DNA from: Longitalea arenae
GTDB taxonomy: Bacteria; Bacteroidota; Bacteroidia; Chitinophagales; Chitinophagaceae
DNA: 64,000 nucleotides
Assembly: GCF_016924755.1 (NCBI RefSeq)
Contig: NZ_JAFFJX010000012.1
Location: 1-64,000 of the forward strand
Direction of reading: 5' to 3'
The position numbers were made by a program, and so were the translations under genes. Shown piece by piece: positions 1-64,000 of this stretch. Each line of letters starts with the position of its first letter. Position 1 is the first letter of the stretch. The notes beneath the pieces were generated by a model. It saw nothing but the letters and a program-made list of their open reading frames with translations, did no database searches and was not told the DNA's origin.

Positions 1-520
1 CATTCGGGCCAGTTGATGACAGCTAATCGGATGCTCGTCCAAGTGTATCTTTTAAAAAAAGCGCGAACTCTTTGGTGAGTCGTGCTCCTTTCATAACCAG
101 ATCCCAGTTACGAGATACAATTTCGCCTGTAGACTGAACTTCCCAACGGCGACGTTTTATGCTTAATTCTACTTTGTTCTCGCGAATCGGAAAGTCCTGT
201 ACACGAACTTCCGGATAAAACCCTTTGGAGTGAAGCGTTTGACCTGCGTATTCGGCCGGAGGTAGGTTCTTTTCTTCTAAAAATAAAACCAACCCTACTT
301 TATCTTTTACAAAATGCGTTATATCAAAATATTCAAGTGTCCCTGCTGGTAAAAAATAGCCTAACAATTCTTTTTCCTGGTCCTTTTCCAATGTTTCTTG
401 TCCGTTTTATTAGGCTGCAAAACAACAACTTTCTCCTAAATCCCCCAATTTTTCAACCTGATCCGGTAAAGGCACCTGGTATGCTACGAAAGTCTGAAGA
501 TGTATCTTTTCAGCAAATAA
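1..520 (-). mobile_element. Right end of an ISAon1-like insertion sequence (partial)
   Basis: Only one end of the element is inside the window. The gene at 23-391 is the small upstream ORF typical of ISAon1-type elements, and the transposase ORF should follow leftwards beyond base 1. I could not identify a terminal inverted repeat or a target duplication because the other end is missing, so the outer boundary (somewhere between 391 and the tRNA-Asn terminator at 522) is a guess. Confidence 0.4.
23..391 (-). CDS. ISAon1 family transposase N-terminal region protein
   Basis: A 122-residue protein with the hallmark block LHSKGFYPEVRVQDFPIR followed by a basic KRRRWEVQSTGEIVSRNW segment. I recognise this from the short first ORF of ISAon1-type insertion sequences in Bacteroidota, where it precedes a DDE transposase encoded by a second ORF. 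It reads leftwards and stops at 23-25 (TAG), so the transposase, if intact, lies just outside the window. The N-terminal part has no membrane segment or signal peptide. In these elements the small ORF is thought to supply the N-terminal (probably DNA-binding) part of the transposase, but I cannot tell whether this copy is active. The family call is from memory of the sequence block, not from an alignment. Confidence 0.8.
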   Translation of the reverse strand: MEKDQEKELLGYFLPAGTLEYFDITHFVKDKVGLVLFLEEKNLPPAEYAGQTLHSKGFYPEVRVQDFPIRENKVELSIKRRRWEVQSTGEIVSRNWDLVMKGARLTKEFALFLKDTLGRASD

Positions 521-521
521 T

Positions 522-559
522 GACAAAAGAGGTTCCAGTTTGTTGGAACCTCTTTTGTC
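522..559 (-). terminator. Perfect 16-bp inverted repeat downstream of tRNA-Asn
   Basis: Bases 522-537 and 544-559 are perfect reverse complements (arms begin GACAAAAGAGG) around a 6-base loop. The hairpin begins 8 bases beyond the 3' end of tRNA-Asn, so it most likely ends the tRNA transcript. It lacks a long U run and is symmetrical, so it may also block transcription coming from the IS side. Confidence 0.6.
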
Positions 560-566
560 TTGAGTG

Positions 567-640
567 CTCCCCCTGCTGGACTTGAACCAGCGACCCTCTG
601 ATTAACAGTCAGATGCTCTAACCAACTGAGCTAAGGAGGA
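567..640 (-). tRNA. tRNA-Asn (anticodon GTT)
   Basis: The reverse complement folds as a standard 74-nt tRNA. The 7-bp acceptor stem (TCCTCCT with AGGGGGA), D arm, anticodon loop CTGTTAA (anticodon GTT) flanked by TCTGA/TCAGA, and T arm with GGTTCAAGTCC are all present. The CCA end is not encoded. An insertion sequence lies directly downstream, and tRNA 3' flanks are common landing places for mobile DNA. Confidence 0.96.
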
Positions 641-707
641 ATATATTTTCCCATTCCGAATCCTCTTACAATCAGGTGATTATTTATCACCTCTCCGAAA
701 TGGGCAG

Positions 708-740
708 CAAAAATAAGGAATTTCCCATTTTAAAAACCAA
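708..740 (-). promoter_or_regulatory. Bacteroidota-type promoter of tRNA-Asn
   Basis: On the minus strand TTG (738-740) is followed after 22 bases by TATTTTTG (708-715), matching the -33 TTG / -7 TAnnTTTG consensus. A hairpin with AGGTGAT arms (674-692) lies between the expected transcription start and the tRNA, probably part of the 5' leader removed by RNase P. Confidence 0.65.
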
Positions 741-916
741 GGAAAAAAGAAAAAATCACAATGATTTGTACATTTTTTTAGGTTCCGGGAGCTTGATTCC
801 CCGGCTAACAAATATTTCGATCATCAGCGGGCATCAGATCCCGATCTTTCCCGATAAAGCGTTAAGCATTCAGCGCAAGGGCCAACAAAGTTTGCCTGTT
901 GGCGGCCATCCTGCTG

Positions 917-1273
917 CTACAGCCAGCCAAACAAGCCTCCATCGGGTATTCCTACAAAGATCGCTTCCTCCCGCACTTCAACCGGGTAGGTCTTTAAATA
1001 ATAACCCTCCCCACTCGTATTGCGGCCATTTTTTAAACTGAATTTATACCGGTGCACCGGGCAAACTACATTACCCGCCGCATCAATATACCCTTCCGAC
1101 ATAATACCACTGGCATGCGGGCATTTATAGGCAAAGGCAAACCACTCGCTCCCGAACTGTGTTATACAGATCTTTTTGCCTTTTACTTCCACCACGGCAA
1201 TGCCTTGCTGGTTAAAAGCCAGTTCAGAGGAATGGTCAGCAATATGATGATACTGGAATTTTTTTTCAGTCAT
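917..1273 (-). CDS. Rieske (2Fe-2S) domain protein
   Basis: A single-domain Rieske ferredoxin of 118 residues. The cluster ligands are visible as CPH (Cys51, His53) and CPVH (Cys71, His74), the CxH...CxxH pattern of the family. There is no signal peptide, membrane anchor or oxygenase domain, so this is a small cytoplasmic electron-transfer protein of the NirD/ferredoxin type; its partner is unknown. It starts 36 bases after the end of hflX on the same strand and is probably co-transcribed with it. Two hairpins (about 812-831 and 881-903) lie beyond its 3' end but neither has a clear U tract. Confidence 0.88.
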   Translation of the reverse strand: MTEKKFQYHHIADHSSELAFNQQGIAVVEVKGKKICITQFGSEWFAFAYKCPHASGIMSEGYIDAAGNVVCPVHRYKFSLKNGRNTSGEGYYLKTYPVEVREEAIFVGIPDGGLFGWL

Positions 1274-1309
1274 GGAACTGTGTTCGCCGTCATCGATGGT
1301 AAGCGGTCA

Positions 1310-2497
1310 TTAATAAAAGCCTGTTTTATAAGGATACCGTATAGTATATAACTCCTTTACCTTATGTAATATAGTGCTTCGAAGCTCGTCGATATTCTTC
1401 CTTTCGGTAGCAGAAATAAACACACAATTGCCCTGTAACTGGTTTTCCCAACGTTCTTTCAGGTCTTGCAGGATCTCGGTCCTGATCTCTTCTTCCAGCC
1501 AGGGATCAAATGTATTTTTTTCATATTGATCCATCTTGTTGAAAATGGTGATCGTTGGTTTATCTATGACATCCAGTTCCTGCAGGGTTTTGTTCACGAC
1601 ACCAATTTGATCTTCATACTGCGGATGCGAGGTGTCTACCACATGTAACAGGATATCAGCCTCGCGCACTTCGTCGAGCGTGCTTTTAAAACTTTCTACC
1701 AGGTGATGCGGCAATTTGCGGATGAACCCAACCGTATCGCTCAAAAGGAAAGGCGTGGTCTCAAAAACCACTTTGCGGGTAGTGGTATCGAGCGTAGCGA
1801 AAAGTTTGTTTTCGGCAAACACTTCACTTTTGGCCAGCAGGTTCATGATGGTGCTTTTGCCAACATTGGTATACCCCACCAGCGCCACGCGAATAAATTC
1901 ACCCCGGTCTTTGCGCTGGGTAGCCGCTTGTTTATCTATTTCGCTTAACCGCTTTCTTAACAGAGCTACTTTTTCACGTACAATACGACGGTCGGTCTCA
2001 ATTTCCGTTTCCCCCGGTCCCCTGGTTCCAATACCACCGCCCAAACGTTCGAGGTGTTTCCACATCCCACGCAGGCGCGGCATCAGGTACTGGTACTGGG
2101 CCAGTTCCACCTGTGTTTTTGCCTGTGCTGTTTTGGCACGCCGGGCAAAAATATCCAGGATCAGGTCACTTCGGTCAATGGTCTTTACATCCAGCACTTT
2201 TTCAATATTGGTGATCTGCGACCCGCTGAGCTCGTCGTCGAAAATCACAATATTGATGTCCCGGCCGTCGATATAGTTTTTTATTTCCTCCAGTTTTCCC
2301 TTTCCCACAAAAGTGCGGCTATCAGGATGTGGCAGCTTTTGTACAAAACGTTTGACGGCTTTGGCGCCGGCTGTTTCTGCCAGAAATGCCAACTCATCCA
2401 GGTATTCGGTAACCTGTTCTTCCGTTTGAAGTTTGTGTACCAGTCCTACCAGTACAGCCTTCTCTTCTTTTTGAATAATGTTCTTCTTATCTAACAA
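1310..2497 (-). CDS. hflX: GTPase HflX
   Basis: A 395-residue HflX-type GTPase that binds the large ribosomal subunit and helps rescue or split stalled ribosomes. The N-terminal HflX domain carries the Gly-rich GGGIGTRGPGETEIE segment (about 153-166). The G domain has GYTNVGKS (208-215), the TLDTTTR switch, DTVGFI (254-259), NKMD (320-323) and a late SATE loop. Length fits the family. The reading frame has no ATG near its beginning and starts with TTG at 2497, with a GGA-type ribosome-binding sequence just upstream and a TAnnTTTG promoter box at 2517-2524. It is followed by the Rieske gene. Confidence 0.95.
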   Translation of the reverse strand: MLDKKNIIQKEEKAVLVGLVHKLQTEEQVTEYLDELAFLAETAGAKAVKRFVQKLPHPDSRTFVGKGKLEEIKNYIDGRDINIVIFDDELSGSQITNIEKVLDVKTIDRSDLILDIFARRAKTAQAKTQVELAQYQYLMPRLRGMWKHLERLGGGIGTRGPGETEIETDRRIVREKVALLRKRLSEIDKQAATQRKDRGEFIRVALVGYTNVGKSTIMNLLAKSEVFAENKLFATLDTTTRKVVFETTPFLLSDTVGFIRKLPHHLVESFKSTLDEVREADILLHVVDTSHPQYEDQIGVVNKTLQELDVIDKPTITIFNKMDQYEKNTFDPWLEEEIRTEILQDLKERWENQLQGNCVFISATERKNIDELRSTILHKVKELYTIRYPYKTGFY

Positions 2498-2516
2498 ATT
2501 CCTTTAATTTTCGGTG

Positions 2517-2524
2517 CAAAAGTA
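2517..2524 (-). promoter_or_regulatory. -7 box of the hflX promoter
   Basis: The minus strand reads TACTTTTG, an exact TAnnTTTG match, 20 bases before the TTG start of hflX. No clear TTG -33 element is seen at the usual distance, so the assignment rests on the -7 box and its position. Confidence 0.5.
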
Positions 2525-2628
2525 AGTTGAAAATCCGGAAATGCCGGTGGCTTCGCTGATGGCGCGAATCCTGCTGCACTGGTGCAGCCTCGCCGCATTC
2601 ATATCTATTCAATTTTTTGGCCAGGAAA

Positions 2629-2673
2629 GAAAAATCCGGAAGAAGCCTCGCTTATGCGAAATCTCCTTCCGGA
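2629..2673 (-). terminator. Rho-independent terminator of the barrel gene
   Basis: On the minus strand an 8-bp stem (TCCGGAAG at 2635-2642 with CTTCCGGA at 2666-2673) encloses a smaller TCGC/GCGA stem and is followed by a T-rich run (2629-2634). It lies 50 bases past the stop of the outer-membrane protein gene at 2723-3472. Confidence 0.7.
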
Positions 2674-2722
2674 CCATATAAAACGTTTCTATTAAAATGC
2701 TTACCTGAAATTACTGGCTGGT

Positions 2723-3472
2723 TTACAGACCGCTGATCGATATTCCGATCTGGAAGGGCCTGATGTCTACCAAACCGGCGTTCGGCGAAGCCCCATCTTT
2801 TATTAACTGGTTGATCTGGTACATGCCATAAATGCCAAACACGCCTTTGCTGAGTCGGCCCGTAACCGCCAACCGGGTAGTGTTGAAGAACCGTTTTGAT
2901 TTAATTTTTTCTGTATATGACAAGGTTCCGCCATTGCTGCTGATGAGGTTCTTCCCTTTTGCCATCGCGCTCAGCATGGTGCCCACTTTGGCGCCAATAG
3001 CCGCTTTCCAGCTTTTATTGGTGTTTTCGGGGTTGGCTGCAAACCTTAGCTCAATGGGTAGCTCGGCGAAAGTAGTAGCGATCTTGTATTTTTTGAAATA
3101 AGTAGAATCACTTCTGAAGGTAAGCTGGCCGGTTTCTCTTCCTGAAATGTCTACTGTCATTTTATCGAGGTAGAAATTGTCGGTTCCCAAACCAACACCA
3201 ACACCTACGCTAAAGCGTGGATCGGTTTTGAAGGGAAAATCGAACATGAAATACATATTAAAACTACGGGGGATGCCTTTGGTAGCAATAGTATCTGGTA
3301 TCGACGCCCACCCATTGTAGCCAATTTGTAACATGAAGTGATCATTAGGCCGGTTGGAGAGATTGATCTTGCTCCAATCCCTTTTCTTAGGTTTTGCTGC
3401 TATGGTAGAATCCTGTGCAAATAAGGGAAGTACAGATGCCAATGCGAGGGAAAGCGTAATCAATTTTTTCAT
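2723..3472 (-). CDS. Outer membrane beta-barrel protein
   Basis: A 249-residue exported protein: a clear signal peptide (MKKLITLSLALASVLPLFAQ, cleavage after about residue 19-20) is followed by a linker rich in Lys and a series of amphipathic strands ending in a barrel-like C-terminus (PFQIGISISGL). It resembles the PorT/OMP_b-brl families of Bacteroidota. No ligand or partner can be inferred. It is a single-gene unit with its own TAnnTTTG promoter (3492-3499) and terminator (2629-2673). Confidence 0.75.
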   Translation of the reverse strand: MKKLITLSLALASVLPLFAQDSTIAAKPKKRDWSKINLSNRPNDHFMLQIGYNGWASIPDTIATKGIPRSFNMYFMFDFPFKTDPRFSVGVGVGLGTDNFYLDKMTVDISGRETGQLTFRSDSTYFKKYKIATTFAELPIELRFAANPENTNKSWKAAIGAKVGTMLSAMAKGKNLISSNGGTLSYTEKIKSKRFFNTTRLAVTGRLSKGVFGIYGMYQINQLIKDGASPNAGLVDIRPFQIGISISGL

Positions 3473-3491
3473 ACTGTTCTCAAATGATTGT

Positions 3492-3499
3492 CAAAAGTA
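3492..3499 (-). promoter_or_regulatory. -7 box for the barrel gene
   Basis: The minus strand reads TACTTTTG, an exact TAnnTTTG match, 20 bases before the ATG at 3472. It is the same octamer and the same distance as at hflX. A -33 TTG is not obvious. Confidence 0.5.
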
Positions 3500-3532
3500 T
3501 CTTTCACAGGGTTAATGAAAGGTTAAGGTTAC

Positions 3533-3559
3533 AAAAAAGCCCATAGCACTGCCATGGGC
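3533..3559 (-). terminator. Rho-independent terminator, minus strand
   Basis: The minus strand has GCCCAT (3554-3559) pairing with ATGGGC (3539-3544) across a 9-base loop, followed by six T. It is 190 bases downstream of the CAU tRNA and probably ends that transcript before the barrel gene promoter. Confidence 0.65.
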
Positions 3560-3750
3560 AAAATGAGGTAATGGTTGACTTTTGCGGATCACTCCATTGG
3601 TTTGCTATCGGGCAGCGATACGTCAAACATGGAAATATACACTACAGAGACCCTGTTCTAATCGACTAATGATAGTCGCTTGTGTAGGGGGTACTCTAAC
3701 CCTTCCCGATAATTTTTGGAAAGAAAGCCAACAATGAAATAAGAACTGTG

Positions 3751-3824
3751 TGGATCCTGTTGGGATCGAACCAACGACCCCCTGATTATGAGTCAGGTGC
3801 TCTAACCGTCTGAGCTAAGGATCC
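3751..3824 (-). tRNA. tRNA with CAU anticodon (elongator Met or Ile2)
   Basis: A 74-nt cloverleaf on the minus strand: acceptor stem GGATCCT/AGGATCC, anticodon stem CCTGA/TCAGG with loop CTCATAA (anticodon CAT), T loop GGTTCGATCC and discriminator A; CCA is not encoded. The anticodon alone cannot separate elongator methionine from the lysidine-modified isoleucine tRNA. It is not an initiator tRNA, since the acceptor stem starts with a G-C pair. Confidence 0.93.
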
Positions 3825-3884
3825 ATCCCGGTTTTAACCGGAATAATATCTCTTAATTTAAGAACTTTCAGTTTCAAAGAGCAG

Positions 3885-3919
3885 CAAAATTAGAAAAATT
3901 CATTCAGTACCCGGCACAA
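3885..3919 (-). promoter_or_regulatory. Promoter of the CAU tRNA
   Basis: The minus strand has TTG (3917-3919) and, 24 bases on, TAATTTTG (3885-3892), fitting -33/-7 of Bacteroidota. The bases after the -7 box (GCTGC) match those at the tRNA-Asn promoter. A CCGGTT/AACCGG hairpin lies between it and the tRNA. Confidence 0.5.
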
Positions 3920-4009
3920 ATCTTATTTAATTTTTTAAATTACCTTGCGCAGCAGCTTTCAACCGACCTCTTTGGTCTATTTTTTCTGAACGTTTTGTGG
4001 TTTTTTATT

Positions 4010-4579
4010 ATGCTTGCTAACGCTCACATCCAGGAACTGCAACAGCGTATTGCGTTATATGACGACCAGTCCGCCTATAAGCAATTGTTTGCCCTTTTCT
4101 ATAAGTCGCTTCAGCAATTCGCCATCTCCTTTGTTCGCTCGCCCGAAACTGCTGAAGAGATCGTTTCCGATGTATTTATAAAGGTGTGGAAAAAGCGGGC
4201 CGGCCTCCACCGCATTCAGAACCTCAAGCTTTACCTGTTCGTAAGTACAAAGAATGGCGCCCTCAATTATCTCCGTACACAAAAGAAGGTATTCCTGCAA
4301 CCTGAGCAATACTTCGTACAGCTGCAAAGCATCTATTTCGATCCGGAAAAATTAATGCTCACCGCCGAGATGATGAACCGGGTGCAAAAAGCCATTAACG
4401 ATCTACCTCCGCGCTGCCAGCTCATCTTTAAACTCGTAAAAGAAGATGGTTTGAAATACCGGGAAGTAGCGGACTTGTTACAGGTTTCCCTGAAAACTGT
4501 TGAGAACCAAATGTCTATTGCCATCCGTAAGATCGGGCTGGCTATTCATTTCGATATTCGTACTACACTGTCGTCCTAG
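4010..4579 (+). CDS. ECF-type RNA polymerase sigma factor (FecI-like)
   Basis: A 189-residue sigma-70 family protein of the extracytoplasmic-function class. Region 2 is visible in the segment YKSLQQFAISFVRSPETAEE and the following VFIKVWKKR; region 4 ends in the helix-turn-helix KYREVADLLQVSLKTVENQM. A longer frame starts with TTG at 3995, but ATG at 4010 gives the usual MLANAHIQELQQRI start and is preferred. It directly precedes a FecR-type anti-sigma and a SusC with an STN domain. This is the classical Bacteroidota arrangement in which substrate binding at the outer membrane releases the sigma factor to transcribe the neighbouring susCD genes. Confidence 0.93.
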   Translation: MLANAHIQELQQRIALYDDQSAYKQLFALFYKSLQQFAISFVRSPETAEEIVSDVFIKVWKKRAGLHRIQNLKLYLFVSTKNGALNYLRTQKKVFLQPEQYFVQLQSIYFDPEKLMLTAEMMNRVQKAINDLPPRCQLIFKLVKEDGLKYREVADLLQVSLKTVENQMSIAIRKIGLAIHFDIRTTLSS

Positions 4580-4715
4580 TTAAAGCGGGGCACCATTTTC
4601 CCTATGGTGGAAAATACGACACTATCGATAACCAGTTATCTAAAAAATCTTTCACTGCCTTGGGGGTATGACTTTTATAGTAGTGTCCTTATGAGTATAT
4701 ATTACTATTATACAC

Positions 4716-5846
4716 ATGAGTAAGGATAGAATCTGGTTTTTAGTTGGCAAAAAACTGGCTGGTGAGGCAAGCACTGAAGAATTGAATGAACTGGAAGGGC
4801 TGCTGCGTAGCGATCCGGATATGCATTATGCCCTGCAAAATATAACTGACTTATGGAACCTGCCTGCCCCCGCCAATCCCGAGGTGGAGGCTGTATTTAA
4901 CCGGCATGTTAAGCGATTAAAAGATGCTGGTACAGACTGGGATCAAAATGAAGAAACAGAACCTCAACCTTACTACATACCTTTTCAAAAGCGTTCCCGA
5001 AAAAAAATAATGCTCATAAGCGCAGCAGCGGCGGTGCTTATGGCAGCCAGCATATACTGGTATCACTCCGTAACAGACCGGGCAACATCAGCCCGCCCTT
5101 TTGTGGCCAGCAAAAACGGCGAAAAAAATGAAGTGAGTACCCGCAATGGTTCCAAAACCACCATCACCCTGCCCGATGGCTCCAAGGTCTGGTTGAATGC
5201 AGGAAGCATACTCACCTATAATAAAGACTTCGGCGGTAAAATACGGGAGGTGCATTTAAGCGGGGAAGCTTTTTTCGAAGTGCAGCCCGCTGTTTCACCT
5301 GTAACCGAACAAAGAATTCCCTTCATCATCCATACCCAACATATTGATGTACGCGTGCTGGGCACTGCTTTTAATGTGAAATCGTATCCCGGCGAAAGGC
5401 AAACGGAAACCAGCCTGGTGCATGGCAAGGTGGAAGTGGTGATCCATAACCGCCCCGATGAAATATTCACGTTGCGCCCCAATGAAAAACTGGTGGTGAT
5501 GAATGAGGAAATGAACCCTGCAGATTCCAATAAAACAAGCGAAGCCAGGCATGAACCCTTTGTTTCTCTTAGTAAATTGAATTATACCGATGCCGACAGC
5601 CTGCTTGTAGAAACTGCCTGGGTGCAAAACAAACTGGTTTTTGACAATGAATCATTTCTTGCAGTGGCTGCAAAAATGGAGCGCTGGTATAATGTGGAGA
5701 TTGAATTCAGGGAGGAAAAAATGCAGGAACTGCGCTTTACAGGGATTTTTGAAAATGAAACCATCCAACAGGCATTGGACTATATGGCTATAACTGCTCC
5801 CTTTCATTATACAATGCATGGGAACAAAATAACGATAGGTAGATGA
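4716..5846 (+). CDS. FecR-type anti-sigma factor
   Basis: A 376-residue inner-membrane regulator. Residues 1-90 are cytoplasmic and should bind the sigma factor; a single membrane helix follows a basic patch (about 98-116). The periplasmic part holds a FecR domain (about 135-235, with the typical TITLPDGSKVWLNAGS and VHLSGEAFFEV motifs) and a C-terminal DUF4974 domain (about 300-376, ending ITAPFHYTMHGNKITIGR). This last domain is the one that contacts the STN domain of the transporter. It sits between the ECF sigma gene and susC. The family role is well established; that its partners are its neighbours is inferred from order. Confidence 0.95.
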   Translation: MSKDRIWFLVGKKLAGEASTEELNELEGLLRSDPDMHYALQNITDLWNLPAPANPEVEAVFNRHVKRLKDAGTDWDQNEETEPQPYYIPFQKRSRKKIMLISAAAAVLMAASIYWYHSVTDRATSARPFVASKNGEKNEVSTRNGSKTTITLPDGSKVWLNAGSILTYNKDFGGKIREVHLSGEAFFEVQPAVSPVTEQRIPFIIHTQHIDVRVLGTAFNVKSYPGERQTETSLVHGKVEVVIHNRPDEIFTLRPNEKLVVMNEEMNPADSNKTSEARHEPFVSLSKLNYTDADSLLVETAWVQNKLVFDNESFLAVAAKMERWYNVEIEFREEKMQELRFTGIFENETIQQALDYMAITAPFHYTMHGNKITIGR

Positions 5847-5906
5847 TTTTTTAATCAAAACGAATTGCCAAATGATAAACAACAGCTCCTAAGCCTCCAA
5901 TAAAAA

Positions 5907-5981
5907 GCGGAACCTCATTGCAGTGAGATTCCGCCAGGTAAATACAGGCTGAAATTAGTTTCCTGTTTAAGGCCAGGAAAC
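5907..5981 (+). promoter_or_regulatory. Two tandem hairpins in the susC leader
   Basis: Hairpin 1: GCGGAA-C-CTCA (5907-5917) pairs with TGAG-A-TTCCGC (5924-5934), 10 bp with one mismatch and a 6-base loop. Hairpin 2: GTTTCCTG (5958-5965) pairs perfectly with CAGGAAAC (5974-5981). Both lie in the 166 bases between fecR and susC. Neither has a U tract, so they look like leader structures (attenuation, RNA stability or small-RNA target) rather than plain terminators. No TAnnTTTG box is present here, as expected if an ECF sigma factor reads the susC promoter. Confidence 0.5.
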
Positions 5982-6012
5982 ACCTATTATTTAACCTTCC
6001 AATTAACAAAGT

Positions 6013-9000
6013 ATGAAAAAAAACGGAATTCTGCTGAGTTTCGGCAGTGACCCGCTTTTGTTAAAGTTCATCCGCATTATGAAGCTTTCGTTTGCCATAA
6101 TTCTGCTTAGTTGTCTTCATGTTGCAGCCGGTGGCTTTTCCCAGAACAGGATCAGCGTCGACTTTCAATCAACACAACTGAAACGCGCGCTGTCACTCAT
6201 TGAAAAGAAAAGCGACTTCAGGTTTTTGTACAATGAAAACCTGGTTACCAATGCCCCCCGCATCACCCTCACCATGGTAAATGCGGAGGTGACAGATGTT
6301 TTGAACCGTGTGCTCAACAACACAGGGCTATCGTATCAATTAATGGCCAATAAACTCATCATCCTGAAAACAGGGATCTCGCCTGTTCAGGATCTGAGGG
6401 TTTCCGGCCGCGTTACCAGTTCTACCGGTGAACCAATAGCAGGGGTTTCGGTACTTGTAAAAAATACCAGTATCGGTACCACTACCGATGCGTCTGGAAA
6501 CTATGCACTAACAGTTCCCGACAGCGCCATTCTCGTGTATTCTTCATTGGGATTCGAAACCCAGGAAATTCCCGTCAACGGCCGCACTACCATCGATGTT
6601 AGTTTAAAATCGGCAGACGCTTCTTCCCTGCAACAGGTGGTGGTCATCGGTTATGGTACCACTTCGCGAAGGGACCTAACAGCCCCGGTTGGTGTGGTAA
6701 ATCCGGAAGATCTCAATAAACGTATGACGGCCACTCCCATGCAGGCCTTACAGGGTAACGCACCTGGCGTTCAGGTGGTAACCAATGGCGCTCCGGGCGG
6801 CTCACCTACCGTTCGCATCAGGGGGGTGGGGTCTTTCAATAATACAAATCCGCTGTATGTGGTGGATGGCATGTTCGTTGATAATATCGACTTCCTAAAC
6901 ACCAACGATATCGGTGACATGTCGATTTTGAAAGACGCTTCTGCAGCCGCCATTTACGGCGTGCGCGCTGCCAATGGGGTGGTAATTATCACTACCAAAA
7001 AGGGAAGATATAATATGAAGACCCGGGTAACATATAATGGTTACTTCGGGGTTCAGCGGCCCACGGGAGACTTTAAACTGGCCAATGGCGCTCAATATGC
7101 CGCCATGCAGTTGGCCAAGGGCACGGCCACTGATAGCGCCCGCGTCACCTTATCCTCTTCAAGGTTTGGCGGTTCTGGCGTAAATCCAACCACAAGCACC
7201 GACTGGTACGATGAAATATTGAAGAGCTCTGCCCTCATGCACAATCACAGCATCGACCTGGCAGGAGGCGCCAGCAAAGTAAATTACACCCTTGGGTTGA
7301 ATTACCTCTACCAGGATGGGATCATGGAAACGGAAAATAACTTTAAACGGTATAATGTCCGTTTTCAACTGGAAGCAAAACCCTACGAATTCCTGAAACT
7401 GGGCATCACCTCGCATTTAAGCAATTTTACCCAGCGCAACCCGAATATCGGGGCATTTTCGCTGGCTTATATGGCTTCACCGCTGTACCCGGTTTTCGAT
7501 GAAAGCAATGCACTGGCATTTCCTGAGAAGTATACTTCATCTTCTTCCCTTGGCTTCGCCAACGGCGTGTTCAACAACCCCGTGGCCGCTGCCAATTACT
7601 GGTTCGATAAAACGAAAGGATTCCAGTTTTTACCAACCGTATATGCAGAAGCAGACATCATCAAGAATAAATTGTCGTTCAGGTCGCAGCTCAGCCAGCG
7701 TTATGGTTCTAACCTCAATCAGAATTACCTGCCCGAGTATTATGTAGACAATATTCAACGTCAGGTGGTATCTACATTAACTACTACTGAAACAAGATCA
7801 GAGAACTACATTCTCGATAATCTGATAACCTACAGAGATGAGATCGGGGATCACCACTGGACCTTGCTGTTAGGTCAATCGGTGCGTGATGAGCGGTTCC
7901 GGAGCACCCAGGTAATTACCGACAGTGTGCCCTCACAGGAAACCTTCTGGTATGCCGACCAGGGCATCCGCCGCACCAATGGATATAATGAAACCGGTTT
8001 CAGAAATTCATCGGCATCATGGTTTGGAAGGATCAGTTACGATTTTGCCGGCAAGTACCTGCTCACAGGTACCTTCCGTGCCGATGGTACTTCGAAGTAC
8101 CAGGACAAATGGGGCTATTTTCCTTCAATTGGTTTAGGCTGGGTCATTTCAGAAGAAGGATTTATGAAAGGCCAGCAATTGTTCGATCAGTTGAAGATCC
8201 GCGGATCCTGGGGCAAATTGGGTAATGATAATGTAAGCCCAAGCACCGGTTACGCAGTTGTATTCACCGGCAACGACTATTCAGGCGTATTCGGCAGCAC
8301 CAGTGGAGCCAATGGCACTACTCAGACCGGTTATCGCATCGATCCTATTTTTGGTACGGTTAACTGGGAAGTAGTTACCGAGTGGGACGCAGGTATTGAT
8401 TTTTCGCTGCTGAACAGACGGTTGAAAGGATCGGTGGATTATTATCACCGTCAAACAGAAAAACTGGCATTTGAAAGAAACATCCCTTTCATTGGTATTC
8501 GCCAGTATGGGAACTGGGGTAAAGTAAATAACAGTGGTATTGAAGTGGATCTAAGCTGGGCCGATAAGATAGGGAAACTGGGCTACCGGTTCAGTGGTAA
8601 CCTCAGTACGCTAAAGAATGAGATCGTAGATCTGCAAGGCTTGAAAAACCTGCCTGGCGGTCCTGCAGAATTTCCAACCCTGTCGCGGGTAGGCGATCCT
8701 TTCAATTTCTTCTATGGCTACCAGGTAGCAGGTATTTATCAAAATCAGGCAGAAATAGATGCTGACCCAATTGCCCAGGCAAACGACGTAAAACCTGGTT
8801 ACTTCAAATATGTAGATCAGAATGGTGATAAAGTGCTTGATGCCGAAGACAGGGTGAACCTCGGAAGCTATTTGCCTAAGGTTACCTATGGATTCAACAT
8901 GGAGTTGAATTATAACAATTTTGACCTGAGTATTTTCTTCCAGGGCGTAGGTGGCAACTCCATTCTTAATTACAACCGGGCTACCCGGCAGAAATTCCCC

Positions 9001-9414
9001 GACATGAATGGTGATGAAGAATTCGTAACAGGCTTGTGGACTGGCGAAGGATCTACCAATAAATTCCCGTCGGCCATAGCTACTACTGCATCGTGGAACA
9101 ACAATGCGAGTTCATTTTATGTAGAGAACGGCTCTTACCTGCGCTTGCAGAACGTTCAGCTGGGCTACAATTTTAAATTGGGAAAAGATGGGAATGGCCC
9201 TTCCTTCCGCGTGTATGCAACAGCTGACAGGCCTTTGATCTTTACCCGGTACAGCGGTGTAACGCCTGAAGTAGCTGGTTCTGCCGTTTTGCAAAAAGAC
9301 AGGCAGGCAGCACCATCCAATACACCGGCCACCGTTATTTCATCAACAGGATATGATAATAACGTTTACCCTACCACCGCTGTGTATACGATCGGTGTAA
9401 GGATCACTTATTAA
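6013..9414 (+). CDS. SusC/RagA-type TonB-dependent outer membrane transporter
   Basis: A 1133-residue TonB-linked importer. Order: a long leader with signal peptide (hydrophobic core about 23-40, cleavage near GGFSQ), a Secretin/TonB short N-terminal (STN) domain (about 48-118), a carboxypeptidase-regulatory-like domain (about 128-200, VSGRVTSSTGEPIAGVSVLV), the plug with the SusC signature VVVIGYGTTSRRDLTA and GVRAANGVVIITTKKG, then the beta barrel ending in the aromatic-rich IGVRITY. The STN domain marks it as a signalling transporter that talks to FecR. With SusD it should import large oligosaccharides released by the GH144 enzyme downstream. Start chosen because the preceding basic segment is typical of this family. 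Confidence 0.97.
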   Translation: MKKNGILLSFGSDPLLLKFIRIMKLSFAIILLSCLHVAAGGFSQNRISVDFQSTQLKRALSLIEKKSDFRFLYNENLVTNAPRITLTMVNAEVTDVLNRVLNNTGLSYQLMANKLIILKTGISPVQDLRVSGRVTSSTGEPIAGVSVLVKNTSIGTTTDASGNYALTVPDSAILVYSSLGFETQEIPVNGRTTIDVSLKSADASSLQQVVVIGYGTTSRRDLTAPVGVVNPEDLNKRMTATPMQALQGNAPGVQVVTNGAPGGSPTVRIRGVGSFNNTNPLYVVDGMFVDNIDFLNTNDIGDMSILKDASAAAIYGVRAANGVVIITTKKGRYNMKTRVTYNGYFGVQRPTGDFKLANGAQYAAMQLAKGTATDSARVTLSSSRFGGSGVNPTTSTDWYDEILKSSALMHNHSIDLAGGASKVNYTLGLNYLYQDGIMETENNFKRYNVRFQLEAKPYEFLKLGITSHLSNFTQRNPNIGAFSLAYMASPLYPVFDESNALAFPEKYTSSSSLGFANGVFNNPVAAANYWFDKTKGFQFLPTVYAEADIIKNKLSFRSQLSQRYGSNLNQNYLPEYYVDNIQRQVVSTLTTTETRSENYILDNLITYRDEIGDHHWTLLLGQSVRDERFRSTQVITDSVPSQETFWYADQGIRRTNGYNETGFRNSSASWFGRISYDFAGKYLLTGTFRADGTSKYQDKWGYFPSIGLGWVISEEGFMKGQQLFDQLKIRGSWGKLGNDNVSPSTGYAVVFTGNDYSGVFGSTSGANGTTQTGYRIDPIFGTVNWEVVTEWDAGIDFSLLNRRLKGSVDYYHRQTEKLAFERNIPFIGIRQYGNWGKVNNSGIEVDLSWADKIGKLGYRFSGNLSTLKNEIVDLQGLKNLPGGPAEFPTLSRVGDPFNFFYGYQVAGIYQNQAEIDADPIAQANDVKPGYFKYVDQNGDKVLDAEDRVNLGSYLPKVTYGFNMELNYNNFDLSIFFQGVGGNSILNYNRATRQKFPDMNGDEEFVTGLWTGEGSTNKFPSAIATTASWNNNASSFYVENGSYLRLQNVQLGYNFKLGKDGNGPSFRVYATADRPLIFTRYSGVTPEVAGSAVLQKDRQAAPSNTPATVISSTGYDNNVYPTTAVYTIGVRITY

Positions 9415-9432
9415 TTTTTAATACTTCGCATC

Positions 9433-10950
9433 ATGAATACGATAAAAAATATATTACTGCTCTTATTGGCGACAGAGATAGCGGGGTGTAATAAACTCCT
9501 TGACCGCGATGTGGAAGACCAGACCAGAAGCACCATTATAAATTATACGAACCTGAATTCGATGTATTCACCCGTGTCGGGCGTTTACAGAACGGCAGCA
9601 GGCGATAACCCGGGGCTGGTTCACTGGATGGATGTTGGTGTGCGCACGGTACGCGGCGATGATGTGGCCAAAGGCTCAGCGCCCAATGACCAGTTAACGC
9701 TCACTGATATCAAAAATTTTCAGAACAATAACCCTGGCGTCGTTTCTTTCTGGGGAAATAACAATTACTGGAATGACCATTTTGGCCTCGTGTTGTATTG
9801 CAATGAAGCCATAAACGATTTGAACAGGTATGAAGTTAATATTCCTGCCGGCGATAATCCCAACCGGGCAAACTATAATCAGTACAAATCAGAGATCCGG
9901 GTGATCAGGGCCTTCGCACATTTACTGGCCTCCCGGGTTTTTGGCGATGTGCCCATTGTATTGGATAATACAACGCTTACCCAGGTACCTAAAAGCACAG
10001 TACGCGAAGTACGCGAATGGATCATCAGTGAAATGGATTCTTCTATTTCATTTCTGGAAGATGCCAGGCCAAACCAGTCGGTGCACAGGGGTGCAGTAAC
10101 AAAGTATACGGCGCTCCTGCTGAAAGCCAAAGCGGCCGCAGATCTGGCCGGTAATGATAATGGAAGTACGTACTGGGATGTTGTACTGTCTGCTACCAAC
10201 GAAATTATCAACAGCAATAAGTTCAGCCTCTTCCCCGATTTTTATCAGTTGTGGAAAATTCCGGGCAAACTCAGCGATGAATCTTTGTTCGAATTGCAGT
10301 ATACAGATTTTGGAACAAGTACAGGAACAAGTATTAAACCGGGCGCATTTTGGGACTTTCAGGGTCCAAACGGAAACCAGCGGGGCAGTTTTATAAGCGG
10401 CTGGGGTTTCCTGGAACCTACGCAGAACATTGTTGATTTTTTCAATACCCGTAATGATTCTGTTCGCCTTAAAACAAGTGTACTTTTTGCAGGTCCTGAT
10501 GAAGATACATATGTAATTACACCCAGTGGTGATAGTATCTATGGCAATACAAACGGCCAGCGGCGGTTTATGGGCAAGGCTTACCTGCCCAGGAACCAGG
10601 TTACATCCGGAAGAAGGGAGTATGGAACAAACAACAACGTGCGGGTGCTGCGATATGCCGATGTATTGCTGTTAAATGCTGAAGCAAAAGTGCGCAAAGG
10701 TCAAAATGGGGATGCTCCTTTTAACCAGGTTCGCCAGCGGGCCAAATTGAATCCAATAACAGGTGTTACCTTACAACAGGTATTGGACGAGCGCCGCGCC
10801 GAGTTTGCCTGCGAATGGTGGGGTGAGCGGTATAACGACCTGATACGAACAGGCCAGGCCGCAACTGTGTTGGCGCCTGCAGGCTTTAATCCGGGCGAAG
10901 AGTACCTGCCCATTCCCATAGCGCAAAGAGATCTGAACCCAAATTTGTAG
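9433..10950 (+). CDS. SusD/RagB family glycan-binding lipoprotein
   Basis: A 505-residue surface lipoprotein; the signal peptide ends in a lipobox (LATEIAGC, Cys19). The SusD fold is indicated by the N-terminal LLDRDVEDQTRSTIINYTNL segment and the C-terminal block VLRYADVLLLNAEAKVRKGQ ... ERRAEFACEWWGERYNDLIR, which are family signatures. It begins 18 bases after susC and forms the lid of the SusCD import complex. The ligand is unknown but should match the linked enzymes. Confidence 0.96.
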   Translation: MNTIKNILLLLLATEIAGCNKLLDRDVEDQTRSTIINYTNLNSMYSPVSGVYRTAAGDNPGLVHWMDVGVRTVRGDDVAKGSAPNDQLTLTDIKNFQNNNPGVVSFWGNNNYWNDHFGLVLYCNEAINDLNRYEVNIPAGDNPNRANYNQYKSEIRVIRAFAHLLASRVFGDVPIVLDNTTLTQVPKSTVREVREWIISEMDSSISFLEDARPNQSVHRGAVTKYTALLLKAKAAADLAGNDNGSTYWDVVLSATNEIINSNKFSLFPDFYQLWKIPGKLSDESLFELQYTDFGTSTGTSIKPGAFWDFQGPNGNQRGSFISGWGFLEPTQNIVDFFNTRNDSVRLKTSVLFAGPDEDTYVITPSGDSIYGNTNGQRRFMGKAYLPRNQVTSGRREYGTNNNVRVLRYADVLLLNAEAKVRKGQNGDAPFNQVRQRAKLNPITGVTLQQVLDERRAEFACEWWGERYNDLIRTGQAATVLAPAGFNPGEEYLPIPIAQRDLNPNL

Positions 10951-10977
10951 CAAGCTGATCAACTGGTTAAGGTCACC

Positions 10978-11016
10978 TGATCCGATGGCTGGGTTTTCGC
11001 GCCGGCCATCGGATCA
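10978..11016 (+). other. Strong intercistronic hairpin between susD and the GH144 gene
   Basis: Perfect 12-bp stem: TGATCCGATGGC (10978-10989) with GCCATCGGATCA (11005-11016), 15-base loop. It is not followed by U residues, so it is more likely an RNA processing/stability barrier or partial terminator. It could explain higher susCD than enzyme expression, as often seen in polysaccharide loci. Confidence 0.55.
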
Positions 11017-11071
11017 TTGAAAATGTTCGATCCATACCCCAACAAGTACCGAAACCAAACGCAACGCCGCA

Positions 11072-12430
11072 ATGATAAGATACAGGGTAACCCTAATTAC
11101 AGTTTTGTTTTCTTTTTTACTGATCCGTTGTACCAATACGCAAAAATCCGTAAACCATGAGGTTAAGTTCACCCCGGAAGATGAAGAGCTGTTCACGACA
11201 GTGCAGGAACACACCTTTCATTATTTCTGGGATGGTGCCGAACCTGTCAGCGGCATGGCAAGAGAGCGTATACATGTAGATAATATTTATCCGGAAAAAG
11301 ATCAAACCGTTGTTACCAGCGGAGGTAGCGGCTTTGGCGTAATGGCCATCCTCGTGGGTATCCACCGCGGCTTCATTACGCGTGACCAGGGCCGCGAGCG
11401 CCTCGAAAAAATTGTGGAATTCCTGAAGACGGCCGACCGTTTTCATGGCGCCTGGCCGCATTGGTGGTATGGTCAAACCGGTAAAGTAAAACCCTTTAGT
11501 CCCAAAGACAATGGTGGCGACCTGGTAGAGACCTCTTTCATGTTACAGGGTCTCTTGTGCGCCCGGCAGTATTTTCAACGGGGCGATTCCGCCGAACAGG
11601 TGCTTGCCGCCCGTATCGATACCTTATGGCGCGAAGTCGAATTCGATTGGTACCGGAAAGGCGAAAATGTATTATACTGGCATTGGAGCCCTGATCATAA
11701 ATGGGAAATGAATTTTCCGGTGCGTGGTTATAACGAATGTTTGATCATGTATATCCTGGCGGCTTCTTCACCAACACATGGGGTGCCGCCTGAAGTATAT
11801 CACGAAGGCTGGGCACAGAACGGCCGCATCGTTGAACGGGCGCCCGTATACGATTATTCCCTGCAGTTGTATCACCAGGGCGATTCGCCGTACGGGGGGC
11901 CCTTGTTCTGGGCGCATTACTCTTACCTGGGGCTCGATCCGCGTGGATTGCGTGACCGTTATGCCGATTACTGGACTGAGAACAAAAATCAAACGCTGAT
12001 CAATTTCACCTGGTGTGTAAAAAATCCTAAACACTATGTAGGATATGGGCCTGATAACTGGGGGCTTACTGCCAGTTATTCTGTACGTGGGTATGCAGCG
12101 CATGCGCCCGGCAACCTTTCCGATCATGGAGTGATCTCACCCACCGCAGCTTTATCCTCATTTCCCTATACCCCACAGCTCTCTATGCAGGCCATGCGCC
12201 ATTGGTACAATGATATGCGCGACAGGTTGTGGGGGCCCTATGGTTTTTACGATGCGTTTAGTCAAACCGCCAACTGGTATCCCCAGCGTTACCTGGCCAT
12301 CGATCAGGGGCCTGCCGTTGTAATGATGGAAAATTATCGCAGCGGTTTATTATGGCGATTGTTCATGAGCTGTCCCGAAATAAAAACAGGGTTGAAAAAG
12401 CTTGGGTTTACAAGTCCGCATTTAAAGTAA
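11072..12430 (+). CDS. GH144-type endo-beta-1,2-glucanase (glycoamylase-like domain), lipoprotein
   Basis: A 452-residue protein with a lipoprotein signal (cleavage before Cys20, LLIRC) and one alpha/alpha-barrel glycoamylase-like domain: HTFHYFWDGAEP, TSGGSGFGVMAILVG, DNGGDLVETSFMLQGLL, WHWSPDHKWEMNFPVRGYNE. The founding GH144 member is a Chitinophaga pinensis endo-beta-1,2-glucanase. Asp146, Asp150 and Glu222 here keep the spacing (4 and 72 residues) of the three acidic residues I recall as essential in that enzyme (D135, D139, E211). As an outer-membrane-anchored endo-enzyme it would cut the polymer for SusCD. Function as a beta-1,2-glucanase is inference from family; other glycoamylase-like members may differ. 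Confidence 0.82.
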   Translation: MIRYRVTLITVLFSFLLIRCTNTQKSVNHEVKFTPEDEELFTTVQEHTFHYFWDGAEPVSGMARERIHVDNIYPEKDQTVVTSGGSGFGVMAILVGIHRGFITRDQGRERLEKIVEFLKTADRFHGAWPHWWYGQTGKVKPFSPKDNGGDLVETSFMLQGLLCARQYFQRGDSAEQVLAARIDTLWREVEFDWYRKGENVLYWHWSPDHKWEMNFPVRGYNECLIMYILAASSPTHGVPPEVYHEGWAQNGRIVERAPVYDYSLQLYHQGDSPYGGPLFWAHYSYLGLDPRGLRDRYADYWTENKNQTLINFTWCVKNPKHYVGYGPDNWGLTASYSVRGYAAHAPGNLSDHGVISPTAALSSFPYTPQLSMQAMRHWYNDMRDRLWGPYGFYDAFSQTANWYPQRYLAIDQGPAVVMMENYRSGLLWRLFMSCPEIKTGLKKLGFTSPHLK

Positions 12431-12547
12431 AACGGGCGCCCAGGCGAAACCAAAACCTGCAGGCAGCCGGATGCTGCATGTAGCCGGCGCTGCCGGGTAT
12501 GCCGGAAGCCGTGCGGTGGAAGTTCGAATTAAAAAATTTTTTAGAAA

Positions 12548-14377
12548 ATGTTTACAAAACTTCTTTATAAAGTCTTTTTGTTCATTGTTATACTACCAGT
12601 ACCACAGGTGTTCCCTCAAAGCAAGGTTGATAATAAAGGTGGGTCTCTTTCTGACAGGAGGCCCGCCTTACCTAATTCTTCTCCCCGTACCTACTGCAAT
12701 CCCCTGAATATTGATTACGGCTATACCCCCATACCCAACTTTACCGAATGGGGCCGGCATCGCGCTACGGCGGATCCCGTCATTGTCACTTACAAAGGCG
12801 ACTATTATCTTTTCAGCACCAATCAATGGGGATACTGGTGGAGCAGTGATATGAGCAACTGGCATTTTATTTCGCGTTTATTTTTGAAGCCTTACCATAA
12901 AGTGTATGATGAGCTTTGCGCACCAGCCGTTTGGGTGCAGGGCGATACCATGTTCGTGTTTGGCTCAACCTACACCAGTAATTTCCCAATATGGATGAGC
13001 ACGAACCCCAAGGGCAATGAATGGAAAGAAGCGGTGGACTCTTTTGAAATAGGCGGCTGGGACCCGGCCTTCTTCCTAGATGATGATGGGAAATTGTATA
13101 TGTATAACGGCAGCAGCAACCGATATCCGTTATATGGGATTGAAGTTGACCGTAAAACATTTGATCCCAAAGGCACCCGCAAAGAAATGTACATGCTGGA
13201 AGACTGGCGTTATGGCTGGCAGCGATTTGGTGAACATTATGATAATACTTTTTTAGATCCCTTCATCGAAGGGGCCTGGATGACAAAACACAACGGTAAA
13301 TATTATTTGCAATACGGGGCCCCGGGTACCGAGTTCAGCGGTTATGCCGATGGCGTGGTAGTAGGTGATCATCCACTGGGGCCATTTACTCCGCAATCGC
13401 TTCCCTTCAGCTTTAAGCCCGGAGGTTTCGCCCGCGGCGCCGGACACGGCGCTACCTTCAAGGACCCGTTCAATAAATGGTGGCATGTGTCTACCATCGC
13501 CATTTCGGTCAAAAATAATTTTGAACGACGGATCGGCATCTGGCCGGCCGGATTCGATAAAGACGATGTGATGTATATGAATTCGGCTTTCGGTGATTAC
13601 CCATATTATTTGCCGGGAAAGAACGGATCTGCTAATGATACTAACCGGGCTGAAGCCGGCGTATTTACCGGCTGGATGCTCCTGAATTATAACAAACCGG
13701 TTACGGTTTCATCTACCCTCGGCAGTTACTACCCTAATTTTGCCGTGGATGAAGATATTAAAACCTACTGGAGCGCTGCCAGCGGCAACAAAGGCGAATG
13801 GATAAGCACTGATCTCGGCAATATCGCTACCGTACGGGCCATCCAGATCAACTATGCCGACCAGGATGTAGATTTCCTGGGCAAGACAAAAGATGTTTAT
13901 CATCAGTATAAACTATATCATAGTGCCGATGGAAAAAAGTGGACCTTGCTGGTCGACAAGAGTAATAACAAGACCGATGTGCCGCACGAATATATTGAAC
14001 TCCAAAACCCTGTTCAAACCCGTTATCTGAAATTAGAGAACATTCATATGCCCGGGGGAGAATTTGCACTCAGCGGCCTGCGGGTATTTGGAAATGGCAA
14101 TGGCAGCAAGCCCGACTCAGTTAAACAATTTGTTGTGCTGCGAACCGAGAAGGACAAGCGCAGCGCCTGGTTAAAATGGTCGCCGGTTGATAATGCATAC
14201 GCTTATAATATTTACATGGGCATTGCTCCTGACAAATTATACAATTGTGTAATGGTGTATAGCAGCAATGAATATTACTGCAAAACCATGGATAAGGAAA
14301 AACCTTATTATTTTTCTATTGAAGCCATCAACGAAAACGGCGTATCGGCAAGAACCAAAATTGTAAGAGTAGATTAA
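12548..14377 (+). CDS. Family 43 glycoside hydrolase with discoidin (F5/8 C) and fibronectin-like domains
   Basis: A 609-residue exported enzyme. After a hydrophobic N-terminus comes a five-bladed GH43 propeller (about 50-360) with the expected catalytic acids: Asp76 in RATADPV (base), Asp172 in GGWDPAFF and Glu241 in FIEGAWM (acid). A discoidin/F5-8C-like carbohydrate-binding domain follows (about 385-515, FAVDEDIKTYWSAASGNKGE) and then a fibronectin III-like module (about 525-609). GH43 enzymes usually act on arabinose, xylose or galactose linkages, so its presence in a supposed beta-glucan locus suggests a substituted polymer or a new specificity. GC-rich hairpins lie in the 117-base gap before it. 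Confidence 0.88.
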   Translation: MFTKLLYKVFLFIVILPVPQVFPQSKVDNKGGSLSDRRPALPNSSPRTYCNPLNIDYGYTPIPNFTEWGRHRATADPVIVTYKGDYYLFSTNQWGYWWSSDMSNWHFISRLFLKPYHKVYDELCAPAVWVQGDTMFVFGSTYTSNFPIWMSTNPKGNEWKEAVDSFEIGGWDPAFFLDDDGKLYMYNGSSNRYPLYGIEVDRKTFDPKGTRKEMYMLEDWRYGWQRFGEHYDNTFLDPFIEGAWMTKHNGKYYLQYGAPGTEFSGYADGVVVGDHPLGPFTPQSLPFSFKPGGFARGAGHGATFKDPFNKWWHVSTIAISVKNNFERRIGIWPAGFDKDDVMYMNSAFGDYPYYLPGKNGSANDTNRAEAGVFTGWMLLNYNKPVTVSSTLGSYYPNFAVDEDIKTYWSAASGNKGEWISTDLGNIATVRAIQINYADQDVDFLGKTKDVYHQYKLYHSADGKKWTLLVDKSNNKTDVPHEYIELQNPVQTRYLKLENIHMPGGEFALSGLRVFGNGNGSKPDSVKQFVVLRTEKDKRSAWLKWSPVDNAYAYNIYMGIAPDKLYNCVMVYSSNEYYCKTMDKEKPYYFSIEAINENGVSARTKIVRVD

Positions 14378-14444
14378 TAATGAAGCGGACCGACCGCAGT
14401 CCTATAGAAAAGAATTAAAACGAAAGACTCAAAAAAATATCAAT

Positions 14445-16721
14445 ATGCCGAGGTTAATTTCAACGATTGTAGGTTTATTTTTCCTGTTTCAGCTGGCTGC
14501 ACAAACACCCGATGCAAAAATGAAAGCATACGTGGCCAATCTCATGAGTAAAATGACCCTTGAAGAAAAGATCGGTCAGCTGAACCTGGTAACACCCGGC
14601 TGGGGCGTTCCTACCGGCTCTGTAGTAAGTAAAGGCGTGGAAGATAATATCCGCAAAGGCCGGGTAGGTGGCTTGTTTGGCATTTTCGGTGCCGACAAAG
14701 TGCGCCAGGCGCAAACACTGGCTATTAAGGAAAGCCGCTTGCATATCCCCCTGTTATTCGGTCTCGATGTAATTCATGGTCATAAAACTATTTTTCCCAT
14801 TCCTTTGGCCATTTCCTGTTCCTGGGATACGGCATTGATCGAGCGCAGTGCCCGTATAGCTGCTATGGAAGCAACGGCCGATGGCTTGTGCTGGGTATTC
14901 TCGCCCATGGTAGATATCGCCCGTGATCCGCGCTGGGGCCGCATTGCAGAAGGTTCCGGCGAAGACCCTTACCTGGGATCAAAGATCGCACGCGCCATGG
15001 TAAAAGGTTATCAGGGCAATGACCTGTCGAAAGACAATACCGTAATGGCTTGTGTTAAACATTTTGCCTTATATGGCGCTGCCGAGGCCGGCCGCGATTA
15101 CAACACCACCGATATGAGCCGCATCAGAATGTACAACGAATACCTGCCGCCCTACAAGGCGGCAGTGGATGCGGGCGTAGGCAGTGTTATGAGCTCTTTC
15201 AATGAAATCGATGGCATACCGGCTACCGGCAACCGGTGGTTGCTGACCAATTTATTACGCCAACAATGGGGCTTTAACGGACTGGTGGTATCTGATTATA
15301 CCTCCGTTAACGAGATGACTGCCCATGGCCTGGGCGACCTGCAGGCTGTTTCCGCCCTGGCATTGAATGCTGGTTTGGATATGGATATGGTGGGCGAAGG
15401 GTTTTTAACCACCCTGCAAAAGTCGCTGAAAGAAGGCAAGGTTACCACAAAACAGATCGATGATGCCTGCCGCCGCATCCTTGAAGCAAAATATAAGCTG
15501 GGCTTGTTTCAGGACCCCTACCGTTATATTAACGAAGCGCGTGCAGACAAAGAAATTCTCACTGAAGAAAATAGAAAAGCGGCCCGGGAAATAGCTACGC
15601 GTTCAATGGTGCTGTTGAAAAATGAGCGTCAGATCCTGCCATTGAAGAAGACGGGCACCATTGCTTTGATCGGTCCCCTCGCCGATAACCATTCAGAAAT
15701 GTTGGGCACCTGGGCTGTATCGGGCGATAAAACAAAAAGTGTTACCATAAAACAGGGGATCCAGAATGTAGCCGGTACCGGCTTACAGATCATATATGCA
15801 AAAGGCGCAAACATCACCGATGACACGGCTTTTGCCAAACGGATCAGTCCCTTTGCAGAACCAACCGAAATTGATGCCCGCTCGCCGGACACCCTGATCC
15901 GCGAGGCGGTTGAAGCAGCCGGAAAAGCAGATGTGGTGGTAGCGGTAGTGGGCGAAGCAGCGGAAATGTCGGGCGAGTCGGCCAGCCGTACCGAACTCGA
16001 TCTTCCCGGCAGCCAGCGTAAATTGATAGAAGCATTGGCAAAAACCGGGAAACCCCTGGTGGTGGTATTGATGAATGGCCGCCCCCTCGCAATACCCTGG
16101 CTCCACCAGCAGGCGCCCGCCATACTGGAGGCCTGGTTCGCAGGCACTGAGGCTGGTAACGCCATTGCAGATGTGTTGTTTGGAAATTACAATCCATCGG
16201 GCAAACTCACGACTTCCTTCCCACGAAGTGTGGGCCAGATCCCCATTTATTATAATCACAAAAACACCGGAAGGCCCTATGAAGGCGGGAGCCCAAAGTT
16301 CAAATCGAACTATCTCGATGAGGTAAATGAGCCCTTATATCCTTTTGGCTACGGACTCAGCTATACGACCTTTACCTATGATACAGTTACTTTAAGTCAA
16401 ACTGTTTTAAGGCCGGGCCAGTCGATAACCGCATCCGTTATGGTTAAAAATGCAGGTAACCTGACCGGGGAAGAAACGGTACAATTGTATATCCGTGATC
16501 TGGTGGGGTCAGTAGCCCGGCCCGTAAAAGAATTAAAGGGCTTTCAAAAAGTACAGTTGAATGCGGGCGAATTGAAGAAGGTGGAATTCACCATCACCGA
16601 AAATGATCTGAAGTTTTATAACAGCGATCTGAAGTATGTATCAGAACCAGGCGATTTCAAACTTTACATCGGCACCAACAGCCGCGATGTGAAGGAAGCA
16701 GCTTTCAGGTTGGTAAAATAA
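14445..16721 (+). CDS. bglX: Family 3 beta-glucosidase (BglX type)
   Basis: A 758-residue periplasmic enzyme with signal peptide (MPRLISTIVGLFFLFQLAAQ). The TIM-barrel domain carries GLDVIHGHKT, VKHFALYGAAEAGRDYN and the nucleophile Asp284 in LVVSDYTS. The alpha/beta sandwich supplies the likely acid/base Glu511 in EMSGESASR, and a fibronectin III-like domain closes the protein (from about 655). It would remove glucose from oligosaccharides delivered through SusCD. Bacteroides GH3 enzymes linked to GH144 genes are known to prefer beta-1,2-gluco-oligosaccharides, which fits this context but is inference here. The HAD gene starts 2 bases after its stop. Confidence 0.95.
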   Translation: MPRLISTIVGLFFLFQLAAQTPDAKMKAYVANLMSKMTLEEKIGQLNLVTPGWGVPTGSVVSKGVEDNIRKGRVGGLFGIFGADKVRQAQTLAIKESRLHIPLLFGLDVIHGHKTIFPIPLAISCSWDTALIERSARIAAMEATADGLCWVFSPMVDIARDPRWGRIAEGSGEDPYLGSKIARAMVKGYQGNDLSKDNTVMACVKHFALYGAAEAGRDYNTTDMSRIRMYNEYLPPYKAAVDAGVGSVMSSFNEIDGIPATGNRWLLTNLLRQQWGFNGLVVSDYTSVNEMTAHGLGDLQAVSALALNAGLDMDMVGEGFLTTLQKSLKEGKVTTKQIDDACRRILEAKYKLGLFQDPYRYINEARADKEILTEENRKAAREIATRSMVLLKNERQILPLKKTGTIALIGPLADNHSEMLGTWAVSGDKTKSVTIKQGIQNVAGTGLQIIYAKGANITDDTAFAKRISPFAEPTEIDARSPDTLIREAVEAAGKADVVVAVVGEAAEMSGESASRTELDLPGSQRKLIEALAKTGKPLVVVLMNGRPLAIPWLHQQAPAILEAWFAGTEAGNAIADVLFGNYNPSGKLTTSFPRSVGQIPIYYNHKNTGRPYEGGSPKFKSNYLDEVNEPLYPFGYGLSYTTFTYDTVTLSQTVLRPGQSITASVMVKNAGNLTGEETVQLYIRDLVGSVARPVKELKGFQKVQLNAGELKKVEFTITENDLKFYNSDLKYVSEPGDFKLYIGTNSRDVKEAAFRLVK

Positions 16722-16723
16722 TT

Positions 16724-17368
16724 ATGAACCGTAACTTGCGCCCAAATCAACCATCAATGGCACCTGTGAAAAGTATCATTTTTGATTTGGGCGGAGTTTT
16801 ACTCAACCTCGATGTAGCGAAAACCAGTAAAGCATTCAAGGATTTAGGCATTACACAAATAGATGAACTTTTTCGGATAGGGTTCGCGGCCTCTTTTTTC
16901 AAAGACTATGAAAAGGGCACTATTTCCGACGAGGAATTTGTACAAAGCGCCCTGGAGCTAACGCATCCCGGCACTACAAAGGAGCAGGTCATCGATGCCT
17001 GGAATGTGATGCTGCTGGATTTTCCGGCCGAACGGGTAACCTTTCTTAAAGAACTGAAAAGCAAATACCGATTGTTTTTATTCAGTAATACCAATCACAT
17101 TCATTTGTTGTCTTTTCATAAAACTTACCGCGAGGTGTATGGCAGCGAAATGGATGAACTGTTTGAAAAAGCATACTACTCACACCTCATTAAACTGCGT
17201 AAACCGGATGTGCCGGCTTTTGAATATGTAATTAAGGATAGTGGTGTAAATGCCGCAGAAACCCTCTTTATCGACGATGCGCTGGTAAATGTGGAGGGGG
17301 CCAGGCTGGCAGGTTTACAGGCCATTCACCTGACGGATGGCAAAACGATTTTGGAGCTGGGACTTTAA
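16724..17368 (+). CDS. HAD-superfamily phosphatase (beta-phosphoglucomutase/YihX-like)
   Basis: A 214-residue subclass IA HAD hydrolase. Motif I is IFDLGGVLLNLD (two Asp separated by the GG loop; the second acid is replaced by Gly, as in YihX-like proteins), motif II is LFSNTNHIH, motif III the conserved Lys near LRKPD and motif IV FIDDALVNVEGA. It follows the GH3 gene by 2 bases, so it is translated from the same message. A YihX-like sugar-phosphate (for example glucose-1-phosphate) phosphatase role would suit the locus but is not proved. Met12 is an alternative start. Confidence 0.85.
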   Translation: MNRNLRPNQPSMAPVKSIIFDLGGVLLNLDVAKTSKAFKDLGITQIDELFRIGFAASFFKDYEKGTISDEEFVQSALELTHPGTTKEQVIDAWNVMLLDFPAERVTFLKELKSKYRLFLFSNTNHIHLLSFHKTYREVYGSEMDELFEKAYYSHLIKLRKPDVPAFEYVIKDSGVNAAETLFIDDALVNVEGARLAGLQAIHLTDGKTILELGL

Positions 17369-17392
17369 GTACCTTTTCCTGTACTTCCTTCG

Positions 17393-17615
17393 GGTTGTGG
17401 TTTGGTTGGGGTTTGGTTGTGGTAATATCAGGTTAACCTTTTCTTTACCCCCCGGGTAATAAAAAGGAAATAAAAAGATAAAGGCAACCAAACCCTGATA
17501 TTGCCGGGACCAGAAGAAAAGGTAAGCGGGAGGTAAAGAAGGGGTAAAGAAAAGTAACCAATACCTGGGGAATAGGTAAACAAGAGGTAAAGAATAGGTA
17601 AACAAGAGGTAACCA
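17393..17615. repeat. Degenerate 11-bp word array (GGTAAAnAAGA) with inverted arms
   Basis: From 17521 the sequence is a run of 11-base words beginning GGTAA: 17521, 17532, 17543, then after a 32-base interruption 17575, 17586, 17597 and 17608. The last part also reads as a 22-bp tandem repeat (17571-17592, 17593-17614, 20 of 22 identical). Upstream (17393-17480) are inverted counterparts: GGTTTGGTTG, GGTAATATCAGG and TTTTCTTTACC each have a complementary copy further right, but in the same order, so they cannot all pair in one nested hairpin. Together with the 7-bp array at 17719 this fills the 385-base gap between convergent genes. Confidence 0.75.
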
Positions 17616-17718
17616 CGGTTCAAAAGCGAAAAGCTTACAAAATTGTAAATCTGATGGTTGCGACGCATAAACAAGAGAGGCAACCAGGAGCTGAAAAAAG
17701 CCTGAGCGCCTTTTAACT

Positions 17719-17752
17719 GCCAAATGCGAACTGTGAACTGCGACTGCGAACT
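17719..17752. repeat. 7-bp word array next to the DUF4834 stop codon
   Basis: Words GCCAAAT, GCGAACT, GTGAACT, GCGACT, GCGAACT follow one another, and the array ends one base before the stop codon (17754-17756, minus strand) of the DUF4834 gene. The same word family occurs next to the adk stop at 54015-54042. Confidence 0.7.
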
Positions 17753-17753
17753 A

Positions 17754-18011
17754 TTATTCCTTTACTTCTTCAAAATCAATATATTCACCTGATTTCGGAG
17801 TTGGCGCGGTTGAGCCGTTGCCGGAAGATGGCCGGTTGGTGCTGCCGTTCTGTTGAACCGGGTCCTGCTGTTGCTGTTGCTGCCGCTGGAACTCCTTTAT
17901 CTGACGGCGAACCCGCCACGACATTTTGATTACAGGCACGAGGAAGTTAACTACAAACTTGTATAGGAAGATGGCAAGAAAGATATAGAACAGAATGCGG
18001 AATATGCTCAT
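17754..18011 (-). CDS. DUF4834 family membrane protein
   Basis: An 85-residue protein: one N-terminal membrane helix (about residues 2-27), a basic stretch (SWRVRRQIKEFQ), a poly-Gln linker, a low-complexity Ser/Gly/Asn region and an acidic tail ending YIDFEEVKE. This layout matches the small Bacteroidota-specific DUF4834 family, whose function is unknown to me. It is divergent from the rimP operon, and the short-word array at 17719-17752 touches its stop codon. Confidence 0.75.
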   Translation of the reverse strand: MSIFRILFYIFLAIFLYKFVVNFLVPVIKMSWRVRRQIKEFQRQQQQQQDPVQQNGSTNRPSSGNGSTAPTPKSGEYIDFEEVKE

Positions 18012-18221
18012 ATTACAAAAACTAAAGGTACAATTACAGCACCTAACAAATTGTTAAGGTGGCTGAATGAAAAGTAATTGTCGGCCGTCCTGGCAAAACT
18101 ATGTCAAATCAACAAGTATAGTATACTGAAAGTTCATGACAGGCAATTTTCAGAATTTTTGCCCATTAATTGACAGCCGTCACATATTCATTACTGGTTT
18201 ATCAAAATTAACAACCAGTAT

Positions 18222-18254
18222 TTTGGAAGTAATTATCTATTTACCTTACCTTTG
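18222..18254 (+). promoter_or_regulatory. Promoter of the rimP-nusA-infB operon
   Basis: TTG (18222-18224) is followed after 22 bases by TACCTTTG (18247-18254), a full match to the Bacteroidota -33/-7 consensus. The expected start is near 18261, leaving a leader of about 57 bases that holds the hairpin at 18276-18298. Confidence 0.75.
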
Positions 18255-18275
18255 CCAAGGCAAAAGAAGATTAGA

Positions 18276-18298
18276 AAGGGAACGGAAATCGTTCCCTT
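18276..18298 (+). promoter_or_regulatory. Leader hairpin before rimP (possible attenuator)
   Basis: AAGGGAACG (18276-18284) pairs perfectly with CGTTCCCTT (18290-18298) over a 5-base loop and is followed by the T-rich CTTTATTT. It lies between the promoter and the rimP start, in the untranslated leader. The shape is that of a weak intrinsic terminator, so the operon, which encodes NusA itself, may be regulated by attenuation here. Confidence 0.6.
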
Positions 18299-18317
18299 CT
18301 TTATTTCCCATAAGGAC

Positions 18318-18782
18318 ATGGAAACACCAGTACAGGCAATTGAAAAAATGGTACAGGATATGCTGGCCAATGATCCGGCATACTTCCTGGTAGAGATCAA
18401 AGTAAAACCCACCAATAATATAAAGCTTTTTTTGGATGGTGACCAGGGTTTGACTATAGAGAAGTGTATCTCCTGGAACCGGGCTTTATACAAGAAGATC
18501 GAAGAAGAAAATCTATTCCCTAATGGAGACTTTTCGCTTGAAGTATCCTCTCCCGGCGTTGATGAACCTTTGAAATTGTTACGGCAGTATAAGAAGAATG
18601 TAGGCCGAACAGTGGAGGTCATCCTAAAAGATGGCATTAAAATTACCGGTAAAATGATCGAGGTAGGCGAAGAAACCATTACTGTAGAAGAAACAAGAGG
18701 AAAAAATAAAAAGAAAGAGGTGATAACGCACCAAATTCAATTAGATCAAATAAAATCAACAACAATTCAAACCGTATTTTAA
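18318..18782 (+). CDS. rimP: Ribosome maturation factor RimP
   Basis: A 154-residue protein that assists 30S subunit assembly. The N-terminal RimP domain has the typical FSLEVSSPGVDEPLK motif (about 77-92), followed by a small SH3-like C-terminal domain ending in a beta-rich segment (EETRGKNKKKEV ... IKSTTIQTVF). A longer open frame begins at 18252, inside the leader hairpin; the ATG at 18318 is preferred because AAGGA precedes it and METPVQAIEKMVQ is the usual start. It is the first gene of the conserved rimP-nusA-infB operon. Confidence 0.95.
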   Translation: METPVQAIEKMVQDMLANDPAYFLVEIKVKPTNNIKLFLDGDQGLTIEKCISWNRALYKKIEEENLFPNGDFSLEVSSPGVDEPLKLLRQYKKNVGRTVEVILKDGIKITGKMIEVGEETITVEETRGKNKKKEVITHQIQLDQIKSTTIQTVF

Positions 18783-18826
18783 TTGATCTCCGGCGGGTAA
18801 CCGTTGGGGGAAAAAATTGTTAGTAT

Positions 18827-20074
18827 ATGGCAAGCATAAACTTGATAGAGGCCTTCGCAGACTTTAAGGAAGCAGAAAATATTGATCGCCCGACCATGAT
18901 GAAAGTGGTAGAAGATGTTTTCAAAACCCTGCTGCGTAAAAAATATGGCAGTGACGAGAATTTTGACGTAATTGTGAATGCAGAAAAAGGTGACCTGGAA
19001 ATTATGCGCCGCCGGACGATTGTTGAAGACGGAACCGTAATGGATCCCCTGGCCGAAATCGCTTATAGCGATGCCATTAAAATTGAACCTGACTACGAAA
19101 TTGGCGAAGATCTGTATGAGGAAGTGAATATCCTCGATTTTGGCCGCCGCGCCATCCTGGCAGCAAAACAAACCCTCGCCAGCCGTATCAGCGATCTGAA
19201 AAAGAACGTGTTGGTGAAAAAATATGGCGACCGGATCGGTGAAATTATCAGTGCAGAAGTGTACCAGGTATGGAAAAAAGAAATTTTATTGCTCGATGAA
19301 GAAGGGAATGAGTTAATATTGCCTAAGTCTGAGCAAATTCCGCAGGACTATTTCAAGAAAGGTGAAAATATCCGCGCCGTTGTTAAAAAAGTAGAATTAA
19401 AAAACAATTCTCCGGTCATTATTTTATCCCGTACCTCTCCCTCTTTCCTTGCAAAACTGCTTGAAATTGAGGTGCCTGAAATATTTGATGGTTTAATTGT
19501 TATTAAGAAAATAGTTAGAGAGCCAGGCGAAAGGGCCAAAGTAGCGGTAGAGTCGTATGACGACCGTATTGACCCTGTTGGCGCTTGCGTTGGTATGAAA
19601 GGTAGCCGTATCCACGGGATCGTACGGGAACTGAAAAATGAAAATATCGATGTTATAAACTGGACAAACAACGTCCAGCTGTTGATCCAACGGTCATTAA
19701 CACCGGCCAAGATCACCACAATGGAGCTTGATAATGATAAAAAGCAGGCCAATGTTTACCTCAAGCCCGACCAGGTGTCGCTGGCAATTGGTAAAAAAGG
19801 CGTCAATATTAAGCTGGCACAGGAATTAACAGGATTTAGCATCGACGTTTATCGCGATACAGAAGGCGAACCCCAGGAATTCGATATCGATCTGGAAGAA
19901 TTCAGCGATGAAATTGAAACCTGGATCATTGATGAACTTAAACGCGTTGGTTGCGATACCGCCCGCAGTGTACTTGACCTCACTGCCGAAGAGCTGGAAA
20001 GAAGAACCGACCTGGAAAGAGAGACCATCAATGATGTACGCCGCATCCTGAATGAAGAATTTGAAAAAGGATAG
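18827..20074 (+). CDS. nusA: Transcription termination/antitermination factor NusA
   Basis: A 415-residue NusA. Order: the N-terminal RNA-polymerase-binding domain (1 to about 125), an S1 domain (about 130-200, GEIISAEVYQVWKKEILL), and two KH domains (about 230-345) including IDPVGACVGMKGSRIHGIV and VSLAIGKKGVNIKLAQELTG. The C-terminus ends with an acidic region and a short helix-hairpin-helix (VLDLTAEELERRTDLE). The AR2 repeats of E. coli are absent, as usual outside gammaproteobacteria. Second gene of the operon, 44 bases after rimP. Confidence 0.97.
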   Translation: MASINLIEAFADFKEAENIDRPTMMKVVEDVFKTLLRKKYGSDENFDVIVNAEKGDLEIMRRRTIVEDGTVMDPLAEIAYSDAIKIEPDYEIGEDLYEEVNILDFGRRAILAAKQTLASRISDLKKNVLVKKYGDRIGEIISAEVYQVWKKEILLLDEEGNELILPKSEQIPQDYFKKGENIRAVVKKVELKNNSPVIILSRTSPSFLAKLLEIEVPEIFDGLIVIKKIVREPGERAKVAVESYDDRIDPVGACVGMKGSRIHGIVRELKNENIDVINWTNNVQLLIQRSLTPAKITTMELDNDKKQANVYLKPDQVSLAIGKKGVNIKLAQELTGFSIDVYRDTEGEPQEFDIDLEEFSDEIETWIIDELKRVGCDTARSVLDLTAEELERRTDLERETINDVRRILNEEFEKG

Positions 20075-20127
20075 GCAAAACCGCAGGTCAAATGGGTCAT
20101 TGGTCTGTAAGTTACTAATCAGATATA

Positions 20128-20247
20128 ACTTATATGACTAGTCTGACTGAATTGACCAGGAGAAGCAAAGACCGTCAGGAAGTTGAAAAGGCTAAAAAGT
20201 CAGGTATGACTTATATGACTAATTTGACTTATGTGACCAGTTTGACT
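20128..20247. repeat. 9-bp word array within the nusA-infB spacer
   Basis: Words ACTTATATG, ACTAATTTG, ACTTATGTG, ACCAGTTTG, ACT run without gaps from 20209 to 20247. A second copy at 20128-20163 reads ACTTATATG, ACTAGTCTG, ACTGAATTG, ACCAGGAGA. The first 32 bases of the two copies agree at 27 positions. Both are in the same orientation inside an operon, so the array is transcribed. Confidence 0.75.
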
Positions 20248-20309
20248 TTTTCGGAGTAATTTGCTTATCCAAACAGCGAACAAAACAAAAAATTGTCTTA
20301 CAATAACGA

Positions 20310-23300
20310 ATGGCAGAAACAACAACACTTAGATTAATGGCCGCAGCCAAAGAGTTCAATATCGGCAAGGAAACGCTGGTAGACTTTTTGGTAGGAAAGG
20401 GATTTAGCAAAGACGATCTCAAACCCACGTCAAAATTGACGGAGGAAATGTATCGTGCTTTGCAACAGGAATTCCAGAGTGATAAAGTGGCCAAGTTAAA
20501 AAGCGACCAGATAGATCTGCCGAAGGGAAGCCTGGAAGCGAAGAAGAAGAAGGAAGACGATGCTGCGGCTGTTAAAAAAGAGGTGGTTAAAAAACAGGAG
20601 CCAGCTCCGGTTGTAGAAGAGAAAAAAGAAGAAAAGGTAGAGAAAGTTGAAAAAACCGAGAAAGTTGAAAAGGTTGAAAAACCTGAAGAGCTAATACCGG
20701 AAGTTGTGCAGGAAGCGCCTGTGGTTGCCGAAAAAATCGAAACTCCGCCTGTAGAAGAGCGGAAAGAAGTGGTAGAAGAACCCAAGCAAGAGGAGAAACA
20801 GCCTGAGATTACCAAGGTGGAAGCACCCGGAATAGAAGGGCCCAAAGTACTTGACAAGATCGATCTGTCTGCAATAGATTCTTCAACAAGGCCAAAGAAA
20901 ACGCCTGCTGTTGCAAAGAAAGAGGAGCCGCCGGTAAAGGCAAAGGAAGAAACGCCACAACCGGTTACTGAAGAAAAGGCATCAACGCCAATAGAAGTGC
21001 AGGAGCCGAAAGAAGAACAGCCTGCCACTGCTCCTACGCCTGTAGTTACCGCTGAGGAAAAAGTAGAAAAGCCAAAAGAAGAAGTGGCGCAACCTCAGCA
21101 GCAACAACCTGCCAAACGGGTAGTTGTTGAAAAGAAAAAAGAACAGGAGCCGGTAAAGGAAGTGCCGAAAGAAAAAGAACCGGAAAAGGAAGAAGCACTG
21201 CCGCCGGTTATTGAAAATATTAAAGCCGATAAACTTACGGGACCAAAAATTCTGGGCAAAATTGAATTACCGGTTGGCGACGAAGCCCGCACCAAACCGA
21301 AGCCCAACGAGGAAAAGCGGAAGCGCAAGCGCATTCCCATTGAAAAGAAGGACCAGCAGCAGCAAACTGCTCAGGAGCGGGCTCAACATCTTTTCAAGAA
21401 GCGAGAACCGGGTCAGCACGGAGGACAACAAGGTGGTCACCACGGCGGCCAGCATGGACAGGGCCAACAGGGTGGTCAGCACCGGCAAGGTGGTGGTCAT
21501 GGTCAGCAACAGGGCGGTGGTTTCAGACGGGATAACCGTCCCAATAACCGCCCGGGACAAAACCGCCACGTGTCGCGCGAGCCTAAAGAGATCAACGAAA
21601 AAGAGATCCAGGATAAAATTCGGGAAACACAAGCCAAGCTGTCTGGCAACAAAGGCGGAAAGAGCATTAAAGCAAAACGCCGCCATGAAAAACGCCAGGG
21701 CCTGGCCGAACAGGGCGGCATGGAAGGGCAGGACAACAAACTGCAGGTCACTGAGTTTATCAGCGTAAGCGAACTGGCCAACCTGATGGATGTAAGCTTT
21801 GCCGAAGTGATCAGCAAGTGTATGAGCCTTGGTCTCATGGTGTCTATAAACCAGCGGCTGGATGCTGAAGTAATTGAGCTGGTGGCCGGTGAATTTGGCT
21901 TTGAAGCCGAATTCATTGATATGGAAAAGCAGATGGAAATGGAAGAGGAAGTTGAAGAGGATAATGAAGAAGATCTGCAGCACCGCGCGCCCATTGTTAC
22001 CATCATGGGTCACGTAGACCACGGTAAAACATCTTTGCTCGACTATATCCGCAGTGCGAATGTGGTAGCCGGTGAGGCAGGTGGTATCACCCAGCACATC
22101 GGTGCATACGAAGTAACACTTCCCAATGGTAAAAAGATCAGTTTCCTCGATACACCCGGTCACGAAGCGTTTACCGCCATGCGTGCCCGTGGTGCCAAAG
22201 TAACCGACATTGCGGTTATTGTGGTTGCTGCAGACGATGCGGTGATGCCACAAACCAAGGAAGCCATCAGCCACGCACAGGCTGCAGGCGTACCAATGAT
22301 CTTCGCCATTAACAAGATAGATAAAGAAGGCGCCAACCCGCAAAAGATATACGAACAGCTGGCCGGTATGAACCTGCTCGTTGAAGAATGGGGCGGTAAA
22401 TACCAAAGCCAGGAATTGAGTGCCAAGAAAGGATTGAACGTTGACAAACTCCTGGAAAAGATCCTGCTCGAAGCCGAATTATTGGAGCTGAAAGCGAATC
22501 CAGACCGCGAAGCAACAGGCACCATCATCGAAGCTACGCTCGACAAAGGCCGTGGTTATGTAGCTACAGTGCTTGTTCAGAACGGAACCCTGAGACATGG
22601 CGACCTGGTAGTATCGGGTCAGTTCTTTGGCCGCGTGAAAGCAATGTTCAACGAACGTAACAAACGTGTTGATGAAGCGCCTCCTTCTACCCCGGTACTT
22701 ATCCTGGGCTTAAACGGAGCCCCACAGGCCGGTGAGAAATTCAGGGTCTATGAAGATGAAGCAGAAGCCAAAGAAGTGGCTAACCGCCGTGCACAGATCC
22801 TGCGTGAACAAGGTATCAGAACGAAGAAACACATCACGCTCGATGAAATTGGCCGTCGTTTGGCACTGGGTAATTTCAAACAATTGAACCTGATCCTGAA
22901 AGGCGACGTGGATGGTTCGGTAGAGGCCCTGAGCGATTCATTACAAAAATTGTCAACCGAAGAGATCGTTGTATCGGTCGTACATAAAGCCGTAGGTGCT
23001 ATCAGTGAAAGTGACGTAATGCTGGCTACCGCATCAGATGCCATCATCGTAGGTTTTAACGTACGTCCTTCCACCCAGGCAAACCGCCTGGCTGAGAATG
23101 AAGGCGTGGAAATCAAACTGTACTCTATCATCTATAACGCCATCGAAGAAGTGAAGAGTGCGATGGAGGGTATGTTGGAGCCGAAGATCACTGAAAAGAT
23201 CGTGGCCAATGTGGAAGTTCGCAACGTATTCAAATTCGATAAAGCTACCGTGGCCGGTTGCTATGTGCTCGACGGAAAAATTCAACGTAACTCAAAGATC

Positions 23301-23504
23301 CGTGTTATCAGGGATGGTATCGTTGAATATCCTAAGGGTGAAGGGCAAAGCGCTGAGCTGCAGTCTTTGAAACGCTTTAAAGACGACGTTAAGGAAGTAC
23401 CTTCAGGTATGGAGTGTGGTTTAACCGTTAAGAACTTTGCTGATATCAAAGTAGGCGATATTATCGAAGTATTCGAACTGGAAGAAGTAAAAAGAACATT
23501 ATAA
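20310..23504 (+). CDS. infB: Translation initiation factor IF-2
   Basis: A 1064-residue IF-2. An N-terminal IF2_N helix bundle (1-55) is followed by a very long low-complexity linker (about 60-460): first Lys/Glu/Val/Pro-rich, then Gly/Gln/His-rich ([12 protein letters not shown] type). A second IF2_N-like segment precedes the G domain, with [16 protein letters not shown] and NKIDKEG; then domains II-IV with [12 protein letters not shown]. The enzyme delivers initiator tRNA to the 30S subunit. The linker makes it longer than E. coli IF-2 (890), a common feature in Bacteroidota. The strongly biased linker produces several long spurious frames on the other strand. Confidence 0.97.
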
Positions 23505-23580
23505 GTTACAGGTTACCGGTTTCAGGTTTCAGGGAGATCGCATAAGCTAACCCCTGCAACCTGCGGCTTGTAACCTGTAC
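23501..23580. repeat. 7-bp word inverted array starting at the infB stop codon
   Basis: Left arm: ATAAGTT, ACAGGTT, ACCGGTT, TCAGGTT, TCAGGGA (23501-23535), the first word containing the infB stop TAA. Right arm: CCTGCAA, CCTGCGG, CTTGTAA, CCTGTAC (23553-23580). The arms are imperfect reverse complements and could form a long hairpin after infB. The same word family is at 60187-60284. Confidence 0.78.
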
Positions 23581-23717
23581 CATTTTAAGGCATATGCAAT
23601 CCCGGTATGGGTTTAGCTTTCCTGACCGGCACCAAACTTTTGTTAAATAAGGGCTACAACTCTCCAAATGCTATGGTAACCAGTAAATTTGAGCCGATCC
23701 CTTATAATTTTTTTCAG

Positions 23718-25091
23718 ATGAAGTCTGTATTTATACTTGTAACAGCCCTTTGTTTAGGCACCCTTGCAATGGGCCAGGCAACACGTAAAGTGGTAGCCGA
23801 TAAAATCGTAGGAATTGTGGGTGATAAGATCATTTTACGGTCTGATGTGTACAACGATATCCTCGATCGCCAGCGTCGCGGTGAGCCGATTCCCGAAAAT
23901 GCCGACTGTTCAATCATGGAGCAGATCCTTACCCTGAAAGCATTGGTGCTGCAGGCCGAGAAGGACTCTATCCAGGTGGGTGATGATGAAATTGACGCCC
24001 TGCTCGATAACCAGATCCGCGGCTTTGTTCAAATGTACGGTTCCAAGGAAGCCCTGGAAGAGATTGCCGGCCGTACCGTGTACCAGATCAAAGAAGATTT
24101 TCGCCAGACTTTCAAAGAAAGAAAACTTGCCGAGCGTATGCGTGATAAGATCGTAGAAAGCATCAAGATCACACCGCAGGAAGTAAAAGAGTATTTTTTG
24201 AAGAAAGATCAGAATAACTTGCCGTTTTATGAGTCTAACCTCGTGATCGGCGAAATTGTATCCTACCCAAAAGCAAGCCGGGAGCTGGATCTGCTGACCA
24301 TCGAAGAGTTGAATGATTTCAAAAAGCAGGTAGAATCCGGCACACAGAAGTTCGAGACCCTTGCGCGTTTATATACCGATGATCCCGGCAGCAAGGAAAA
24401 CGGCGGACAATATTCCATCAACCGTACGGAGAAGACCTGGGACCCTGCCTTTCTCAACAACGCATTCCGGCTTAAAGAAGGACAGATCTCCCCGGTATTC
24501 AAATCTAAATTCGGATACCACATCATTCAAATGGTAAGCCGTGCGGGTGACGATGCCATTGTTCGGCATATTTTGCGTATTCCGAAGATCACCGATGAAG
24601 AAGTAAATGAATCTATAAAAAAATTGGACTCTGTTCGCGCTAAATTAATTTCCGGTACCATCGAGTTCGGCGAAGCCGTGGCCAAATACAGCGACGATGA
24701 GAATGCAAAATTTACCGGCGGTATAAAGCAGGGACAAAATGGTTCTACCTTTCTGGAAGTAGGTCAGCTGGAGAAAGACCTGGTTGAATTACTGGCAACC
24801 ACCAAACTTAAACCAGGCGAGTTTTCAAAACCAACGCCATTCACTGATGAAAGAGGTAAAAAAGGCGTGCGGATCGTTTATTTGAAAACACGCACTGAGC
24901 CTCACCGGGAGAATATTAAAGATGATTATGACCGTTTGGCTAAAGAAGCAATGGAATTGAAAAAGCAACGGGCACTGGAAAGCTGGTTTGCTGCCAAGAT
25001 CCCTTCCTATTATATTATGATTGATAACGATTTTAAAAATTGCGGCACGCTTAGTAAATGGATGCAATATGCATCAGCAGGCAGCAAGTAA
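23718..25091 (+). CDS. SurA-like periplasmic peptidyl-prolyl isomerase
   Basis: A 457-residue exported chaperone/foldase. The frame is open from 23607, but the ATG at 23718 places a perfect signal peptide (MKSVFILVTALCLGTLAMGQ) at the N-terminus. A SurA-like N-domain (IVGIVGDKIILRSDVYNDIL) is followed by two parvulin-type regions (about 175-295 with FETLARLYTDDPGSKENGGQ and SKFGYHIIQMVSR; about 300-415 with FGEAVAKYSDDENAKFTGG). It is expected to assist outer-membrane protein folding. A second, longer parvulin protein is encoded at 38787-40733. A strong terminator follows at 25121. Confidence 0.9.
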   Translation: MKSVFILVTALCLGTLAMGQATRKVVADKIVGIVGDKIILRSDVYNDILDRQRRGEPIPENADCSIMEQILTLKALVLQAEKDSIQVGDDEIDALLDNQIRGFVQMYGSKEALEEIAGRTVYQIKEDFRQTFKERKLAERMRDKIVESIKITPQEVKEYFLKKDQNNLPFYESNLVIGEIVSYPKASRELDLLTIEELNDFKKQVESGTQKFETLARLYTDDPGSKENGGQYSINRTEKTWDPAFLNNAFRLKEGQISPVFKSKFGYHIIQMVSRAGDDAIVRHILRIPKITDEEVNESIKKLDSVRAKLISGTIEFGEAVAKYSDDENAKFTGGIKQGQNGSTFLEVGQLEKDLVELLATTKLKPGEFSKPTPFTDERGKKGVRIVYLKTRTEPHRENIKDDYDRLAKEAMELKKQRALESWFAAKIPSYYIMIDNDFKNCGTLSKWMQYASAGSK

Positions 25092-25120
25092 GCAATATAA
25101 GATTCAAGATCATATAATGG

Positions 25121-25148
25121 GCCCTGGCGATACCGTCAGGGCTTTTTT
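25121..25148 (+). terminator. Rho-independent terminator after the SurA-like gene
   Basis: GCCCTGGCG (25121-25129) pairs with CGTCAGGGC (25134-25142) with one G-T pair and loop ATAC, followed by six T (25143-25148). Confidence 0.85.
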
Positions 25149-25252
25149 ATTGGGGTGTTTGGGTAGAAATTTCGCATATACTAACGGAAAACTGCGGTTA
25201 TATGCTTTTGAAATAAGGCATTATTCATTGTAATTAATAGTCATTTAATCAT

Positions 25253-25344
25253 AAGGGTAAACCCTTAAATGGGTTAGAAACGCACTCCCGATCCTTGGCA
25301 TGAAGCAGCTTTTAAGTATTTTGTATAAGTATTTACATGTAAAT
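25253..25344 (+). promoter_or_regulatory. Palindromes upstream of the histidine kinase gene
   Basis: Two perfect palindromes: AAGGGTAAACCCTT (25253-25266) and ATTTACATGTAAAT (25331-25344). The second is followed by two related half-sites, ATCACGTAA and ATCATGTAA. A near copy of the first, AGGGGTAAACCTTT, is at 30424-30437 beyond the response regulator gene; its complement contains TACCCCT, the heptamer bound by NarL proteins. They may be operator sites for the NarL-type regulators encoded here; this is inference. No TAnnTTTG box was found in the 294-base gap. Confidence 0.4.
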
Positions 25345-25385
25345 ATCACGTAAATGTATATCATGTAATTACTGCAAACTGCTGT

Positions 25386-28300
25386 ATGTTAAAACAGTCG
25401 AAGAAATCCATCCCTGAAGTAACACCTGATTATACCGCCCTCAGCCTGCAAACAGACAAGGCGGGTATTATCATATCAGCTTCAGCTGACTTGCTTTCTT
25501 TTACTGGAAAGCATGAGGAGGAACTGATAGGCAATTCATTTAAAAAAATCATTGACGCCGCCGATAAGCCTAAACTACAAGCTCTCTTAAATACCGGGAT
25601 TGATGCCGGTCTCATCGTACAATTAGCATTAAAAGGAAAAGCAGGCGTGTGCCTTATGGGGTTCACGGCCAAATATCAAAATAACAGGAGCATACCAGGT
25701 GATATTATAGACTGGAATGCCGTTCCGCTGTACAAACCTGCAGCCGCATCAACTACCGATGCAGAAACCGCTTTACAGAAAGTTCGCCAGGAGCTGCAGG
25801 AAGTAACTGACCGCTATAAAACTTTCGTTCAGCAAAGCTCTGAGATCATCTGGCGCTGCGAATTACCTACACCCATTAGCATAAACGACCCCGAAGAAAA
25901 ACAATTACAAGAATTGTTTGATGGCTATCTGGCAGAATGTAACGACCAGATGGCCCATTTTTATGGGTTTGAAAATACAGCCGGTATAATCGGCAAAAAA
26001 GTGTCTGTTTTCTTTGACCCCAAAGAACCGGTTACCGAACAGGTAGTACGCGAATTCATTCAACAGGGGTATAAAATATACCGCCGCCTGTCAATGCATT
26101 TCGATCACCAGGGCAATAAACGATACTTCATCAACAACCTGGTAGGCATAGTGGAAAACGGTAAACTATTACGCGTTTGGACCACTCAAAATGAAATAAC
26201 CCAGTTGCGAATGGCTGAAAAGGCCAATCGCTACCAGGCCAGTGTGCTGGAAAATGTATTCGATGCGATATTGTCTACCGGTCCAGATTTTCTGATAAAA
26301 AGCTGGAACCAGGCCGCAGAAAAGTTATATGGCATCAGCGCCGAAACAGTAATGGGGCATACCATCCAGGAATTTATCAGTTTCACGTATCATAATACCA
26401 GCCGCGATAAACTGCTGGAAGAACTGTACGCAACAGGCGCCTGCAGTGGTGAAGTTTCATTTGTCAGACCTGCAGACGGGAAAAAAATTATTATATCGTG
26501 TGCAGTTACCCTGCTCAAGAACAATAAAGGGCATATCACTGATATCATTTCGATTAACAAAGACATTACCGAACGAAAGCAGGCGGAACAGGCGATCCGT
26601 GAGGGAGAAAAACGGTTCAGGCAGTTTGCCGATGCGGCCCCTGTTATCATTTGGGTGGCCGATGATGCCGATAATACGATCTATGTAAATAAATGTTTTG
26701 AGCAGTTTACCGGCATAACGCTGAATGAACTGGAAGGCAATAGCTGGAAAAAGATCGTTCACCAGGCCGACCTGCCGATCGCTATAGAAAAATATAAACG
26801 CTATTTCAACTATCGGGAACCGGTAGTGCTGGAATACCGTTTAAAGAATAAGGATAATGAATACCGCTGGGTGCTCGATCATGGGGTGCCGCGCTTTTTG
26901 GAAGATGGCACTTTTATAGGTTACATCGGATCCATCGTTGATATTCATGATCGTAAGCTCGCCGAAGAAAAGATCCGCTTCCAAGTGCAGGTGATGCAGG
27001 ATGTTTCAGAAGGCATCATCTCTACCGACCTCGATTTTAATATTATCTCATTTAATAAAGCCGCTGAAAATATCTATGGCATTCCCGGCCATGAAATTAT
27101 TGGTAAACGCCTCAACGATTTTATAAAGCTCAGTTACCTGTCGAATACCTGGGAAGAAGCATTACAGCATTTGCATGAATATGGCAGCTGGGAAGGACAA
27201 GCGTACTATAACCGGCACGATGGTAAACGCATTTACCTGAACTGCGCATTGTCATTTGTAAAAAATGACCGTGGTACCCGTATCGGTGTTGCCGGTATTT
27301 ACCGCGATATTACGGAAACCCGCCAATCGCAGGAGAACCTGCGCATTAATGAAGAAAGATACCGCTCGGTAGTACATGCCCTGGGCGAAGGCATTTTGAT
27401 GTACGATAAAAATGGTGAGATCATCGCCTGCAACCGCAGCGCTGAAATGATCTTGAATGTGCCCGCCAACGTACTGATAGGTAGGTTTACAGGTGTAGGC
27501 AACGCCTGCATTTATGAAGATGGCACACCTTTCCCTCCGCAGCAACATCCGTCCCTCATCACCCTGAAAACCGGGCGTTCGCTACAGAATGTGATCATGG
27601 GTTTTCAGCGCTCAGACGGTAGCCTGGTCTGGATCTCGATCAATACCGAGCCGGTTTATTATACCGAGCAGCGCGTGCATCCCGATGCTGTGGTTTCTTC
27701 GTTTGTAGATATTACGCAGAAGAAGGCTGCAGAAATTGAGTTAAAACAAAGCCAGCAACAGTTAAGAGAATATTCAGAGCGCATTACAAATATTTTAGCC
27801 AGTATAACCGATGGTTTTATTGCAGTTGATAAGAACCTGAATATCTTTTTATGGAACCATGCCGTTGAACATATCACCGGTCTGGATGCAAAGCAGGTAA
27901 TTGGTACCAGCGTTGAAGAGATCTTCCCGCATTTTGCCGGCACGGCCGCCTATCAACAATATAGAGATGCCATTAATAAAGGCAGATCTTCCACCTTTGA
28001 ACATTTTCTGCCAGCCTTTGGCCGCTGGCTTGAAACAAGTGTTTATCCTTTTTCCCAGGGAGCATTTATTTACTTCAGGGATATTACCGACCGGAAGAAG
28101 CAGGAACGTTTACTGGAACTGGAAAAAGAAGTGCTGGCTATAAACGCCCAGCCTACCGCTTCCTTAAAAACAACCATCGATTATTTCCTCGATGGGTTGG
28201 AAAAGACATTTCCCGGCATGTTCTGTTCGGTGATCACGCTGAGTGACGATAAACAAACCATTCAGCATTTGTCGGGGCCCAGTTTGCCCGATGAATTCAC

Positions 28301-29672
28301 CTCAGCCATTAATGGTCTGAAGATCGGTCCAAGGGTAGCTTCCTGTGGTACGGCCATGTATTTAAAGGAAACAGTCATTTCTGTAGATATTGAGACCGAT
28401 CCGTTATGGGATGGCTACCGCACACTCATTCAGAAGCTCGGACTGAGGTCCTGTTGGTCTTTCCCCATTGTGGGCGCCGGTAATGAAGTGCTTGCAACCA
28501 TTGCAGTGTACCACACGCATCCATCAACGCCGACTGAGGCCGAGTTTAAATTATTTGAGCGGGTGAGCAGTCTCTTGCGGATCATTATTGAAAACAAGAA
28601 TGCCGAATTAAAGATCAGGTTGAGTAATGAAAGGTATTTGCTGGTGACCAAGGCCACCAACGATGCCATCTGGGACTGGGATGTAAACACCAATTCCCTG
28701 TATTGGGGCGAAGGCATCTATACGCTTTTTGGCATTAAGCCCGGCTATGTAGATAATGCAGCCAGTTTCTGGGAAAGTTGTATTCATCCTGAAGACCGCG
28801 AGCGGGTCGTAAATGGAATAAACCGGTTCTTAAAAGACAGCACTTCGAAGATATGGGAAGATGAATACCGGTTCATAAAACCCAATGGTGAATATGCATT
28901 GGTGTTCGACCGGGGTTTTCTGATCTTTGACCGTTCCGGCAAAGTGGCCCGGATGGTAGGCTCCATGCAGGATATTACCGATAAAAAAGAACTGGAAAAA
29001 AAATTACTGAAGCAGGAGGTTGACAAGCAGAAAATAATTGCCCAGGCAGTAGTGAATGCCCAGGAAAAAGAAAGGGCTGAAATTGGAAAAGAGCTGCACG
29101 ACAATGTGAACCAGATACTGTCAACAGCCAAATTATATCTCGAGTTGGCCCAAACAGATGATGACAGCCGGCTCGACCTGATCAACCGCAGCACCAAAAA
29201 TATCTCTGATGCCATTAATGAGATCAGAACCATTTCCCGCTCCCTGGTGCCGCCAAGTATTGGCGACCTGGGTTTAATAGAATCGGTGCAGGACCTCGTG
29301 GAAAATATCAAAGCAACGAAGAAATTACACGTTGAGTTCTATTATTCCGGAACCATTGATAATATCCTGGATGAAAAAAGAAAGCTGATGCTTTTTCGCA
29401 TCATTCAGGAGCAGGTAAATAATGTATTGAAGCATGCTTCTGCCCAAAACCTCGTCATTGAACTGATTGCAGATAGTGAAGGTTGTGCCGTAGACCTTAC
29501 CATCAGTGATGACGGGAAGGGGTTCGAGCTGGATAAAGTGCGGTCTAAGAAAGGAGTGGGCTTGTCGAATATCGCCAGCCGCGCCCAGTTGTTCAATGGA
29601 AGTGTGCATGTAGTAACGGCATTGGGCGAAGGCTGCAAACTGAAAATAAATGTCCCTATTTCAAATATCTAA
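25386..29672 (+). CDS. Multi-PAS/GAF hybrid-free sensor histidine kinase (NarX/HisKA_3 type)
   Basis: A 1428-residue cytoplasmic sensor without signal peptide or membrane helix. I count about eight PAS-type repeats between residues 15 and 910 and at 1078-1205 (recognisable linkers such as DITERKQAEQAIREGEKRF, DIHDRKLAEEKI, DITETRQSQENL and DITDRKKQERLL). A GAF domain lies at about 928-1061. The kinase core is of the HisKA_3 class: phospho-acceptor His1238 in GKELHDNVNQ, then the ATPase domain (about 1331-1428) with DDGKGF and GVGLSNI. The NarL-type regulator starts 9 bases after its stop, the expected cognate partner. Signal unknown; so many PAS domains suggest integration of several redox, gas or small-molecule cues. 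Confidence 0.93.
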   Translation: MLKQSKKSIPEVTPDYTALSLQTDKAGIIISASADLLSFTGKHEEELIGNSFKKIIDAADKPKLQALLNTGIDAGLIVQLALKGKAGVCLMGFTAKYQNNRSIPGDIIDWNAVPLYKPAAASTTDAETALQKVRQELQEVTDRYKTFVQQSSEIIWRCELPTPISINDPEEKQLQELFDGYLAECNDQMAHFYGFENTAGIIGKKVSVFFDPKEPVTEQVVREFIQQGYKIYRRLSMHFDHQGNKRYFINNLVGIVENGKLLRVWTTQNEITQLRMAEKANRYQASVLENVFDAILSTGPDFLIKSWNQAAEKLYGISAETVMGHTIQEFISFTYHNTSRDKLLEELYATGACSGEVSFVRPADGKKIIISCAVTLLKNNKGHITDIISINKDITERKQAEQAIREGEKRFRQFADAAPVIIWVADDADNTIYVNKCFEQFTGITLNELEGNSWKKIVHQADLPIAIEKYKRYFNYREPVVLEYRLKNKDNEYRWVLDHGVPRFLEDGTFIGYIGSIVDIHDRKLAEEKIRFQVQVMQDVSEGIISTDLDFNIISFNKAAENIYGIPGHEIIGKRLNDFIKLSYLSNTWEEALQHLHEYGSWEGQAYYNRHDGKRIYLNCALSFVKNDRGTRIGVAGIYRDITETRQSQENLRINEERYRSVVHALGEGILMYDKNGEIIACNRSAEMILNVPANVLIGRFTGVGNACIYEDGTPFPPQQHPSLITLKTGRSLQNVIMGFQRSDGSLVWISINTEPVYYTEQRVHPDAVVSSFVDITQKKAAEIELKQSQQQLREYSERITNILASITDGFIAVDKNLNIFLWNHAVEHITGLDAKQVIGTSVEEIFPHFAGTAAYQQYRDAINKGRSSTFEHFLPAFGRWLETSVYPFSQGAFIYFRDITDRKKQERLLELEKEVLAINAQPTASLKTTIDYFLDGLEKTFPGMFCSVITLSDDKQTIQHLSGPSLPDEFTSAINGLKIGPRVASCGTAMYLKETVISVDIETDPLWDGYRTLIQKLGLRSCWSFPIVGAGNEVLATIAVYHTHPSTPTEAEFKLFERVSSLLRIIIENKNAELKIRLSNERYLLVTKATNDAIWDWDVNTNSLYWGEGIYTLFGIKPGYVDNAASFWESCIHPEDRERVVNGINRFLKDSTSKIWEDEYRFIKPNGEYALVFDRGFLIFDRSGKVARMVGSMQDITDKKELEKKLLKQEVDKQKIIAQAVVNAQEKERAEIGKELHDNVNQILSTAKLYLELAQTDDDSRLDLINRSTKNISDAINEIRTISRSLVPPSIGDLGLIESVQDLVENIKATKKLHVEFYYSGTIDNILDEKRKLMLFRIIQEQVNNVLKHASAQNLVIELIADSEGCAVDLTISDDGKGFELDKVRSKKGVGLSNIASRAQLFNGSVHVVTALGEGCKLKINVPISNI

Positions 29673-29681
29673 ACCCCCTTA

Positions 29682-30329
29682 TTGATTATGGAAAAAATTA
29701 GTGTACTGATCGCAGATGATCACAAATTGATACGGGAAACCTGGAGCTTTATTCTGAACAACGATCCCCGTTTTACCGTGGTAGCCGAATGTGGCGACTC
29801 GGAACAGGCGGTGGAAATGGCCAAGAACAAAAAGCCGCAGATCGTGCTCATGGATATCAACATGCTGCCCATTTCAGGTTTCGAAGCCACTGAAAAGATC
29901 AGGAAGGTTTCACCTGCTTCCCGCATCATAGGCATATCGATGCACTCGCAGCCGGCCTATGCCAAGAAAATGCTGCAGATAGGCGCCCGTGGTTATGTTA
30001 CCAAAAACTCTTCCAAGGAAGAAATGATAACGGCCATTATGGAAGTGCATAGCGGCAATAAATACATCTGCGATGAAATAAAGAATAATATTTCAGAGCT
30101 GGTGCTGGAAGAAAATAAGGATGTGCCCAATGTAAATGCGCTCACCGAACGGGAGATTCAGATCATCAACCTGATTAAAGAAGGGCAATCGTCGAAAGAG
30201 ATCGCCATGAGCCTGAATATTTCGTTAAAAACAGTGGAAGTGCATCGCCATAATATTTTGAAAAAGCTGAAGCTGAAGAATTCGGCCTCGCTGGTGAATT
30301 TCATCAACAATGTAGCTACCAGCATGTGA
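29682..30329 (+). CDS. NarL/FixJ family response regulator (cognate to the multi-PAS kinase)
   Basis: A 215-residue regulator: receiver domain (1-120) with acidic pocket Asp10/Asp11, phospho-acceptor Asp56 (VLMDINM) and Lys106 (YVTKNSS), then a LuxR-type helix-turn-helix (about 148-208, LTEREIQIINLIKEGQSSKE ... VEVHRHNILKKL). It begins 9 bases downstream of the kinase gene and is surely its co-transcribed partner. It is very similar to the regulator at 32872-33507, sharing the unusual block SMHSQPAYAKKML in the receiver. Confidence 0.95.
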   Translation: MIMEKISVLIADDHKLIRETWSFILNNDPRFTVVAECGDSEQAVEMAKNKKPQIVLMDINMLPISGFEATEKIRKVSPASRIIGISMHSQPAYAKKMLQIGARGYVTKNSSKEEMITAIMEVHSGNKYICDEIKNNISELVLEENKDVPNVNALTEREIQIINLIKEGQSSKEIAMSLNISLKTVEVHRHNILKKLKLKNSASLVNFINNVATSM

Positions 30330-30655
30330 GATTAGGTATTTATATGTGTTTTATAATTAATATTTATTATTAAGCATCTAAGGGACCTTAATAATCAATT
30401 CGGGGGAATTGTAACACGCACCTAGGGGTAAACCTTTATTGATGGCTGAAAAAATTCATTAAGTGTTTAAAAGACATGGAATAAATTAGGATTTCTTTCA
30501 GAAAAATGATGAATTTAGCGCTACCAATATCTATAGTTAAACAAATAAAATCCAACGTCCGAATCCAGATCCTACAGAAAACCGAACCGTCCAATGTCTG
30601 TTTAGATTAAAAAACAAACAGGCGCAGATATTGATCCAATGTCCTGATGAGGAAC
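30330..30655. other. Gene-free interval between the response regulator and purF
   Basis: No coding frame of note. It holds the AGGGGTAAACCTTT element (30424-30437) and ends in a strong terminator at 30656. The terminator is 330 bases past the regulator stop, so the interval may be a long 3' UTR or carry a small RNA; I could not identify a promoter or a known RNA fold. Confidence 0.5.
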
Positions 30656-30688
30656 AACCCCCATACCTATGAAGACTGGGGGTTTTTT
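30656..30688 (+). terminator. Rho-independent terminator upstream of purF
   Basis: AACCCCCA (30656-30663) pairs with TGGGGGTT (30677-30684) across a 13-base loop; a run of six T follows from 30683. Confidence 0.85.
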
Positions 30689-30710
30689 CATTTTCTCCTT
30701 TAACTTTCCC

Positions 30711-30745
30711 TTGTTTCTTCTTCTCATATATTCCTTGTAACTTTG
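30711..30745 (+). promoter_or_regulatory. Promoter of purF
   Basis: TTG (30711-30713), 24 bases, then TAACTTTG (30738-30745), a TAnnTTTG match. The expected start lies about 23 bases before the purF ATG at 30775. No PurR-type operator was recognised. Confidence 0.6.
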
Positions 30746-30774
30746 CGCTTTCTTTTTATAATCGGGAGTAATTC

Positions 30775-32622
30775 ATGAGTGATGCAATAAAGCATGAATG
30801 CGGTTTAGCATTCATCCGTTTAAGAAAGCCGTTCTCCTACTATTTGCAACAATACGGTACAGTAATGTGGGGCCTTAACAAGCTGTACCTGCTCATGGAA
30901 AAGCAACACAATCGTGGCCAGGATGGAGCCGGTTTGGCTTCGGTGAAGCTGAATGTTGAGCCCGGTTATCCGTTCCTGCAGCGCGTTCGCAGCAGCGCCC
31001 CCCAACCCATTGCGGATATTTTCAGACAAGTAAGTCACGAAGTAAAAGAGCTGGAAAAATACCAGCCCGATGTAATGAAACATCCCGGTTTAATGAAAGG
31101 GCATATTTCATACCTGGGCGAGCTGTTGCTGGGTCACTTACGCTATGGTACGCAAGGGAAAAATAATGTAGAGTTTTGCCACCCCTTTATAAAACGCCAT
31201 ACGATCCCTGCGCGCAACCTGGCGCTGGCCGGCAATTTTAATCTGGTGAACACCGATGAGCTGTTCAACCTGATCAATATTGAGCCCGGCGAATTTCAAA
31301 AGCAAAGCGACCTGGCCGCAATGATGGAGGTGATCCATCATTTTATCGTAAAGAGCGATGAACAGTCACCCGGTGATATGGATGTGCTGAGTGCATTGCG
31401 CAAAGCGGTACCGCTCTTCGATGGTGGATTTACCGTTGGTGGTTTGTTGGGCAATGGCGATTCATTTGTATTTCGTGATGCCCATGGGATTCGCCCGGCC
31501 TATTATTATATAAATGAAGATGTAGTTGTAGCAGCGTCGGAGCGGTCGGCCATCCGCACCGTTTTCAATGTTGGTGAAAATGAAGTGAAGGAGCTGATGC
31601 CTGGCATGGGGCTGATCATTAAGGCAAATGGCGACATTACCGTCGATAAGGTAACAGAGCCCAAAGAACGCAGGGCCTGTAGCTTTGAGCGCATATATTT
31701 TTCACGCGGAAGCGATGAAAAGATCTACCGCGAGCGGAATGCCCTTGGTTATAATCTGAGTCCGCAGATCCTGAAAGCTATAGATTACGACCTGAAACAC
31801 ACCATATTTTCCTTTATTCCGAATACAGCCGAAGTGGCTTTTTATGGATTGTGGAAAGGATTGGATGATTACTTAAAGCAGGTTAAGATCCAACGTATTT
31901 TATCATGGGGCAACGATATCACCGAAGAGAAGTTGTCGGAAATGATCAATCGTAAAATACGAATTGAAAAGATTGCTATTAAAGACGTTAAGATGCGTAC
32001 ATTTATTACGGAGGATGTAAGCCGTAATGAAATGGTGCAACACGTATATGATGTTACCTACGGTACGGTGGAAAAGGGGGTTGATACATTAGTGGTGATA
32101 GACGATTCTATCGTTCGGGGAACTACATTGAAAGAAAGTATTGTACGCATGCTGGCCAGGCTGGAGCCGAAAAAGATCATTATTGTTTCATCGGCGCCAC
32201 AAATACGCTACCCGGATTGTTATGGCATTGACATGAGCAAACTGGGTGATTTCATAGCCTTCAAAGCGGCCACGGAATTGATGAAAGAACATGGCAAGGA
32301 ACATTGTTTGAAGGAATTGTACGACAGATGTAAAGAATTGCAACGTTTAGACCAGCTGCATACGGAAAACGTGGTTCAGCACGTTTATAAACCATTCACA
32401 ACCGAACAGATCACAGATAAAATTGCTGAATTGATTACCCCTAAAGGGCTTAACTTGCCAGTGCAGGTAATTTTTCAGACAATAGAGTCCCTTCACCAAG
32501 CATGCCCAACCAATACAGGCGACTGGTATTTTACCGGTAACTACCCGACCCCCGGTGGCAACCGAGTGGTAAATAAAGCTTTTATTAACTACATGGAGGG
32601 TAAGAACGTAAGAGGGTATTAA
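30775..32622 (+). CDS. purF: Amidophosphoribosyltransferase, long Bacteroidota type
   Basis: A 615-residue class II glutamine amidotransferase fused to a phosphoribosyltransferase, the first committed enzyme of purine synthesis. The nucleophile should be Cys9 (HECGLAF), exposed after removal of an eight-residue propeptide. The glutaminase half continues with QHNRGQDGAG and HLRYGTQG, the interface has RACSFERIYFSRGSD, and the PRPP site is VVIDDSIVRGTT (about 439-450). It is about 110 residues longer than E. coli PurF, with an extra segment around residues 350-400 and a C-terminal extension. I recognise this form from Bacteroidota, where it coexists with a standard PurF, so its exact role may be specialised. 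Confidence 0.85.
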   Translation: MSDAIKHECGLAFIRLRKPFSYYLQQYGTVMWGLNKLYLLMEKQHNRGQDGAGLASVKLNVEPGYPFLQRVRSSAPQPIADIFRQVSHEVKELEKYQPDVMKHPGLMKGHISYLGELLLGHLRYGTQGKNNVEFCHPFIKRHTIPARNLALAGNFNLVNTDELFNLINIEPGEFQKQSDLAAMMEVIHHFIVKSDEQSPGDMDVLSALRKAVPLFDGGFTVGGLLGNGDSFVFRDAHGIRPAYYYINEDVVVAASERSAIRTVFNVGENEVKELMPGMGLIIKANGDITVDKVTEPKERRACSFERIYFSRGSDEKIYRERNALGYNLSPQILKAIDYDLKHTIFSFIPNTAEVAFYGLWKGLDDYLKQVKIQRILSWGNDITEEKLSEMINRKIRIEKIAIKDVKMRTFITEDVSRNEMVQHVYDVTYGTVEKGVDTLVVIDDSIVRGTTLKESIVRMLARLEPKKIIIVSSAPQIRYPDCYGIDMSKLGDFIAFKAATELMKEHGKEHCLKELYDRCKELQRLDQLHTENVVQHVYKPFTTEQITDKIAELITPKGLNLPVQVIFQTIESLHQACPTNTGDWYFTGNYPTPGGNRVVNKAFINYMEGKNVRGY

Positions 32623-32871
32623 TGAAAATCTATAAGCTTGAATACTATAAGATTATTAATTCATTTTTAATCTTAAGTTTGCGTATATCAGGAAAAATGC
32701 TTAATATCAGGTACGGGATTATATGTAACCTCTTCTATACCCCAAAGAAAACAGCGGTATAAGACTCATCCATTAGTAGTTGCACAAAAGCGCTAAAAAC
32801 GGCTTTGGCTGTTTTGCGTGCATTGTGCAGAAACTAAGCTCATTCTCACACTAATGAAAAAAAAAATTCGT

Positions 32872-33507
32872 ATGAGTAAAATTACCATCATGATTGTTGA
32901 TGATCACACTTTGATCCGCGAAACCTGGTCATATTTGTTAGGACGGAATGAAGAGCTGGAGGTTATTGCTGAATTAGGGGATGGTCAGCGAGCCATTGAG
33001 ATCGCAAGGGATAAACGCCCTAACATTGTCTTGCTTGATATCAATATGTCGCCTCTCAATGGATTCGACATCCTCAAAATGATCCGTAAACTATCACCCG
33101 GTTCAAAAGTCATTGCGGTGTCAATGCACTCACAACCAGCGTATGCCAAGAAAATGCTGCGGCTGGGCGCCCGTGGATATGTAACCAAAAATTCTCCCCG
33201 TAAAGAAATGTTGGATGCAATTCACCAGGTGACTGCGGGCAATGTTTATATATGTCAGGAAGTGAAGAATATTCTATCAGAACAAATGATGAGTGAAGAT
33301 GAAGGTGGAGATGGACTGAATCAGCTTTCAGAACGTGAGATCGAAGTGATCAATCTCATCAGGAACGGTTTGTCATCGAAAGAGATAGCCGATAAACTGG
33401 CCATATCAATAAAAACGGTGGAAGTGCACCGCCACAATATCTTAAAGAAACTAAAAGTAAAGAACACAGCATCCCTGATCAACTATATAAATTCAAGCGG
33501 GCTGTAA
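32872..33507 (+). CDS. NarL/FixJ family response regulator (orphan paralogue)
   Basis: A 211-residue regulator, receiver domain with phospho-acceptor Asp56 (VLLDINM) and Lys106, plus a LuxR-type HTH (LSEREIEVINLIRNGLSSKE ... VEVHRHNILKKL). It is the close paralogue of the protein at 29682-30329, with near-identical receiver surface (SMHSQPAYAKKML, GARGYVTKNS) and recognition helix. No kinase gene is adjacent, so it may respond to the same kinase. The frame is open to 32818 and ATG 32854 is possible; ATG 32872 gives the same N-terminus as the paralogue. A TAAGTTTG box at 32674-32681 could be its promoter. The 249-base gap before it also has an AAAACGGC/GCTGTTTT hairpin (32797-32816). Confidence 0.93.
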   Translation: MSKITIMIVDDHTLIRETWSYLLGRNEELEVIAELGDGQRAIEIARDKRPNIVLLDINMSPLNGFDILKMIRKLSPGSKVIAVSMHSQPAYAKKMLRLGARGYVTKNSPRKEMLDAIHQVTAGNVYICQEVKNILSEQMMSEDEGGDGLNQLSEREIEVINLIRNGLSSKEIADKLAISIKTVEVHRHNILKKLKVKNTASLINYINSSGL

Positions 33508-33689
33508 TTTCACTCGATCACCCCTGTTCATAATACACATAAATTAAACGTATTTTCCCCCATGTGTGAATGCGTTTGGCAAAGTATTTGCGGCAAGTGA
33601 GCTTGCCGACCGTTTAGCTTCCTATGGGGAACCATTTTTAATAACAGGCCTGTTAAATTTCTGATTCCTTTGATCGAACTCATTATTTT

Positions 33690-33719
33690 TAGGGGGATTT
33701 ATTCCCCCTATTATTTTTT
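33690..33719 (+). terminator. Rho-independent terminator after the orphan regulator
   Basis: TAGGGGGA (33690-33697) pairs with TCCCCCTA (33703-33710) over loop TTTAT, with T-rich sequence to 33719. A run of T also precedes it, so it may work in both directions. A second hairpin, CGGCAAG/CTTGCCG, lies at 33591-33608. Confidence 0.8.
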
Positions 33720-33731
33720 ATACAACGCCGG

Positions 33732-34223
33732 ATGAAATCAGTTATAATCATACGTCACGCGAAAAGTAGTTGGGATCATTCCGATCTAAGCGATTTTGAT
33801 CGTCCCTTAAACGAACGCGGTAAAGAAGATGCACCCAAGATGGCTAACCGGTTGCTGGAACGGAACATTAAGATCGATGCATTCATTTCAAGTTCTGCCA
33901 AAAGAGCCCGCAAGACAGCCGCGCTCTTCATTAAAGAATTCGGTGGTCATAAAGAAGACATTATACTGGTTCCTGAATTATACCTCGCCGGCCCCGATGC
34001 ATTTTACACAGCCATTGCGCAGGCCCCTGAAAAAGCAAATACCATCGCCCTCTTTGCCCACAATCCCGGTATAACAGAGTTTGCGAATGAGTTAACCGAT
34101 GTGCGGATAGATGACATGCCTACCTGCGCCGTTTTTGCCGTGAAAGCCGATATTGATCACTGGTCAGCCTTCAGGGATGCCGAAAAGCAATACTGGTTTT
34201 TTGATTACCCGAAAGCGAAATAA
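33732..34223 (+). CDS. sixA: SixA-like histidine phosphatase
   Basis: A 163-residue member of the histidine-phosphatase (phosphoglycerate mutase-like) superfamily. The catalytic loop is IIRHAKSSWD (RHx motif, His9) and the second histidine is in ALFAHNPGITEF; SDFDRPLNERG is characteristic of the SixA subgroup, which dephosphorylates phosphohistidine in signalling proteins. It is downstream of two response regulators and convergent with the glycosyltransferase gene, whose stop is 7 bases away. A role in the local phosphorelay is possible but not shown. Confidence 0.88.
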   Translation: MKSVIIIRHAKSSWDHSDLSDFDRPLNERGKEDAPKMANRLLERNIKIDAFISSSAKRARKTAALFIKEFGGHKEDIILVPELYLAGPDAFYTAIAQAPEKANTIALFAHNPGITEFANELTDVRIDDMPTCAVFAVKADIDHWSAFRDAEKQYWFFDYPKAK

Positions 34224-34230
34224 GACCGGG

Positions 34231-35349
34231 TCAGCTTTTTCTGATCTTCCGGATCATCTCCCCGATTACTTCCTTGTATGCCTGCATATTAAATGCATGA
34301 AGCCGGAATGGAAACTGCCTGGCTGCAGCCTGGGCTTCCGCTAACGACAACCGTGATTGTGATACTGAATACGCCAATCGTTGTTCATAAAGATGAGCCG
34401 CCAGGTATTCCTGTTCTGCCTGACCCGGCGTAGGCACCAAAATACTTTTCTTACCAAGTTTCAGCAGGTCCATAACGGTTGTATATCCTGAACGGCTGAT
34501 CACCCACTCAGCTGCACAGATCAGGCTGTTCAGCAGGCTGGCCGGGGCATGATTGTAAATAGTACCATTTTCTGCATGCGCAATAGGATCGGCTGCCTGC
34601 GGCAATCCCCGGACCAATACCCATTTTACAGGCTGATCTTCCAGTTGCTTTAATATCAGGTCCTCAAACAGGCTGCGCTGGGGCTCAGGTCCCGAAAGAA
34701 TGATAAGGAGATCAATTGACGGGTTAAGGCTTTCACAACCGGTAAACCGGCTAAGGCCCCCTAAATACCGCACCGGTATTGCCGGTAATTGGCGCGGGTT
34801 TGATAAAAGGCCTGCCAGTGAATCTTTTCCCTGGTAATCGGGCACCCAGCAGGTGGAGAAACGTTCAATGCGCCGAAAATTTAACCATTGCACCAGCCGG
34901 TTGGCGAACCGGCCCAGCCCTGTTTTAATGTACAACTGATGCGTAATGAACACCGACGGAATGCGAGGCGCGTAAAAACCGAACCGGTTGTCTGAAATGA
35001 TAAGATCCACCGCTTGCGATTTCAGGAAATTATTCAACCAGCTATTTTCGGTATTGATTTTGGTCAATATTTTTGGTGTCTGGATTAAAATGCGAACGAT
35101 GGTGCCCCACCTCGTTTTGCTGTAGGTAAGATCATATCCTGATAAATGCTCGTATTGAAGCTGGGGGAACTCCTGGATCAGTAAAGCTTTTTGCGTTGAA
35201 TTACAGGCTATAATAATGTGGCAACCCTGATGTAGCAATTCGTGGATGATGGGTATACAACGGGTGGTATGCCCCAGCCCCCAATCCAACGGCGACAGTA
35301 ATACGATGGGTTTTTCCGAACCGGTGTTAAAATTGTTGCTTTCCCGCAA
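34231..35349 (-). CDS. MurG-like glycosyltransferase (GT28-type fold)
   Basis: A 372-residue GT-B glycosyltransferase. The N-terminal half starts with a glycine-rich nucleotide-binding loop (LLSPLDWGLGHTTRCIPII, about 16-35); the C-terminal half has a GT28-like donor site (AEWVISRSGYTTVMDLLKLGKKSILVPTPGQAEQ, about 285-320). No membrane helix or signal peptide. Substrate unknown; such proteins are often annotated as MurG-like or as transferring sugars to lipids. It is divergent from the small lipoprotein gene at 35403. Confidence 0.82.
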   Translation of the reverse strand: MRESNNFNTGSEKPIVLLSPLDWGLGHTTRCIPIIHELLHQGCHIIIACNSTQKALLIQEFPQLQYEHLSGYDLTYSKTRWGTIVRILIQTPKILTKINTENSWLNNFLKSQAVDLIISDNRFGFYAPRIPSVFITHQLYIKTGLGRFANRLVQWLNFRRIERFSTCWVPDYQGKDSLAGLLSNPRQLPAIPVRYLGGLSRFTGCESLNPSIDLLIILSGPEPQRSLFEDLILKQLEDQPVKWVLVRGLPQAADPIAHAENGTIYNHAPASLLNSLICAAEWVISRSGYTTVMDLLKLGKKSILVPTPGQAEQEYLAAHLYEQRLAYSVSQSRLSLAEAQAAARQFPFRLHAFNMQAYKEVIGEMIRKIRKS

Positions 35350-35402
35350 TTTGAAATACTAATTTGTTCGTAAAATAGTTTAATTTAGTAAGAACCAAGT
35401 AT

Positions 35403-35540
35403 ATGAAGAAAGTCAGTTATTCTGTGATCGTTTTGTTAATTATCAGCCTCGTTATGGCCAGTTGCAGTTCAGGTAATCGCATTGGCGGTTCATCCAAAAA
35501 ATGCGGCTGTGGTTTAAACAAGGGATTTGTAGGTTATTAA
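35403..35540 (+). CDS. Small lipoprotein, 45 residues, with Cys-Gly-Cys motif
   Basis: A short frame: ATG at 35403, signal segment MKKVSYSVIVLLIISLVM, lipobox MASC (Cys21), then SSGNRIGGSSKKCGCGLNKG and a stop at 35538. After lipidation only about 25 residues would remain, with two cysteines in a KKCGCG motif. The basic N-terminus, hydrophobic core and lipobox are convincing evidence that this is a real gene. Its stop is 14 bases before the next gene (35555), so the two are probably co-transcribed. Function unknown. Confidence 0.75.
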   Translation: MKKVSYSVIVLLIISLVMASCSSGNRIGGSSKKCGCGLNKGFVGY

Positions 35541-35554
35541 AGCCGAACCAGACA

Positions 35555-35803
35555 ATGAAAAACTCAAATCGTGATCTGCTTGTCCTTGTAAAGGATGCCT
35601 ATACAAATAAAGAAGCTATGCAATATGAGCTTCAACAGTTAAACACGCTTTTGGTGAACTTTGAAACGCTCGAAAGTTTTTGCATGGCCCATGAAGTATT
35701 TGATATTCAAAAGTATCGCATACTCACCAAAAGATCACAGGTGAAGAAGATCATTGAAAAAGAATCATTGAAACCCTTTGTATTTATCTGCAATAAGAAT
35801 TAG
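35555..35803 (+). CDS. Small conserved-looking protein of unknown function
   Basis: An 82-residue soluble protein starting MKNSNRDLLVLVKDAYTNKE and ending SLKPFVFICNKN; mostly helical, charged, with no signal peptide or membrane helix. The frame extends upstream to 35501 but overlaps the lipoprotein gene, so the ATG at 35555 is preferred. I do not recognise a family. It is followed by a strong bidirectional terminator. Confidence 0.65.
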   Translation: MKNSNRDLLVLVKDAYTNKEAMQYELQQLNTLLVNFETLESFCMAHEVFDIQKYRILTKRSQVKKIIEKESLKPFVFICNKN

Positions 35804-35822
35804 CCGGTATTTTCTACATAAA

Positions 35823-35863
35823 AAAAGAGAGATAGAGGATGCCCTTTATCTCTCTTTTCTTTT
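35823..35863. terminator. Bidirectional terminator between convergent genes
   Basis: AAAAGAGAGATA (35823-35834) pairs perfectly with TATCTCTCTTTT (35847-35858); A and T runs on the two sides make it functional in either direction. It separates the small gene (plus) from the aminotransferase (minus). Confidence 0.85.
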
Positions 35864-35865
35864 AT

Positions 35866-35901
35866 AGCTGTGTCATCTGCCGGCTGGCGGATGGCACAGC
35901 T
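35866..35901. repeat. REP-like palindrome
   Basis: AGCTGTG-T-CATCTGCC (35866-35881), loop GGCT, GGCGGATG-G-CACAGCT (35886-35901): 15 paired bases with one mismatch and one G-T pair, directly beyond the terminator. GC-rich unlike its surroundings. It may be a dispersed extragenic palindrome; no second copy was found in this window. Confidence 0.5.
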
Positions 35902-35913
35902 GAATATCCCTTT

Positions 35914-37170
35914 TTAACTTAGTTTCTTCAAAGCATTTCTAAGCTGACTGATCATTTCGCCGATCTCTTCTTTTTTACAGGTGCCCACACTCAGGCGGTA
36001 CCAGGGCGAAGACTTATCGGCCCCAAAAGCATAAAATGGAACCACGGCCAGTTTAGCTTCATTCAGCAAATAAGCGGTAACATCACTTTGTTGGGTCAGC
36101 GTTTTGCCATCGGCTGTTTTTTTGCCAACCAGGTCTATCTTGATAGTAAGGTAAATGGCGGCCTGTGGCGCAATAGCGTCTACTGAAAAACCTTCGGTCT
36201 TTAATTGCTGCAAACCTGCATAAATTGCACGCAAACGTACTTCCACATCCCCTTTGAATTGCTTCAGGTAACTGTCAATTGCATCTTTATTGTACAGGAA
36301 ACGGGCAACAGCTTTCTGTTCGGCCATAGGCGCCCAGGCGCCCACATGGCTTAAAATAGCTTTCATTTTATCGAGGATCACCTGCGGACCAAATGCCCAA
36401 CCCACGCGTACGCCGGTGGCGGCGAACACTTTGCTGATAGCATCGATGAAAATGGTATAGGCGTGCATGGCCGGGCGTAACGATACAGGGTTGTAATGCT
36501 CAATATCGCCGAAGGTGAGCTGCCAGTACATTTGATCATACATGACGTACAATTTCTTTTCCCCTTCGCCCCGGCGGCTGTTCTCTTCGAGCACCATATC
36601 ACAAATGGCTTCCAGGTCGTGTTTGGTGAAGGTGGTACCGGTAGGGTTTTGCGGCGAACAGAGGGCCAGTAAGCTTGCGCCTTTCAAGTGGGGGCGAATG
36701 TCTTTGGCAATGGGCATAAAGTTATTTTCTGCCCTGGCTTCTATCACTACGTGCTCGGCGCCTACAAAATGGGTATAATGGTTATTGTTCCAGGAAGGAA
36801 CGGCATAGATCACCTTATCTTCCTGGTCACATATTGCCCGGTATAAAGAATAGATCAATGGCCGGCCCCCGGAAGCTACCAGTATTTCAGGAACAGAATA
36901 ATTTAGCTGTTCGCGTTCTTTTAAAAAATGAGCAATGGCTTCCCGCAGGTCTAAATTTCCCTCTGCGGCAGGGTAATTGGTGAAATGATTGCGGTAGGCT
37001 GTGATAATTTCTTCTTCCAACGCTGCAGGAATAGGAAAGATCGCAGGATCAAAATCACCCACAGTAAAATTATAGATCTTTTCTCCTCCCCGGATCTTAT
37101 CGCGTATTTCGCCGCCCAGTTTTACAATTTCCGATCCAATCAAAGTTTCTGCAAGATGGCTGAGTTTCAT
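35914..37170 (-). CDS. PLP-dependent class I/II aminotransferase
   Basis: A 418-residue fold-type I aminotransferase of the aspartate-aminotransferase group. Visible are the substrate-side motif FTVGDFDPAIFPIP, the NPTGTTF loop (about 176-182), the cofactor Asp/Tyr region (VMYDQMYW), and the Schiff-base lysine in DAISKVFAATGVRVGW (about residue 245). Length is typical. Specificity cannot be read from sequence. It is a single-gene unit with a TATTTTTG box at 37190-37197. Confidence 0.9.
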   Translation of the reverse strand: MKLSHLAETLIGSEIVKLGGEIRDKIRGGEKIYNFTVGDFDPAIFPIPAALEEEIITAYRNHFTNYPAAEGNLDLREAIAHFLKEREQLNYSVPEILVASGGRPLIYSLYRAICDQEDKVIYAVPSWNNNHYTHFVGAEHVVIEARAENNFMPIAKDIRPHLKGASLLALCSPQNPTGTTFTKHDLEAICDMVLEENSRRGEGEKKLYVMYDQMYWQLTFGDIEHYNPVSLRPAMHAYTIFIDAISKVFAATGVRVGWAFGPQVILDKMKAILSHVGAWAPMAEQKAVARFLYNKDAIDSYLKQFKGDVEVRLRAIYAGLQQLKTEGFSVDAIAPQAAIYLTIKIDLVGKKTADGKTLTQQSDVTAYLLNEAKLAVVPFYAFGADKSSPWYRLSVGTCKKEEIGEMISQLRNALKKLS

Positions 37171-37189
37171 CTGTAAGTATTAGTTAGTG

Positions 37190-37197
37190 CAAAAATA
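37190..37197 (-). promoter_or_regulatory. -7 box of the aminotransferase promoter
   Basis: The minus strand reads TATTTTTG, 19 bases before the ATG at 37170. A -33 TTG at the usual distance is not evident. Confidence 0.45.
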
Positions 37198-37342
37198 GAT
37201 CATCGTAATCAATACCTTACATCCCTTCACTGTAAGTTTTCACCCTGTCAAACGCCGGAGACCGTGAATTTTTGCAAGTGATTAACAACTTAGTTCTTTT
37301 TATTTTCAATAATTCAGGGATTTTTCTGTTATTGCAATACTT

Positions 37343-38782
37343 ATGAAAAGACTATTATCGCTTACTATACTATTGATAAGCTGTAAGTTAGCTCTGGCGC
37401 AAGGTGGTTACAATATACCTATTACCTTAAAACCCTATAAGAACGCCTATATTTATCTGGGTTATTATTATGGCAAAATGAAAGCCCTGGCCGATTCAGC
37501 CTTGCTGGATGCAAACGGAAAAGGCGCTTTTACCGGCAAAAAGCCGCTCGATGGGGGAATCTACTTTATTGTTTCGCCCAAAAAAGAGATCTTATTTGAA
37601 GTACTGATCGATAAACAACAGCAGTTCTCGATCAGCGCCGATTCTGCAAGCCTGCCCAACAAGGTAGTGTTTACCGGCTCCCCTGATAATTCCCTCTTCC
37701 ATTTGTATACGCGGTTCACCAATCAGATAGGCAGCGAGATCAACAACATAAATGCCAGTTTCGCCTCTGCAAAAAATGAAAAGGATTCCGCTAAGTTGAG
37801 AACCCGGTTAAAACAGCTTACAGACAGAATGCAGTTATATCGCGACAGCATGATCGCCAAAAATCCCAATTCTTTTTTAACTGCCCTCTTCCAGGCGATG
37901 AAAGAACCGGTGATCCCACCTGGGGCCAAACATCCGGGTGGAAAATACGACTCCATGTATGCTTACCAATACTATAAAGCGCATTATTGGGATGGCGTAT
38001 CTTTCAGCGATGGCAGGCTGGTAAGAACCCCCTTCTTTGAAGCAAAGCTGGAAAAATATTATAAAGAACTTGTAGTGCCCAATCCTGATTCAATAAAGCG
38101 GGAAGTAGACCATATGTTGTTGTACGCAAGAAGTAATGCCGAAATGTTCAAATACCTGCTGGTGCATTTTGTTCAGAAATATATCAATCCGGAATACATG
38201 GGCCAGGATGCCGTATTTGTGCATTTGTTTGAAAAATATATCAATACCGGCCAGGCTGAATTCTTTACCGAGAAGTATCGGGAACATGTGAACAAAAGGG
38301 CCTATAGCTTAATGGCTAACCTGATCGGTCAGCCGGCAGCGAACCTCGAGCTGGTAGATACACTTAACAAACCGAATTCTCTATACAATATCAAAAGCGA
38401 TTTCACGGTGATCTGCTTCTGGGACCCCACCTGCAGCCATTGTAAAGAAACAGTTCCTAAGGTGGATTCTATTTACAAAGCCAAATGGAAGAACCAGGGA
38501 GTTACTGTATATGGGGTAATGGTAGATGGCGGACTTGACCTTTGGAAAAAATTCATCAACGATAATAAACTTACCGGATGGACGCACGTATATCAATTGC
38601 CTGCACAACAAAAAGAAGAAGAAGCAGCCGGTAAACCCAATTACCGCCAGTTATACGATGTGTACCAAACCCCCGTTTTGTATCTGCTCGACAAGGATAA
38701 ACACATCATAGCCAAAAAGCTTACCTACCTGCAATTAGATGAAGTGATAGATCTTAAACTTAAAAATAAAAAATCCAATTAG
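37343..38782 (+). CDS. TlpA-like thiol-disulfide protein with DUF4369 and DUF5106 regions
   Basis: A 479-residue exported protein: signal peptide (MKRLLSLTILLISCKLALAQ), an N-terminal DUF4369-like beta domain (about 20-130), a helical DUF5106-like middle (about 135-325) and a thioredoxin-fold C-terminus (about 330-475) with active site CFWDPTCSHCKET, that is a CSHC pair. Such proteins are thought to reduce or exchange disulfides in the envelope of Bacteroidota. The next gene starts 4 bases after its stop, so it is translated together with a parvulin-type foldase, suggesting a joint role in envelope protein folding. Confidence 0.87.
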   Translation: MKRLLSLTILLISCKLALAQGGYNIPITLKPYKNAYIYLGYYYGKMKALADSALLDANGKGAFTGKKPLDGGIYFIVSPKKEILFEVLIDKQQQFSISADSASLPNKVVFTGSPDNSLFHLYTRFTNQIGSEINNINASFASAKNEKDSAKLRTRLKQLTDRMQLYRDSMIAKNPNSFLTALFQAMKEPVIPPGAKHPGGKYDSMYAYQYYKAHYWDGVSFSDGRLVRTPFFEAKLEKYYKELVVPNPDSIKREVDHMLLYARSNAEMFKYLLVHFVQKYINPEYMGQDAVFVHLFEKYINTGQAEFFTEKYREHVNKRAYSLMANLIGQPAANLELVDTLNKPNSLYNIKSDFTVICFWDPTCSHCKETVPKVDSIYKAKWKNQGVTVYGVMVDGGLDLWKKFINDNKLTGWTHVYQLPAQQKEEEAAGKPNYRQLYDVYQTPVLYLLDKDKHIIAKKLTYLQLDEVIDLKLKNKKSN

Positions 38783-38786
38783 CATT

Positions 38787-40733
38787 ATGACTGTTATCAG
38801 TAAAGCGGCGGGTGCTACATTATTGATCTTCATGACTGCCACCGGAAACGCCCAACAGCTTTTCACATACGGCGGAAAAACGGTTACCAGGAATGAGTTT
38901 TTAAAGGCCTACAATAAGAACAATTCGGAAAGCAAACCTACCGAAAAATCGTACCGCGATTACCTGGAACTGTTCATCCGCTTTAAATTGAAAGTACAGG
39001 CGGCGCTCGATAGTAAGCTCGATACCCTGGCCAACCAGCAGGCCGAGCTGCAGAGCTTTCGCAACCAGATCATGGATAGTTATGTGCGCGATGAGGCGAG
39101 TATCAATGAGCTCACCTCGCAAGCTATTATCCGCAGCAGGAAAGACATTCATATTGCCCATATATTCGTAGCTACCCCTAAAGAGGCAACAGAAGCTGAC
39201 ATTAAGAAGGCACAGGAGAAGATCAATGCAGCCTGGAACCAGTTGCAAAAAGGCCAGGATTTCGGCAAGGTAGCACTTGCCTATTCAGAAGATCCCTCCG
39301 TTTCACAAAACAAAGGTGATATCGGCTATATTACCTCGCTGGTACTGCCCTACGAACTGGAAAATGCGGTTTACGCCACCGCTCCCGGAAAATATTCGGC
39401 GCCTGTTCGCAGCAAAGCAGGTTTCCATATTTTCAGGAACCTGGGAGAACGGGAAGGACTGGGCAGAATGAAAGTAGCCCAGATCTTACTGGCATTTAAA
39501 CCAGAAGATACAGACGCCCAGAAAGAAGCAACCAGGAAAAGAGCCGATTCTATTTATAATGTATTGACCAATGGCAGTGATTTTAAAGTACTTGTTACAA
39601 AATTCAGTGACGATAATGTTTCCTGGCGTACCAACGGTGAAATGATGGAGTTTGGGGTGGGACAGTACGAACTTCCATTTGAAAATGCTGTTTTTTCCCT
39701 GAAGAAAGATGGCGAGATCAGTAAGCCCTTATTGACCAGTTATGGCTACCATATTATTAAGCGTTTGCAATGGAAGCCGGCAGGCGGTGATACGGCCAAT
39801 GCGCAGCTCCGCGAAGAATACAAACAGCGCATACTGCAAAGCGACAGATTCCATGTGGCGCAAAAAATGTTGTTGAAGAAAGTGATGCAGCTCACCGGCT
39901 TTAAAAAGAATAAATTCAACGAGCATCACCTGTTTGTCTTCGCCGACAGTGTGTTGGAAAATAAACGCATTCCGGTTTTTGCAGATCTGAATGCGAAAAC
40001 ACCTTTGTTCACCTTTACTAAAAAAACGGTGACCGTAAAAGATTTTCAGGATAACCTGGAAAGCATACGCAATTATGAAACCATGAAATATGGTAAAACC
40101 AAAGCGCAATTGTTTGAAGAATTCATTGAAGTAAGCGCCTTTGATTATTACCGGCAACACCTCGAAGAATTCAATAAAGAATTTGCCTACCAGCTCAACG
40201 AGTTCAAAGAAGGCAACCTGTTATTTGAGATCATGCAGCGCAAGATCTGGGATCCCGCTTCGACAGATTCAGCAGGATTAAAGAAATATTATACAGCGCA
40301 TAAAGACAAGTACTGGTGGGATGCCAGCGCGGATGCCATCATTTTTACAGCCGGCAATGAAAATGCATCGGAGGAGTTCAGAACTAAAATAAAAGAGAAT
40401 TATAAAGACTGGAAGAAATTGATCGAGAACAGTGGCGGGCAATTACAGGGCGATTCGGGCCGCTTTGAATTAGCGCAGATCCCTGTCGTTGGAAGAACAA
40501 ATTTTACCGAAGGCCTGGTTACAGCCAATGTAAAAAACGAAGCAGATAATTCCGTAACATTCGCTTATATCGTTAAGGTATATATGGATCGGGAACCCCG
40601 TGGGTTTGCCGATGCCCGTGGTTTTGTGATCAATGATTACCAGGTAGAACTTGAAGAAAAATGGATCGCCGAATTAAAGAAAAAATATCCGGTAAAAATA
40701 AATGAGGCGGTAGTTGCAGGACTTACCAAATAA
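38787..40733 (+). CDS. Parvulin-type peptidyl-prolyl isomerase, exported
   Basis: A 648-residue foldase with signal peptide (MTVISKAAGATLLIFMTATGNAQ). Two rotamase (PpiC) domains are evident: about 110-215 (IHIAHIFVATPKEATEADIK ... SKAGFHIFRNLGER) and 225-325 (MKVAQILLAFKPEDTDAQ ... SYGYHIIKRLQWKPAG). A long C-terminal region (330-648) lacks recognisable motifs. It is related to, but longer than, the SurA-like protein at 23718-25091. Co-transcribed with the thioredoxin-like gene 4 bases upstream. Confidence 0.9.
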   Translation: MTVISKAAGATLLIFMTATGNAQQLFTYGGKTVTRNEFLKAYNKNNSESKPTEKSYRDYLELFIRFKLKVQAALDSKLDTLANQQAELQSFRNQIMDSYVRDEASINELTSQAIIRSRKDIHIAHIFVATPKEATEADIKKAQEKINAAWNQLQKGQDFGKVALAYSEDPSVSQNKGDIGYITSLVLPYELENAVYATAPGKYSAPVRSKAGFHIFRNLGEREGLGRMKVAQILLAFKPEDTDAQKEATRKRADSIYNVLTNGSDFKVLVTKFSDDNVSWRTNGEMMEFGVGQYELPFENAVFSLKKDGEISKPLLTSYGYHIIKRLQWKPAGGDTANAQLREEYKQRILQSDRFHVAQKMLLKKVMQLTGFKKNKFNEHHLFVFADSVLENKRIPVFADLNAKTPLFTFTKKTVTVKDFQDNLESIRNYETMKYGKTKAQLFEEFIEVSAFDYYRQHLEEFNKEFAYQLNEFKEGNLLFEIMQRKIWDPASTDSAGLKKYYTAHKDKYWWDASADAIIFTAGNENASEEFRTKIKENYKDWKKLIENSGGQLQGDSGRFELAQIPVVGRTNFTEGLVTANVKNEADNSVTFAYIVKVYMDREPRGFADARGFVINDYQVELEEKWIAELKKKYPVKINEAVVAGLTK

Positions 40734-40806
40734 GTTTTAAACCTAATGCAATTGTGCTGGTCAAAGTTTGACTTTTACTAAAATAACCCTGTAAAAACTA
40801 TCCACT

Positions 40807-41505
40807 ATGATCTCAAAACGATTGATTAATTTATTGATTATCAGTTGTATTTCCACTGCCTCTTTTGCTCAGACCGATGCTGCCTGGTTAAAAGGCGGTG
40901 TAAATTTTGCGAATGTATCTTATAATAGCGAAGGCGAAGTAGATGATGCCAACATGTTGACTTCTTTTCACGTTGGTATTACAGGCGACATAAACATTGC
41001 AAAGGTACTGGCCATTCAACCGGGCATTTTGTTTACGGGCAAAGGATCCAGGATTCAAAGCGGCAGCCCGAACGATGTAACCTATTATAAAGCTACTGTT
41101 AACCCTTTGTACATTGAAGTACCTGTAAATCTCGTTTTTAAATTGCCCCTCCCATCCGACGGATCAAATATCTTCTTTGGCGCTGGTCCTTATATAGCAA
41201 TGGGCGTCGGCGGAAAAAGAAAAATCGAGGGCAAGTATTTGAATGTGGCGTTCAGCGGCAAGGAAAAGATCGAATACAGCAATGATGACCCTTCTACCTT
41301 TAACAATGAAGAAGGTACCGGATTAGGCGTCATGAGAAGATTTGATTACGGCTTTAATGGTACAGCGGGATTTCAGTTTAAGAGTACAATGCTGGCCGTT
41401 AATTATGGGTATGGCCTGGCAAAACTGCAATCCGGTTCAAACAATTCAGCGGACAATAATAATAAACACCGGGTATTGAGTATATCTGTTGGCTTTAGAT
41501 TATAA
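40807..41505 (+). CDS. PorT-family outer membrane beta-barrel protein
   Basis: A 232-residue exported protein with signal peptide (MISKRLINLLIISCISTASFAQ) and the OMP_b-brl_2 pattern: WLKGGVNFANVSY, SFHVGITGDI, LAIQPGILFTGKGS and a C-terminal strand HRVLSISVGFRL. It resembles PorT-like barrels; ligand or partner unknown. It is 73 bases downstream of the parvulin gene and ends before a strong hairpin, so it could be the last gene of that envelope operon. Confidence 0.82.
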   Translation: MISKRLINLLIISCISTASFAQTDAAWLKGGVNFANVSYNSEGEVDDANMLTSFHVGITGDINIAKVLAIQPGILFTGKGSRIQSGSPNDVTYYKATVNPLYIEVPVNLVFKLPLPSDGSNIFFGAGPYIAMGVGGKRKIEGKYLNVAFSGKEKIEYSNDDPSTFNNEEGTGLGVMRRFDYGFNGTAGFQFKSTMLAVNYGYGLAKLQSGSNNSADNNNKHRVLSISVGFRL

Positions 41506-41520
41506 TGTATTATAAGAAAC

Positions 41521-41561
41521 ACCGGGAGCTTCGGTAACAATGCGTACCAAAGGCTCCCGGT
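41521..41561. terminator. Hairpin between convergent genes
   Basis: ACCGGGAGC (41521-41529) pairs with GCTCCCGGT (41553-41561); an inner GGTA/TACC stem extends it, and TTCCTTTTG follows. It can end the barrel gene transcript and perhaps the opposing one. Confidence 0.7.
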
Positions 41562-41593
41562 TTCCTTTTGCCTCCAATTGATCTCCTGCTTGT

Positions 41594-43138
41594 TCACCGT
41601 ATCTCGTAGATATAGAGGCTGGTATTTTGCAATAAAAGTTTTTCTTTCAAAATAAGAAAAGGAAAAGCGGCATAGTCTTTTTTCGAAACCAGGTAGCGGA
41701 TCGGAAATTGTTTAAGGGATTCATAGCGATTATCGGTCCAGCTACCGTAATACCTGCATTTCAAATAATAACAAAGTTGTGTTGATTCTGTACTATAGCC
41801 ATCAGAAGCAATAGACTGATGGCGCAGAAATGCCAGTTGCGGTAAATGCTGGTAAAAGCTTTTATAATATTGGTATTCGCCTGAACTGCGGGCTAATTTA
41901 CGCTGGCCCATGATGGCAAATGGTATGATACTTACCGCCAGCAAAACTGCCATAACAGGCATGAAGATCTTTTTATGTAGGAACTGCCATGCCAGCTGTA
42001 CAATGAAAAAAAGGAACAGGTGAAAAAGAATAATGCAAACCAGGACATACCGGTCAAGAACAAAGAGCGGCAGGTACAACAACGGATAACAAATAAAGAA
42101 CAAGGCGATCTTGTAGATGCTTTTATTATATTTAATGGTGAGCTTCTTTCGGTTTATATATAACACTAAGAGGGAAATGCCAAACACAAACCACTTGGCG
42201 CCGGTTGAATCAAGATAATTGATGAGGGTTACCAGCGATTTTCTGATCAGGTTTACCTGGTGCGAAAAGCTTCGCCCGTCGGCAAGCGGCGACCAGCCAT
42301 ATTCATCTAACAAATGTGCCGGGTTTGTGTGGGCGCTATATGCTTTTTCATAAGGAGGCGCATATAAATTTACGTCAGTGGGATATGATTTACCCCAATC
42401 AGGGCTCATGAAATTATGGTTGAACCGGCCTGCCGTGGTAACAACCGGCTTGCCTTCATGAATACTCAACACGGCTATCCAGGAACAGGAAAGCAATAGA
42501 AATACAGCGTATGCTTTCAATAGAGGCCAACGTTCTTTAGCAGGGGCGGATCTTTTATTTATAAATGTGAGCAATACCGATATACCCATGAATATGTTGA
42601 CCGGTACAAAATTGTATAACTTTGAAAAATAAGCACAAGCTGCTGCCAAGCCAGCCAGCAGCGGCATTCGTTTGTCAAATACAAATTGCGCATCTGTGAC
42701 CAGCAAGAGGAACCAGCAACAAAATACGGCAGCCATGAGGTCGGGCGTTAAAGCCGACATGGCATAGAATAGCATCAACAGGAGGGCATACAGGCTGAAT
42801 ATGCCATAAAAAAGAAGATGGGTAATATACCGGCTGGCCAGCTTGCAGAGAATATACAGGCCAATCCCTGCAACGAAGAAGTTGATCACATAACAGCTTT
42901 GTAATAACGGCAGTCCCGCCAGTGTACAAACGCATAAAATCCAGCAGTACATGGGCGACCAAAACCCATTAATGGCGTGTTGCCAATCGCCCTCCGCATA
43001 TCTTTCAGCAATATTGATATAAGATAGGGTGTCGTTATTTAAGAATTTGTGGTAGCTGAACTGGAAGTATAGCCCAACAACGGCTCCAATAACAAACAGG
43101 CTGGCGGTGAGTATTTGTAAGCCTGCTTTTTTGGTCAT
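41594..43138 (-). CDS. Polytopic membrane protein, GT-C glycosyltransferase-like
   Basis: A 514-residue protein with about ten to twelve hydrophobic segments and a short soluble C-terminal part. The first periplasmic loop contains FLNNDTLSYINIAERYAEGD, with the acidic residues after helix 1 seen in GT-C (ArnT/PMT-like, DUF2029-type) glycosyltransferases that use polyprenyl-phosphate sugars. The membrane topology is clear; the enzymatic role is inference. Downstream of metF on the same strand but separated by a terminator. Confidence 0.7.
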   Translation of the reverse strand: MTKKAGLQILTASLFVIGAVVGLYFQFSYHKFLNNDTLSYINIAERYAEGDWQHAINGFWSPMYCWILCVCTLAGLPLLQSCYVINFFVAGIGLYILCKLASRYITHLLFYGIFSLYALLLMLFYAMSALTPDLMAAVFCCWFLLLVTDAQFVFDKRMPLLAGLAAACAYFSKLYNFVPVNIFMGISVLLTFINKRSAPAKERWPLLKAYAVFLLLSCSWIAVLSIHEGKPVVTTAGRFNHNFMSPDWGKSYPTDVNLYAPPYEKAYSAHTNPAHLLDEYGWSPLADGRSFSHQVNLIRKSLVTLINYLDSTGAKWFVFGISLLVLYINRKKLTIKYNKSIYKIALFFICYPLLYLPLFVLDRYVLVCIILFHLFLFFIVQLAWQFLHKKIFMPVMAVLLAVSIIPFAIMGQRKLARSSGEYQYYKSFYQHLPQLAFLRHQSIASDGYSTESTQLCYYLKCRYYGSWTDNRYESLKQFPIRYLVSKKDYAAFPFLILKEKLLLQNTSLYIYEIR

Positions 43139-43171
43139 GTTGAGTGGGTTTATATGATCGTATAAATAACG

Positions 43172-43213
43172 AAGGGTTTAGCAAAGCATTGTAATACCTG
43201 GCTAAACCCTTCC
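43172..43213 (-). terminator. Terminator of metF
   Basis: Perfect 12-bp stem: GAAGGGTTTAGC (43172-43183) with GCTAAACCCTTC (43202-43213), 18-base loop, followed on the minus strand by GTTATTTATA. It lies between metF and the membrane-protein gene. Confidence 0.75.
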
Positions 43214-43232
43214 TTATAAAAAGCTTTTTGAG

Positions 43233-44186
43233 TTACCTGATCTCTTTTACTACGTTGTAGATCACCTTCGGTTTTCCCAATGTATAATAATGCAGCACGG
43301 GAACGCCGGCCTTTTTCAATTCTTTCGACTGCAGCAGCAACCACTCGGTGCCTACTTTTTCCACATCTGCATCCGTTTTACAGTTCATGATCTCATTGCT
43401 GAGGTCATCGGGAATATCAACATGGAAGGTGCGCGGAATAACAGACAGTTGTTTTTTGCTGGTAATAGGCTTCAATCCCGGAATGATGGGAATATTGATA
43501 TCGTTCTCACGGCAACGTTTTACGAAATCAAAATATTTCTGGTTATCGAAGAACATTTGCGTTACTACATAATCGGCGCCGGCGGCAACCTTGGCTTTTA
43601 AAAAGGCCAGATCGGTTTGCAGGTTGGGCGCTTCAAAATGTTTCTCAGGATAACCGGCTACGCCAATGCAAAAATTGGTGCGGAAGCCATCGCGGATATC
43701 TTCTTCGAGGTAAATGCCGGTATTCAGGTTTTGAACCTGTTTCAGCAGGTCCAGTGCATACTGGTTACCCCCTTGTTCTGGTTCAAATACGGTTTCATTC
43801 TTGGCGGCATCACCCCGTAAGACCAGTACATTGTCAACGCCGATAAAATGCAGGTCGATCAGGGCGTCTTCTGTTTCCCGTTTGTTAAAGCCACCACAGA
43901 TCAGGTGAGGAACTGCGTCTACCCTGTAATGGTTCATCAGGGCAGCGCAAATGCCAACGGTACCCGGGCGTTTGCGCACTTCTACTTTCTCAAAAGTGCC
44001 ATCTGCCTTTTTCTTGAAAACATGCTCACTGCGGTGATAGGTAACATTGATGAAAGAAGGTTTGAATTCCATCAAAGGATCCAGATGTTCGTATATCGAG
44101 TTGATGGTCTTTCCTTTTAACGGGGGCAATATTTCGAAAGAAATAAGTGAATCTTTTGCCTGACGGATGTGGTCAATGACTTTCAT
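43233..44186 (-). CDS. metF: 5,10-methylenetetrahydrofolate reductase
   Basis: A 317-residue FAD-dependent TIM-barrel enzyme that makes 5-methyl-THF for methionine synthesis. Family motifs: SFEILPPLKGKTINSIYEHL at the N-terminus, FINVTYHRSEH, PHLICGGFNKRETEDALIDL, VLRGDAAKNE, and AGADYVVTQMFFDNQKYFDF. Length is typical of bacterial MetF. In the 275 bases upstream I looked for a SAM-type riboswitch and found none. Confidence 0.96.
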   Translation of the reverse strand: MKVIDHIRQAKDSLISFEILPPLKGKTINSIYEHLDPLMEFKPSFINVTYHRSEHVFKKKADGTFEKVEVRKRPGTVGICAALMNHYRVDAVPHLICGGFNKRETEDALIDLHFIGVDNVLVLRGDAAKNETVFEPEQGGNQYALDLLKQVQNLNTGIYLEEDIRDGFRTNFCIGVAGYPEKHFEAPNLQTDLAFLKAKVAAGADYVVTQMFFDNQKYFDFVKRCRENDINIPIIPGLKPITSKKQLSVIPRTFHVDIPDDLSNEIMNCKTDADVEKVGTEWLLLQSKELKKAGVPVLHYYTLGKPKVIYNVVKEIR

Positions 44187-44434
44187 GTAAATTAAGACAG
44201 TTTTTCAAAGGCCTCACCATTATGCCCGTTTCTGAACAGAACACCGGTGCACCTTGCATGTATGCTATTTATTTATGTAAATGAACCCAATTTGTACCAT
44301 TGAATATAAGCGCATTAGTAAAAATGCGCAGGTTTATGCCGTAAATCCGGCCTGCAAACATAAGGCAGGAAATCCGGATGGCAAATAGCTGTTAAATTAC
44401 CGTACCGGAACCCTTCTATTTAAATTAGTTCTGG

Positions 44435-44442
44435 TATTTTTG
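44435..44442 (+). promoter_or_regulatory. -7 box of the lptB promoter
   Basis: TATTTTTG, exact TAnnTTTG match, 19 bases before the TTG start at 44462. This predicts a very short 5' leader (about 12-14 bases). No convincing -33 TTG. Confidence 0.5.
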
Positions 44443-44461
44443 CCGGAAACCTTAAATACAA

Positions 44462-45247
44462 TTGGTCAGCGAGATTTATACACAGGAACTTGTAAAAATT
44501 TACCGTAACCGTACCGTGGTAAATCATGTTTCGGTAAACGTTAAACAAGGTGAAATAGTAGGGTTGCTGGGTCCGAACGGAGCCGGAAAAACCACTACGT
44601 TCTACATGGTGGTCGGTTTAATTAAACCAGATGAAGGTAAAGTATTCCTTGATCAGCAGGAGATCACCAAACTCCCTATGTACAAACGGGCCCAGATGGG
44701 CATTGGTTATCTGCCCCAGGAGGCTTCGGTATTCCGTAAGCTGAGTGTGGAAGATAACATAAAGGCCGTACTTGAAATGACAAAGCTTACCAAAGCCCAG
44801 CAACGTCAGAAACTGGAAAGCCTGCTCGATGAGTTCCGACTGCACCATGTGCGCAAGAACAATGGTGATTCCCTGAGCGGAGGCGAACGCCGCAGAACAG
44901 AAATAGCCAGGGCATTGGCTGTGGATCCTAAATTCATATTACTGGACGAGCCATTTGCCGGGGTTGATCCCATTGCCGTAGAAGATATCCAGGCAGTGGT
45001 AGCCCGCCTAAAATATAAGAACATCGGCATTTTGATCACCGACCACAACGTAAATGAAACGCTCTCTATTTGTGACCGCGCTTACCTGTTGATCGATGGA
45101 AAGATCTTCCAGCATGGTACGGCCGAAGAACTGGCCGAAAATGAACAGGTACGCCGCCTGTACCTCGGCCGCAATTTCGAATTACGCCGCAAAGATTACC
45201 TGCACGAGGAAGCACTGCGGGGTATGGACATTACGCCCAACAAATAG
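44462..45247 (+). CDS. lptB: LPS export ABC transporter ATP-binding protein
   Basis: A 261-residue ABC ATPase that powers lipopolysaccharide extraction from the inner membrane as part of LptB2FG. Walker [10 protein letters not shown] (37-45), Q-loop [11 protein letters not shown], signature [15 protein letters not shown], Walker [14 protein letters not shown] and the LptB-typical [19 protein letters not shown] are all present. The C-terminus is extended by about 15 residues relative to E. coli. The frame has no ATG at its beginning; TTG at 44462 is used as start. Confidence 0.95.
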
Positions 45248-45408
45248 CCGGGGCTGGTCCGTTTATTGCATAAAAGATAGCACGTCAATTAGTTATTAAC
45301 ATTTTGGGACGTATAAGGCCAGTTTTAGAGGGATATTCGCGCTGACCTTATGCCGCCTGATGTTTATTCCGTCAAATTCTTTATTTTGCCGGTGTTGAAA
45401 CTCCTATT

Positions 45409-46914
45409 GTGAAATTACTGTCGCCTGCCATATCATCTTTAGCCCGCATGCGCTTATGGCGCATCGAGGGATGGAAAAATAATCCTGCAGATGCCCAACG
45501 GGAAGTGTTGCAGGACCTGGTCACCTCTGCCCAATACACAGAGTTTGGCAGAAAATATAATTTTTCCTCGCTGTTCAACGTAAAGACCTTTAAACAAACG
45601 GTTCCTGTTCATGAATATGAAGACCTGCAGCCATATATTCAGCGCATTATGCAGGGAGAACAGAACCTGCTGTGGAATACACCGGTGTACTGGTTTGCCA
45701 AAAGCAGTGGCACTACGAGCGATAAAAGCAAGTTCATTCCCGTAACCGATGAAAGCCTCGAAGACTGCCATTACAAGGCTGCCAAGGACGTGCTTACATT
45801 ATATTACCAGTTCAATCCCGATTCTGACCTCTTAACCGGCAAAGGCTTGGTCATCGGCGGAAGTCATACCATCAATCCACTGAATGCTGATGCGCAGTAC
45901 GGTGACCTGAGTGCTGTATTGTTACAAAATTCCCCTTTTTGGGGGCATTGGCTGCGGGTGCCCGATCTGAGCATTGCCCTGATGGATGAATGGGAAAGCA
46001 AAATTGAAAAACTGGCCAACAGTACGATTAAAGAGAATGTCACCTCTATTTCCGGTGTGCCCACCTGGACTTTGGTGCTCTTCCGGCGGATCCTGGAGCT
46101 GACCGGCAAAAGCACCATGGCTGAAGTATGGCCGCACCTGGAATTATATATGCATGGCGGCGTATCATTTACTCCCTATAAAGAACAGTTCGAGAAAATA
46201 ATCGGCAAGCCTATTCATTACCTGGAAATGTATAATGCCAGCGAAGGTTTTTTTGCAGCACAGGACATTCCGGGTGAAGAAGGTATGCTGCTGTTCACTG
46301 ATCATGGCATTTTTATGGAATTCATGCCATTGGAAGAGTATGGAAAACCGCATCCCCATACCATCGGTTTACAAGAAGTGGAGCTGGGCAAAAATTACGC
46401 GATGATCATAAGCACCAATGGTGGCCTATGGCGGTATTTATTGGGCGATACCGTTCAGTTTACGTCATTACATCCATTCAAGATCAAGGTGAGCGGGCGC
46501 GTAAAGCATTTTATCAATGCATTCGGTGAAGAAGTGATCGTTGATAATACCGACAAAGCCATAGCAGTAGCCAGTGAAAGAACAGGCGCCATTGTGAATG
46601 ATTATACCGCTGCGCCGGTGTACTTCAGCGACAATGGCAATGGCGGTCATGAATGGTTGATAGAGTTTGAAAAAGAGCCCGCCGATCTGAACCATTTCGC
46701 GCATGAGCTTGACAACGCATTGAAAAGTGTGAACAGCGATTACGAAGCCAAACGCCATAAAGATATTGCGCTTTGCAAACCATTGATCAGGCCCCTGTCG
46801 AAAGGGGTATTCACCAACTGGCTAAAAAGTAAAGGTAAACTGGGCGGCCAGCATAAGGTACCCCGCCTGAGCAACGACCGGAAATATATTGAAGAAATAC
46901 TTTCTTTCCATTGA
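45409..46914 (+). CDS. GH3-type acyl-adenylating amidosynthetase (auxin-responsive GH3 family)
   Basis: A 501-residue ANL-superfamily enzyme of the GH3 family, named after plant hormone-amino acid synthetases. Visible are the P-loop-like FAKSSGTTSDKSKFIPVTDESL (about 97-118), the nucleotide motif YNASEGFFAAQD and the C-terminal hinge GRVKHFINAFGEEVI. Start is GTG at 45409. Bacterial members are found in many Bacteroidota; their acyl and amino substrates are mostly unknown. No biosynthetic cluster surrounds it. A 7-bp word array begins at the base after its stop codon. Confidence 0.88.
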   Translation: MKLLSPAISSLARMRLWRIEGWKNNPADAQREVLQDLVTSAQYTEFGRKYNFSSLFNVKTFKQTVPVHEYEDLQPYIQRIMQGEQNLLWNTPVYWFAKSSGTTSDKSKFIPVTDESLEDCHYKAAKDVLTLYYQFNPDSDLLTGKGLVIGGSHTINPLNADAQYGDLSAVLLQNSPFWGHWLRVPDLSIALMDEWESKIEKLANSTIKENVTSISGVPTWTLVLFRRILELTGKSTMAEVWPHLELYMHGGVSFTPYKEQFEKIIGKPIHYLEMYNASEGFFAAQDIPGEEGMLLFTDHGIFMEFMPLEEYGKPHPHTIGLQEVELGKNYAMIISTNGGLWRYLLGDTVQFTSLHPFKIKVSGRVKHFINAFGEEVIVDNTDKAIAVASERTGAIVNDYTAAPVYFSDNGNGGHEWLIEFEKEPADLNHFAHELDNALKSVNSDYEAKRHKDIALCKPLIRPLSKGVFTNWLKSKGKLGGQHKVPRLSNDRKYIEEILSFH

Positions 46915-47107
46915 TTGAGGTCTGAAGTCGGAGGTTTGAACCCCCAAGCTCAGAGATGCGAAGATTTCCTATTCGGGTCTTAAAATTATTGGTTACCTGG
47001 GGCATGGTACTTCGTACGTCTTTCTTCCGGCTTTTGAGGTGCGATCTCCATCTTCTCACTTCTGACTCCTGGCTCCATGCCTCCCCTCCGTTTTCCGGCT
47101 TCATTTC
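46915..47107. repeat. 7-bp word inverted arrays filling the gap before fabG
   Basis: Left arm begins at the first base after the TGA of the upstream gene: TTGAGGT, CTGAAGT, CGGAGGT, TTGAACC (46915-46942). Right arm: CTTCTCA, CTTCTGA, CTCCTGG, CTCCATG, CCTCCCC, TCCGTTT, TCCGGCT, TCATTTC (47052-47107), roughly complementary words. The array ends 3 bases before the fabG -7 box. Confidence 0.72.
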
Positions 47108-47109
47108 TG

Positions 47110-47117
47110 TACTTTTG
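47110..47117 (+). promoter_or_regulatory. -7 box of the fabG promoter
   Basis: TACTTTTG, exact TAnnTTTG match, 20 bases before the ATG at 47137. The sequence that should hold the -33 element is the end of the 7-bp word array and has no TTG. Confidence 0.5.
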
Positions 47118-47136
47118 CTCACCCAAATACGATACT

Positions 47137-47892
47137 ATGAAATTATTAGAAGGAAAAATTGCTATTGTAACCGGTGCAGCCCGTGGCATTGGTGAAGCTA
47201 TCGCTTATAAACTGGCTGAACACGGCGCTCATGTGGCATTTACCTACGTGAGTGACAGCAGTGCCGAAAAGGCGGCTCAGCTGGAGCAAAGGATAAAAGC
47301 ACTGGGCGTTAAATCCAAGGCCTATAAAAGCAATGCCGGTAATTTTGCCGAATGCGAGGCATTCGTAAATGATGTAGTGAAAGAATTCGGTACGGTAGAT
47401 GTTTGCGTAAACAATGCAGGTATTTCAAAAGATAATCTGTTGCTGCGCCTTTCACCTGAGCAATGGGATGAGGTAATAGATATAAACCTGAAAAGCGTTT
47501 ATAATATGACCAAACAGGTCATCCGTCCCATGATGAAGGCCAAAAAAGGCAGCATCATCAATATGAGTTCGATTGTAGGGGTACGGGGTAATGCGGGGCA
47601 AGCCAGTTATGCTGCCAGTAAAGCCGGGATCATTGGATTTACAAAATCCGTAGCACATGAACTGGGCAGCCGCAATGTACGTTGCAATGCCATTGCGCCT
47701 GGTTTTGTTGAAACAGATATGACCCATTACCTGAAAGACGGGGAGGGTGCAAAGGCATTTCTCGAAAAAATTCCTTTAGGCCGCTTCGGCAGTGCAGAAG
47801 AAATTGCCAACACCACTTTGTTCCTGGCTTCTGATATGAGCTCTTATATTACCGGCCAGGTGATCAGCACCTGCGGTGGTTTGAATATTTAG
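47137..47892 (+). CDS. fabG: 3-oxoacyl-[acyl-carrier-protein] reductase
   Basis: A 251-residue classical short-chain dehydrogenase. Cofactor motif TGAARGIG (12-19), NNAG (92-95), catalytic Asn117, Ser145, Tyr158 and Lys162 (SYAASKAG), and C-terminal YITGQVISTCGGLNI. These features and length match FabG of type II fatty-acid synthesis. The open frame continues upstream to 47077 but crosses the promoter, so ATG 47137 is chosen. Other SDR functions are possible but less likely. Confidence 0.93.
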   Translation: MKLLEGKIAIVTGAARGIGEAIAYKLAEHGAHVAFTYVSDSSAEKAAQLEQRIKALGVKSKAYKSNAGNFAECEAFVNDVVKEFGTVDVCVNNAGISKDNLLLRLSPEQWDEVIDINLKSVYNMTKQVIRPMMKAKKGSIINMSSIVGVRGNAGQASYAASKAGIIGFTKSVAHELGSRNVRCNAIAPGFVETDMTHYLKDGEGAKAFLEKIPLGRFGSAEEIANTTLFLASDMSSYITGQVISTCGGLNI

Positions 47893-47945
47893 TATGTTTT
47901 GCAGCTGCCGGTAGAGGCAGCGTTTACATATCGTATCTTTAAGTG

Positions 47946-47975
47946 AATGCCTTCTGCAAAGAAGGCATTTTTTTT
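47946..47975 (+). terminator. Rho-independent terminator of fabG
   Basis: AATGCCTTC (47946-47954) pairs with GAAGGCATT (47961-47969), loop TGCAAA, then six or more T. A second hairpin GCTGCC/GGCAGC lies just upstream (47904-47921). Confidence 0.88.
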
Positions 47976-48055
47976 AGCAGGTCTTTCCGGCGAAGTAAAA
48001 GTTGCATGTGCCAGTCATGCAGGCATTGTCAGAAGCCGGAACATGTAACAGCCTC

Positions 48056-48823
48056 TTATTTGGTTTTCGCTTTAAACTTCTCAATAGCCATTCGCGTAAA
48101 AGCGCTCAATACCAGTCTGCCGCTGATGGCCGCTCTTTGCAGCAAGAGCTGATCCCAGTTTTCAGTGCCCTTCCAGAACATTTTTTTCATTTCTTCCATT
48201 GCCTCCGGATTGCTGTGCGCCAGGGTATATGATAAACGGTCAACCGATTCATCCATATCCTCAACAGAAGCATGCAGTTCAGAATACAATCCTTTTCTTT
48301 TTGCCCATTCGGCATTGCGCCACATGGTGGCATCGATGGCCAGGTTGTTGAAAGCGGCCAGCCCCACTTTCCTTTCTACCGCAGGGCCAACAACAAATGG
48401 TCCAATGCCAACGGCCAGCTCACTAAGTTTGATATCGGCGCCTTCGGCGGCAATGGCATAATCGGCGGCGGCTGCAATACCAACGCCACCACCTACACAT
48501 TTGCCCTGGATGCGGGCTATGATGAATTGGGGGCATTTGCGCATGGCATTGATCACATGGGCAAAGCCACTGAAGAACTCGATGCCTTCTTCCTGGCTTT
48601 TTATGGCCACCAGCTCATCGAATGAAGCCCCGGCACAAAACACTTTTTCGCCGGCACTGCGCAGCACGATCACTTTGGTATCGTCATCATTGCCGGCCCC
48701 GTGAATGGTTTGCGCCAGTTCTTCCAACAGCTTACCCGGCAGGGAATTACTTTGTGGGTGGAAGAATTCTATGGTATTAATGCCGTTATGATCAATATGC
48801 GATTTTACATATCCTGAAGACAT
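48056..48823 (-). CDS. Enoyl-CoA hydratase/isomerase family protein
   Basis: A 255-residue crotonase-fold protein. The oxyanion-hole motifs are visible: SAGEKVFCAGASFDEL (about 59-74) and RIQGKCVGGGVGIAAAADYAI (about 103-123), followed by the usual hexamer-forming C-terminal helices. The second catalytic Glu of true hydratases is not obvious, so isomerase or another activity is possible. It lies 152 bases downstream of paaZ on the same strand; with it, it could take part in phenylacetate or other ring-CoA degradation (PaaF/PaaG-like), but no other paa genes are present here. Confidence 0.85.
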   Translation of the reverse strand: MSSGYVKSHIDHNGINTIEFFHPQSNSLPGKLLEELAQTIHGAGNDDDTKVIVLRSAGEKVFCAGASFDELVAIKSQEEGIEFFSGFAHVINAMRKCPQFIIARIQGKCVGGGVGIAAAADYAIAAEGADIKLSELAVGIGPFVVGPAVERKVGLAAFNNLAIDATMWRNAEWAKRKGLYSELHASVEDMDESVDRLSYTLAHSNPEAMEEMKKMFWKGTENWDQLLLQRAAISGRLVLSAFTRMAIEKFKAKTK

Positions 48824-48975
48824 AACATTATTTTTGTAAAAGTGAAAGAAAAGAAAGGTGTCTGATATCAGCAGTAATCCCTTTATAAAGTTATCAAATA
48901 CCGGCCTAAAAAACAGCAGGTGTTCAGGGCCTTAACGAACCGTTATCAACGCACCCTTCGATGTCATCAGTGAGT

Positions 48976-51021
48976 TTATTGATCTTTTTTGGCAACCATG
49001 GTGAGAATGGTGGCAACGGCAACCTGCTCACCGGTTTCGTCTGTTACCTGCACCAGCCATTTTACAATGCCTTTCGCAATATCGTTCTCGTCCTTCTTCT
49101 CCTGCTCGATCTTTTCTTTGCAGGTGAGTTGTACGCCGATGGTTGCGCCGGCATACACCGGTTTAATGAAGCGGCATTCTTCCAGTCCGTAGTTCAGCAT
49201 AACCGGTCCTTTTTTAGCATCCACGAACAAACCGGCTGCAGCACTTAATATAAAATAACCATGGGCTACCGGTTTTTCAAAAATTGTTCCCTGTAAAGAA
49301 GTATGATCAGTGTGTGCATAGAAATGATCCCAGCTTACATTGGCGAAGTTCACGATATCGGCTTCAGTAACGGTTCGTTTATGCGTAATGATGGTATCAC
49401 CGATCTGCAGCTCTTCAAAGTATTTTCTGAACGGATGTTTATCTTCTTCGCGGGTTAAAGCGCCGGTTTGATATACATTGGTAATAGCTGTCATGGCAGT
49501 GGGCGATCCCTGCAGGGCCACCCGTTGCATATAATGATGTACGCCCCGCACGCCGCCCATTTCTTCTCCACCCCCAGCACGGCCCGGTCCGCCATGGACC
49601 AGCATAGGTAACGGGGAACCATGGCCGGTGTTTTCTTTTGCGCATTCTTCATTCAGCACCAGGATCCTGCCATGATGCGTCGCTGCACCCAATACAAATT
49701 CCCGTGCAATGCCATAGTCAGCGGTAACAATGGAGCAAACGAGTGAGCCTTTTCCTTTTTTGGCCAGTGCAATGGACTCATCGATCGTATTGTAAGGCAT
49801 AATGGTGCTTACCGGGCCAAATGCTTCTATGGTATGCACCGCCTCGCCGTCGAATGGATTTTCATTCTTCAACAGCAGGGGGCTCATGAAGGCGCCTTTT
49901 TGGGCATCGGCATCGATCACCTGTACGCTGTCGAGCGAACCATACACGATCTGCGAGGAAGCTAATAATTTTTGTACCTGGGCTTTTACTTCATCCCGCT
50001 GGATTTGCCCCGCCAGGGAGCCCATGCGAACCTTTTCATTTTCGGGATTGCCGATGGTGGTCTGGCTGAGCGCTTTTCCGAGGGCCAGCCATACGTCTTC
50101 CATTTTATTTTGTGGAACGAATATGCGCCGGATGGCTGTACATTTTTGTCCGGCTTTTGTGGTCATTTCTCTGCGCACTTCCTTAATGAAGATCTCCCAT
50201 TCCGGCATAGAGGGGGTAACGTCTTCACCCAACACAATACAGTTCAGCGAGTCGGCCTCCATGGTAAAGGGTACATTTTCCGCCAGCACGCGGGGGTGCG
50301 ATTTCAGTTGTAAACCGGTAGACGCTGAACCGGTAAAGGTGATTACATCCTGCGCGCCAACATGGTCGAGCAGGTCACCGGCCGAACCACAGAGGAGCTG
50401 CAGCGCCCCTTCCGGTAAAATGCCGGATGCTATAATTTCCTGCACGACCGCTTCGGTAAGGTAGGAAGTGATGGTAGCCGGTTTTACGATAGCCGGTACG
50501 CCTGCCAGCAGGTTTACGGCGATCTTTTCAAGCATGCCCCAAACGGGAAAATTGAAAGCGTTGATATGAATGGCTACCCCTTCTTTAGGCACCAGGATAT
50601 GCTGGCCGATAAAAGTGCCGCCTTTGCCCAGGGCATGTGGTTCGCCGTCCATACAATAGGTTTCATTAGGAAATTTCCGGCGCAGCGAGGCATAGGAAAA
50701 GAGGTTGCCAATGCCCCCTTCAATATCAACCCAGCTGTCGGCTTTGGTGGCGCCGGTCTTATAACTTATTGCATAGAATGTAGAAAGATGATTGCGCAGG
50801 TGTAAGGCCAGGGCCTTCAGCATTTTACCGCGTTCGTGAAAGCTGAGTTTGCGCAAGGCCGGGTTACCTGTTTTTCTTCCATAGTCGAGGATGGCCTTGA
50901 AATCGAGTCCGCGGGTAGATGCATAGCCAATCGTTTCGCCGTTCACGGCATTGTACAATGCCTGACCGTCGCCGTCGCCGGTGATCCAGCGGCCGGTAAC
51001 ATAATTACCCAGTTTTTTCAT
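48976..51021 (-). CDS. paaZ: PaaZ bifunctional aldehyde dehydrogenase/enoyl-CoA hydratase
   Basis: A 681-residue fusion. Residues 1 to about 525 are an aldehyde dehydrogenase with cofactor motif FTGSASTG, general base region EADSLN and catalytic Cys in [11 protein letters not shown] (about 295). The C-terminal 140 residues are a MaoC-like hot-dog hydratase ([34 protein letters not shown]). In the phenylacetate pathway PaaZ opens the oxepin-CoA ring and oxidises the aldehyde. Family length and order match. The rest of the paa pathway is not in this window apart from a possible crotonase next door. Confidence 0.94.
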
Positions 51022-51065
51022 GTAAAAATGTAGTTTTTGTATTTTTTCAATGGCAGCGGTTCACC

Positions 51066-51590
51066 TTATCTAATGATGATCGCTGCTGCTAATGTAGCAT
51101 ATCCGCGGCTAATACCGTCATACTGTAAACCGGTATAGGCCACCTGAACGTTCAGGCGGTTGGTTTTTTTAGGCAGGTTGATGCCACCGGCCAAGCCATA
51201 GCCTAACCGTACCCGCGCCGAGGACATATGGTTAAGGAGGAAATAAACTGCCCCCGTTCGCAAAGCAGCATAGATGTTGGAAGTGGGGTATGCTTTTATG
51301 CCGGCCAGCAGTGGAATGGCGTAGGACTTATTTTTGGCATCAGCATATATCGTTTTATCGCCTGTAAAGTAATTATAAGAGGCTTCCGTTTCAACAGCGA
51401 AGTGTTTTGAGATCATTTTTTCGGCGCCAACAAGGCCGCCGATGCCAACATGATTAGATGTAAGATTTGATAATCCAAAGGAAACCGTAGCCCCGAGCCG
51501 GAATATGGGAGGCGCTGGTTTCATTTGAGCAGTACCGGTTTTTACAAGCATAATAAATGCTAAAAAGGTAAGCCGGACACAATGTACCAT
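51066..51590 (-). CDS. Small outer membrane beta-barrel protein
   Basis: A 174-residue exported protein with a signal peptide (MVHCVRLTFLAFIMLVKTGTAQ) and alternating amphipathic strands (RLGATVSFGLSNLT, AVETEASYNYFTGD, IPLLAGIKAYPTSNIYAALR) ending in a barrel-like strand AIIIR. No family beyond generic outer-membrane barrel can be named. It lies 45 bases upstream of paaZ on the same strand and could share its transcript, possibly as a pore, but this is speculation. Confidence 0.65.
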   Translation of the reverse strand: MVHCVRLTFLAFIMLVKTGTAQMKPAPPIFRLGATVSFGLSNLTSNHVGIGGLVGAEKMISKHFAVETEASYNYFTGDKTIYADAKNKSYAIPLLAGIKAYPTSNIYAALRTGAVYFLLNHMSSARVRLGYGLAGGINLPKKTNRLNVQVAYTGLQYDGISRGYATLAAAIIIR

Positions 51591-51671
51591 TGTTCTGCAG
51601 GATTAATGGTGCGAAAATAGGTAAACCCGATAATTAAACGGATTTAAAACACCGTAGCGTATAAAAGAAGT

Positions 51672-51679
51672 TAACTTTG
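51672..51679 (+). promoter_or_regulatory. -7 box upstream of the lipoprotein gene
   Basis: TAACTTTG, exact TAnnTTTG match, 37 bases before the ATG at 51716. A -33 TTG is not evident. Confidence 0.5.
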
Positions 51680-51715
51680 ACGGGATTTTTTAAATAGCCA
51701 AAAACAAACATATTT

Positions 51716-52189
51716 ATGTCGCGGTTTATTATAGCCATTGTAAGCATGGCGCTGCTCACCAACACCTGTAATGATGAAGCTTCCTCCAATGAAACCGATC
51801 GCAAAAACGGGTATGCGCCTGTATTAAAAACGCGTGAAGATTCATTGTTTCACGATGTGATGGAGGGGCACGATGCAGGCATGGCCAAAGTGGGTAAACT
51901 GCGCAGGAATATCAATGAAACTGCCCGCCGGCTCGACAGCCTGAATAAACTGCCGGCCAGCAAAGTAAATGCAGCCTATAAGCAAGCCCTGACCGATGTG
52001 CATGCTGCCTTGAACACTGCGAACGATGAAATGAACAGCTGGATGGAATCCTTTAAGCTGGATTCTGCTTCAGATAATAAGGAATTGCGTATTAAGTACC
52101 TGCAAGGTGAAAAAGAAAAGGTAGCGGTGGTGAAAGAACATATCTTTTCTGCTTTGCAGCAGGCGGATTCGGTGTTAACCAATAAGTAG
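51716..52189 (+). CDS. Putative lipoprotein of unknown function
   Basis: A 157-residue exported protein; signal segment MSRFIIAIVSMALLTNTC with a lipobox-like end (Cys18). The mature part is almost entirely helical and charged (HDVMEGHDAGMAKVGKLRRN and later heptad-like Leu/Ala spacing), likely a coiled coil. I recall similar small helical lipoproteins, sometimes labelled viral A-type inclusion protein repeat, in Bacteroidota, but no function is known to me. Single gene, divergent from the barrel gene. Confidence 0.7.
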   Translation: MSRFIIAIVSMALLTNTCNDEASSNETDRKNGYAPVLKTREDSLFHDVMEGHDAGMAKVGKLRRNINETARRLDSLNKLPASKVNAAYKQALTDVHAALNTANDEMNSWMESFKLDSASDNKELRIKYLQGEKEKVAVVKEHIFSALQQADSVLTNK

Positions 52190-52807
52190 TTAATGGGCGT
52201 GCTGCCGCAGCCTAAAAAATTTCTGAAGTCCAATAAAAATTTATAATATCAACTATTTTACAACAGGGCCTCGAAACAAAATGGCCGCACCATTTTTGTT
52301 TTTTCTGACCATCTAATTTTTAGCGGCCTGGTTATATTCTTTCGATCCATTTAATTTTCTGAAAGCACCTTAAAATAAATAACTGCTATTGTTTTTCTTT
52401 TTTCAGCCCCATTTTTTTCATCATCTGGCCTTAACTAGAGACTTTGCTGTCATTTTATTTTTTTTCCGGGTCATTTAATTTTTAACTGCCCCCTGAAGTG
52501 AAATTTCACTATCAAAAAATTTATAAACCAGGTCGGAAAATAATTTGAAGGGTAGCAGAATTTTTTCCCGGCCCAATTAATTTTTAACTAAGGCATAAAA
52601 TAAAATATACGACCCAAAAGTCGAATTAAAAGGAGGCTCAAAAAGTTTTGCAGGTGGAATTTCATTTGCAAGGACATTATTAAAATATCGAAACCTGTCC
52701 CCATTTCAACTGCGCTCATCCCAACTTGTCCCCGGCTTTAATAGGGCGGTTGCTCCGCCATTGTGGCACAAAACGGCTTCGGCAGATAATTTGCGACCTG
52801 CCTGGCT
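52190..52807. repeat. 618-base gene-free stretch with four copies of a ~30-bp repeat
   Basis: AT-rich non-coding DNA. Four related units begin at about 52298, 52335, 52461 and 52561. Each has a T-rich start, a short GC-rich block and a core close to CCATTTAATTTTTAAC (for example TCATTTAATTTTTAACTGCC at 52471-52490 and CAATTAATTTTTAACT around 52574-52589). Some units have short complementary ends (CTTTC/GAAAG, GGG/CCC). Spacing is irregular (37, 126 and 100 bases), so this is not CRISPR. The last 200 bases contain no repeats; an ATAATTTG sequence shortly before the protease gene may be its promoter. Confidence 0.6.
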
Positions 52808-53803
52808 ATGGAAACCATTCAAACTACTCCCGTTCAATTCATACAGCATACCGACCAAACACTGTTGGATGCTTATTCAAAGACCATCACCGGCGTTGTA
52901 GGCAGTGTCGCCGAATCCGTTGTACATATCGAGGTGGCAAAAAAAGTGTCGGACCGGCGTACCAGACAGGAACGCATAGCCCAGGGCAGTGGTTCCGGCT
53001 TTATCATTTCTTCTGATGGCTTTATCGTTACCAATCATCACGTTATTGAAAATGCCAGTGCAATTAAAGTGTCCCTGGCCGATGGGCGAACCGTAAGCGC
53101 CGAATTAAAAGGCAGCGACCGCAGCACTGATATTGCCGTTCTTAAAATATATGAGAACAGTTTGAAAGCATTGTCTTTTGCGAACAGCGACCAGCTGCAC
53201 GTTGGGCAGATAGCCATTGCCATTGGGAACCCGCTCGGTTTACAACATACCGTTACTGCAGGTGTGGTAAGCGCCCTGGGCCGAACGCTCCGCGCTTCCG
53301 ATGGCCGCCTTATCGATGATGTCATTCAAACAGACGCTTCGCTGAATCCCGGTAATTCTGGCGGTCCGCTCGTGAACTCCCTGGGCCAGGTCATTGGCGT
53401 TAACACGGCCATGATACCTACGGCACATGGCATCTGCTTCGCCGTATCGTCGAACCTGGCGGCCTATGTAAGCGGCAAACTTATTATGCAGGGAAGGGTT
53501 AAACGCGCGTATCTGGGTTTGGCCGGACAATTAGTAAACCTCACCGAACGGATGGTGGCCGCCAACCGGCTGCAGCGTCATACCGGTGTTTATATTTCAG
53601 AAATAGAAGCCGATATACCGGTGTATAACAGTGAACTGCATGTGGGCGATATCATTGTTGGCTTTAATGAACATCCCATTGCTACCATCGATGATCTGCA
53701 TAAACAGCTGAATGAAAGAACGATTGGCCAAAGGATCATCGTACAGGTGCTGCGCGGCGGGCATAAGACAATGGTTACCGTTATACCGGGGGAAATGAGA
53801 TAG
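52808..53803 (+). CDS. HtrA/DegP-like S1C serine protease without export signal
   Basis: A 331-residue trypsin-like protease with the S1C triad His78 (TNHHVI), Asp108 (STDIAVL) and Ser184 (NPGNSGGPL), followed by one PDZ domain (about 235-325, with VYISEIEADIPVYNSELHVG). Unlike typical HtrA/DegQ it has no signal peptide or membrane helix: the N-terminus METIQTTPVQFIQHTDQT is hydrophilic. It may therefore act in the cytoplasm, or the true start may be missed; the preceding in-frame sequence offers no signal peptide that I can see. Confidence 0.88.
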   Translation: METIQTTPVQFIQHTDQTLLDAYSKTITGVVGSVAESVVHIEVAKKVSDRRTRQERIAQGSGSGFIISSDGFIVTNHHVIENASAIKVSLADGRTVSAELKGSDRSTDIAVLKIYENSLKALSFANSDQLHVGQIAIAIGNPLGLQHTVTAGVVSALGRTLRASDGRLIDDVIQTDASLNPGNSGGPLVNSLGQVIGVNTAMIPTAHGICFAVSSNLAAYVSGKLIMQGRVKRAYLGLAGQLVNLTERMVAANRLQRHTGVYISEIEADIPVYNSELHVGDIIVGFNEHPIATIDDLHKQLNERTIGQRIIVQVLRGGHKTMVTVIPGEMR

Positions 53804-53942
53804 AAGGCGGATCTTGTCAGGCTACAAGCTTATTTTCCCGGCTACGCTATCATCAAATGTGCATAACGAAATGGACATCAACCGTGAACCAACGGGCGCC
53901 CCTCCGGGGCCAACCTTCACCGGCTGGCGGGATTAAAATAAA

Positions 53943-53977
53943 CAAGGCGTGCTTCGACTAAACGGAAGCCCGCCTTG
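53943..53977. terminator. Bidirectional hairpin between the protease and adk
   Basis: CAAGGCG-T-GCTTC (53943-53955) pairs with GAAGC-C-CGCCTTG (53965-53977), 12 paired bases with one mismatch, flanked by AT-rich sequence on both sides. It separates two convergent genes. Confidence 0.75.
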
Positions 53978-54014
53978 CAAATTTATTGGTGCAGTTATAG
54001 TCCTGGTTTAAAGA

Positions 54015-54042
54015 AGAACTATAAACTGTGAACTTTGAACTG
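54015..54042. repeat. 7-bp word array next to the adk stop codon
   Basis: Words AGAACTA, TAAACTG, TGAACTT, TGAACTG; the array ends one base before the adk stop codon (54044-54046, minus strand). It is the same word family and the same one-base spacing as at 17719-17752. Confidence 0.68.
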
Positions 54043-54043
54043 T

Positions 54044-54625
54044 TTAAGCCGGTTGTTTGGCTTCAATCTTAGCTACCAGCAGCCGGAAGATGTCGTCGAT
54101 GCTGCCTTCACCCTTGATCTTGGCCACTTTTCCGAATTTAGCATAGTAATCAGCCACGATAGCTGTTTTGTTATGGTACTCCTGCAGGCGTTTGCGGATA
54201 ACATTCTCATCGCGGTCGTCGCTGCGGGAAGAAGTTAAACCTCTGTTCAACAGCCGGGCTACCAGCTCTTCTTCACTAACTTCCAGCGCCAGCACCAGGC
54301 TTATTTCACTGCCTTTGCCGGCGAGTAAATTATCCAGCGCTTCTGCCTGGGCTTCTGTTCTCGGGAAGCCGTCGAACAGAAAGCCTTTGGCATTTGGGTT
54401 TGCGTCCAGCGCAGAACCGATCATGCCTATCACTACTTCATCAGGCACCAGTTGGCCTTTGTCAATAAAAGCCTTTGCTTCCAGTCCAAGCTGGCTGGCA
54501 TTGGCTATTTCCTTACGCAACAAATCGCCGGTCGACAGGTGGATCCAACCAAATTTTTCGATCAGTTTTTCCGATTGAGTTCCTTTTCCGCTGCCGGGAG
54601 GTCCGAATAATATAAGATTAAACAT
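54044..54625 (-). CDS. adk: Adenylate kinase
   Basis: A 193-residue short-form adenylate kinase that interconverts ATP + AMP and 2 ADP. P-loop GPPGSGKGTQ (8-17), AMP-site motifs STGDLLR and GFPRTEAQA, and the Arg-rich LID edge (ARLLNRGLTSSRSDDRDENV) are clear; the LID is the short form without the zinc-finger insert. It has its own promoter (TATATTTG at 54652-54659). Confidence 0.97.
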   Translation of the reverse strand: MFNLILFGPPGSGKGTQSEKLIEKFGWIHLSTGDLLRKEIANASQLGLEAKAFIDKGQLVPDEVVIGMIGSALDANPNAKGFLFDGFPRTEAQAEALDNLLAGKGSEISLVLALEVSEEELVARLLNRGLTSSRSDDRDENVIRKRLQEYHNKTAIVADYYAKFGKVAKIKGEGSIDDIFRLLVAKIEAKQPA

Positions 54626-54651
54626 GTTTTCTGAGTCCCTTTGTGAGGCGG

Positions 54652-54659
54652 CAAATATA
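54652..54659 (-). promoter_or_regulatory. -7 box of the adk promoter
   Basis: The minus strand reads TATATTTG, exact TAnnTTTG match, 26 bases before the ATG at 54625. Confidence 0.55.
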
Positions 54660-54887
54660 AACCAACCCTAGAAATAATCCCTTTAGAATATAGGCTTTCT
54701 GATTAAAAATTATTTAAAGGGAATGTGGTTTTTTTGCGCTGAATGCTGCCAATGGATGGGGTTAACGCGTTTTTAGTTAACAGGTTAGCCTGGCGGCGGA
54801 GGCCCTGATGCAACTATCGCCTACAACAAAATGTTAAGCTCCTGTACAGTGTCGTTCAGCAGACATCCAAACAGCTGGCGGGAAACG

Positions 54888-54895
54888 TACATTTG
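54888..54895 (+). promoter_or_regulatory. -7 box of the msrB promoter
   Basis: TACATTTG, exact TAnnTTTG match, 19 bases before the ATG at 54915. The -33 region has no clear TTG. Confidence 0.5.
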
Positions 54896-54914
54896 AGCAT
54901 ACAATCAATTTTTT

Positions 54915-55508
54915 ATGAAGCGTGTTTTACAGTGCCTGTCACTCCTGATGCTGGCTGTTACATTACAACAATGCACTTATTCTCAATCTAATACAACGAA
55001 AAAGGAAAATATGGATACATCTAAAAAGAACCCGGTTTATTCCCGCACCGATTCGGCGAAGGTGAATATCAGCGAAGAAGAATGGAGAAAGATCCTGCCG
55101 GCCGATGTGTATGCCATTGCGCGCCAGAAAGGAACCGAAAGGCCCTGGACCAGTAAGTATGAAGAATCAAAGGAGGTGGGAACCTATTACTGCGCCGCCT
55201 GCGGCAATGCGCTGTTTAAAAGTGATACCAAATTTGAAAGTGGCTGCGGCTGGCCGAGTTTTTACCAACCCATCACCAAAGGCAGTATTATTTATGCGCC
55301 CGACAATTCTCATGGCATGAGCCGTACAGAAGTGATGTGTGGCCGGTGTAAGTCGCACCTGGGTCATGTGTTTGAAGACGGACCGCCGCCTACCGGCCTG
55401 CGCTATTGCATAAACGGGGTGGTTCTTGACTTTGAAAAAGCACAGGCTGCGGAAAAAAAGTACAACGAAGGGGGCCAGCAAAATGGCGCCGGCAAAACAA
55501 GTGAGTAA
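54915..55508 (+). CDS. msrB: Peptide-methionine (R)-S-oxide reductase, exported lipoprotein
   Basis: A 197-residue MsrB that repairs oxidised methionine. A signal peptide of lipoprotein type (MKRVLQCLSLLMLAVTLQQC, Cys20) places it in the envelope. The core has both zinc CxxC pairs (Cys93/Cys96 in YYCAACG, Cys142/Cys145 in MCGRCKSHLGH) and the catalytic Cys165 in GLRYCINGV; GCGWPSF is also typical. A Gly/Asn/Lys-rich tail of about 15 residues follows. Single gene with its own promoter. Confidence 0.95.
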   Translation: MKRVLQCLSLLMLAVTLQQCTYSQSNTTKKENMDTSKKNPVYSRTDSAKVNISEEEWRKILPADVYAIARQKGTERPWTSKYEESKEVGTYYCAACGNALFKSDTKFESGCGWPSFYQPITKGSIIYAPDNSHGMSRTEVMCGRCKSHLGHVFEDGPPPTGLRYCINGVVLDFEKAQAAEKKYNEGGQQNGAGKTSE

Positions 55509-55662
55509 GAAGCTGGTTTTCAATCTAAACTTTTCCCCAATACAAGGCTAAAGGAAAAGGTTTACCAAATGTAAAATAATAAGCAAAAATCAAAATAACA
55601 GCAACCTTATACAACCGGTCTTTGTTATTTAATTAACGACTGTGGTTCTTTAATCACTGGTC

Positions 55663-55670
55663 TATTTTTG
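55663..55670 (+). promoter_or_regulatory. TAnnTTTG box 30 bases before a terminator
   Basis: TATTTTTG, exact -7 consensus. Transcription from here would begin near 55677 and meet the terminator at 55693, giving an RNA of only about 45 bases or a leader read through into rlmD. No clear -33 TTG, so it may be chance. Confidence 0.35.
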
Positions 55671-55692
55671 CTTGTAATAATAGCGTGAAGGT

Positions 55693-55725
55693 GGCAGCCC
55701 TGTTAATTCAGGGCTGCCTTTTTTG
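55693..55725 (+). terminator. Rho-independent terminator upstream of rlmD
   Basis: Perfect 10-bp stem GGCAGCCCTG (55693-55702) with CAGGGCTGCC (55709-55718), loop TTAATT, then T-rich sequence. Its T run also supplies the -33 element of the rlmD promoter. Confidence 0.88.
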
Positions 55726-55755
55726 TTATACCCAAACCCCACTTAATTATCTTTG
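55722..55755 (+). promoter_or_regulatory. Promoter of rlmD, overlapping the terminator
   Basis: TTTG (55722-55725), 22 bases, TATCTTTG (55748-55755): a full consensus promoter. The rlmD ATG is at 55760, only 4 bases after the -7 box, so the message is predicted to be leaderless or nearly so. Confidence 0.65.
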
Positions 55756-55759
55756 CGCA

Positions 55760-57196
55760 ATGAATAAAAAGAAGACGGTGTTACAACAGGTTACTGTTGA
55801 AGATTATGCGGCAGAGGGCAAGGCGCTTAGCAAGATCGACGGTAAGGTAATCTTTATTGAAGGGGCGGTCCCTGGTGATGTGGTGGATGTACAGTTATCA
55901 AAGAGCAAAAAAGAATGGGGAGAAGGGAAAGCCATTCATTTTCATACCCTGAGCCCCGACCGGGTAACACCGTTCTGCCAGCATTTTGGCGTTTGCGGCG
56001 GCTGTAAATGGCAAATGCTGCCTTATGAAAAGCAATTGTTATACAAGCAGAACGAGGTGGTGCAAAACCTGAAGCGCATCGGCAAAGTGCAGTTGCCCCC
56101 GATCCAACCCATCATTGGTTGTACCGAAACCGCCCGCTACCGTAATAAACTGGAATTTACTTTCAGCAACCGGCGCTATCTGCTGCCCGAGGAAATTGCA
56201 GCGGCTAAAGAAACGGTTATTGAGCAGGAGAATGCCCTCGGTTTTCACGTGCCCCGCCTTTTCGATAAAGTGATCGATATCACTACCTGCCATTTAATGG
56301 CCGAACCGGTAAATGCCGTTAAGAATACCATTCGTGATTATGCCCGCCAGCACAACCTGCCTTTTTACGATATCCGTTTTCACCAGGGCTGGCTGCGAAC
56401 GCTGATCGTTCGGGTGGCAACCACCGGCGAAGTGATGGTGAACCTGTGCCTTGGCTACGAAGACGAAAAAGAAAGGATCCGCCTGTTCGATCACCTGTTG
56501 AAGCAGGTGCCCGGCATTACCACTTTGCTGTATACGATCAATCCCAAAAAGAATGACACCATCTACGATCTGGAACCAAAGGCCTACCATGGCAAAGGGT
56601 ATATCATAGAAACCCTTTCGCGGGGAACAGGTGCAGAAGAACTGAAGTTCAAGATCGGACCAAAATCATTTTTTCAAACGAATACGCGCCAGGGCGAACG
56701 CCTGTACCAGGTTACGCGGGACCTGGCTGAACTGACGGGCCGGGAAACGGTGTACGACCTGTATTGCGGCACCGGCAGTATCGGACTTTTCGTTAGCGAC
56801 AAAGCCAAAAAGATCATTGGGGTTGAGACCGTGCAGGAAGCCATTGCCGATGCGAAGGAAAATGCAGCCCTCAACCATATTGAACATGCGCAGTTCTTCG
56901 CCGGCGATGTAATAGACGTTTGTACCAGTGAATTTTTTCAGCAGCACGGGAAACCCGATGTGGTCATTACCGACCCGCCCCGCGCCGGGATGCATGAAAA
57001 GCTGGTGCGTAAGATCCTGGAAACCGCAGCCCCGCTGGTTGTGTATGTAAGCTGTAATCCGGCCACCCAGGCTAGGGACCTGAACCTGCTTGACGAAAAA
57101 TATGAAGTGACCCGGGTACAACCGGTAGACATGTTCCCGCACACCCATCATATAGAAAATGTAGTGCAATTGAAACTTAGGAGCCAGGGTTCTTAA
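55760..57196 (+). CDS. rlmD: 23S rRNA (uracil-C5)-methyltransferase RlmD/RumA-type
   Basis: A 478-residue RNA m5U methyltransferase. Order: TRAM domain (about 1-60, VTVEDYAAEGKALSK), a [4Fe-4S] cysteine cluster PFCQHFGVCGGCKW (about 77-90), and the methyltransferase domain with SAM motif VYDLYCGTGSIGLF, DPPRAGMH and catalytic Cys in YVSCNPATQARDL. The TRAM domain and iron-sulfur cluster point to the RlmD group (U1939). Because RumA-type enzymes are multiple in some bacteria, the exact uridine is not certain. The frame is open from 55685 but the ATG at 55760 fits promoter and homologous starts. Confidence 0.92.
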   Translation: MNKKKTVLQQVTVEDYAAEGKALSKIDGKVIFIEGAVPGDVVDVQLSKSKKEWGEGKAIHFHTLSPDRVTPFCQHFGVCGGCKWQMLPYEKQLLYKQNEVVQNLKRIGKVQLPPIQPIIGCTETARYRNKLEFTFSNRRYLLPEEIAAAKETVIEQENALGFHVPRLFDKVIDITTCHLMAEPVNAVKNTIRDYARQHNLPFYDIRFHQGWLRTLIVRVATTGEVMVNLCLGYEDEKERIRLFDHLLKQVPGITTLLYTINPKKNDTIYDLEPKAYHGKGYIIETLSRGTGAEELKFKIGPKSFFQTNTRQGERLYQVTRDLAELTGRETVYDLYCGTGSIGLFVSDKAKKIIGVETVQEAIADAKENAALNHIEHAQFFAGDVIDVCTSEFFQQHGKPDVVITDPPRAGMHEKLVRKILETAAPLVVYVSCNPATQARDLNLLDEKYEVTRVQPVDMFPHTHHIENVVQLKLRSQGS

Positions 57197-57259
57197 ATAT
57201 TGTTAAGATGCCCGATATTCAAAGAAACATACCGAAATTCACGTAATAAATTTTGAAGA

Positions 57260-57955
57260 ATGGCAGATATCCGAATGCGGGGGTTTCAATCAATTCCGCC
57301 GGTAATTAAGAACCTTGTAATTATAAACGTTTTATTCTGGCTGGCTGAGATCACTTTCAAAGAACCATTTATAAATATTCTTGCGCTTCATCATCACGGG
57401 AATCCTTCTTTCGGCATATGGCAGTTGGTGAGCTATATGTTCCTGCACAGTCTGGCGCCATTTCATATCATCATGAACATGTTTGTGCTCTGGATGTTTG
57501 GCTCCCCGCTCGAAGATATCTGGGGCAGCAAGCGCTTCCTGATCTTTTATCTGATCTGCGGTGTTGGCGCCGCCCTGGTGCAACTGGGCGTTTTGGCCAT
57601 TAGTATGAATATGCTGTATGATAAACTGGCCGATGGCAGTATCTCACTGGAGCAATTCAGGGAGAGGGGTTCCGTTGTATATAATACAACTGTTGTTGGG
57701 GCTTCGGGCGCTATCAACGGGGTAATGGCGGCTTTTGCCTATCTTTTCCCAAACACACCACTGTTCATTTTTCCATTACCGGTTCCCATAAAAGCCAAAT
57801 ACGTTGTTATCGGCTATTTCCTGCTCGACCTGTTTGGCGGCATCAACCCATCGTATGGCGACAATGTAGCTCATTTTGCCCACGTGGGAGGCGCAATAGT
57901 TGGTTTAATTTTAGTAATAACTATGAACAGATCAAATCGCCGCACCTTTTATTGA
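57260..57955 (+). CDS. Rhomboid family intramembrane serine protease
   Basis: A 231-residue protein with about six membrane helices. The rhomboid catalytic pair is visible: Ser in GASGAINGVM (about 152-161) and His in NVAHFAHVGGAIVG (about 206-219); the HIIMNMFVLWMFGSPLED segment carries the conserved HxxxN and is typical of bacterial rhomboids. First of three genes in a row on the plus strand, followed by a second, different rhomboid. Confidence 0.92.
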   Translation: MADIRMRGFQSIPPVIKNLVIINVLFWLAEITFKEPFINILALHHHGNPSFGIWQLVSYMFLHSLAPFHIIMNMFVLWMFGSPLEDIWGSKRFLIFYLICGVGAALVQLGVLAISMNMLYDKLADGSISLEQFRERGSVVYNTTVVGASGAINGVMAAFAYLFPNTPLFIFPLPVPIKAKYVVIGYFLLDLFGGINPSYGDNVAHFAHVGGAIVGLILVITMNRSNRRTFY

Positions 57956-58091
57956 CCGTTTGCAACTTTAACAGGCCTTTAGCTGTTAATAAAGCGGATT
58001 GCAGGTAAGGGAAACGTACTAAGAAAAAGAGACGGGGTTTGATGGATTGACCGGATGCGAAGGAATTTGTAAATTCACTAAAATATATTCC

Positions 58092-59018
58092 GTGCTAAGA
58101 GAAGATCGGTATAGGAAAAGGATTGGTCTCGGCCAGGAGGGAAATTCCCTGGTCCTCTTAATTGGTGTCATTGCCATCATCTTCTGTATTTTCAAATTCA
58201 TCTGGCTGGTATATAAGATTGCCGATAAAGACCTATCGGCCTACGACCAGAATATCTTCAACTGGTTGGTGATACCCGGCGATTTTGAAAAAATGATGAC
58301 CCGCCCGTGGACCCTGCTGTCGTTCATGTTCATGCATAGCAATCCCTGGGAAATGGTTGGGAATTTGTTATGGCTATGGGCATTTGGTTATATTTTCCAG
58401 GATGTTACCGGAAACCGGAAACTGATCCCGCTTTTTATCTACGGAAGCGTGGGAGCCGGCATCTTCTTTACCTTTTGTTATAATCTTATTCCCAAGCTGG
58501 TGCCCATGGGGCCGGCCGTTACCCTGGTGGGGGCATCCGCCGGTATTTTGGCCATTGCAGTAGCCGCAACTTCCATGGCGCCCGATTACCGCATTTTTCC
58601 CATGATCAATGGCGGCATCCCGTTATGGATAATGACCGTATTATATTTGATCATTGATTTTGCACTTATAGCGGCTCAAAAAAGCCCGCCCGGTTATTTT
58701 GCACATCTCGCCGGTGGTTTTGTTGGATTTTTGTTTATTTATCAAATGCGCCGGGGGAACGACTGGAGCAACTGGATGAACAATTTCTTTGACTGGCTCG
58801 GCAATCTGTTCAACCCCGACCGGCAGAGTTGGAAGAAGACCGCAAGGACCGACCTGCATTACAATGCACGGGGAACCCAGCCGTACAAAAAAATACCGAA
58901 TATAACCCAAAAGAGGATTGATGAAATATTAGATAAAATCAATCAACAAGGCTATCGTTTTCTCACCGATGAAGAAAAAGATATTCTAAAGCGGGCCGCA
59001 GAAGATGAAGAATTGTAA
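58092..59018 (+). CDS. Second rhomboid protease with C-terminal soluble tail
   Basis: A 308-residue rhomboid. Helices cover about 15-225; the active-site Ser is in LVGASAGILAIAVAA and the His in PGYFAHLAGGFVGFLF, and HSNPWEMVGNLLWLWAFG is the conserved second helix. A C-terminal cytoplasmic region (about 225-308) ends with a helical segment ITQKRIDEILDKINQQGYRF ... LTDEEKDILKRA that recurs in Bacteroidota rhomboids. The frame is open to TTG 58047, but GTG 58092 (VLREDRYRKR) is my preferred start. The EEP gene follows after 8 bases. Confidence 0.88.
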   Translation: MLREDRYRKRIGLGQEGNSLVLLIGVIAIIFCIFKFIWLVYKIADKDLSAYDQNIFNWLVIPGDFEKMMTRPWTLLSFMFMHSNPWEMVGNLLWLWAFGYIFQDVTGNRKLIPLFIYGSVGAGIFFTFCYNLIPKLVPMGPAVTLVGASAGILAIAVAATSMAPDYRIFPMINGGIPLWIMTVLYLIIDFALIAAQKSPPGYFAHLAGGFVGFLFIYQMRRGNDWSNWMNNFFDWLGNLFNPDRQSWKKTARTDLHYNARGTQPYKKIPNITQKRIDEILDKINQQGYRFLTDEEKDILKRAAEDEEL

Positions 59019-59026
59019 TTTTAAAT

Positions 59027-60163
59027 ATGGCCCGGTTTGTTAGAACATTCACAAAGCGGTTATGCATTATATTGAACGTGGTTATCGCCGGTCTGTTCCT
59101 GATAGCCTGCGCCAATGCCTGGCTGCATCCTTCTAAATGGTGGTTCTTTTCTTTGCTTGGACTGGGTTTTCCGGTGCTGCTGATCTTTTTATTTGCCTTC
59201 CTGGTCTTCTGGCTCATCTTTCGCTCAAAATGGGCGCTGTTACCGGCCCTGGTGCTCTTGATCGGCTTCAGTAATATCCGCGTCTTCCTGGGCCTTCATT
59301 TCGCTGCCTCCTTCAAACCCGAAAAAAAAGAGAACGCCATCCGCGTGCTTACCTGGAACGTGCACTGGTTCGATGAGCATAACAGAAAGCTACCCGAACA
59401 CCGCGACTACCGTAAAAAGATGATCGAATTCATCAAAGAACAGCATGCAGATATCCTGTGTTTCCAGGAGTTCCTGGAAATGGGAAAGACCTTCGCCAAC
59501 AGCAATACCAACGCTATTATACAGCTTAATTATCCTTACTATTACCGGGTGATTGATTATGGAGCCGCCAGTGGCGGCCGCTTTCAGGCGGGGGTGGCCA
59601 TATTCTCGCGTTTCCCTATTGTTGATACCCAACGCATACGGTTTCCTGATCCGGCCAAATTGCGGGCTGCTGAAAGCCTGATAGGGGTCGACGTGCTGGT
59701 GAATGGTAAAAAGATCAGGGTGTACACTACCCACCTGCAATCTGTGCTCTTCCAGAAGAATGATTACCGGAATATCGAGATCATAAAATCGGCTGATGAC
59801 AGTATGGTCACCGCCTCCCGTTCCATTATAAAAAAGCTGCGGAATGGCTATGCCTCCCGCGGGTTCCAGGCCGACCTGGTGCGTAATAAACTGGACAGCT
59901 GCCCGTACCCCGAGATCATTTGCGGCGATTTTAATGATGTGCCCAACTCATATACTTATTTTAAAATAAAAGGGAACCGGCAGGACGTCTTTGTGAGAAA
60001 GGGCAGCGGCATTGGCCGCAGTTTTACTGCAGTGTCGCCTACCCTGCGCATTGATTATATCCTGGCCGACAAAGCATTTGACGTACTGCAATACAATCGC
60101 TTCCTGGTGCCTTATTCAGACCACTACCCGGTGGTGGCGGATTTAAAACTGGCTGAGGATTAA
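59027..60163 (+). CDS. Membrane-anchored endonuclease/exonuclease/phosphatase family protein
   Basis: A 378-residue protein with two or three N-terminal membrane helices (about 10-95) and a large EEP (DNase I/sphingomyelinase-like) domain (about 105-375). Metal and catalytic motifs: LTWNVHWFDEH, ILCFQEF (the metal-binding Glu), VYTTHLQSV, ICGDFNDVPNSYTY (catalytic Asp/Asn) and the C-terminal SDHYPVVADL (catalytic His). The substrate may be nucleic acid, phospholipid or phosphoinositide-like; this cannot be decided. Close spacing to the rhomboid gene (8 bases) suggests joint expression. Confidence 0.88.
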   Translation: MARFVRTFTKRLCIILNVVIAGLFLIACANAWLHPSKWWFFSLLGLGFPVLLIFLFAFLVFWLIFRSKWALLPALVLLIGFSNIRVFLGLHFAASFKPEKKENAIRVLTWNVHWFDEHNRKLPEHRDYRKKMIEFIKEQHADILCFQEFLEMGKTFANSNTNAIIQLNYPYYYRVIDYGAASGGRFQAGVAIFSRFPIVDTQRIRFPDPAKLRAAESLIGVDVLVNGKKIRVYTTHLQSVLFQKNDYRNIEIIKSADDSMVTASRSIIKKLRNGYASRGFQADLVRNKLDSCPYPEIICGDFNDVPNSYTYFKIKGNRQDVFVRKGSGIGRSFTAVSPTLRIDYILADKAFDVLQYNRFLVPYSDHYPVVADLKLAED

Positions 60164-60186
60164 AATGTACATGCCGGCCCTGAAGA

Positions 60187-60284
60187 AACAGTTACAGGGT
60201 ACAAGTTGCAAGTTACAGGGAGCCCCCATTGCAGACCTGGAACCTGTAACCTGAAACCTGCAACATCTAACCCGTAACTTTCAA
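60187..60284. repeat. 7-bp word inverted array downstream of the EEP gene
   Basis: Left arm: AACAGTT, ACAGGGT, ACAAGTT, GCAAGTT, ACAGGGA (60187-60221). Right arm: CCTGGAA, CCTGTAA, CCTGAAA, CCTGCAA, CATCTAA, CCCGTAA, CTTTCAA (60236-60284), strictly in 7-base steps. The arms are imperfectly complementary. It is the same word family as the array after infB, 37 kb away. Confidence 0.8.
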
Positions 60285-60379
60285 TATTACAATAATTACT
60301 TTTATATTTGATTCATGATCCATTTCTTCACATCTTCCTGTTGTTGCTGATTCCATTCGCCGTTCTGGCGGGATACATT

Positions 60380-60387
60380 TACTTTTG
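60380..60387 (+). promoter_or_regulatory. -7 box upstream of cysS
   Basis: TACTTTTG, exact TAnnTTTG match, 46 bases before the ATG at 60434. A second box, TATATTTG, lies at 60303-60310. Neither has a clear -33 TTG at the usual distance. Confidence 0.45.
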
Positions 60388-60433
60388 CATTTACCGGCTT
60401 TAATTTAACTATCAGAAAGATTAATGAATTTTT

Positions 60434-61930
60434 ATGAGTGAACTGAAAGTGCTCAACTCCTATACAAGGCAAAAAGAAGTATTCACACCGATCACGCCCG
60501 GCCATGTGGGCCTCTATGTGTGCGGACCTACAGTAAGTGGTGAAAGCCACCTCGGCCATGCGCGGCCGTATGTGACCTTCGATGTGATCTACCGCTACCT
60601 CATGCACCTCGGTTATAAGGTACGCTATGTGCGCAACATCACCGATGCCGGCCATTTTGAAGAAGAAGGAAGGGAAGCCGAAGATAAAATTGCCAAGAAA
60701 GCGATACTCGAGAAACTGGAACCGATGGAGCTGGTTCAAAAATATACCAACCTCTTTCATTGGGGCATGAAACAGCTCAACAACCTGGACCCCAGCATTG
60801 AACCTACCGCCACCGGTCATATCGTTGAGCAGATAGAAATGATCAAAAAGATCATGGAAGAAGGGTATGCATACGAAATGAACGGCTCCGTATATTTCGA
60901 TGTAAAAAAGTATGCGGAAAACTATCCCTACGGTAAACTCAGCGGCCGTGTAATGGACGACCTGTTGGAAACTACCCGCGAGCTGGAAGGACAGGAAGAA
61001 AAGCGGAACAAACAGGACTTTGCTTTATGGAAAGCGGCTCCGCCCGAACACATCATGCGTTGGGTAAGTCCCTGGGGTGAAGGCTTCCCCGGCTGGCATA
61101 TCGAATGCTCGGCGATGAGCAGTAAATACCTGGGCGCGGAGTTCGATATTCATGGGGGTGGTATGGACCTTCAATTCCCGCATCATGAAAGTGAAATTGC
61201 CCAAAGCACCATTTGCAATAAACATGTGCCTGCCCGGTATTGGATCCATAACAACATGATCACCATCAATGGCCGTAAAATGGGTAAAAGCTATAACAAC
61301 GTGATCAAGTTAACGGAACTGTTCAGCGGCGAACATCCCCTGCTTGAAAAAGCCTATAGCGGGCAAACCATTCGTTTCTTTATCCTGCAAACGCATTACC
61401 GCAGTACGCTCGATTTCAGCAATGAAGCATTGCAGGCATCTGAAAAAGGATTGAAGCGGTTATGGGAGGCCTATGAAGTGTTGCAGAAGATAGATATTGC
61501 CGCATTTAAACCAGCTGCCGGTGATGCAGAGCTGGAGAATAAGATAAAGACCTTATTGCTGGAGCTGGACGAATTCATGAACGATGATTTCAACACCGCC
61601 AAAGTGCTGGCGAATATCTTCGAGCTGGTGCCGGTGATCAACTCCATAAAAGATAAACATTTTACGCCCGATGCCATCAGTGCCGATACGATGAAATTGT
61701 TGCAGCAGTATTTTAAACAATACCTGGAAGATATACTCGGCCTGAAAGGTGACATGGAAAAAGAAGATGGCAAGCTGGAAGGGGTGATCGGACTGCTGAT
61801 TGAAATAAGAAAAGAAGCCAAATTGAGAAAAGACTATGCGACCTCAGATAAGATCCGCCAGCAATTGCAGCAGCTGGGTATTTTATTGAAAGATGAAAAA
61901 GACGGCGGCGTAAGTTATTCATTTGCCTAA
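60434..61930 (+). CDS. cysS: Cysteinyl-tRNA synthetase
   Basis: A 498-residue class I synthetase charging tRNA-Cys. The HIGH motif appears as HLGH (within [18 protein letters not shown], about 29-46), the zinc ligands include the first Cys and HIECSAMS plus the HHE of [13 protein letters not shown], and the KMSKS loop reads [10 protein letters not shown] (about 280). The C-terminal DALR-type helical domain ends with [20 protein letters not shown]. Length is typical. Confidence 0.97.
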
Positions 61931-61943
61931 CCCTAACGCATCA

Positions 61944-61984
61944 ATAGAAATGTGCCACACTTTCAAAATGTGGCACATTTCTAT
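61944..61984. terminator. Perfect 16-bp bidirectional terminator
   Basis: Arms 61944-61959 and 61969-61984 are exact reverse complements (first arm starts ATAGAAATGTGCC), with a 9-base loop. It separates the convergent cysS and mnmD-like genes. Confidence 0.82.
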
Positions 61985-62037
61985 CACTGTCTTCAAACTG
62001 CGTGAAACTATAAGTAAGCGATCTTACGGATTTTGTT

Positions 62038-62077
62038 TTCATTAGCACATTGGCAAATTATCGCATCAGCGCATTGC
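62038..62077. repeat. 8-bp word array overlapping the mnmD-like stop codon
   Basis: Words TTCATTAG, CACATTGG, CAAATTAT, CGCATCAG, CGCATTGC. The stop codon of the minus-strand gene (62066-62068) lies inside the fourth word, so the last four codons of that gene are part of the array. The same word family recurs at 63458-63489. Confidence 0.7.
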
Positions 62078-62740
62078 TCGTATCATTTCCCTTTTGCCGG
62101 GCGGTCCCGGAATTTTCTCCACGCTGAAACCCGCTGCTATCATAGCCCGTCGTACATCTCCCTTGCTACAATAGGTTACAAGGATACCATCCGGCGCCAG
62201 CATATTCAGCAATTGCTCAAATACTGTTTTCGTCCATAATTCAGGCTGTGCAGCCGGGGCAAAGGCGTCGTAGAAAATAACATTTACCGGTTCCCCGGGT
62301 GTATAGTCGGCGAGTGCGGTTTTCATCTTTTTAAAAGAGAAGAATTTGGTGAGGGTTTGCGTTGAGTTCCATTCAGCGGAATGCAGCGATTCAAATACCG
62401 GTTGCCACTCCGCCTGCTCCAGCGCCTCACAATAATTCAGTTGTTGAGTTATAGCAGGCTCCAGGGGAAAGGCTTCTATCGTTTCATATAGTACACTTCG
62501 TTCAAGGCGTTTGGCCTCCATGGCCGTCAGCAGGGCATTGAGCCCGGTACCAAAACCCATTTCGAATAGCACGCAGCGGCTGGCAGTTTCATGCCGGCTG
62601 AACCAGTACCGCAAGCCGGCTTCGATAAATACATGCAACGACTCCTGTACAGCACCATGTACCGAATGATAGGTGACCTGCCATTCCGGAATACCAATAG
62701 TATGAGACCCATCCTTTGTAAGGATCAAATTTCGTTGCAT
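62066..62740 (-). CDS. mnmD: MnmD-like tRNA 5-aminomethyl-2-thiouridine methyltransferase
   Basis: A 224-residue Rossmann methyltransferase of the MnmC2/MnmD (DUF752) group, which makes the last methylation of mnm5s2U at the wobble base of some tRNAs. Motifs: LTKDGSHTI and [19 protein letters not shown] at the N-terminus, SAM loop [13 protein letters not shown], the Asp of [15 protein letters not shown] and a final [13 protein letters not shown]. It lacks the FAD oxidase domain of E. coli MnmC. The open frame reaches 62782 but ATG 62740 gives the usual [11 protein letters not shown] start. Divergent from the glycosylase gene. Confidence 0.88.
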
Positions 62741-62828
62741 GAGAACAAAATTAACCGGTAAATTGCAAATGAGCCGGAACAAACGCCATCAAAAGAATCA
62801 GAGGCAAGCCCGGGCAAACAGCAATCAT

Positions 62829-63452
62829 ATGGCCAGCGAATACACCTTACACCTTTCAAAAGATAAAAAACTCAAAAAGCTTATAGAGCAGAACGGTGTT
62901 TTTAAGCTCAGGAAGCAAAAGAATGTATGCACATGGCTTTGTGCATCTATTATGAGCCAGCAGCTCTCAGTGAAAGTGGCCGACGTGATCTATAGACGCT
63001 TCCTGAACCTGTACCAGGGCAGTGAGCCTACACCGGAGCAGATCGTTGCTACCCCGCCGGAAACCCTGCGCAGCATTGGCCTGTCGAACGCCAAGGTAAG
63101 TTATGTGCTGAATGTAGCGCGCTTTACATTGGAACAGGGTATGGACCACCGTAAGCTGCATAAAATGGATGATGAAGAAGTTATTGAGTACTTGACGCAG
63201 ATCAAAGGAGTAGGCCGCTGGACGGTTGAAATGCTGCTGATCTTTGCGCTGAGCCGCGAAGATGTATTTGCTATAGATGATCTTGGTATTCAGAATGCCA
63301 TGATCGCGCTGTATAAACTCGATCGTACCGATAAAAAACAATTTCGCCAAGACATGCTGCGTATCGCTAAAAAATGGAGCCCTTACCGCTCCTATGCATG
63401 TATGTATCTGTGGCGTTATAAAGACAATGCACCCCCCTTAAAGAAAGCATAG
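62829..63452 (+). CDS. AlkA-like DNA-3-methyladenine glycosylase (HhH-GPD)
   Basis: A 207-residue base-excision repair glycosylase. The helix-hairpin-helix is LTQIKGVGRWTVEMLLIFAL (about 119-138) followed by the GPD catalytic Asp in FAIDDLGIQ; CTWLCASIMSQQLSVKVADV is the typical start of the domain. There are no FeS cysteines at the C-terminus, which fits AlkA/MAG-like enzymes that remove alkylated purines. Starts at 62739 or 62769 would add a very basic N-terminal tail (RNKRHQKNQRQARANSN); I prefer ATG 62829 but the tail could be real. Confidence 0.88.
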   Translation: MASEYTLHLSKDKKLKKLIEQNGVFKLRKQKNVCTWLCASIMSQQLSVKVADVIYRRFLNLYQGSEPTPEQIVATPPETLRSIGLSNAKVSYVLNVARFTLEQGMDHRKLHKMDDEEVIEYLTQIKGVGRWTVEMLLIFALSREDVFAIDDLGIQNAMIALYKLDRTDKKQFRQDMLRIAKKWSPYRSYACMYLWRYKDNAPPLKKA

Positions 63453-63457
63453 CCGGA

Positions 63458-63489
63458 TTCATTAGCCCATTAGCCAATTAGCACATTGC
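63458..63489. repeat. 8-bp word array touching the RT stop codon
   Basis: Words TTCATTAG, CCCATTAG, CCAATTAG, CACATTGC in exact 8-base steps. The array begins 5 bases after the stop of the glycosylase gene and ends at the base before the stop codon (63490-63492, minus strand) of the reverse transcriptase. First and last words are shared with the array at 62038-62077. Confidence 0.75.
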
Positions 63490-64000
63490 CTATACCACGT
63501 TCCACCAGGGTTTATCGTTATCCTCTTTCTTAGGCGTGCCGTTATTATTTTGAACCGGTGGTGTTTGTTGTTTACTTTTTGCATTGGTAGTTACTGCAAC
63601 CGGATATGGCAGGCGGTTCGTTTGCAACAGGCTCAGGATTTGCTGCTGAAAGGCGGCGCCCTGTGCCGGTTTTACCATCTTTACAAAATTGGCATAACCG
63701 GTTACCGCACTCGCCAGGTTGCCCTGGCCCCACTTAAGGGTATCGGCTTCTTTGGTTTTTAACTGGTGCAGCACGGCGCGGAACTGCCGCAGCTTCTTAC
63801 GCGGGATACCGGCTTTTTCATTGACAACAATGCCCGTTACTTCCTGGCAGGCTCCCTTTCGCATAATACGGATCTTTTCGGGATGCACCGTAAAGCCTTC
63901 ATCGGCCAGTATTTTTTTAATGCGCCACACCAATTGCTGCGCATTGGTAGCGGGGTTATTAAAGGAGAAGGTGATATCATCGGCATACCGGGTGAAACTG
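63490..64000 (-). CDS. Retron-type reverse transcriptase, C-terminal part (cut by the window edge)
   Basis: The frame is open to the right edge: translating past the nominal TTG at 63933 gives SFTRYADDITFSF just before it, the catalytic YADD box of reverse transcriptases in the form usual for retron RTs. Downstream come a KKILADEGFTVHPEKIRIMR thumb-like segment and CQEVTGIVVNEK, matching the VTG signature of retron RTs, then KKLRQFRAVLHQL. The C-terminus (about 70 residues) is a low-complexity linker ending DNDKPWWNVV. About 170 residues are visible, so roughly half the protein, its ncRNA and any effector gene lie beyond 64000. A group II intron maturase or other RT class is less likely. Confidence 0.85.
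   Translation of the reverse strand, partial: SFTRYADDITFSFNNPATNAQQLVWRIKKILADEGFTVHPEKIRIMRKGACQEVTGIVVNEKAGIPRKKLRQFRAVLHQLKTKEADTLKWGQGNLASAVTGYANFVKMVKPAQGAAFQQQILSLLQTNRLPYPVAVTTNAKSKQQTPPVQNNNGTPKKEDNDKPWWNVV

Follow-up and report, generated by a model that had tools for sequence, protein, structure and literature searches.

The 7- and 8-bp tandem arrays of degenerate words found at gene ends in Longitalea arenae form a genome-wide class. In 864 kb of sequence, which includes the 64-kb window (the whole stretch of DNA under study) and makes up 12% of the genome, 220 arrays of period 7 or 8 lie in 134 of 539 spacers, as delimited by genes called with our own script (hexamer score) in place of a standard annotator. 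The initial annotation described nine arrays of a common short-word design in the window, and every one of them is present when its locus is read directly; those with steps of 9 and 11 bp are rarer local cases. The best reading of the class, held tentatively and at a little less than even confidence, is recurrent, polarity-keeping copying of short words behind genes.

The intergenic DNA of the first 464 kb matches itself at lag 7 with a frequency of 0.289, compared to 0.261 in dinucleotide shuffles (z 17.5), and there is similar excess at lags 8 (z 14.1), 14 (z 11.9) and 21 (z 13.0). No excess occurs there at lag 9 (z 0.0) or lag 11 (z -0.5), and coding DNA of the same 464 kb has none at lags 7 and 8. 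The comparison with shuffled sequence that had been proposed at the outset, extended to 864 kb, bears out the excess for periods 7 and 8, but the 9- and 11-bp arrays cannot be ranked as equal members of one genome-wide class. At a score of at least 13, there are 53 arrays of period 7 (0.1 shuffled, 0 coding) and 27 of period 8 (0.05 shuffled, 0 coding), compared to 3 of period 9 (0.05 shuffled, 4 coding) and 2 of period 11 (0.05 shuffled, 1 coding). At a score of at least 12 in the 864 kb, the counts are 114 and 79 for periods 7 and 8 (0.6 and 0.2 when shuffled), and 0, 1, 5, 2, 6 and 1 for periods 5, 6, 9, 10, 11 and 12. Lag 6 has some excess (z 4.5 in 464 kb, 9.0 in 864 kb), yet this yields just the single period-6 array. 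A wider sample of 80 loci contains 27 arrays for periods 9-12 taken together; two of these loci (L163, L164) are same-genus records, and the array and polarity counts from this sample are slightly mixed as a result.

Within the window, a lag-match scan (+1/-1 scoring, threshold 11, periods 7 and 8) returns 17715-17743, 23499-23533, 47052-47076, 54017-54041, 60235-60278, 62040-62074 and 63460-63487. The AGTTCNC family, read on the minus strand, is represented by two 7-bp arrays. For the one at 17715-17752, its range in Tandem Repeats Finder, the stop codon of the gene at 17754-18011 is one base away (the lag-match core ends 10 bases off), and the other, at 54017-54041, is two bases from the stop of the gene at 54044-54625. 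The plus-strand GTTRCMR array at 23499-23533 begins inside the infB stop codon and is the 5' arm of a pair whose degenerate minus-strand 3' arm of CTGNAAC words (23552-23581), its complement, is seen by eye below the scan threshold. At 46915-46943, degenerate 7-bp GTCTGAA words on the plus strand stand immediately 3' of a stop at 46914; this abutment is visible by eye only, the arm being too degenerate for the scan in the source genome, and clear homologous arrays occupy the same place in the genomes G007 and G003. A minus-strand 3' arm of the same family, with ACTTCTG words, follows at 47052-47076. The GTTACAG words at 60190-60220 (5' arm, plus strand) were recognized by reading and by the scan once its threshold was lowered to 10, and pair with CTGNAAC words at 60235-60278 (3' arm, minus strand). 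Two 8-bp minus-strand arrays belong to the RATKTGMT family: 62040-62074 overlaps the stop of the gene at 62066-62740, and 63460-63487 leaves a gap of two bases to the stop of a gene for a retron-type reverse transcriptase. By the scan coordinates, contact with a stop codon is an overlap at 23.5 and 62.0 kb and a gap of two bases at 54.0 and 63.5 kb.

The remaining arrays of the window are outside this class. An 11-bp plus-strand array, GGTTTGGTTGT, is placed by Tandem Repeats Finder at 17393-17423, downstream of the gene at 16724-17368, and is shared with the sister species G007. The nusA-infB spacer carries 9-bp words on the plus strand at 20123-20160 (TTATATGAC TAGTCTGAC TGAATTGAC), seen by eye and with no row in the Tandem Repeats Finder output, and again at its 3' end, where TGACTNATN words at 20205-20251 continue into TTTTT (20205-20248 in Tandem Repeats Finder, as a 9/18-bp array). 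The 9-bp words of this spacer are similar in G005 and G008 and partly so in G001, while G004 has a plain short hairpin; 9-bp words of the window recur at a few other loci. An Rfam search of the window identified two tRNAs and no match at the arrays, and a promoter and terminator scan of 20060-24060 revealed no excess.

Words are indeed common to distant loci, as the initial annotation had noticed. Nine families take in 179 of the 220 arrays in the 864 kb and leave 41 over, in word tables that are partly selected because we picked the nine seed words. The family words, 7 or 8 bp long, include GTTRCMR, RATKTGMT, GATTTYGR, AATGGTC, GTTTRTN and AGTTCNC, and are repeated from 3 to more than 20 times per array, with some positions fixed and others taking two to four bases. 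For example, position 1 of RATKTGMT is A in 0.60 and G in 0.40 of 215 units, with C and T at 0.00 after rounding. Units of GTTRCMR are more alike between neighbors inside arrays (identity 0.785) than between arrays (0.709). GTTRCMR and RATKTGMT together make up 94 of the 179 assigned arrays. The word tables, on reading, show no GGG run in these two; such runs are present in GATTTYGG and GGGCAAT arrays. Sequences that recur at the inner side of arrays are AATACA and GGCGGCGCAAGAT. When the G000 spacers were masked and compared all against all, no core ran through the array spacers and the similarities were confined to small groups. Among the 12 groups listed, the CCCGCAGAGCGGGACAAGTTG group has arrays in all 4 members, and the largest, with 11 spacers, has arrays in 1.

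Enrichment at stop codons, which the initial annotation had also claimed, holds across the 864 kb. Array density is highest in convergent spacers (2.84 per kb), intermediate in co-directional (1.64) and lowest in divergent ones (0.95). Contact exceeds chance by far at stop codons but not at start codons: of 132 co-directional arrays, 31 come within 5 nt of the upstream stop, where uniform placement predicts 11.9, and 8 come equally close to the next start. Of 50 convergent arrays, 27 have a stop no more than 5 nt away, with 12.0 predicted on the same basis. The stops in 32 overlapping or touching cases are 13 TGA, 12 TAG and 7 TAA, compared to 127, 148 and 346 among 621 genes, as if the array often provides the stop; C-termini differ among species at several genes whose stop touches an array.

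Arrays also have a marked polarity. The G-rich word points inward from the nearer spacer border in 149 of the 179 family-assigned arrays, and two arrays often form an inverted pair, head to head. Read inward, G exceeds C in 69 arrays near stops (13 reversed, n=85) and in 33 near starts (4 reversed, n=38), and 35 of 37 partnered arrays are either left-hand ones rich in keto bases or right-hand ones rich in amino bases. Polarity is weaker in the wider sample, with its slight same-genus admixture: 113 of 172 arrays have G over C, 51 are reversed and 8 equal. Shuffling the units of one arm barely alters the pairing score (z averages 0.41, with a median of 0.52; P<=0.05 in 4 of 93), in a test that used 93 same-family pairs of 158, within genomes, where pairs within a spacer are non-independent. 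With so little match at the unit level, the idea that arms are fold-back copies of each other is unsupported.

Sister species have arrays at the same gene ends, often with a changed word. Arrays recur at the same spacers in 106 of 1293 orthologous pairs, more than the 48.9 to 53.8 predicted from orientation and length; these pair counts are non-independent. The 106 comprise 27 pairs with the same word, 29 with a near word and 50 with a different one. Recurrence beyond what orientation and length predict would also be expected from a function at these sites, and part of it is inheritance, an observation that counts against a copying process. Exact windows of three GTTRCMR words number 604 in G000 (8 for the reversed control), and of three RATKTGMT words 358 (control 0); outside the genus there are at most 2 triple-word windows per genome. 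The GTTRCMR control is high in G001 (115 vs 272) and G007 (42 vs 290), probably owing to another word family that matches the reversed pattern. At one site, a G007 array element sits behind a terminator that is common to G000, where the element is missing. In the 14 filled and empty pairs listed, where the flanks are too far diverged, neither target-site duplication nor a clean empty site was visible.

Three explanations had been put forward: RNA structures at 3' ends, landing arrays for proteins, and a copying process seeded at stop codons. In the RNA proposal, arms would pair in the transcript to form bidirectional terminators or barriers to 3' exonucleases, and any word would serve provided that complementarity between the arms is kept. 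This would account for stop-codon abutment, convergent bias, head-to-head arms and the retention of arrays at conserved gene ends though their words change, and among co-directional spacers folding is indeed somewhat stronger where arrays are present (median z -1.92) than where they are missing (-1.32). Convergent array spacers, however, fold less strongly (-2.84 vs -3.67), a complementary partner (z>3.5) is not found for 70 of 107 arrays, and compensatory change between arms is not seen in the within-genome unit shuffle, in which the arms match mainly at the word level. A hairpin with a T-run is about as frequent in array spacers as in array-less ones (0.448 and 0.486, respectively, for convergent genes; 0.353 and 0.333 for co-directional genes), and of 70 such hairpins in array spacers 24 overlap an array; termination as the common role of arrays is rejected on these frequencies and on the folding results, and single loci are kept. 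The infB array of G007 ends in a stem and T-run, with G003 similar, and in each of ten same-genus genomes the folded nusA-infB spacer has a hairpin that lies at, or just 5' of, a TTTTT present in all of them; both sites look terminator-like as single cases. As a general explanation, RNA structure is unlikely. Less likely still are landing arrays for proteins that bind DNA or RNA and would recognize the fixed positions in steps of 7 or 8 nt. In favor of them, some positions are sharply fixed and others limited to defined alternatives, in the same way across distant arrays, and mismatches gather in particular columns (mean variance 2.08, compared to 1.18; P<=0.05 for 32 of 121 arrays). Against them, about nine words per genome would call for several proteins, closely related species replace the word at a shared gene end, and the RATKTGMT triple is absent from G004, G008 and G009.

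Ordinary replication slippage, generating neutral mini-satellites in unconstrained DNA with no special process, is improbable to much the same degree as protein landing. Arrays do occupy DNA that looks dispensable, some long ones have near-identical units (GGGCAAT in G004; positions 75527-75728 of sequence B), and some likeness between neighboring units runs through each of the seven families tested (z from 0.15 to 2.63 for six of them); it is strong in GACCATT (z 6.35; 0.822 vs 0.721), where it is partly due to register shifts. Against this, few arrays have periods other than 7 and 8, and the same words occur at very many loci, mostly in one polarity. In the largest families, units follow one another in nearly random order (identity of adjacent units 0.779, compared to 0.757 after permutation, and 0.809 compared to 0.796) without an excess of identical neighbors (22 vs 28.1; 23 vs 24.9), which argues against plain slippage; the restriction to periods 7 and 8 and the near-random order led us to reject slippage as the sole process. 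A further proposal, template-directed end addition, would have a reverse transcriptase or other polymerase add G-rich words of 7-8 nt to the 3' ends of intergenic breaks, the ends then being joined head to head. It agrees with the inward G-rich word on both sides, with arms drawn nearly independently, with some joins that have no loop (B 157131-157246; A 80679-80739) and with AATACA as a recurrent inner edge, present in 23 of 271 inner flanks where background would give about 3, some of the 23 being near-identical copies. It is nonetheless very improbable: no candidate enzyme or template was found, words are many per genome, 20 to 120 nt separate the arms in 27 of 37 partnered arrays, and unit quality has no outer-to-inner gradient (mean correlation -0.043, t -0.76, 103 arrays). 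The missing gradient also led us to reject array growth from one end. Equally speculative is a telomerase-like bacterial activity with several 7-8-nt templates that would heal intergenic breaks by extending both 3' ends with G-rich words, so that head-to-head interstitial arrays remain once the ends are joined, and that would also account for the G-rich heptamers seen in Nostoc and Xanthomonas.

Of the three early suggestions, a copying process fits best. The arrays would then be a fast-turning, genome-wide class of short degenerate tandem arrays of the STRR (short tandemly repeated repetitive, known as heptamers) type, deposited repeatedly and with polarity kept in dispensable DNA behind genes, either by insertion or conversion from arrays of the same family or by a template-directed process that extends DNA ends with words. 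Copies that enter genes or promoters would be purged by selection, leaving arrays pressed against stop codons, and at some sites the resulting hairpin may act as a terminator or adjoin one. Y1 transposases (PF01797) and reverse transcriptases (PF00078) show no clear pattern with arrays, and both also occur in genomes where no arrays were seen; Y1 hits are present in all ten genus members and also in G011, G010 and G025, which appear array-less. By reading, the array words are not palindromic; in REP/REPIN elements with RAYT, the REP ends are short palindromes mobilised by a Y1 transposase.

The initial annotation knew of no description for such arrays in this group, but related repeats have been published (PMC2670836, PMC4679880, PMC4692102). 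In the parts of these accounts drawn on here, the STRR heptamers of filamentous cyanobacteria are able to fold into hairpins close to the 3' end of the preceding gene and have no known function (PMC2670836), and Calothrix has three STRR words (PMC4692102). Like STRR, the present arrays are tandem, degenerate, intergenic 7-bp words, several to a genome, with many dispersed copies of the same word; they differ in occurring in Chitinophagaceae relatives, in having 8-bp words as well and in their roughly nine families within one genome. Relative to those parts, the measured stop-codon excess, the polarity and the replacement of words between sister species are additions. Rehm et al. (2015) described G-rich heptamers, GGGANTN in Xanthomonas and GGGGA(C/T)T in Nostoc 7120, and proposed G-quadruplexes (PMC4692102); as given there, they are under-represented in coding DNA and between divergent ORFs, lie in sense near stops (some overlapping) and in antisense upstream of ORFs, and sometimes form inverted pairs. 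Period 7, the mixture of conserved and free positions and the placement are shared, and the arrays here follow the strand rule (G-rich sense after stops, antisense before starts). GATTTYGG and GGGCAAT arrays contain GGG runs; the two largest families, GTTRCMR and RATKTGMT, follow the same rule with no GGG. MacGregor (2015) reported TAACTGA direct repeats in Beggiatoaceae, some Cyanobacteria and five Bacteroidetes as proposed regulatory binding sites (PMC4679880). These are likewise intergenic heptamer arrays, patchy across phyla, but have one word placed, in the portion considered, mostly just upstream of start codons in BOGUAY, whereas here there are many words, mostly behind stops. A survey of 4-11-bp simple repeats, limited to exact repeats, gives 7n3 medians of 0.75 for Bacteroidetes, 1.0 for Chloroflexi and Deferribacteres, 2.0 for Planctomycetes and 0 for most phyla, Cyanobacteria included (PMC4060949); it shares the over-representation of 7-mers in some phyla, and the survey as excerpted treats no families, polarity or placement. 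No description of arrays in Bacteroidetes, Chitinophaga or Niastella was among the matches listed, in a search that most subscription journals fall outside.

An excess of heptamer repeats, without an explanation, has been reported from several bacterial phyla, and the groups found in print have each been explained separately, by G-quadruplexes, regulator binding or hairpins. Here, the many words of one genus obey common rules: a length of 7 or 8 bp, abutment on stops, G-rich words mostly inward, near-independent arms, and word replacement at recurring sites. That the rules hold whatever the word indicates that the process matters and not the word, and argues against a common cause in G-quadruplexes or RNA folding. 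Among named, cultured species, Longitalea luteola and Niastella yeongjuensis, if correctly matched to G007 and G009, have 215 and 0 RATKTGMT triples, a difference that offers a direct system for finding the agent. A known class of bacterial repeats is extended, and its origin is made testable.

Autocorrelation of intergenic DNA, taken over 464 kb of the 7.28-Mb Longitalea arenae assembly (G000), peaks at lag 7 (z 17.5) and lag 8 (z 14.1), with the multiples also raised (lag 14, z 11.9; lag 21, z 13.0) and a lesser rise at lag 6 (z 4.5). In the same 464 kb there is no intergenic peak at lags 9, 10 or 11, and coding DNA has no excess at lag 7 or 8. The initial annotation had named nine arrays of short, imperfect tandem words in the window (17393, 17719, 20128, 23501, 46915, 54015, 60187, 62038 and 63458); all are present by direct reading and repeat scans, the 5' arms at 46915 and 20123 being confirmed by eye only. 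A lag-match scan (+1 per match, -1 per mismatch) of 864 kb at score ≥12 found 114 arrays of period 7 and 79 of period 8, versus 0.6 and 0.2 in shuffled sequence, and 1, 5, 2, 6 and 1 arrays of periods 6, 9, 10, 11 and 12. Lowering the cut-off to 11 gave 220 arrays, held by 134 of 539 spacers, which by extrapolation would amount to roughly 1,900 in the whole genome. Their genome-wide spread is supported by exact windows of three consecutive words, in which each long array is scored several times: GTTRCMR gave 604 versus 8 for the reversed control, and RATKTGMT 358 versus 0. The reversed GTTRCMR control is high too in two same-genus relatives, G001 (115 vs 272) and the sister species G007, the closest relative compared (42 vs 290).

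Placement follows gene ends. Arrays are densest in convergent spacers (2.84 per kb), followed by co-directional (1.64) and divergent (0.95) ones. Among 132 co-directional arrays, the upstream stop is at most 5 nt away in 31 cases and the next start in 8; among 50 convergent arrays, 27 are equally close to a stop. Uniform placement within the same spacers predicts 11.9 and 12.0 near stops, respectively. A stop codon is overlapped or touched by 32 arrays, and these stops comprise 13 TGA, 12 TAG and 7 TAA, set against 127, 148 and 346 in all 621 called genes. C-terminal tails are species-specific in several proteins whose stop meets an array, and the stop codon often seems to be supplied by the array itself. 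The product of gene 62066-62740 (minus strand) of the window has a tail that is unlike in each of eight genomes compared; in G000 its C-terminal end falls inside the array.

Nine seed words assign 179 of the 220 arrays to families, and in 149 of these 179, all families included, the G-rich word reads inward from the nearer gene border. The same tendency was seen in a wider sample made up of 80 named loci (two from the same genus) and ten further genomes, with G>C in 113 of 172 arrays, G<C in 51 and equality in 8; by source, 25 lean G and 6 lean C. Some word columns are near-invariant and others accept two to four bases. Mismatches are unevenly spread over the columns (mean variance 2.08 vs 1.18 random; P≤0.05 in 32 of 121 arrays). 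Sub-families are set by positions that are mostly uniform per array, namely position 6 of GTTRCMR and position 7 of RATKTGMT. Units from different arrays resemble each other nearly as much as neighbours within one array do (0.709 vs 0.785 for GTTRCMR, 0.770 vs 0.810 for RATKTGMT). In six families, adjacent units resemble each other only a little more than they do after permutation (z 0.15 to 2.63), GACCATT being the exception (z 6.35); relative to permuted order, identical neighbours are not in excess in the two largest families.

Arrays also occur as inverted pairs, or arms, within a spacer. A complementary partner (z>3.5) was found for 37 of 107 arrays examined, and 35 of the 37 have the G/T-rich arm left or the A/C-rich arm right. 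Arm likeness resides mainly at the word level, as shuffling the units of one arm barely alters the score (mean z 0.41, median 0.52; P≤0.05 in 4 of 93 same-family pairs, from 158 pairs that are partly non-independent, since a single spacer can contribute many). Predicted folding is weaker in convergent spacers with arrays (median z -2.84, n 28) than without (-3.67, n 29), and somewhat stronger in co-directional spacers with arrays (-1.92, n 60) than without (-1.32, n 174). A hairpin plus T-run after the stop occurs at frequencies of 0.448 with and 0.486 without arrays in convergent spacers, and 0.353 and 0.333 in co-directional ones, all four exceeding shuffles. A terminator-like fold is predicted for the nusA-infB spacer (window 20075-20309) in ten of ten same-genus genomes, with an invariant TTTTT; this hairpin may be an attenuator. 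The 9-bp words of this spacer reach their greatest length in G000 and can also be seen in G005 and G008; in G004 they have shrunk to a plain short hairpin. Another hairpin, GTGCCACACTTTTAAAGTGTGGCAC, is dispersed, at window 61948-61981 and in other spacers (at least 4 of 11 linked spacers, one of which has arrays), and may represent a kind of terminator or a small family of repeats.

Nine same-genus genomes are largely collinear in sampled regions. Both members carry arrays in 106 of 1293 orthologous spacer pairs, with 48.9 to 53.8 expected from spacer orientation and length. Comparing the closest words in these 106 pairs gives 27 with the same word, 29 with near words and 50 with different ones; for words picked at random from different genomes the shares are 4.5, 13.5 and 82%, and array sharing is therefore partly inheritance. 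Among 34 window spacers compared in six or more genomes, 22 are array-free throughout; in another 5, the number of genomes with arrays is 5 or 6. The infB end bears GTTRCMR in G000, G005 and G006, AGGCANNN in G007 and G003, and a plain stem in G001 and G004; it is terminator-like in G007 and less clearly so in G003. One G007 array element sits behind a terminator that G000 has without the element. Triple RATKTGMT is abundant in G000, G007, G002 and G006, and the exact window search found none in G004, G008 and G009. Within the wider sample, arrays with other words are present in some genera and missing in others. Arrays of period 7 or 8 number 80 in 28 of the 80 named loci (one of the 28 same-genus; Pinibacter, Sediminibacterium and Flaviaesturariibacter included), versus 3 when each was shuffled once, and arrays of periods 9-12 number 27. 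At score 12, 80-kb samples from the ten other genomes gave 33 arrays in G018, 15 in G013, 6 in G012, 6 in AT-rich G031, 3 in G017, one in G023, and none in G010, G011, G015 and G025.

Flanking sequences recur as well. Of 271 inner flanks, 23 have AATACA at the inner edge, where background predicts about 3 (at least 4 of the 23 are near-identical copies); it also stands in 3 outer flanks, which are often shorter. AATACA / GAATACAG recurs immediately on the inner side of arrays from different word families (e.g., G000 C11:30852 and C34:97715), and GGCGGCGCAAGAT, a core present in five other species, is placed next to arrays or between them; these features suggest that arrays are defined units. 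A dispersed core, GGCGGCGCAAGATNAGTTATTAATTT, occurs in G001, G003, G004, G005 and G006 (e.g., joined G004 stretch 117454), with a GGCAATG/CGGCAGA-type array to one side and, for several of the core's copies, CACTCAC-type words to the other. No target-site duplication was seen at arrays. A second 11-bp array, purine-rich AGGTAAACAAG (window 17531-17612), shares the spacer of the 17393 array and is also found in G007. A retron-type reverse transcriptase gene occupies window 63490-64000 and beyond (G000:C2, minus strand); its G007 orthologue matches PADLOC RT_XIII (623.8 bits), and as the syntenic contig of 9 of 10 genus members carries RVT_1 matches in frames some 500 aa long, the gene looks vertically kept.

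The arrays belong to the class of heptameric intergenic repeats that includes STRRs (PMC2670836), TAACTGA repeats (PMC4679880) and G-rich heptamers (PMC4692102), with the last of which they share a placement sense after stops and antisense before starts, and they agree with the raised 7-mer repeat medians of some phyla (PMC4060949). Relative to the literature searched, the novelty lies in how many families there are, in the 8-bp members, in families without GGG runs that obey the placement rule, in the near-independent arms, and in the replacement of words at recurring sites. The initial annotation had offered RNA structures, protein landing arrays or a copying process as explanations. Word, arm and site are nearly independent of each other, the period is constant and the polarity mostly so; this fits a candidate process of a single kind that deposits arrays again and again better than it fits selection for RNA pairing or for a single binding protein.
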